DNA of 20,420 nt from a virus (IMGVR_UViG_3300003324_000477:1-20420); one strand, 5' to 3'. Positions 1-20,420 are shown, numbered from the stretch's first letter. Notes: generated from the letters alone by a model not told the origin. Numbers and translations are program-made.

Positions 1-1
1 T

Positions 2-73
2 CAGGTGCGCGATCAGGTGCGCGCTCAGGTGCTCGCTCAGGTGCGCGCTCAGGTGCGCGATCAGGTGCGCGCT
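2..73 (+). repeat. 12-bp tandem repeat, six units, within the first gene
   Basis: Six consecutive 12-mers of consensus CAGGTGCGCG(A/C)T run from 2 to 73, and the array may continue left of the window. Because 12 is a multiple of three, each unit encodes Gln-Val-Arg-Asp or Gln-Val-Arg-Ala; unit three has CTC instead of CGC (Leu for Arg). Copy-number change by slippage would keep the reading frame. Confidence 0.95.
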
Positions 74-724
74 GTGATTGACGAGTTCCGGTTCAGCGGA
101 TGGTGGTGGTGGACCCCGGGCCAGTTCGACGGCTACTGGCTCGCGTACTTCGAAGCGCTCAAGGCTTATTGCTCGTACGACCGCCTCTCCGGACTGGTCG
201 CCGTTGCCGAGCACAGTGCATTCGCGCTGCCCTTCCCCGATCTTGTCGTCTTCTCCGCCCCGCCAACCAAGCTCTCGCGCGACACGCGCGGGCGACTGCA
301 CTGCGAGGACGGGCCGGCGATCGCGTTCGCCGACGGCTGGGCCGTCTACGCGTGGCACGGGATCAGGATCGCGTCCTGGATTGTCGAGCATCCGGAGCAG
401 ATCACGGCCGACGCGATCACCAATGAGCCGAACGCCGAGATCCGACGCATCCTGCTCGAGCGATTCGGCGCCGCGCGGTACATCCAGGCGATCAACGCCA
501 CCGTGCTCGACGCGAGCGATTTCGGCACGCTCTACCGGGCGGACCTCGACGACGACGAGCCGCTCGTGATGGTGCAGGTCACCAACAGCACGGCCGAGCC
601 AGACGGGTCGTTCAAAGAGTATTGGCTCCGCGTGCCGCCCACGATCGAACGGGCTCGCGACGCCGTGGCGTGGACGTTCGGCCTCGAGGACGGCGAGGCG
701 TACGCGCCCGCCCATCAAACGTGA
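2..724 (+). CDS. DUF6745-like protein, 5'-truncated by the window edge
   Basis: The reading frame is open to the left edge, so the true start is outside the window; a GTG at 5 is only the first possible in-window start. The visible protein opens with six Gln-Val-Arg-(Asp/Ala) tetrads encoded by a tandem 12-bp repeat. A globular part follows with the segments LHCEDGPAIAFADGW, YAWHGI, a stretch like WIVEHPEQIT, then AEIRRILLERFG, and a C-terminal YWLRVPP...AVAWTFGL. From memory this order matches the DUF6745 family, found in high-GC bacteria and often led by QVRDQV-type repeats. Its function is unknown. It stops at TGA 722-724, overlapping a possible GTG start at 721. It could be a phage cargo gene or a host-derived gene near a boundary; nothing in the window decides. 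Family call fairly good, role unknown. Confidence 0.75.
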   Translation, partial: QVRDQVRAQVLAQVRAQVRDQVRAVIDEFRFSGWWWWTPGQFDGYWLAYFEALKAYCSYDRLSGLVAVAEHSAFALPFPDLVVFSAPPTKLSRDTRGRLHCEDGPAIAFADGWAVYAWHGIRIASWIVEHPEQITADAITNEPNAEIRRILLERFGAARYIQAINATVLDASDFGTLYRADLDDDEPLVMVQVTNSTAEPDGSFKEYWLRVPPTIERARDAVAWTFGLEDGEAYAPAHQT

Positions 725-828
725 GGTCGGTACATGTACCCGTGCGGCTCGGCCGCGTGACGCCGCGCGACGCGTTTCGCGAGTTTCTGGACGACGACAT
801 GGCCGATTGTGATTTCCCCCATGCCTAA
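721..828 (+). CDS. Possible 35-residue small protein
   Basis: A short frame from GTG 721 to TAA 826-828 fills the gap between the first gene and the DUF1064-like gene. Its GTG overlaps the upstream TGA in a GTGA arrangement, and its TAA stop lies inside a GCCTAAC motif and overlaps the downstream ATG at 821. The predicted peptide contains RVTPRDAFREFLDDD and ends in DCDFPHA, which looks like a plausible acidic, partly helical miniprotein. There is no recognisable domain. The tight overlaps on both sides are the main support. The alternative is a non-coding junction. Confidence 0.4.
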   Translation: MRSVHVPVRLGRVTPRDAFREFLDDDMADCDFPHA

Positions 829-1309
829 CCCGCGCGCCGCCGCCGAGCTGCCGCCTGCGCCGAGCACCGCCGATCTCAACGCCGCCAGCGCGGCCGGCAT
901 GACCTACCGCGCCTGGCTCGACGCCGGCCGACCCTCACGTATCACATCAGGTCCGCAGCCGCCGTCGGAAAACAGGAAGACCGGCGTTAGGCCGTACCAC
1001 CCGTACCGCAACAAGTGGGAGCACGACTACGCGAAACGCCTCGACTACGAGCGCGCGATCGGCCTCATCACCGAGTGGAGCTACGAGTCGGAGCGCCTCA
1101 CGATCGGCGAGGGCGCGACGTTCCTGCCCGACTTCCCCGTCACGCTCGCCGACGGGACGCGCGAGATGCGCGAGGTGAAAGGCTATCGGCGCGAGGCGGC
1201 GATGGTGCGGATCCGCGTCGCGGCGAAGCAATACCCGCATCTCCGGTTCGTGCTCGTGACGCGCGTGAACGGCGAGTGGATCCGCACGACGATCGGAGCG
1301 CGGCGATGA
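809..1309 (+). CDS. DUF1064-type PD-(D/E)XK nuclease-like phage protein
   Basis: This is a 166-residue protein if read from GTG 809; an in-frame ATG at 821 gives 162 residues and is equally possible, with no clear Shine-Dalgarno sequence for either. After a low-complexity Ala/Pro-rich N-terminus comes NKWEHDYAKRL (around residues 68-78), then LPDFPV (Asp 108) and REVKGY (Glu 122, Lys 124). This N..E / PDF / EVKG order is the pattern of DUF1064, a small phage family with a restriction-endonuclease-like (PD-(D/E)XK) fold, thought to act as a resolvase or nuclease on phage DNA. The activity is inferred from the family. The stop overlaps the next ATG (ATGA at 1306-1309), so the two are translationally coupled. 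It contains one CGTTAGGC motif, read here as Val-Arg. Confidence 0.8.
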   Translation: MISPMPNPRAAAELPPAPSTADLNAASAAGMTYRAWLDAGRPSRITSGPQPPSENRKTGVRPYHPYRNKWEHDYAKRLDYERAIGLITEWSYESERLTIGEGATFLPDFPVTLADGTREMREVKGYRREAAMVRIRVAAKQYPHLRFVLVTRVNGEWIRTTIGARR

Positions 1310-1473
1310 AATGCACCTGCGAGAATCCCGACCCGATCGAGATCACCGACGAGAGCTTCGAGGGCCTGTTCACCGACACGCCGATCAAAGCCGAGCGAAG
1401 CTTCATGTGCGGGCGATGCGGCCTAACGATCCCGCACGACGACGGGCCGTACGTGCCTGGCGTGATCGAATGA
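1306..1473 (+). CDS. Cys-rich 55-residue miniprotein, putative zinc binding
   Basis: The ATG overlaps the previous stop and the TGA at 1471-1473 overlaps the next ATG, so this small gene sits snugly in an overlapping three-gene run. The peptide begins MKCTCENPDP and later has FMCGRCGLTIPH. Cys 3, Cys 5, Cys 35, Cys 38 and His 44 could together bind one zinc ion as a compact ribbon. I do not recognise a named family. One GCCTAACG motif is present, read as Gly-Leu-Thr. Supported by overlap geometry and a protein-like composition; function unknown. Confidence 0.7.
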   Translation: MKCTCENPDPIEITDESFEGLFTDTPIKAERSFMCGRCGLTIPHDDGPYVPGVIE

Positions 1474-1901
1474 GGATCTACATCGCCGGGCCGATGAGCG
1501 GGCAACCGCTCTACAATTTCCCAGCGTTCGACGAAGCTGCCGCACGTTGGCGCTCCAACGGGCACGACGTCACGTCGCCCGCCGACATCACGCGCGGACT
1601 CTACTGGGAGCGCTTCGGCCGCCAGTACGACCCCGCTGTCGATCGCGTCGAATGGGGCGACCGGATCACCTGCGAGCTGTTCGAGCGCGACCTCCGCGCG
1701 GTCTGCACGGTCGACGGCATCGCGCTCCTCGCCGGCTGGAAGCACTCGCGCGGCGCAAAGATGGAGATCGCCGTCGGTCTCGCACTGGGGAAGATGTTCT
1801 ACGACGCCGAGCGCATGGAGCATATGGGGGTCGAGGCGACGATCATCGCAGACGTCGCGTGGGTTGCTGAGCAGCGTCTCTTACAACCATCCGGAGCCTA
1901 A
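1470..1901 (+). CDS. DUF4406 protein, nucleoside 2-deoxyribosyltransferase-like
   Basis: A 143-residue protein starting at ATG 1470, overlapping the upstream TGA. The N-terminus IYIAGPMSGQPLYNFPAF is the hallmark of DUF4406, a Rossmann-like family related to nucleoside 2-deoxyribosyltransferases. Further family features are the GHDVTSPADI strand and the GIALLAGWKHSRGAKMEIAVG block, whose Glu is the probable catalytic position by analogy. Such proteins are common in phages and are thought to take part in nucleotide or base metabolism, but the substrate is not established. The gene ends at TAA 1899-1901, a stop supplied by a GCCTAACG motif that lies just before the next start. One non-motif TTA codon occurs near the C-terminus (1881-1883). 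Confidence 0.85.
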   Translation: MRIYIAGPMSGQPLYNFPAFDEAAARWRSNGHDVTSPADITRGLYWERFGRQYDPAVDRVEWGDRITCELFERDLRAVCTVDGIALLAGWKHSRGAKMEIAVGLALGKMFYDAERMEHMGVEATIIADVAWVAEQRLLQPSGA

Positions 1902-1905
1902 CGCC

Positions 1906-2172
1906 ATGGCCGCCAAGCGCTATTACCTGATCCGCACGCCCGACATGCGCCGCCGCTCGCGCCGCTCGATCCGCGGCATCACCCGCACGAACAAGCGCGA
2001 CGCGATTCGCGAGGCGAAGCTCCAGGCGAACAGCGAGCAGCTCCGCAACCGCACGCCGGTGCGCAACCGCCGCGTCTCGGTCTACTCCTGCGAGCCCGGC
2101 CAGCGGCCCTCGCTCCTGCTCCAGATCCACGTCAGCCGCAAGACGGGGCATTTCGTCATGGAGCAGCTGTAG
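1906..2172 (+). CDS. Small Arg/Lys-rich protein, unknown function
   Basis: An 88-residue protein from ATG 1906, four bases after the preceding TAA. The frame is open further upstream, but the ATG placed just after the GCCTAACG motif is the natural start. It begins MAAKRYYLIRTPD and is very basic in its first half (RRRSRRSIRG, then TNKRDAIREAK), with a more hydrophobic C-terminal part LLLQIHVSRKTGHFV. The charge suggests nucleic-acid or virion contact, but this is only a guess. I do not recognise the family. The next gene starts two bases after its TAG. Confidence 0.7.
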   Translation: MAAKRYYLIRTPDMRRRSRRSIRGITRTNKRDAIREAKLQANSEQLRNRTPVRNRRVSVYSCEPGQRPSLLLQIHVSRKTGHFVMEQL

Positions 2173-2174
2173 CC

Positions 2175-2453
2175 GTGATCCACCCGACGGAATTCGCCGA
2201 GCTCTCCGCGCGCGTCGACTCGATCGAGCGCGACGTGCGCGCGCACCGCAACGAGGACGTCGCGTCCAAGTGCTCGCTCCTGCGCGCGTACATCGCGAGC
2301 CACCACGACGACTCGCTCAAGGCCGGGATGCTCGGCCTGCTCACCGATCTCGAGCGGCGGCTGCGCCCGCTCTCACTCGCGCTCGAGATGGCGGACCTGC
2401 GCCGCGTCGCGCAGAGCCTGCAACTCGACGACGTCGCCCCACCACACCCCTGA
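2175..2453 (+). CDS. Small helical protein, unknown function
   Basis: A 92-residue protein from GTG 2175, right behind the previous stop, consistent with coupled translation. The sequence is rich in charged heptad-like stretches (FAELSARVDSIERDV, LLTDLERRLRPLSLALEMADLRR), suggesting an alpha-helical, possibly coiled-coil protein. It ends in a Pro-rich tail. There are no recognisable catalytic motifs. Located among accessory genes ahead of the packaging module. Confidence 0.65.
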   Translation: MIHPTEFAELSARVDSIERDVRAHRNEDVASKCSLLRAYIASHHDDSLKAGMLGLLTDLERRLRPLSLALEMADLRRVAQSLQLDDVAPPHP

Positions 2454-2574
2454 CCCGGAGGTCCCGATTGGCCTAACGCATGAAGTCGACACGTTCGCCG
2501 AGCGTGTCATCGACGCCCTCTTCGGCTCGTATTTCCGTAGCATCAAACGCGACATCATCCGGAGGATCGACGAC

Positions 2575-2793
2575 ATGGACGCCGCCCTGCAGACCGCCAT
2601 CAGCAACCTGTCCGACAAGGTCGGAGCCGAAGCCGGCGAGATCAAAACCAACCTCGAGACCGTGGCGCAGCAGATCCGCGACGGCCTGAGCACCGCCGAG
2701 GCGGTCGACCAGCTGAACGCGATCGCGGATCGCGTCGGCGCGCTCTCCGACGTCGTCACGCTCGACAACACGACCCCTCCGGCCACGACCTGA
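2575..2793 (+). CDS. Small helical protein, unknown function (start uncertain)
   Basis: From ATG 2575 this is a 72-residue protein, with GGAGG at 2561-2565 as a good ribosome binding site nine bases upstream. It reads as one long amphipathic helix (LQTAISNLSDKVGAEAGEIK, then VAQQIRDGLSTAEAVDQL) ending in TTPPATT, like small phage coiled-coil proteins. The same frame stays open and coding-like upstream, with C or G in most third positions, back to about 2467. There is no ATG, GTG, TTG or CTG in that extension, but an ATT at 2467 follows a perfect GGAGG (2457-2461) by five bases. The longer form would have about 108 residues. A strong stem-loop follows the stop. Confidence 0.65.
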   Translation: MDAALQTAISNLSDKVGAEAGEIKTNLETVAQQIRDGLSTAEAVDQLNAIADRVGALSDVVTLDNTTPPATT

Positions 2794-2802
2794 CACGTCC
2801 AC

Positions 2803-2837
2803 GCGTCGGGGCTCGTCAGGCACGAGAGCCCCGACGC
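2803..2837 (+). terminator. Stem-loop, likely intrinsic terminator
   Basis: A perfect 12-bp inverted repeat (GCGTCGGGGCTC at 2803-2814 and its complement at 2826-2837) encloses an 11-base loop and is followed by CATTTCC, a modest T tract. It sits ten bases after the stop of the small helical gene and before the next start at 2866, a suitable place to end an accessory-gene transcript. Confidence 0.75.
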
Positions 2838-2865
2838 CATTTCCTCACGATCAATCCGGGCGCGC

Positions 2866-3066
2866 ATGAGCCAGAACGTGCAGATCAAATGGCAGATCGA
2901 CGGCGGGAACACTGCTGTGCATTTCTCGGTGCAGCGCGACCTCGTGCTCACGCCGACGAACTTCTCGCTCTCCTTCGAGGCCTTAGAGATCATCTACGCG
3001 CAGATGCTCGCCGCTCGCATCAAGGCGCGCGAGGCCGCGAAGCAGCGCGTCCTCCGCCCCACGTGA
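2866..3066 (+). CDS. 66-residue protein, unknown function
   Basis: Starts at ATG 2866, the first gene after the stem-loop at 2803-2837. The peptide MSQNVQIKWQIDGGNTAVHF begins with a beta-like segment, followed by a helix EALEIIYAQMLAARIKAREAAKQR. I do not recognise the family. The upstream sequence lacks a strong Shine-Dalgarno motif. The terminal TGA overlaps the GTG of the next gene (GTGA at 3063-3066). One of the few TTA codons outside the CGTTAGGC context lies here, at 2983-2985. Confidence 0.65.
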   Translation: MSQNVQIKWQIDGGNTAVHFSVQRDLVLTPTNFSLSFEALEIIYAQMLAARIKAREAAKQRVLRPT

Positions 3067-3452
3067 TCGCCACGGTGAGCCCCGTTGTCCGGTACGGCCC
3101 GAGCATTCAGCTCCCGACGCGGTACCGTGACGCGTCGGGTACCGAGCGGCTCGCCGGTCGACGCTGCGCCATGCAACTCGACGGACACTTCTACTGCCCA
3201 GAGCAGCATCGGATCCGCTATGACCGGGGACTCGTGCTCACGGAGCAGGTCTACCGCTGCACGCACAAGCTGAGTGACGGGAAGAGCGAGTGCGGCATCC
3301 TGATGTACGTGATCGCGCGGTTCGAGGACCACGACGGGCGAGAATGCCTCTGGGCCGCGGAGGTGACCCCGGACGAGGTGAAACGGATTCGGCGCATGAA
3401 GCTCGTGGACAAGCTCGAATACCTGGAAGTCACCTGGGCCGGCATCGGCTAG
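3063..3452 (+). CDS. Cys/His-containing protein, putative zinc binding
   Basis: Read from GTG 3063 (129 residues), overlapping the previous stop; a second GTG at 3075 is possible. The middle carries GRRCAMQL, FYCPEQH, YRCTHK and SECGIL, so Cys 35, Cys 45, His 49, Cys 66, His 68 and Cys 77 are candidate metal ligands of a zinc-ribbon-like fold. The C-terminal half is a charged helix (VTPDEVKRIRRMKLVDKLEYLE). I do not recognise a named family. It is the last gene before the packaging module; a 118-base spacer follows. Confidence 0.65.
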   Translation: MIATVSPVVRYGPSIQLPTRYRDASGTERLAGRRCAMQLDGHFYCPEQHRIRYDRGLVLTEQVYRCTHKLSDGKSECGILMYVIARFEDHDGRECLWAAEVTPDEVKRIRRMKLVDKLEYLEVTWAGIG

Positions 3453-3456
3453 AGCG

Positions 3457-3485
3457 TTTCCGCGCGCGGTGCTTTGGTGTAGACT
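3457..3485 (+). promoter_or_regulatory. Weak sigma-70-like promoter candidate
   Basis: TTTCCG (3457-3462) and TAGACT (3480-3485) are separated by 17 bases. The -10 matches TATAAT at four of six positions, while the -35 match is poor. It lies in the short AT-richer spacer ahead of the HNH gene and upstream of a hairpin, where a packaging-operon promoter would make sense. Positional support only. Confidence 0.25.
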
Positions 3486-3523
3486 AGAGCAGCGCACGAC
3501 AACCGGCAGCACCGTGCTCACCC

Positions 3524-3559
3524 GCGGCTCTCGGCCCTCACTGGGCGGAGAGCCGCTTT
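3524..3559 (+). terminator. Leader hairpin upstream of the HNH gene, terminator- or attenuator-like
   Basis: A 9-bp perfect inverted repeat (GCGGCTCTC at 3524-3532, GAGAGCCGC at 3548-3556) contains an inner 4-bp GCCC/GGGC stem with a TCACT loop and one G-G mismatch between the two stems. TTTCGCTT follows. It ends about 12 bases before the chosen HNH start. It may terminate readthrough from the accessory genes, act as an attenuator, or be a processing site. Confidence 0.55.
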
Positions 3560-3570
3560 CGCTTGCCCCT

Positions 3571-3912
3571 GTGCCGCATCGACCGCCGCGACCGTGCAAT
3601 CACCCGCGCTGCCCCAACACGACGCACCGCCGCTTCTGCGAGGAGCACGAGCGCGCGTACCAGCGCGCGCGGCCCTCGTCGTCGAGCCGCGGGTATGGCC
3701 ATGCGTGGCGGCAGCTCCGCGCCATGATCATCGCGCGCGATCCGGTCTGCACGATCTGCCGTCAGGCGCCGAGCACCGACGCGGATCACATTTCCCCCCG
3801 CGAGCAAGGTGGCACGGACGACCCCTCCAACCTGCGCGGCACCTGCCACGCCTGTCACTCGCGCAAGACCGCGTCGACGGACGGCGGCTTCGGCAACCCG
3901 GTCAGGCGATGA
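3571..3912 (+). CDS. HNH endonuclease, packaging-associated
   Basis: A 113-residue HNH nuclease from GTG 3571. This start gives the usual family N-terminus MPHRPPRPCNHPRC and avoids the upstream hairpin; the frame is open back to 3469. An N-terminal Cys/His cluster (Cys 9, Cys 14, Cys 23, His 26) precedes a conserved YGHAWRQLR segment. Then come CTIC (Cys 60, Cys 63), ADHI (His 73), the SNLRGTCHACHSRKT block with Asn 87, Cys 92, Cys 95 and His 96: the beta-beta-alpha-metal fold with its structural zinc. In many HK97-like phages an HNH protein encoded beside terminase supports cleavage of concatemeric DNA at cos by the terminase complex. That role here is inferred from its position directly before the terminase genes. 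Confidence 0.92.
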   Translation: MPHRPPRPCNHPRCPNTTHRRFCEEHERAYQRARPSSSSRGYGHAWRQLRAMIIARDPVCTICRQAPSTDADHISPREQGGTDDPSNLRGTCHACHSRKTASTDGGFGNPVRR

Positions 3913-4063
3913 CCCGAGAGCCTAACGCGGCGTGTCATCGCGACACGGTGTCACCTAACGAGGACGGGGGGAGGGGGTGTCCAATCTCTGAGACAGGGGC
4001 CCAAAAGACCGTGCGCCGGTTTCGCGCACACTCCCGCGAAATTCGCCGGTGGGGGGTAGCCTG
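3913..4063 (+). other. Non-coding interval between HNH and small terminase, candidate packaging (cos) region
   Basis: About 150 bases without a convincing gene. It holds a GCCTAACG motif (3920-3927) and a near copy ACCTAACG (3953-3960), a CGTGTC/GACACG inverted repeat (3931-3947) followed by another GTGTC, a G-rich run at about 3964-3979, and a GTGCGC/GCGCAC inverted repeat (4011-4029). An HNH-terS spacer with G runs and small inverted repeats is where cos sites are often found in phages of this layout. No overhang can be assigned from sequence alone. Confidence 0.4.
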
Positions 4064-4543
4064 ATGGCGCGCGGACGGAAGCCGAAACCGACCGTGCTCA
4101 AACTGCTCGCCGGGAACCCCGGGAAACGAAAGCAGAACAAGCGCGAGCCGAAGATGAAGGGCGGGAAGATTTCCCCGCCGTCCTGGCTCGGTCGCGCGGC
4201 GAAGCTCGAGTGGACCCGGGTGCTCAAGGTCGCGCCGTTAGGCCTGCTGACGCAGGGCGACCGGCAGCTGTTCGCGCAGTATTGCCAGAATTCCGCGCGC
4301 ATCGCGGAGCTCGAGAAGATCGTGACCGACAACGGCTACACGTTCGTGACGGACAAGGGCTACGTGGTGCAGCGCCCGGAGATCGCGATTCTCCGCAACC
4401 TGCAGCAGCTCCAGGTGCGCATCTGCGCCGAGCTCGGACTGAGCCCGTCGTCGCGTAGCCGTATCGAGCTGGCACCGGACGCGCCGATCGCGGCGACCGA
4501 CCCCGCTGAGGACCTCCTCTTTGGCAACCGCCGTAGCGGTTGA
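4064..4543 (+). CDS. Terminase small subunit, P27 family
   Basis: A 159-residue protein from ATG 4064, with a G-rich stretch just upstream as ribosome binding site; a GTG at 4049 would add five residues. It shows the P27 (Terminase_4) pattern: GRKPKPTVLKLLAGNPGKRK, a Trp in the PPSWLGRAAKLEW helix, LGLLTQGDRQLFAQYC, then a central IAELEKIVTDNGYTF block, RPEIAILRN and a C-terminal helix LQVRICAELGLSPSSRSR. The small subunit recognises the packaging site on concatemeric DNA and recruits the large subunit. The gene overlaps the TTG start of the large subunit, fitting coupled production. One TTA-GGC motif encodes Leu-Gly in LGLLT. Confidence 0.92.
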   Translation: MARGRKPKPTVLKLLAGNPGKRKQNKREPKMKGGKISPPSWLGRAAKLEWTRVLKVAPLGLLTQGDRQLFAQYCQNSARIAELEKIVTDNGYTFVTDKGYVVQRPEIAILRNLQQLQVRICAELGLSPSSRSRIELAPDAPIAATDPAEDLLFGNRRSG

Positions 4544-6224
4544 GCGCCCGATGGGGCGCTTCGAGCGGTTATGCTGGGAGCGCCACGAGCGCGACCTGGC
4601 GCTCGCGTATGCGGACGGCGCGGTGCCGAAAGATCCGCGGAAGACGCACCACCCGAAGGGATTCTGGTTCGATCCCGACGCCGCCGAGCGGCCGATCGTC
4701 GTCACGGAGAAACTCTGCCGCCATCACAAGGGCGAGTGGGCGGGCAAGCCGTTTCTCCTCGAGGAGTGGCAGCGGCGGATCCTGCGCATCGTGTTCGGCT
4801 GGAAGCGCGCGGACGGGACGCGCCGCTTCCGCATCGTCTACATCGAGGTCCCGCGGAAGAACGGGAAGTCCGAGCTCGCCGGTGCGGTCGGGCTCTACCT
4901 GCTCGTCGCTGACGACGAGCCGGGTGCGGAGGTGTACTCCAGCGCGACGAAGAAGGACCAAGCGAAGATCGTGCACGACGCAGCGGTCGCGATGGTGAAG
5001 GCGAGCCCGGAGCTCCGCCGGTTCGTGCGGTCGTTCCGCAACAACCTGCACTGCCCGCGGCTCGGATCGAAGTTCGAGCCGTTAGGCGCCGACTCCTCGA
5101 CGTTGGACGGGCTCAACCCGCACGGCAACATCGTCGATGAGTTGCACGCGCATAAAGACCGCGGTCTCTGGGACGTGCTCGACACCGCGATGGGCGCGCG
5201 CCGGCAGCCGCTGACGTGGGCGATCACGACCGCCGGCACGTACGAGCCCGAGTCGATCGGCTGGCAGATGCACGACCACGCGACCAAGGTGCTCGACGGA
5301 GCGATCGAGGACGAGGCGTTCTTCGGGTTCATCGCGGCCGCCGACCCCGAGGACGACTGGGCGCATCCGGACACGTGGGCGAAGGCGAACCCGAACATCG
5401 GCGTCGCGATCAAGCCGGAGTACCTCGCCGCACAGGCGGAGAAGGCGAAGCAGCAGCCGTCGTTCCTGAACACGTTCCTCCGGCTGCATCTCGACCGCTG
5501 GACGCAGCAGGCCGAGCGCTGGATCGACCTCGAGCAGTGGAACGCCTGCGACATCGAGTGCACGCGGAAGGAGATGGAGCAGCGGGAGACAGCGCTCGAG
5601 GGCGCGACGTGCTACGGAGGGCTCGACCTCTCGACGAAGCTCGACGTCACGGCGCTCGTGCTCGTGTTCCCGGACACGTGGGACCTGCTCTGCCGGTTCT
5701 TCGTGCCGGAAGACAACGTCGCCGAACGCGTTAGGCGGGACCGCGTCCCGTACGACGCGTGGATCCGTGACGGCTGGCTCCTCGCGACGCCGGGCAACGT
5801 GATCGACTACGCGTTCATCCGCGAGGAAGCGAAGCGCCTCGCGGCCAGGTTCGACGTCCGCGAGTGGGCGTACGACCCGTGGAACGCGACCGAGACCGCG
5901 ACGGAGCTCCAGGGCGACGAGGGCTTCGCGATGGTCGAGGTGCGGCAGGGGTACCGCTCGCTCTCCGAGCCGTCGAAGAAGTTCGAGGAGCTCGTGGTCT
6001 CGAAGGCGTGGCGCCACGGCGGGCACCCGGTCATGCGCTGGATGGTCGCGAACGTCGCGGTCCGCGAGGACCCGAACGGGAACATCGCGCCGGAGAAGCC
6101 GAAGCGGCACACCGGGCTCCGCATCGACGGTGTCTCGGCGACGATCACGGCGCTCACCCGCGCGATCGTGGGCGCGAGCGGGTCGAGCGTGTACGAGGAG
6201 CGCGGCTTCGTGGAGCTCGGATGA
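4521..6224 (+). CDS. Terminase large subunit (ATPase and nuclease)
   Basis: A 567-residue TerL, the motor that translocates DNA into the prohead and cuts the concatemer. The TTG at 4521 is chosen because GAGG lies nine bases upstream; ATG 4551 is the alternative. The ATPase part has a Walker A-like VPRKNGKSE (residues 110-118) and a Walker B VDELH (205-209), followed by the coupling-type segment WAITTAGT (about 233-240). The nuclease part shows GGLDLS (Asp 369), YDPWN (Asp 452) and RIDGVSA (Asp 536), the usual RNase H-like acidic triad spacing. Two CGTTAGGC motifs occur, one as Leu-Gly (5080) and one out of that frame as Val-Arg (5729). The stop overlaps the next start (ATGA). Confidence 0.95.
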   Translation: MATAVAVERPMGRFERLCWERHERDLALAYADGAVPKDPRKTHHPKGFWFDPDAAERPIVVTEKLCRHHKGEWAGKPFLLEEWQRRILRIVFGWKRADGTRRFRIVYIEVPRKNGKSELAGAVGLYLLVADDEPGAEVYSSATKKDQAKIVHDAAVAMVKASPELRRFVRSFRNNLHCPRLGSKFEPLGADSSTLDGLNPHGNIVDELHAHKDRGLWDVLDTAMGARRQPLTWAITTAGTYEPESIGWQMHDHATKVLDGAIEDEAFFGFIAAADPEDDWAHPDTWAKANPNIGVAIKPEYLAAQAEKAKQQPSFLNTFLRLHLDRWTQQAERWIDLEQWNACDIECTRKEMEQRETALEGATCYGGLDLSTKLDVTALVLVFPDTWDLLCRFFVPEDNVAERVRRDRVPYDAWIRDGWLLATPGNVIDYAFIREEAKRLAARFDVREWAYDPWNATETATELQGDEGFAMVEVRQGYRSLSEPSKKFEELVVSKAWRHGGHPVMRWMVANVAVREDPNGNIAPEKPKRHTGLRIDGVSATITALTRAIVGASGSSVYEERGFVELG

Positions 6225-6412
6225 GGGCGGCGTTCACGCGACTCATGCTCGCGATGCGCGCGCTCGTCTCGATGCTCGAGCTGCGCGACGTGTTCTTCGT
6301 CGCCGGGTTCGCCTTGATCTTCGCCGGCGGCGCCCGATTGTCGCTCCCCTGGACGATGGTCGGCGCCGGCGTCGCGCTCGTCGTGCTCAGCCTTCCGTGG
6401 AGGTCACGTTAA
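6221..6412 (+). CDS. Small membrane protein between terminase and portal
   Basis: A 63-residue protein from ATG 6221, overlapping the terminase stop; its TAA overlaps the portal ATG (TAATG at 6410-6414). Two hydrophobic segments, VFFVAGFALIFAGGA (about 24-38) and WTMVGAGVALVVLSL (about 44-58), are separated by a short RLSLP turn, and a basic end RSR follows. This is a two-helix hairpin typical of small phage membrane proteins found between terL and portal genes. Function unknown; holin-like activity cannot be inferred from size alone. Confidence 0.75.
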   Translation: MRAAFTRLMLAMRALVSMLELRDVFFVAGFALIFAGGARLSLPWTMVGAGVALVVLSLPWRSR

Positions 6413-8046
6413 TGGGACTCGTCGCGAGTCTGTTCGCGCCCCCGCGCTCGGAGTCGCCGTACAAGCCGTGGGACGATTTCTGGTACCAGAATGCTGTTGG
6501 CATCGGGACGAGCGTCGGGATCGCGGTCACGCCACTCGTCGCGCTGCAGGTCGCCGCCGTCTTCGCCTGCGTGAAGGTGATCTCGGAAACGCTCGCGAGC
6601 CTGCCGCTTATCGTCTACCGCCGGAGGAAGTCGGGCGGCAAGGACCGGGCGACCGATCACCCCCTCTACTCGATCCTCCACGACTCGCCGAACGCCTGGC
6701 AGACCGCGTTCGAGTTCATCGAGGACCAGACCGGGCACGCCGCCCTGCACGGCCGGTGCTTCGCGCAGATCCTACCCGGCACGTTAGGCAGCGTCGGCGA
6801 GCTCGTGCCGATCCACCCGGACCGCGTGCGGCTCGAGCAGCTGCCGAACCGCCGGATCCGCTACCAGGTGCGCGAGCAGGACGGCACTACGACGCCGCTC
6901 ACGCAGGACGAGATGCTCCACGTGCGCGGCCGCTCGCTCGACTTCGTGAACGGGCTCTCGACGCAGCAGCAGGCGCGCGACGCGATCGCGCTCGCGCGGG
7001 CGATCGAGACCTTCGGCGCGCGGTTCTTCGCCAACGACGCGAGCGTGGGGCTCGTGCTCGAGCACCCGGCGAAGCTCAGCAAGGAAGCGCAGCAGCGGCT
7101 CGAGGATGGGTTCAAGGCGCGGTCCGCTGGGCTCATCAACGCGCACAAGCCGAAGGTCCTGGAAGAGGGCATGAAGGTGAGCCGCGTCCCGATGACGTCG
7201 GCCAAGGACTCGCAGCTCACCGACGCGCAGGAAGCGGCGGTGCTTGTGATCTGCCGCTACTTCCGCATGCCGCCGCACAAGATCCAGCACCTGCTCAACG
7301 CGACGTTCTCGAACATCGAGCACCAGGGCATCGAATTCGTGACCGACACGATGATGCCGTGGGCCAGGCGGTGGGAGCAGCGGATCAACGCGTCGCTCGT
7401 GAGCGACCCCGACCAGTTCTTCGCCGAGTTCCTGCTGGTGGGCCTGCTCCGTGGGGACGCGGTCGCGCGGTCGCAGTACTACACCTCGCGCTTCAACATC
7501 GGCACACTGAGCCCGAACGACATCCGCGAGCTCGAGAACGAGAACCCGATCGACTCCCCTTGGGCGAATCGGTATTTCGTCCAAGGAGCCATGGTGCCGC
7601 TCGACCGGATCGACAGCTTCGTCGGCGGCAAGAGCACCGGCGCCCAGGACCCGGCGTCCGATGCGCCGCCGCCTAACGCCCCTCGGCGCGCGTTCCGCAC
7701 GCTCGCGAGCGACGCGGCCGAGCGCATCGCGCGCGCGGAGGTCCGCGAGATCGAGCAGCGGGGGGCGAAGCTCGCGAAGACGCCGGAGAAGCTGACCGGA
7801 TGGCTCGCGGCGTTCTACACCGAGCACACCACGTACGTCGCGCGCACGCTCCGCCCGCTTGCCGAAGCATGGGAGGAAGAGACGGGGCGGCGCATCGACG
7901 TCGCGGCGCTCGCCGCGGCCGTGGCTGACGGACGCTTTGCGATCGTGAACGACTTCACCGCCGAGTTTTCGGAGTGGCGCGAGGAGCGCGCCGCGGCCAT
8001 CACCCTCGTCCTGCGACAGGAGTTCGACCGTGACCAAGCGCATTGA
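6412..8046 (+). CDS. Portal protein, HK97 family
   Basis: A 544-residue portal protein, the dodecameric ring at the capsid vertex through which DNA enters and leaves. The start ATG 6412 overlaps the upstream TAA. Family features in order: AVFACVKVISETLASLPLIVY (about 49-69), DHPLYSILHDSPNAW, IPDRV-like IHPDRVRLEQL, EMLHVRGRS, IETFGARFFANDAS, VCRYFRMPPHKI-like CRYFRMPPHKIQHL, and RFNIGTLSPNDIRELENENPI (about 362-382). After about residue 415 there is a Pro/Ala-rich linker and a charged helical C-terminal extension of roughly 120 residues, longer than the minimal HK97 portal. It carries one TTA-GGC motif and one GCCTAACG in the linker (Pro-Asn-Ala). It overlaps the protease gene by 17 bases. 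Confidence 0.95.
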   Translation: MGLVASLFAPPRSESPYKPWDDFWYQNAVGIGTSVGIAVTPLVALQVAAVFACVKVISETLASLPLIVYRRRKSGGKDRATDHPLYSILHDSPNAWQTAFEFIEDQTGHAALHGRCFAQILPGTLGSVGELVPIHPDRVRLEQLPNRRIRYQVREQDGTTTPLTQDEMLHVRGRSLDFVNGLSTQQQARDAIALARAIETFGARFFANDASVGLVLEHPAKLSKEAQQRLEDGFKARSAGLINAHKPKVLEEGMKVSRVPMTSAKDSQLTDAQEAAVLVICRYFRMPPHKIQHLLNATFSNIEHQGIEFVTDTMMPWARRWEQRINASLVSDPDQFFAEFLLVGLLRGDAVARSQYYTSRFNIGTLSPNDIRELENENPIDSPWANRYFVQGAMVPLDRIDSFVGGKSTGAQDPASDAPPPNAPRRAFRTLASDAAERIARAEVREIEQRGAKLAKTPEKLTGWLAAFYTEHTTYVARTLRPLAEAWEEETGRRIDVAALAAAVADGRFAIVNDFTAEFSEWREERAAAITLVLRQEFDRDQAH

Positions 8047-8935
8047 CAACATCCTCCGCGCCGTCTGCGCTGAGCCGTGGGCGATCATCCACGGGAAGCT
8101 CGAAGCGATTCTCGAGTTCCTCGCGCTGCGCGCCGACGGCGTTGTGTTCTCGGCCGAGGAGATCGCGTCCCGCGTCGGCGAGGGCCAGCGGACGCCGGCC
8201 AAGGCGAACGGCGTGGCCGTGATCCCGATCTACGGGATCATCTCGCACCGCACGGTGATGAACATGAGCGGGCCCGGCACGACGTCGACGCTCGCGATCG
8301 GCCGCGCGCTCGACGAGGCGTTAGGCAACCCGGACGTTGGCGGCATCCTGTTCGACGTCGACAGCCCAGGGGGGACAACGTCCGGCGTCATGGAGGTCGC
8401 GCAGAAGATCTTCGACGCGCGCGGACAGAAGCCCATGATCGCGATCGCGAACGCCATGATGGCGAGTGCCGCGTACTTCATTGGCTCGGCGGCCGACGAG
8501 GTGGTCGTCACGCCGTCGGGCCACTCGGGCTCGATCGGCGTGTACACCGTGCACGTCGACCAGTCGAAGATGAACGAGCAACTCGGTATCAAGCCGACGA
8601 TCGTGAGCGCCGGGAAATTCAAAGTCGAGGGCAACACCACCGAGCCACTCTCCGACGAGGCGCGCGGCGCGCTCCAGCAGCTCGTGGACGACGCCTACGC
8701 GCAGTTCGTGAACGCGGTGGCGAAGCACCGCGGCGCGACGCCGTCCGAGGTCAGGGACGGGTTCGGCGAGGGCCGCGTGCTCTCGGCCGATCGGTCCGTT
8801 GAAGCGCGGCTCGCCGACCGAGTCGCCACGTTCGACGAGACGCTCGCCCGGCTCGCGAACCCGCGTCGCGCGGCGAGCGTGGGGAAGAACCGGGCGACCG
8901 CGGCGCGTCGCCTCTCACTCCTGGAGCAGCAATGA
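8030..8935 (+). CDS. Prohead protease, peptidase S49 (SppA/ClpP-like)
   Basis: A 301-residue serine protease starting at GTG 8030, inside the portal gene. The fold signature is GVAVIPIYGIIS (61-72), ILFDVDSPGGTTSG (106-119), then NAMMASAAYFIGSAAD with the probable nucleophile Ser 146. It continues with GHSGSIGVYTVHVD and IVSAGKFKVEGNTTEPLS, where Lys 198 lies 52 residues after Ser 146, the spacing of the Ser-Lys dyad in SppA-type enzymes. In phages with a separate S49 protease next to the portal, it matures the capsid by removing the delta/scaffold domain. That role is inferred from the gene order portal-protease-capsid. Contains one TTA-GGC motif (Leu-Gly). Its TGA overlaps the next ATG. Confidence 0.93.
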   Translation: MTKRIDNILRAVCAEPWAIIHGKLEAILEFLALRADGVVFSAEEIASRVGEGQRTPAKANGVAVIPIYGIISHRTVMNMSGPGTTSTLAIGRALDEALGNPDVGGILFDVDSPGGTTSGVMEVAQKIFDARGQKPMIAIANAMMASAAYFIGSAADEVVVTPSGHSGSIGVYTVHVDQSKMNEQLGIKPTIVSAGKFKVEGNTTEPLSDEARGALQQLVDDAYAQFVNAVAKHRGATPSEVRDGFGEGRVLSADRSVEARLADRVATFDETLARLANPRRAASVGKNRATAARRLSLLEQQ

Positions 8936-9144
8936 ACCTCCGCGAGAAGCTGATCGAACTATTGGGCGGATCCGCTCAGGATGACTCTGCGACGGGTACG
9001 TCGGAAAGCGGTGACGACGAGCGTGAAGAGGTCATCGACGAATGCCCGGCCGGCGGCGACCACGAGTGGAAGGACGTGTGGCCGGCGACGTCTCGTGTCC
9101 CGCTGTTCACGTATTGCACGAAGTGCCGGCAGCAGCGTTCGTGA
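8932..9144 (+). CDS. Small acidic protein with putative zinc site
   Basis: A 70-residue protein from ATG 8932 (ATGA overlap with the protease stop). An N-terminal helix NLREKLIELLGG leads into a very acidic, Ser/Gly-rich linker, then DECPAGGDHEWKDVW and FTYCTKCRQQRS. Cys 38, His 44, Cys 62 and Cys 65 could coordinate zinc. I do not recognise a named family, though short CxxC proteins near the protease/capsid genes are common in phages. Coupling to the protease hints at a role in head assembly. Confidence 0.7.
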   Translation: MNLREKLIELLGGSAQDDSATGTSESGDDEREEVIDECPAGGDHEWKDVWPATSRVPLFTYCTKCRQQRS

Positions 9145-9359
9145 GCGCCGCCTAACAAAATTCCTCTTGACCGATCGGCCATCACGCTGTTAGCCATTCG
9201 CGCGTGCCCTGACTGACGCGGCAGCGCGTTAGGGCTGTGCGGGACAACTGAATCGTTATCCTCCACGCGGAAGCGGTTGGAAACGATTGACCGAGGGAGC
9301 GGACTCCGTCCGCGCTCAAGTCGATCCTTCCCACCGCTTTTTCGTTTGAGGGTAACCCC
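9145..9359 (+). other. Structured 215-base intergenic region before the capsid gene
   Basis: No supported gene. The left half holds GCCTAACA (9150-9157), the palindrome CCGATCGG, TGTTAGCC (9189-9196) and CGTTAGGG (9228-9235), an arrangement with some likeness to an integron attC site. The right half is a long imperfect hairpin ending in five T. GAGGG at 9348-9352 is the ribosome binding site of the capsid gene. No convincing promoter was found. Confidence 0.6.
9271..9342 (+). terminator. Long imperfect hairpin with T tract ahead of the capsid gene
   Basis: The outer arms AAGCGGTTGGAA (9271-9282) and TTCCCACCGCTT (9328-9339) pair at 11 of 12 positions. Inside, CGATTGA (9284-9290) pairs with TCAAGTCG (9316-9323) with one bulged G. 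Innermost is a GCGGAC/GTCCGC stem (9299-9304, 9308-9313) with a TCC loop. Five T close the structure at 9338-9342. It looks like an intrinsic terminator or a processed leader hairpin. Which one is unclear, since the capsid start follows 18 bases later. Confidence 0.5.
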
Positions 9360-10952
9360 ATGAGAGAGTCGATCCTCCTGCGCAAGGTCGCGGGAGTCTT
9401 CACGGCCGTCCGGCGCGGCTTCGGCATGCGCCTCGTGAGCGGCCCGCAGGTCGACGGCATTAGTCCGGCGCTGCCCCTCGCGCTCGCGCTGGCACTCCTC
9501 CCCGTGCTGATCGTGCTCGCGCTGCTCCTCGCGTTCGTGCTTCCGCACGGACTCGCGGGCCTCTCGCTCGCGACACCGCTCGCGGTCGCCGCGCCGATGC
9601 GCCGCACGCTCAAGCAGCTGCAGGACCGGAAGGCGCAGCTCGTGAAAGACATGCGCGCGATGCTCGACGGCGCCGCCGACGCGAATCTGAGTGCCGAGGA
9701 CACCGAGAAGTTCAACGGCCTCGAGGCCGAGCTCACCCGCGTCAACGAAGCGCTCGCGCGCGAACAGCGGCTCCAGGAAGTCGAGCGCACGATGGCCGCG
9801 GCGCCGAGTGCGACGCCGGCGACGCCTCAGATCACCGACGTCCACAACCGCGAGGGCGATCGCCCGTGGGCCTCGCTCGGCGAGCAGCTGCAGGCCGTTG
9901 TGCAGGCCGGACTCCCGACCGGAATGACGTTCGCCGGCCTCCGCGGTGGTGAGGTCGATCCGCGTCTCTACGGCGCAGCGAGCGGCGCGAGTGCAACTGT
10001 CGGCTCGGACGGCGGTTTCTTGATCCGCAAAGACTTCGCGGTCGATCTGCTCACGAGCGCGTTCAAGTCGGGCGACCTGACGAGTCGGTGCAGCCAGACG
10101 GAGATCAGCGAGAACTCCGACGGACTGGAAGTGCCCTACCTCGACGAGACGAGCCGGGCCAACGGCTCGCGCTGGGGCGGCATCCAGGTGTACCGCGTCG
10201 CCGAGGCTGATACGGTCACGGCCAGCAAGCCGCAGCTCGGGAAGTGGGAGTGCCGTCTCGAGGACATGATGGGCCTCGCCTATCTGACCGAGCGCCTGGC
10301 TCAGGACGCCGGCGCCATGGCGCAGGTGTTCTCCGAAGGGTTCAACGCGGAGTTCGCGTTCAAGGCGGACGACGAGGTGTATCGCGGGAACGGCGCCGGC
10401 CAGTGCCTCGGCCTGCTCAATCACATCTGGAGCTCGAGCGCCGGCACTGGCTCGGTCGTGAGCGTCGCGAAGGAGAGCGGGCAGACTGCAGACACGATCG
10501 TCGCGGAGAACGTGATCAACATGTGGGCGAAGGTGCTCCCCCGCGCGAAAGCCAACGGCGTCTGGTTCGTGAACACCGAGTGCATGCCGGAACTGCAGAA
10601 GATGCAGATCGGCACCGGTGCGAGCGGGACGCTGGTGTATATGCCGCCGGGTGGGCTCACCGGCGCGTCGTTCGGCACGATCTACGGGCGGCCGGTGATC
10701 GAGATCGAGCAGGCGTCGGCGTTAGGCGACGTCGGCGACATCATGTTCGCGGACCTGAGCTTCTACAAGCTGATCCGTAAGGGCGGCATCAAACAGGACG
10801 AATCGATCCACGTCCGCTTCCTGTACAACGAGCGCGCGATCCGCTGGGTCTCGCGGTTCAACGGGGCCCCGAAGCTCAAGGCCGCGATCACGCCGTACAA
10901 GGGCGCCAGCGGCTCGAAGCTCTCGCCCTTCGTCACCCTCGCGGCCCGATAG
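9360..10952 (+). CDS. Major capsid protein, HK97 fold, with unusual hydrophobic N-terminal leader
   Basis: A 530-residue protein from ATG 9360 with GAGGG seven bases upstream. Residues from about 80 (MRRTLKQLQDRKAQL) to 150 form a coiled-coil like the delta/scaffold domain of HK97 gp5. The shell-forming part follows: GSDGGFLIRKDFAVDLL, SDGLEVPYLDET, EDMMGLAYLTERL, GAGQCLGLLN, IYGRPVIEIEQASALGDVGDIMFADLSFY and IRWVSRFNGAP. The first 79 residues are odd: a basic segment (RKVAGVFTAVRRGFG), then a very hydrophobic run ALPLALALALLPVLIVLALL (37-56), then SLATPLAVAAP. An ATG at 9598 would give an ordinary capsid protein but has no ribosome binding site. One TTA-GGC motif encodes Leu-Gly. Confidence 0.93.
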   Translation: MRESILLRKVAGVFTAVRRGFGMRLVSGPQVDGISPALPLALALALLPVLIVLALLLAFVLPHGLAGLSLATPLAVAAPMRRTLKQLQDRKAQLVKDMRAMLDGAADANLSAEDTEKFNGLEAELTRVNEALAREQRLQEVERTMAAAPSATPATPQITDVHNREGDRPWASLGEQLQAVVQAGLPTGMTFAGLRGGEVDPRLYGAASGASATVGSDGGFLIRKDFAVDLLTSAFKSGDLTSRCSQTEISENSDGLEVPYLDETSRANGSRWGGIQVYRVAEADTVTASKPQLGKWECRLEDMMGLAYLTERLAQDAGAMAQVFSEGFNAEFAFKADDEVYRGNGAGQCLGLLNHIWSSSAGTGSVVSVAKESGQTADTIVAENVINMWAKVLPRAKANGVWFVNTECMPELQKMQIGTGASGTLVYMPPGGLTGASFGTIYGRPVIEIEQASALGDVGDIMFADLSFYKLIRKGGIKQDESIHVRFLYNERAIRWVSRFNGAPKLKAAITPYKGASGSKLSPFVTLAAR

Positions 10953-10963
10953 GAGATCCGACC

Positions 10964-11434
10964 ATGACGCAACAGAAGATCGAAACCAGCCATGCCGAGA
11001 TCTCGGTCGTGCCGGTCGCGGACGCGTTCTCGGGGACCGTCGCCGGCGACGTCCTGAGCCTCAAGGATCACGCGCGCATCCGCTGGATCATCGTCGAGGG
11101 CGCCGGCGGCACGGGCACTTACACCGTGACGGTCGAAGCGTGCGACGACACGACGCCGTCGAACACGTCGGCGGTGCCGTTCCAGTACCGCGTGACCACG
11201 GCTGGATCGCAGCCGGGCGCGCGCACCGCGGCCACGAGCGCGGGGTTCACGTCCACCGCTGGCGCGAACAAAGTGATCGAGGTCGAGATCGAAGCCGCGG
11301 CGCTGCTCGCGGCCGGCTACGGCTACGCGCGGCTCAAGACCGTCGAAGTCGTGAACGATCCGATCCTGGGCGGCGTGATCGCCATTCTCGAGGACGCACG
11401 GTTCTCGGGCCGTCCGGCCAGCGCCACCGTCTGA
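10964..11434 (+). CDS. Probable head decoration or structural protein
   Basis: A 156-residue protein from ATG 10964, with AGGAGA at 10951-10956 as a strong ribosome binding site that overlaps the capsid stop. The sequence is beta-rich, Thr/Ala/Gly-rich and low in charge (GTGTYTVTVEACDDTT, FQYRVTTAG), with many short strands and no catalytic motif. This composition and the place just after the capsid gene suggest a capsid-associated protein, such as a decoration or stabilisation protein. I do not recognise a specific family. A hairpin carrying the CGTTAGGC motif follows its TGA. Confidence 0.65.
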   Translation: MTQQKIETSHAEISVVPVADAFSGTVAGDVLSLKDHARIRWIIVEGAGGTGTYTVTVEACDDTTPSNTSAVPFQYRVTTAGSQPGARTAATSAGFTSTAGANKVIEVEIEAAALLAAGYGYARLKTVEVVNDPILGGVIAILEDARFSGRPASATV

Positions 11435-11442
11435 CCCTCACG

Positions 11443-11467
11443 AGGGAGCGGCGTTAGGCCGCTCCCT
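11443..11467 (+). terminator. Hairpin with CGTTAGGC motif in its loop region
   Basis: A 10-bp perfect stem (AGGGAGCGGC at 11443-11452, complement at 11458-11467) closes a five-base GTTAG loop and starts eight bases after the preceding stop codon. There is no long T run after it (TACTCCC). The motif CGTTAGGC at 11452-11459 forms the loop and its flanks; an opposite-orientation copy follows at 11482-11489. Likely a terminator or mRNA-stabilising hairpin after the capsid-gene pair. Confidence 0.55.
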
Positions 11468-11517
11468 TACTCCCTCCTGTCGCCTAACGGCGGGCTGCGG
11501 CCCGACTGGAGATCGAT

Positions 11518-12249
11518 ATGACCACACGCGCGCGGTACAACGGCGGGCTCCTCGAGTACTACGAGAGCCTCACGCACGAACGCTTCCCGGTCGGCGCCCC
11601 TGTGGTGTTCATTGACGACTTCCTCGGCGCCGGCGTGGCGGTTCCCGCCGCGGCATCGGCGGAATCCGGCGTCCCGTGGGTGAAGAAGATCGTCGGAAAC
11701 GCGACGCTGGCGATCGCCGCCGACTCGACGAACGGCGAGCTCTCGTGCGCGCTCGACGCCACCTCCGAGAAGCAGAACGCCGAGGCGTACTTCAACGACG
11801 AGCTGCAGTTCCACGTGCAGCAGGGGCTCGTCTTCGAGGCCCGGTTCAAGGCGTCCGTGCTGCCGACGGGCAACGCCGAGATGGTGATCGGCCTCATCTC
11901 CAACTGGGCCGACGGGCTCGATAACGCGACCTACTCGGTCTTCGCGACGCTCGACGGCTCCGGCGAAATCATCTGCGAGAAGGACGACAACGCGAGTGAC
12001 GAGAGCACGACGAGCGGCGTGACGCTCACGAACGCCGAGTACGCGATCGTCCGCATCGACTGCACGGACTACGCGGACATCAAGTTCTACGTCAACGGCA
12101 GCCGTGTCGCCGAGTCGAACACGTTCGACTGGGCCGCGAGCTCGGCGAACTCGAAGGTGCAGCCGGTGGTCGGCTGCTACAAGGCCAGCGGCACTGGCGT
12201 CGGGACGCTGCTCGTCGACTACGTGAAGGTCTGGCAGAAGCGGTCGTAA
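11518..12249 (+). CDS. Lectin/jelly-roll-like virion protein, putative capsid decoration
   Basis: A 243-residue protein from ATG 11518, with GGAG six bases upstream. It shows the strand pattern of concanavalin A-like (LamG-type) beta-sandwich proteins: FIDDFLG, GELSCALDATSEKQNAEAYF, GLVFEARFKASVLPTG, AEMVIGLISNWADG, YSVFATLDGSGEIIC, YAIVRIDCTDYADIKFYVNG and a final GTLLVDYVKVWQ. Proteins with this fold near the capsid gene are thought to decorate the head and may bind carbohydrates; ligand and attachment are not visible in the sequence. The alternative is a fibre-like or purely structural protein. Ends with TAA, two bases before the next GTG. Confidence 0.7.
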   Translation: MTTRARYNGGLLEYYESLTHERFPVGAPVVFIDDFLGAGVAVPAAASAESGVPWVKKIVGNATLAIAADSTNGELSCALDATSEKQNAEAYFNDELQFHVQQGLVFEARFKASVLPTGNAEMVIGLISNWADGLDNATYSVFATLDGSGEIICEKDDNASDESTTSGVTLTNAEYAIVRIDCTDYADIKFYVNGSRVAESNTFDWAASSANSKVQPVVGCYKASGTGVGTLLVDYVKVWQKRS

Positions 12250-12251
12250 GC

Positions 12252-12833
12252 GTGTCCGCGCTCCTCGACGTCGCCGACCTGATCGACTTGTTAGGCGAGG
12301 AATCGTCCGCGGACGAGGCCTTGCTCGATCAGCTCATCGGCGACGTCGAGGCGGTGTTCCTCGGCGAGTGCAACCGCGCGGACCTCGCGTTCTCGGAGGC
12401 CGCCCCGGGCCGCGAGGAAGAGCTCGACGGCACGGGGACCGCGACCCTCTGGCTCGATTACCCGATCGCCGACCTCACGAGCGTCGTGCTCGGCTACAAC
12501 GTCGACCAGCCGGACTGCACGCTCGACCCGGACGACGTCACGCAGCTCGTGTGGAAGGTTGGCTCGCGGCGCGTCTCGCGCGTCGACGGCGGGGTGTTCG
12601 GGTGCCTGGGCCTCCCGCTCTACGTGCACGTGACGTACGACACCCAGGAGTACCTCCCGGCCGACGCGGCCGCGGCCATCAAGTCGGTCTGCGCCGCGTG
12701 GTACCGCCAGCGCGGGAGCGACGGACTCCGGTCCGAGCGTGTCGGGCCATACTCGTCGGACTTCCGATCATTGCTCGACAGCGACGATCTCTGGCAGTCA
12801 GCGGTGTCGCATCACCGGGAGATCCCGGTATGA
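12252..12833 (+). CDS. Head-tail connector, gp6-like (DNA packaging/adaptor)
   Basis: A 193-residue protein from GTG 12252. The N-terminus DVADLIDLLGEESSADEALLDQLIGDVEAVFLGECNRADL is the helical layout of HK97 gp6-like/Gp15-type adaptor proteins that form the ring under the portal. The central strands (GTATLWLDYPIADLTSVVLG, a GSRRVSRVDGGVF hairpin) and the later helix PADAAAAIKSVCAAWYRQR followed by GPYSSDF also fit the family. Its role is to extend the portal channel and link it to the head-closure protein. One TGTTAGGC motif encodes Leu-Gly near the N-terminus. The stop overlaps the next ATG (ATGA). Confidence 0.8.
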   Translation: MSALLDVADLIDLLGEESSADEALLDQLIGDVEAVFLGECNRADLAFSEAAPGREEELDGTGTATLWLDYPIADLTSVVLGYNVDQPDCTLDPDDVTQLVWKVGSRRVSRVDGGVFGCLGLPLYVHVTYDTQEYLPADAAAAIKSVCAAWYRQRGSDGLRSERVGPYSSDFRSLLDSDDLWQSAVSHHREIPV

Positions 12834-13168
12834 GCGTCGCCGGCCGCAACATGGTGCGCGGCTCGTCGCTCACCACGTACCATCCCGAAGAGACCGACGA
12901 CGCGATCGACTGGGGACAGCCGGTGCTCGAGGAGGTGAAGGTCGAGCTCCTGCCGGCGACCGACGAGGTCGCGCGCGAAGTGTTCGGCGCGGACCGCCGC
13001 GTCGAGCTCACCGCGATGGTCCCGTCCTCGTGGGACCTGCTCGAGAAGGACGGCGTTGTCGTGAACGACGGCGCGTACGCCGGCGAGAACCTCCGCGTGA
13101 CGGCCCGCCGCCCGTTAGGCAGATACGCGGAAGTCGGGCTCGAGCGGACGACGGAGGCCATCCCGTGA
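12830..13168 (+). CDS. Head closure / head-tail joining protein
   Basis: A 112-residue protein from ATG 12830, overlapping the connector stop, and ending in a GTGA overlap with the next gene. It is beta-rich: VKVELLPATDEVAREVFGADRRVELTAMVPSSWDLLEKDGVVVNDGAYAGENLRVTARRPLG. That resembles the small barrel head-closure proteins (SPP1 gp16 / HK97 gp7 type), where a phrase like 'a valid position, then V.DG..Y.V' describes the exposed ring. The call rests largely on gene order between the gp6-like and gp10-like genes, with fold-like support from sequence. One CGTTAGGC motif gives Leu-Gly. Confidence 0.7.
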   Translation: MSVAGRNMVRGSSLTTYHPEETDDAIDWGQPVLEEVKVELLPATDEVAREVFGADRRVELTAMVPSSWDLLEKDGVVVNDGAYAGENLRVTARRPLGRYAEVGLERTTEAIP

Positions 13169-13599
13169 GCCGGTCGGTCAACGCCATGAGCCGCGGCGAG
13201 CTGCAGCGCGGGCTCCGCCAGGTCACGAAGGACGTCGAGCGGATGACCGCGGAGATCTCCGGCGCGAACTCCGAGCCGGTGAAGCGCGCGGCGTCGGTGC
13301 TGCAGCGCAACTGGCGCCGGCTGCTCAACGTGCGCGCGAAAGGCCCGTCAGCGCCGGGCACGCCTCCGCACCGCCACGCCGGGCGGCTCTTCAAGTCGAT
13401 CCGTCAGGCCGTCGTCGACGGCGTGCGCCGGGTCGGCTCCGGGGACTTCCGCTCCTGGATGACGGAGTTCGGCGTCGACGACAAGCCGCCGCGCCCGCAC
13501 GCGCGGCCGGCGTTCGAGCTGTCCCAGCAGGAGATGACCGAGGTCATCGTGACCGAGTCGCAGCGCGCGGTCGTGAACGCGCCGCTCGGAGGCGCCTAA
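13165..13599 (+). CDS. HK97 gp10-like tail completion / neck protein
   Basis: A 144-residue protein from GTG 13165 (overlapping the previous TGA). Conserved features of the gp10 family are an N-terminal helical region (ELQRGLRQVTKDVERMTAE), the central PPHRHAGRLFKSIRQ block, the TEFG element and the PRPHARPAFELSQQEM motif near the C-terminus. In HK97-like phages gp10 lies at the head-tail interface and is needed for tail completion or joining. The gene ends with TAA 13597-13599 inside a GCCTAACG motif whose last base begins the next GTG start. Confidence 0.85.
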   Translation: MSRSVNAMSRGELQRGLRQVTKDVERMTAEISGANSEPVKRAASVLQRNWRRLLNVRAKGPSAPGTPPHRHAGRLFKSIRQAVVDGVRRVGSGDFRSWMTEFGVDDKPPRPHARPAFELSQQEMTEVIVTESQRAVVNAPLGGA

Positions 13600-13600
13600 C

Positions 13601-14056
13601 GTGGCGACCTCCTTCGACACGCTCCTCGAGACGGGCATCCGGGCGATCGCGAACGCCGACGGGCCGCAAGCCACGCCGGGGACGCTGCGCTACCTCTGCG
13701 GCCGCGACACCCGGATCATCGTGCCCTGGAAGACCGCGGCGGACGCGGCGCAGCCCGGCATCGCGATGACGATCGTGTCGAACGTGCCCACCGGCGGCAC
13801 CGGAGACCGCCGCCGCGTCCAGCTCCAGTTCTCGGCGTTCGCGCAGGGCTCCGGCGCGCGCGCGCGCGTCCAGGCCATGACGCAGCGGCTGCGCGAGATC
13901 CTGAAACCGCCGGCGCTGCTCGCCCAGGGCATCGACGGCGAGGTCCTGGAGTTCACCACCCGCGACGGCACCGACGGCGAGGTCGACGACGCGTCGCCCA
14001 AGGCCAAGGCGCGATGGGACCTCGACGCGGTGCTGCGCGGGACGGCGCCCCGATGA
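13601..14056 (+). CDS. Tail terminator-like protein (DUF3168 / lambda U-like position)
   Basis: A 151-residue protein whose GTG start at 13601 directly abuts the GCCTAAC motif. It has an N-terminal helix SFDTLLETGIRAIANADG, strands TRIIVPWK and AMTIVSNVP, GDRRRVQLQFSAFAQGSG, a long helix ARARVQAMTQRLREIL, and a C-terminal AKARWDLDAVLRG strand. This helix-strand-helix-strand pattern matches tail terminator proteins, which cap the growing tail tube and set its end. Its place between the gp10-like gene and the tail tube gene supports this. The family name is less certain than the role. Confidence 0.75.
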   Translation: MATSFDTLLETGIRAIANADGPQATPGTLRYLCGRDTRIIVPWKTAADAAQPGIAMTIVSNVPTGGTGDRRRVQLQFSAFAQGSGARARVQAMTQRLREILKPPALLAQGIDGEVLEFTTRDGTDGEVDDASPKAKARWDLDAVLRGTAPR

Positions 14057-14079
14057 CCCTAACGATTGCGTCACCCACT

Positions 14080-14100
14080 GAGCCGGGTCGGCCCGGACTC
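14080..14100 (+). terminator. Small hairpin before the tail tube gene
   Basis: GAG-CCGGG (14080-14087) and CCCGG-A-CTC (14092-14100) pair with a single bulged A around a TCGG tetraloop. No T run follows. A CCCTAACG near-match to the scattered motif lies just before it (14057-14064). It may be a weak terminator or an mRNA stabilising element ahead of the highly expressed tail tube gene. Confidence 0.35.
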
Positions 14101-14124
14101 GTCTAACCTCACCAGGAGCCTACC

Positions 14125-14859
14125 ATGCCTCGCGCACTTACCGGGTCGGATCTGTTTCAGTACCTCGACCGCTTCGAGAAGATCGTCGTCAAGTCCGGCG
14201 GCGGGGACACGACGACGGCCGGCGCCATCACGGCCGGCGAGAACACGGTCGACATCACGTCGGCGACCGGGTTCAACGACGGCGACGTCTGCATGATCGA
14301 CGGCGGCGGCGCTGGCATCGAGATCACGCAGATCGACGGATCGCCCGCGACGACGAACAACCCGCTCGACCGGCCGCTCCTCAAGTCGCGACTCGCGGGC
14401 GCGCGGTTCGTCGAGGCCGAAGTCATCAACATGGGGCACATCGCCGAAGGCGGTCTGCAGTTCGGCGGCTCGCAGACCCTGACCGAGATCAAGGCCGCGA
14501 CCTCGCGCACCGCGATCGCGTTCTTCGGCGAGTCCACGACGCTCACGCTGACCGCGCCTCTGCTCGAGTTCAACGGCCTGAACCTCCAGTCCGTCTTCGG
14601 CGCCACCGAGAACGAGACGGGCGCGGGCACCGAGGCCGACCCGTACGCGGTCGTCATCGACGAGGACACGGTCGGCACGCAGGGTATTCACTGCTACCGC
14701 GCGTGGGGCACGCTGTACGACGGCAAGATCGTGCAGATCGACTTCACGCAGGCGACGGTCGAGGTGAACAACAACATCACCATCGGCGCGCCGAACCCGG
14801 ACGGCATGACGCTCAACGCGAAGGTCACGGCGTTTTTCGCGCGCGTCTGGGCGGCCTAA
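14125..14859 (+). CDS. Major tail (tube) protein
   Basis: A 244-residue protein from ATG 14125 with AGGAG at 14114-14118, one of the clearest ribosome binding sites in the window, as expected for an abundant structural protein. The sequence is beta-rich (VKSGGGDTTTAGAITAGENT, a GGLQFGGSQTLTEIKAA segment, SRTAIAFFGESTTLTLTAP) and ends with VEVNNNITIGAPNPDGMTL followed by AKVTAFFARVWAA. It forms the stacked hexameric rings of the tail tube. The assignment rests on composition, expression signal and gene order (terminator before, tape measure after). The TAA stop is provided by a GCCTAACG motif. Confidence 0.75.
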   Translation: MPRALTGSDLFQYLDRFEKIVVKSGGGDTTTAGAITAGENTVDITSATGFNDGDVCMIDGGGAGIEITQIDGSPATTNNPLDRPLLKSRLAGARFVEAEVINMGHIAEGGLQFGGSQTLTEIKAATSRTAIAFFGESTTLTLTAPLLEFNGLNLQSVFGATENETGAGTEADPYAVVIDEDTVGTQGIHCYRAWGTLYDGKIVQIDFTQATVEVNNNITIGAPNPDGMTLNAKVTAFFARVWAA

Positions 14860-14866
14860 CGCGGTC

Positions 14867-15754
14867 GTGGCGAGCCTCGTCCGCGACTTCAAGAAGAGTT
14901 GTGAGACGCTCCGCGGGCAGCTGCTCGCGGGGCGTCCGATCGTGGCCGACGGCCAGCCCGTCGACGCGGCGTACCTCGACCGGTACCTGCCCGGCCGCGA
15001 TGGGAACGAGCACACGGGGCTCAAGGGGTGGGCGCGCTACTACGGCGTCCTCACCGGCCTCTTTCGGCTGCGCGACAAGTCGGAGTCGCGCGCGCGGAGT
15101 GCGCAGAAGCGGGCCGCCGTGCTCGACGCGATCGCCGAGGTGCCGGAGACCGTGGAGCTCGTGCGGCGCGACGCCGAGGGCAACGCGCGCACGCTCACGG
15201 TCTACCAGAAGTCCGACGTCGCGCTCCGCGTGATCCACGGCATCAACCTGCAGCTCGCGGAGCTCGTCGACGCGTACCAGCTGATCACCCGGCACGGCAC
15301 GCGGGAGGAGACGGACCTTCTGCCGGCGATCCTGCTCCAGCAGTCGTACCTGCAGCGCCTCATCGTGTGGATCTCCACGAGCGAGGGCCCGGGGCTGCCG
15401 GTGCGCGAAGAGGAGTTCGGTCCGCTCCTGAATCGCTTCGCCGAGAAGATCGCGACGCCGATCCCGGACGCAGTCACAGAGATCCACGGGCTCGACTTCC
15501 ACTCGCTCGCGCAGGCGTTCCAGCGCGTGAACGTCGCGGGGTTCGCCGCGCTCGAGGCGGGGACGGCGCCGAAGTCGCGCCCGGACTGGTCGGTGTTCTG
15601 GTCGGGGCTCGAGCACGAGCTCGGGATCCCCGCGCCGCGCCTCATGCGCGAGCGCGGGCTGTTGTCGCTCATCGCGAGCGCGGCCGAGATGGCGCGCGGC
15701 CGCGAGGAGGCGTACGCACGCGCGGAGCGCGAGAGCAAGCGCAAGGCGGGCTAA
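14867..15754 (+). CDS. Unknown protein in the tail assembly chaperone position
   Basis: A 295-residue, mainly helical protein from GTG 14867. It lies between the tail tube and tape measure genes, where phages usually encode tail assembly chaperones, often as two proteins by -1 ribosomal frameshifting. Here there is one continuous frame, and I found no obvious slippery heptamer near its end. The sequence includes DFKKSCETLRGQLLAGRP, YYGVLTGLFRLRDKS, LRVIHGINLQLAELVDAYQL, DAVTEIHGLDFHSLAQAF and a basic C-terminus AYARAERESKRKAG. I do not recognise a family; chaperone function is inferred from position only. Its TAA is directly followed by the GTG of the tape measure gene. Confidence 0.55.
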   Translation: MASLVRDFKKSCETLRGQLLAGRPIVADGQPVDAAYLDRYLPGRDGNEHTGLKGWARYYGVLTGLFRLRDKSESRARSAQKRAAVLDAIAEVPETVELVRRDAEGNARTLTVYQKSDVALRVIHGINLQLAELVDAYQLITRHGTREETDLLPAILLQQSYLQRLIVWISTSEGPGLPVREEEFGPLLNRFAEKIATPIPDAVTEIHGLDFHSLAQAFQRVNVAGFAALEAGTAPKSRPDWSVFWSGLEHELGIPAPRLMRERGLLSLIASAAEMARGREEAYARAERESKRKAG

Positions 15755-18700
15755 GTGGCGGCGCCGACCAGGAAGCTGGCGGAGCTGTTTTACGAGATCC
15801 GCGGGCGGACCTCGGGACTCCAGTCCGACCTGAAACAGGCGGAGACGCAGTTCGGGAAGCTCGCCGACTTTGTGAAGGCGAACCCCATCGCCGCGGTAGC
15901 GGCGTTAGGCACCGCGATCGCGGGAGTCGCCATCCAGGCGACGCGCATGGCGTCCGAGGTCGAGACGTCGCTCCGGCGCGTCACGAACACGATCCCCGAC
16001 GGCATCCAGGGACTCGACACGCTGCGCGAGGGCATCGCCGCTGTCTCGCGGGAGACCGGGAAGTCGCAGGCCGAGCTCGCGCAGAACCTGGCCGAGATCG
16101 CGAAGGGCGGCGTCGAGGGGCCGGAGGCGGCCGTCGCGCGGCTCAAGGCGGTGCAGACCGCCGTGGACGCCACCGGCGAGGACTTCAACACCGTCGTCGA
16201 GGGGCTCGACCAGACGCTCGACCTCTTCGGCGGCACGAGCGAGGACGCGGCGCGCGCGCTCGGGACGCTCTTCGCAGCGGCGAAGGGGCACTCGTCGCTC
16301 ACGGACCTCTTCGCGCAGCTCCAGGCCGCGGCGCCGGCGGTCAACCGGCTCAATCTGGACCTCGATACGACGGCCAAGGCGCTCGTCGCGTTAGGTGAGC
16401 AGGGGCTGAGCCCCAAGCAGGCGGCGAGTGAGCTCAACAAGCTCGCCGACTCCGGCGCGACCGGCCGGAAGGCGATCGAGGACCTCGCCGCCTCGATCCA
16501 GCCGGCGGGCGACGGCCTGGCGGATCTCACGAAAGCAGCGAACGACTTCAACAACTCGGCCGAGCAGCTGAACAAGCGCGCACTCAACGACTTCAAGGCG
16601 GTGATGATCGATCTCGGCCGACAGATCCTCCCGGCCGTGACCGACGAGCTGAAGCTCCTCCTGCAGTTCATAGACAAGATCACCGGCGCCACGTCGAAGC
16701 GGATCCAGACGCTCGGCCTCTCCGATCTCGGCGCGAAGTTCGAGGAGGCGACGCGCGAGACGACGGAGCGGCTGCAGCTCCAGACCGGGAGCTTCGTGAA
16801 GGCGGCGCAGCAGCTCGCGAAGGTGGTCGCGGACGGCCAGCTCGACATCATCGCCACGACGCAGGAGGGCATCGCCGGCGTCGCGGCGGGGCTCGAGCAC
16901 CTCAAACAGATCGGCGTCCTCAAGGCCGGCGAGGTGCAGGCGACGATCGACGCGCTGAACAAGGCCGCGGCGAAGGGGAGCGGCGTCGACCTGCGCGGCG
17001 GGAAATCGGGTCCGACCGGCGACGAGCTGGAGAAACAGGCGAAGGCGGCCGCCGACGCGCAGAAGGCCGTCGCCGACCTCGCCGACAAGGTGACGAAGCT
17101 CGGCAGCGTGCAGGGCCAGACGAACGGCGTCACACACCTCTCGGCGCAGGCGTATGCCGACCTCGCCGTCGAGATCTCCAAGGCGCGCGACAAGTTCCCG
17201 CAGTTCAGTGAAGATCTCGACGGGATGGCGAAGCGGCTCGTCGCGCTCCGGCAGGCTGCCTCGCAGTTCGAGGCAGCCGAACTCGCGCACGAGATCGACA
17301 CGCTGCTGGCGTCGTTCACCGCGACCACGGTCGACGACCTGACGCTGGCGTTAGGCGAGCTGCAGAAGAAGCTCCGCGAGAAGGGCGCGACCGAGGAACA
17401 GATCAAGCAGATCACGGACCTCGAGCAGTCGTTCATCGACGCGCGGAAGGCGTCCGAGGAACTCGACAAATCGCTCGAGTCCGGGCGCAACGGCGCGCTC
17501 TCGCCGCTCCGTGAGATGGTGCAGCTCCTCGACCAGCAGGCCGAGGCGGAGCGGCAGCTCGCGGCGCTGAAGGACAAGGGCGCCGGGTTCGACAAGACGC
17601 GCGCGGAGCTGCTCGAGCAGATCCGGAAGCTCCAGGAGCGGATCAAGGAGCTCGAAGACGAGAACGAGAAGAAGACCGGACAGCACACACAGAAGACCCG
17701 CGACTGGGGCAAGGAGGTCGCGAACGTCGCGAAGGCGGCGTTCGGGGTAGCCACGGCGCTACTCGGCGCAGATAACACGCTGACCAAGATGATCGGCTCG
17801 GCGTCGCAGGTGGCTGACGGGCTCTCTGACATCGCGCAGCTGGCGCACGACGCGGGTGGCCTCGGCAAGCTGTTCTCTTCCGGCGCGGGCATCCTCTCCG
17901 CGATCCCCGCGATCGGCCAGATCATCGGCGGCGGTGCGGCGATCGCAAGCTTGTTAGGCGAGTCGCCGGAGCGGAAGGCGGCGACGCGGGAACTGCACGA
18001 GGCGGCCGACGCGCTCAAGCGGGCGGCCGGCGACCTGAGTCGCGTCTCGCTGAGCGGCGCGACGACGGCGGGCGTGCAGCGCGCGGTCGGCGGCATCACC
18101 ATCCCGGAGTTCGGCCCCGGGAAGATCAACACCGCGACCGAGGACGCTGTTGCCGCCGCGGAGCTCGGGAAGGCGCTGCGCCAGGCCGGCATCTCGATGA
18201 AGGACTTCGAGCAGATCGCCAAGGACCTGGGCTTCGACTTCTCGAAGGGCGTCACGGCGGAAGGGCTCAAGGCGTTCCAGGCGGCGCTCCGCGAGCTCGA
18301 CTTCAAGGCGTTCACCGACACGTTCGAGGGCCAGCTCTCGGCGCTCGAGCAGCGGTTCCGGCTGTTCGACGTCAGCGAGCCGTCGGCGCAGTTCGATGCG
18401 CTGATCAAGCTGCTCACGGACCCGAAGGTCGGCGCGCCGGCGCTCTTCGGCGCGCTCGAGGGGCTCGACACGAAGACGGCGGAGGGGCGCGCGAAGGCGA
18501 AGGAGGCGATTCAGAAGATCTTCCAGGGCATCGTCGACGGGACGATCACGCCGGAGATGCTGAACGGGCTGAACCTCGACCAGCTGCGCGAGATCCTCGA
18601 CCAGCTCTTCGGCCTGTTAGGCGACACGACCGACCAGGCGATCTCCCTGCTCGACAAGCTGAACGCCGCGTTCGCCGACATCGACGTGGACCTCGAGATC

Positions 18701-19351
18701 GCCGGCATAACCGACCCGCTGACGAAGGCGATCAAGCGCGCCGCCGCCGCGGTCGCGAACGACCCGCGCATCGCGGGGGCGCTCGCGGGGCTCGACCTCG
18801 CGAACGAGGACCAGCGGCGGCAGGCGATCGCCGCGCTGCAGGCGCTCGCGGACGGCGCGGATAAGGAGCTCAAGCAGATCATCCTCGAGCTGCTCCGTTC
18901 GATCCGCGACATCCCGGACGCAGTGAACGGCGACGGGAAGAATGGGGAGTCGGTCATCGTCTCCAACGCCGCGCGCGGCCTCACCGAGACGACAGGGAAC
19001 CGCATGGCCGACTACCTCGCCACCGCGAACATCATCGCCCGCGAGCACACCGACCTCCTCACGGAGATCCGCGACCGCATCGCGCCGATCACGGACGTCC
19101 AGGTGCCGGCCCTCGTGCAGCCGCCGGCGTTCTCAGGGTCGTTAGGCGCCGCGGCCGCCACGTCGTCGACGGCGATCAACCTGGCGATCGCGCCGGGCGC
19201 GTTCGTGGTCAACGCGCCGTCGCTCGGCGACTCGGCGGTCCGGCAGCAGGTCGCGGCCGACCTCTCGCGCCAGGTGATCCGCAACATCTCCGAAGGCTTG
19301 GGGCGCGAGGCGAGGCAGATCCTGCGCGCCAAGGGGATCTCCGTCGCATGA
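15755..19351 (+). CDS. Tail tape measure protein
   Basis: A 1198-residue protein from GTG 15755, the longest gene in the window, which sets tail length and is later ejected with the DNA. It has a hydrophobic segment NPIAAVAALGTAIAGVAIQA (about 43-62) and TMP-like repeats of Ala/Leu-rich helices (ETSLRRVTNTIPDG, AVSRETGKSQAELAQNLAEIAKGG). A strong coiled coil lies at about 603-648 (ELLEQIRKLQERIKELEDE). A Gly/Ala-rich hydrophobic block at about 650-735 could cross a membrane (AGILSAIPAIGQIIGGGAAI). At about 0.15 nm per residue it would specify a tail near 180 nm. Five exact TTA-GGC copies and one TTA-GGT occur in it. The stop overlaps the next ATG. Confidence 0.95.
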   Translation: MAAPTRKLAELFYEIRGRTSGLQSDLKQAETQFGKLADFVKANPIAAVAALGTAIAGVAIQATRMASEVETSLRRVTNTIPDGIQGLDTLREGIAAVSRETGKSQAELAQNLAEIAKGGVEGPEAAVARLKAVQTAVDATGEDFNTVVEGLDQTLDLFGGTSEDAARALGTLFAAAKGHSSLTDLFAQLQAAAPAVNRLNLDLDTTAKALVALGEQGLSPKQAASELNKLADSGATGRKAIEDLAASIQPAGDGLADLTKAANDFNNSAEQLNKRALNDFKAVMIDLGRQILPAVTDELKLLLQFIDKITGATSKRIQTLGLSDLGAKFEEATRETTERLQLQTGSFVKAAQQLAKVVADGQLDIIATTQEGIAGVAAGLEHLKQIGVLKAGEVQATIDALNKAAAKGSGVDLRGGKSGPTGDELEKQAKAAADAQKAVADLADKVTKLGSVQGQTNGVTHLSAQAYADLAVEISKARDKFPQFSEDLDGMAKRLVALRQAASQFEAAELAHEIDTLLASFTATTVDDLTLALGELQKKLREKGATEEQIKQITDLEQSFIDARKASEELDKSLESGRNGALSPLREMVQLLDQQAEAERQLAALKDKGAGFDKTRAELLEQIRKLQERIKELEDENEKKTGQHTQKTRDWGKEVANVAKAAFGVATALLGADNTLTKMIGSASQVADGLSDIAQLAHDAGGLGKLFSSGAGILSAIPAIGQIIGGGAAIASLLGESPERKAATRELHEAADALKRAAGDLSRVSLSGATTAGVQRAVGGITIPEFGPGKINTATEDAVAAAELGKALRQAGISMKDFEQIAKDLGFDFSKGVTAEGLKAFQAALRELDFKAFTDTFEGQLSALEQRFRLFDVSEPSAQFDALIKLLTDPKVGAPALFGALEGLDTKTAEGRAKAKEAIQKIFQGIVDGTITPEMLNGLNLDQLREILDQLFGLLGDTTDQAISLLDKLNAAFADIDVDLEIAGITDPLTKAIKRAAAAVANDPRIAGALAGLDLANEDQRRQAIAALQALADGADKELKQIILELLRSIRDIPDAVNGDGKNGESVIVSNAARGLTETTGNRMADYLATANIIAREHTDLLTEIRDRIAPITDVQVPALVQPPAFSGSLGAAAATSSTAINLAIAPGAFVVNAPSLGDSAVRQQVAADLSRQVIRNISEGLGREARQILRAKGISVA

Positions 19352-20181
19352 GAGCCCGCTCCGGAATCGTCTCGGCGGCGGTTGGCAGCGTGACCGCGAC
19401 GTACAAGGACCTCGCCGACTTCGGCTTCACCGTCGAGTCGTGGACCGACGCGCTCAGCGGCCCAGCGCGCTCGTTCTCGACCGCCGCCGTGCCAGGGCGC
19501 CTCGAGACGGTGAAGCTCGCGCCGGATCCGGCCGTGAAGCCGGGCCAGATCATCGTCAACGGCACCGTCACCGGAGACACGATCAGCGACTACCTCACGA
19601 ACCTCCGCAACCTGAAAGGCTGGGCGGTGCGCGCCGTCGCGCTCAAGCTGCTCGCGCTCGACGCCGCGACGTTCGTCGAGGTCGACCAGACCGAGGCGCC
19701 GGTCGTGCACCTCGGGATCCCGGGGCTCACGCCGGCGACCCGCGTGTCGATCACGTTCCAGGCGCTCAAGCCCTACTGGCAGTCGACGACGCTCACGTCG
19801 AACACCCTGACGACCGGCCTCACCGAGCAGGCGTTAGGCACGGCGCCGGTCCGGCCGGTGATCCGCTTCACCGGCGCGCCGACCGGGCTCACGCTCACCT
19901 ACGCCGACTACCTGAACACCACGGTCGGCACGCTCACGCTCTCCGGCCTCGACGCCGGGGCGACGTACACCGAGATCGACATGGACGTGATGTCGGTCGT
20001 ACAGATGATCTCGGGCGTCCTCACCAACGCGATCGACACCCTCGACAACGCGACGGACTTCTTCGCGCTCGACCCGAAGGACGCTGACACCGTCACGCCG
20101 ACGTGGCCGAAGCTCAAGTACGCGCTCGCCGGCGGCAGCGTCTCCGGCGTCACGTGTAGCTACCGGAAGGGTTGGTACTGA
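19348..20181 (+). CDS. Distal tail protein (Dit)-like baseplate component
   Basis: A 277-residue protein from ATG 19348 (ATGA overlap with the tape measure stop). Features that fit siphophage Dit proteins are the N-terminal barrel-like half (FGFTVESWTDALSGPARSF, a GRLETVKLAPDP strand, IIVNGTVTGDTISDYLTNL) and the C-terminal galectin-like half. The protein closes with FFALDPKDADTVTPTWPKLK and VSGVTCSYRKGWY, the typical ending of the family. Dit forms a hexamer at the tail tip that joins the tube to the receptor-binding complex. One CGTTAGGC motif encodes Leu-Gly. The stop overlaps the following ATG (TGATG). Confidence 0.75.
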   Translation: MRARSGIVSAAVGSVTATYKDLADFGFTVESWTDALSGPARSFSTAAVPGRLETVKLAPDPAVKPGQIIVNGTVTGDTISDYLTNLRNLKGWAVRAVALKLLALDAATFVEVDQTEAPVVHLGIPGLTPATRVSITFQALKPYWQSTTLTSNTLTTGLTEQALGTAPVRPVIRFTGAPTGLTLTYADYLNTTVGTLTLSGLDAGATYTEIDMDVMSVVQMISGVLTNAIDTLDNATDFFALDPKDADTVTPTWPKLKYALAGGSVSGVTCSYRKGWY

Positions 20182-20420
20182 TGCCCGCGTTCCGGCGCGC
20201 GGAGATCTGGGACACGTACGGCTGCAACGACGGCGAGCGGCTCGCCGTCGTGCAGAAGCTGCTGCGCTGCGAGGGCCGCGCCGCGCTCGACGGCACCGAC
20301 ACCGTGGAGCTCGACCTCCCGGTGACCGACGCCGCGGCGGTGGTGGTCACGCGCCAGATCGTCCGGCTCGTGTTCGACGACGGCTCGTTCACCGAGTGGC
20401 GCGTCGGCTCGAAGCGCGAA
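20181..20420 (+). CDS. N-terminal part of a tail-associated / baseplate hub protein, cut by the window end
   Basis: Starts at ATG 20181, overlapping the Dit-like stop, and remains open for 80 codons to the right edge. The visible part contains AEIWDTYGCNDGERL, VQKLLRCEGRAALDGTDTVELDLPVTD and IVRLVFDDGSFTEWRVG, a beta-rich start like that of tail hub proteins (Tal or ReqiPepy6 Gp37-like) encoded after Dit. With less than a full domain visible, the call leans on position. Confidence 0.6.
   Translation, partial: MPAFRRAEIWDTYGCNDGERLAVVQKLLRCEGRAALDGTDTVELDLPVTDAAAVVVTRQIVRLVFDDGSFTEWRVGSKRE

What the first reader, a model, noticed from the sequence alone, without database searches (positions are those of the whole stretch)
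823..19839. Strongly over-represented, dispersed octamer CGTTAGGC
The 7-mer GTTAGGC/GCCTAAC occurs 26 times in about 20.4 kb, 21 times as the full octamer, with gaps never above about 1.6 kb. Assuming about 67% GC (not measured), a 7-mer of this composition is expected only two or three times on both strands. Copies lie in genes of unrelated function and in spacers, so the selection must act on DNA or RNA, not on one protein. Known systems that look like this are DNA uptake sequences (Neisseria, Pasteurellaceae), HIP1 in cyanobacteria, Chi/KOPS-type motifs, and methylation or protein-binding sites. A phage sharing it suggests that the motif marks the host lineage or is used by the phage itself.
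Basis: partly seen in the sequence, partly recalled or inferred. Interest (0 to 1): 0.88.

Follow-up and report, generated by a model that had tools for sequence, protein, structure and literature searches.

The report
Host-wide octamer shared by its phages
A short DNA word, CGTTAGGC, is scattered about once per kilobase through this phage, through unrelated phages and through two megaplasmids of a cultured soil bacterium of the phylum Gemmatimonadota, so it looks like a lineage-wide 'self' signature, most likely a DNA-uptake-type signal that has not been described for that phylum.

Summary
In detail: GTTAGGC occurs 26 times and CGTTAGGC 21 times in the window (0.71 and 0.35 expected, order-2 Markov). 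Synonymous-codon shuffling gives about 1 genic copy against 23 seen. The window is part of a 28.5-kb virus record; 43 of its 49 TTAG words lie in GTTAGG. Phages 60% identical in terminase lack the motif. A phage sharing only the tail module, and a third, separate phage, carry it.

The same motif saturates both megaplasmids of Gemmatirosa kalamazoonensis (Gemmatimonadota): 892 GTTAGGC in 1.106 Mb and 806 in 1.040 Mb, reversed-word controls 50 and 44. About 560 genomes of other phyla never exceed about 0.055 CGTTAGGC per kb, against 0.71 here. In plasmid 1 it beats codon shuffling 20-fold, is twice as dense between genes, evenly spaced and without strand polarity, takes up 91% of TTA codons, and is at chance level in integron-cassette DNA.

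Best reading: a host-lineage motif that works like a DNA uptake sequence and that its phages share, as Pasteurellaceae phages share theirs (checked here). The uptake function is inferred, not shown. Chi-like, HIP1-like and nucleoprotein readings remain open. Gemmatimonadota chromosomes could not be searched.

The parts
823..829 (-). GTTAGGC (heptamer only)
985..992 (+). CGTTAGGC
1421..1428 (-). CGTTAGGC
1896..1903 (-). CGTTAGGC
2471..2478 (-). CGTTAGGC
3920..3927 (-). CGTTAGGC, between HNH endonuclease gene and small terminase gene
3953..3959 (-). GTTAGGT variant of the motif
4236..4243 (+). CGTTAGGC, Leu-Gly frame in terminase small subunit
5080..5087 (+). CGTTAGGC, Leu-Gly frame in terminase large subunit
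5729..5736 (+). CGTTAGGC, Val-Arg frame in terminase large subunit
6782..6789 (+). CGTTAGGC in portal gene
7671..7678 (-). CGTTAGGC in portal gene (antisense, Pro-Asn)
8319..8326 (+). CGTTAGGC in S49 protease gene
9150..9156 (-). GTTAGGC (heptamer only)
9228..9234 (+). GTTAGGG variant
10720..10727 (+). CGTTAGGC in major capsid gene
11452..11459 (+). CGTTAGGC, intergenic, one of a facing pair
11482..11489 (-). CGTTAGGC, intergenic, other member of the facing pair
12290..12296 (+). GTTAGGC (T before it), Leu-Gly frame
13113..13120 (+). CGTTAGGC
13594..13601 (-). CGTTAGGC; its TAA is the stop codon of ORF 13165-13599
14057..14063 (-). GTTAGGG variant
14854..14861 (-). CGTTAGGC at the end of ORF 14125-14859 (TAA stop)
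15903..15910 (+). CGTTAGGC in tape-measure gene
16390..16396 (+). GTTAGGT variant; homologous site is GTTAGGC in L244
17349..17356 (+). CGTTAGGC in tape-measure gene
17953..17959 (+). GTTAGGC (T before it) in tape-measure gene
18616..18622 (+). GTTAGGC (T before it) in tape-measure gene
19140..19147 (+). CGTTAGGC in tape-measure gene
19832..19839 (+). CGTTAGGC in the tail gene 19348-20181; conserved in L244 as GTTAGGT

Best explanation
CGTTAGGC (core GTTAGG, normally followed by C) is a highly iterated, non-palindromic, strand-neutral 'self' motif of a Gemmatimonadota lineage, and this phage infects that lineage and has been moulded to the same motif. SHOWN: DNA-level enrichment beyond codon and amino-acid constraint in the phage and in a Gemmatirosa megaplasmid; presence in three phage groups and in two megaplasmids; independent gain at non-homologous sites; even spacing; no polarity; absence from integron-cassette DNA and from about 560 genomes of other phyla. 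INFERRED: it works like a DNA uptake sequence. A type-IV-pilus/competence receptor prefers DNA that carries the word, kin DNA is taken up and recombined, and the word accumulates by that drive at about one per kb wherever sequence is permissive, including prophages resident in the lineage. INFERRED too: that the host of this phage is a Gemmatimonadota bacterium; this rests on the motif and composition, since no CRISPR or prophage link could be made.
For: Phage: 26/21 copies vs 0.71/0.35 expected; 23 genic vs 1.2 by synonymous shuffle; 20 of 23 TTA codons are followed by a Gly codon, 18 of them GGC. Lineage: Gemmatirosa plasmid 1 has 892 GTTAGGC (control 50) and plasmid 2 has 806 (control 44). 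Plasmid 1 without a 53-kb duplicated segment: 850 vs 24.5 Markov, genic 560 vs 28 by synonymous shuffle, intergenic 1.42/kb vs genic 0.66/kb, 314 of 345 TTA codons inside GTTAGGC. Density and even spacing are uptake-like: variance/mean 0.74-0.77, 0 of 2000 simulations as low at 1- and 2-kb windows. No polarity, no preference for promoters, terminators or gene ends. Recently mobile DNA lacks it: at most 3 non-attC copies in about 35 kb of integron cassettes, where about 30 would be expected; same-size windows elsewhere hold at least 26. Neisserial DUS are likewise absent from recently acquired genes (PMC2397512). Phage precedent measured here: Haemophilus phage HP1 has 17 AAGTGCGGT (0.31 expected), Aggregatibacter phage S1249 has 19 (0.5), and Mannheimia phage PHL101 has 6 of the other dialect ACAAGCGGT (0.34) and none of the first. 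Turnover: of the aligned sites in the tail module shared with L244, 2 are common and the rest are private.
Against: No competence or uptake experiment in Gemmatimonadota was found, and the chromosome carrying competence genes was not available. Phage density (1.2-1.5/kb) is at or above plasmid density (about 0.8/kb), whereas Pasteurellaceae phages measured here have 0.2-0.5/kb, so phages may be under direct selection inside the cell. The attC sites of the integron carry the same word at 1.24/kb, so the lack of other copies among cassettes could mean 'quota filled' rather than 'foreign'. Only one cultured species was tested.
Confidence: 0.5

Rival explanations
1. Recombination/repair signal of the Chi kind: the host's RecBCD/AddAB-type nuclease recognises GTTAGGC and stops degrading, so host and phage DNA carry it as protection.
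For: Explains why several unrelated phages are saturated. 7-8 nt non-palindromic word, as for Chi. Chi is also scarce in recently acquired genes (PMC8022716).
Against: No strand polarity on plasmid 1 (440/850 on the G-rich strand, p = 0.32), whereas E. [quoted passage not shown] Density is several times higher and near-regular.
Confidence: 0.2
2. HIP1-like iterated motif tied to an orphan DNA methyltransferase or another genome-wide DNA-binding function (replication, repair or genome marking).
For: Same kind of lineage-wide, strand-neutral, coding-and-noncoding enrichment. HIP1 is the named third class beside Chi and uptake words and is linked to methyltransferases (PMC4390886).
Against: HIP1 and its methyltransferase sites are palindromic; GTTAGGC is not. 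Modification could not be read from sequence. Restriction-type sites are normally avoided, not enriched (general knowledge).
Confidence: 0.17
3. Nucleoid or phage-encoded protein binding sites (nucleoid-associated protein, partition, packaging or regulator) used by this phage.
For: Facing pair at 11452/11482; high density in phage spacers (3.4/kb).
Against: Same word in bacterial megaplasmids with no phage relation. No preference for intergenic class, gene starts or gene ends. Phages with unrelated head modules share it.
Confidence: 0.08
4. Mutational or gene-conversion bias, with no function, turns near-matches into the word.
For: TTAG is almost absent outside the motif.
Against: Common one-mismatch neighbours in genes are not depleted (CGTTCGGC 274 vs 243, CGTCAGGC 84 vs 82, CGTTGGGC 121 vs 66 expected by synonymous shuffle), and spacing is more even than random.
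Confidence: 0.05

Closest known systems
DNA uptake sequences (Neisseria DUS; Pasteurellaceae USS)
   Same: Short non-palindromic word about once per kb, both strands, denser between genes, absent from recently acquired DNA; host phages carry the host dialect.
   Different: Different sequence and phylum; no uptake data; phage density at or above that of the plasmids; only two close (under 100 b) facing + - pairs in plasmid 1, so no sign of terminator-type inverted pairs.
HIP1 of cyanobacteria (GCGATCGC)
   Same: Octamer iterated genome-wide in coding and noncoding DNA of one lineage.
   Different: HIP1 is palindromic and contains methyltransferase sites; this word is asymmetric.
Chi and KOPS
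   Same: Asymmetric 7-8-mer, over-represented.
   Different: Those are polarised along replichores; this one is not.
Integron attC R boxes (GTTRRRY)
   Same: GTTAGGC is one of the 16 words that fit GTTRRRY and forms both R boxes of the Gemmatirosa plasmid 1 integron.
   Different: Over 90% of plasmid copies and all phage copies are single words without an attC fold partner.

Membership tests
DNA uptake sequence (DUS/USS) | Short word strongly over-represented genome-wide, about 1 per kb | tested here: met
   0.81/kb and 0.77/kb on two megaplasmids, 1.2-1.3/kb in phages
DNA uptake sequence (DUS/USS) | Over-representation independent of coding constraint, enriched between genes | tested here: met
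   560 vs 28 genic by synonymous shuffle; 1.42 vs 0.66 per kb
DNA uptake sequence (DUS/USS) | Absent from recently acquired genes | tested here: inconclusive
   At most 3 non-attC copies in about 35 kb of cassette DNA, but the attC sites supply the same word
DNA uptake sequence (DUS/USS) | Promotes DNA uptake/transformation in a competent host | not testable with these tools
   No experiment; no competence report for Gemmatimonadota found
DNA uptake sequence (DUS/USS) | Receptor (ComP-like minor pilin) in the host | not tested
   No Gemmatimonadota chromosome in the reachable collections
HIP1 | Sequence GCGATCGC, palindromic | tested here: not met
   CGTTAGGC is not palindromic
Chi / KOPS | Polarity along replichores | tested here: not met
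   440 of 850 sites on the G-rich strand, p = 0.32; plasmid only, weak skew
Integron attC site | Paired R boxes 57-141 b apart in a foldable site | tested here: not met
   No attC-like - + pair in the phage; only the array sites on plasmid 1 qualify

The most novel reading that the evidence does not exclude
A third, independently evolved DNA-uptake (self-recognition) vocabulary exists in Gemmatimonadota, far from Neisseriaceae and Pasteurellaceae, possibly with dialects (strict GTTAGGC in Gemmatirosa and phage G467; GTTAGGY/N in G000 and L244). Its phages keep the word at or above the density of the host's own DNA, because it lets them be exchanged between cells or spared inside them.
Probability: 0.4. 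Interest if true: 0.85.

Novelty: new variant of a known kind. Interest (0 to 1): 0.74.

Why it matters
The only well-established uptake-sequence systems are in Neisseriaceae and Pasteurellaceae (general knowledge), and why such words arise is still debated. A Gemmatimonadota system with cultured members (Gemmatirosa, Gemmatimonas) would give an independent replicate of the phenomenon and a possible handle for transforming a poorly tractable soil phylum. It would also give a simple host-phylum label for uncultured phages: motif density alone led from this contig to the phylum. The saturation of unrelated phages makes 'drive by transformation' versus 'protection inside the cell' directly testable.

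Tried and rejected
Chance or composition: rejected. Protein-level constraint (Leu-Gly): rejected by synonymous shuffling, although the TTA-GGC frame is how most genic copies are accommodated. Common descent of sites: mostly rejected, 2 shared vs several private aligned sites. Host in Actinomycetota (149 genomes), Pseudomonadota (299), Planctomycetota (59), Bacteroidota (41) or 17 mixed genomes: none enriched; the highest is 181 CGTTAGGC in 3.3 Mb. Acidobacteriota (Granulicella plasmid): 12 GTTAGGC in 476 kb. Terminator/inverted-pair role: only two + - pairs under 100 b on plasmid 1, and - + pairs are mostly integron attC sites. Promoter role: equal density in tandem, divergent and convergent spacers. 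Literature search for the word itself: CGTTAGGC as a word in no paper held; no relevant paper on over-represented words in Gemmatimonadota. A viral-contig scan for CGTTAGGCNNNNCGTTAGGC gave mostly chance hits and one further motif-rich phage (G467). One search was an uninformative query.

Full report
OBSERVATION. The window holds 26 GTTAGGC (16 +, 10 -) and 21 CGTTAGGC, first at 823, last ending at 19839, largest gap 1571 b; order-2 Markov expectations are 0.71 and 0.35, and no other 7- or 8-mer approaches this. The window is bases 1-20420 of a 28,550-b virus record, which holds 26 octamers and none of the reversed control. Genes in the window are tailed-phage genes: HNH endonuclease, small and large terminase, portal, S49 protease, HK97-type capsid, connector, tape measure.

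ANATOMY. Across the record 43 GTTAGG are found; C precedes in 36 and C follows in 33; flanking positions carry little information. 43 of 49 TTAG words lie in GTTAGG. From about 24 kb on, the last position is G, T or A rather than C, still with C in front. Genic copies sit mainly in the frame TTA GGC (Leu-Gly): 20 of 23 TTA codons precede a Gly codon, 18 of them GGC. Copies on the minus strand are often in spacers, and some use their TAA as a stop codon. Synonymous shuffling of CDSs gives 1.2 copies on average (maximum 6 of 1000) against 23; noncoding density is 3.4/kb against 1.1/kb.

RELATED PHAGES. Terminase relatives at 55-62% identity (L001-L010) have 0 GTTAGGC. One relative found through a tail protein at 59% identity, L244, has 13 GTTAGG in 9.6 kb. 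Overlapping contigs L245 and L246 of the same phage extend it into a different head module (GpA-type terminase, lambda-type portal) that also carries the word. In the shared tail module two sites are common and the others are private to one phage. A third phage, IMGVR 3300031938_000010 (G467, 41,062 b, 72.6% GC), has 49 GTTAGGC with every GTTAGG followed by C, against 2 reversed controls.

HOST LINEAGE. Surveys of 149 Actinomycetota, 299 Pseudomonadota, 59 Planctomycetota, 41 Bacteroidota and 17 mixed genomes show no enrichment; the highest CGTTAGGC density is about 0.055/kb. A guess at Gemmatimonadota, tested on a plasmid of Gemmatirosa kalamazoonensis, succeeded at once. Plasmid 1 (NZ_CP007129) has 892 GTTAGGC against 50 controls, plasmid 2 (NZ_CP007130) 806 against 44. 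A Granulicella (Acidobacteriota) plasmid has 12 against 67 controls. No Gemmatimonadota chromosome could be reached with the tools, so breadth within the phylum is untested and the host assignment of the phage is an inference.

PROPERTIES IN THE HOST PLASMID (a 53-kb near-duplicate segment removed). GTTAGGC 850 vs 24.5 (order 2), CGTTAGGC 745 vs 13.6. Genic 560 vs 28 by synonymous shuffle; spacer density 1.42/kb against 0.66/kb in genes. 314 of 345 TTA codons are inside the word. One-mismatch neighbours are not enriched, except for changes at the first C, and the common ones are not depleted, which argues against conversion from near-matches. Spacing is more even than random (variance/mean 0.77 and 0.74 at 1 and 2 kb, 0 of 2000 simulations as low). 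There is no strand polarity with GC skew (440/850, p = 0.32) and no bias to gene starts, ends or spacer class.

INTEGRON CONTROL. Plasmid 1 carries a 46-kb integron with 84 attC-type sites and an integron integrase (TIGR02249, 423 bits). Both R boxes are commonly CGTTAGGC, which fits the universal GTTRRRY; this may be coincidence. Outside attC the cassettes hold at most 3 copies in about 35 kb, while all other windows of the array's size hold at least 26. Cassette DNA is therefore near chance level, as reported for uptake words in recently acquired neisserial genes (PMC2397512), unless the attC copies already satisfy the need.

MECHANISM. The combination of density, spacing, spacer preference, absence of polarity and absence from mobile cassettes is that of an uptake sequence. 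Whether phages of uptake-sequence bacteria carry the host word was measured: HP1 17 AAGTGCGGT vs 0.31 expected, S1249 19 vs 0.5, and the Mannheimia phage 6 ACAAGCGGT vs 0.34 with none of the other dialect. So a phage carrying its host's word is a known property of such systems. The uptake step itself, the receptor and competence of the host are inferred. Chi-like protection is the main rival because phage density equals or exceeds plasmid density; lack of polarity and high density speak against it. HIP1-like methylation coupling cannot be excluded without a methylome.

NOVELTY. No paper in the held library contains the octamer as a word, and the searches on over-represented or uptake words in Gemmatimonadota gave no relevant paper. 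It is filed as a new variant of the known kind 'lineage-specific iterated DNA word', not as a proven member of the uptake-sequence family.

Noticed in passing
L291-L296 (NZ_CP007129 about 810-857 kb in record coordinates): Gemmatirosa plasmid 1 carries a 46-kb integron of 84 attC-type sites with an integron integrase; R boxes are mostly GTTAGGC, the same word as the genome-wide motif.
   Followed up: partly
NZ_CP007129 1-106 kb (L309-L313, L250): The first 53,060 b of the record are repeated almost identically right after, either a real tandem duplication or an assembly overlap.
   Followed up: partly
L081:16579-17679 (virus record 25129-26229, minus strand): A 366-aa predicted membrane protein against the direction of the phage genes, without Pfam or PHROG match; looks like a cargo gene.
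   Followed up: partly
L333 about 12142-12260 (IMGVR 3300045136_000261): Dense head-to-tail GTTAGGC array of about 11 copies in a 54% GC contig, unlike the dispersed pattern.
   Followed up: no
G414 (Pseudomonadota genome): 157 forward and 7 reverse CGTTAGGC, a strongly one-sided count that suggests a large integron array.
   Followed up: no
L221 (Clostridia MAG locus): CGAGCGTG occurs 17 times in 21.5 kb against 0.34 expected; another over-represented octamer worth a look.
   Followed up: no
L186 and L187 (Brachyspira prophage loci): GTCTGGTC (10 vs 0.09) and GTCCTGTC (11 vs 0.12) are strongly over-represented, possibly tandem repeats.
   Followed up: no
window 11435-11517: Intergenic facing pair of the motif inside a GC-rich inverted repeat (GGAGCGGCGTTAGGCCGCTCC), terminator-like.
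   Followed up: no
virus record about 20.45 kb and 24.5 kb (L081 about 11.9 and 16.0 kb): Ambiguous bases (X in translations), so the contig has small unresolved spots.
   Followed up: no
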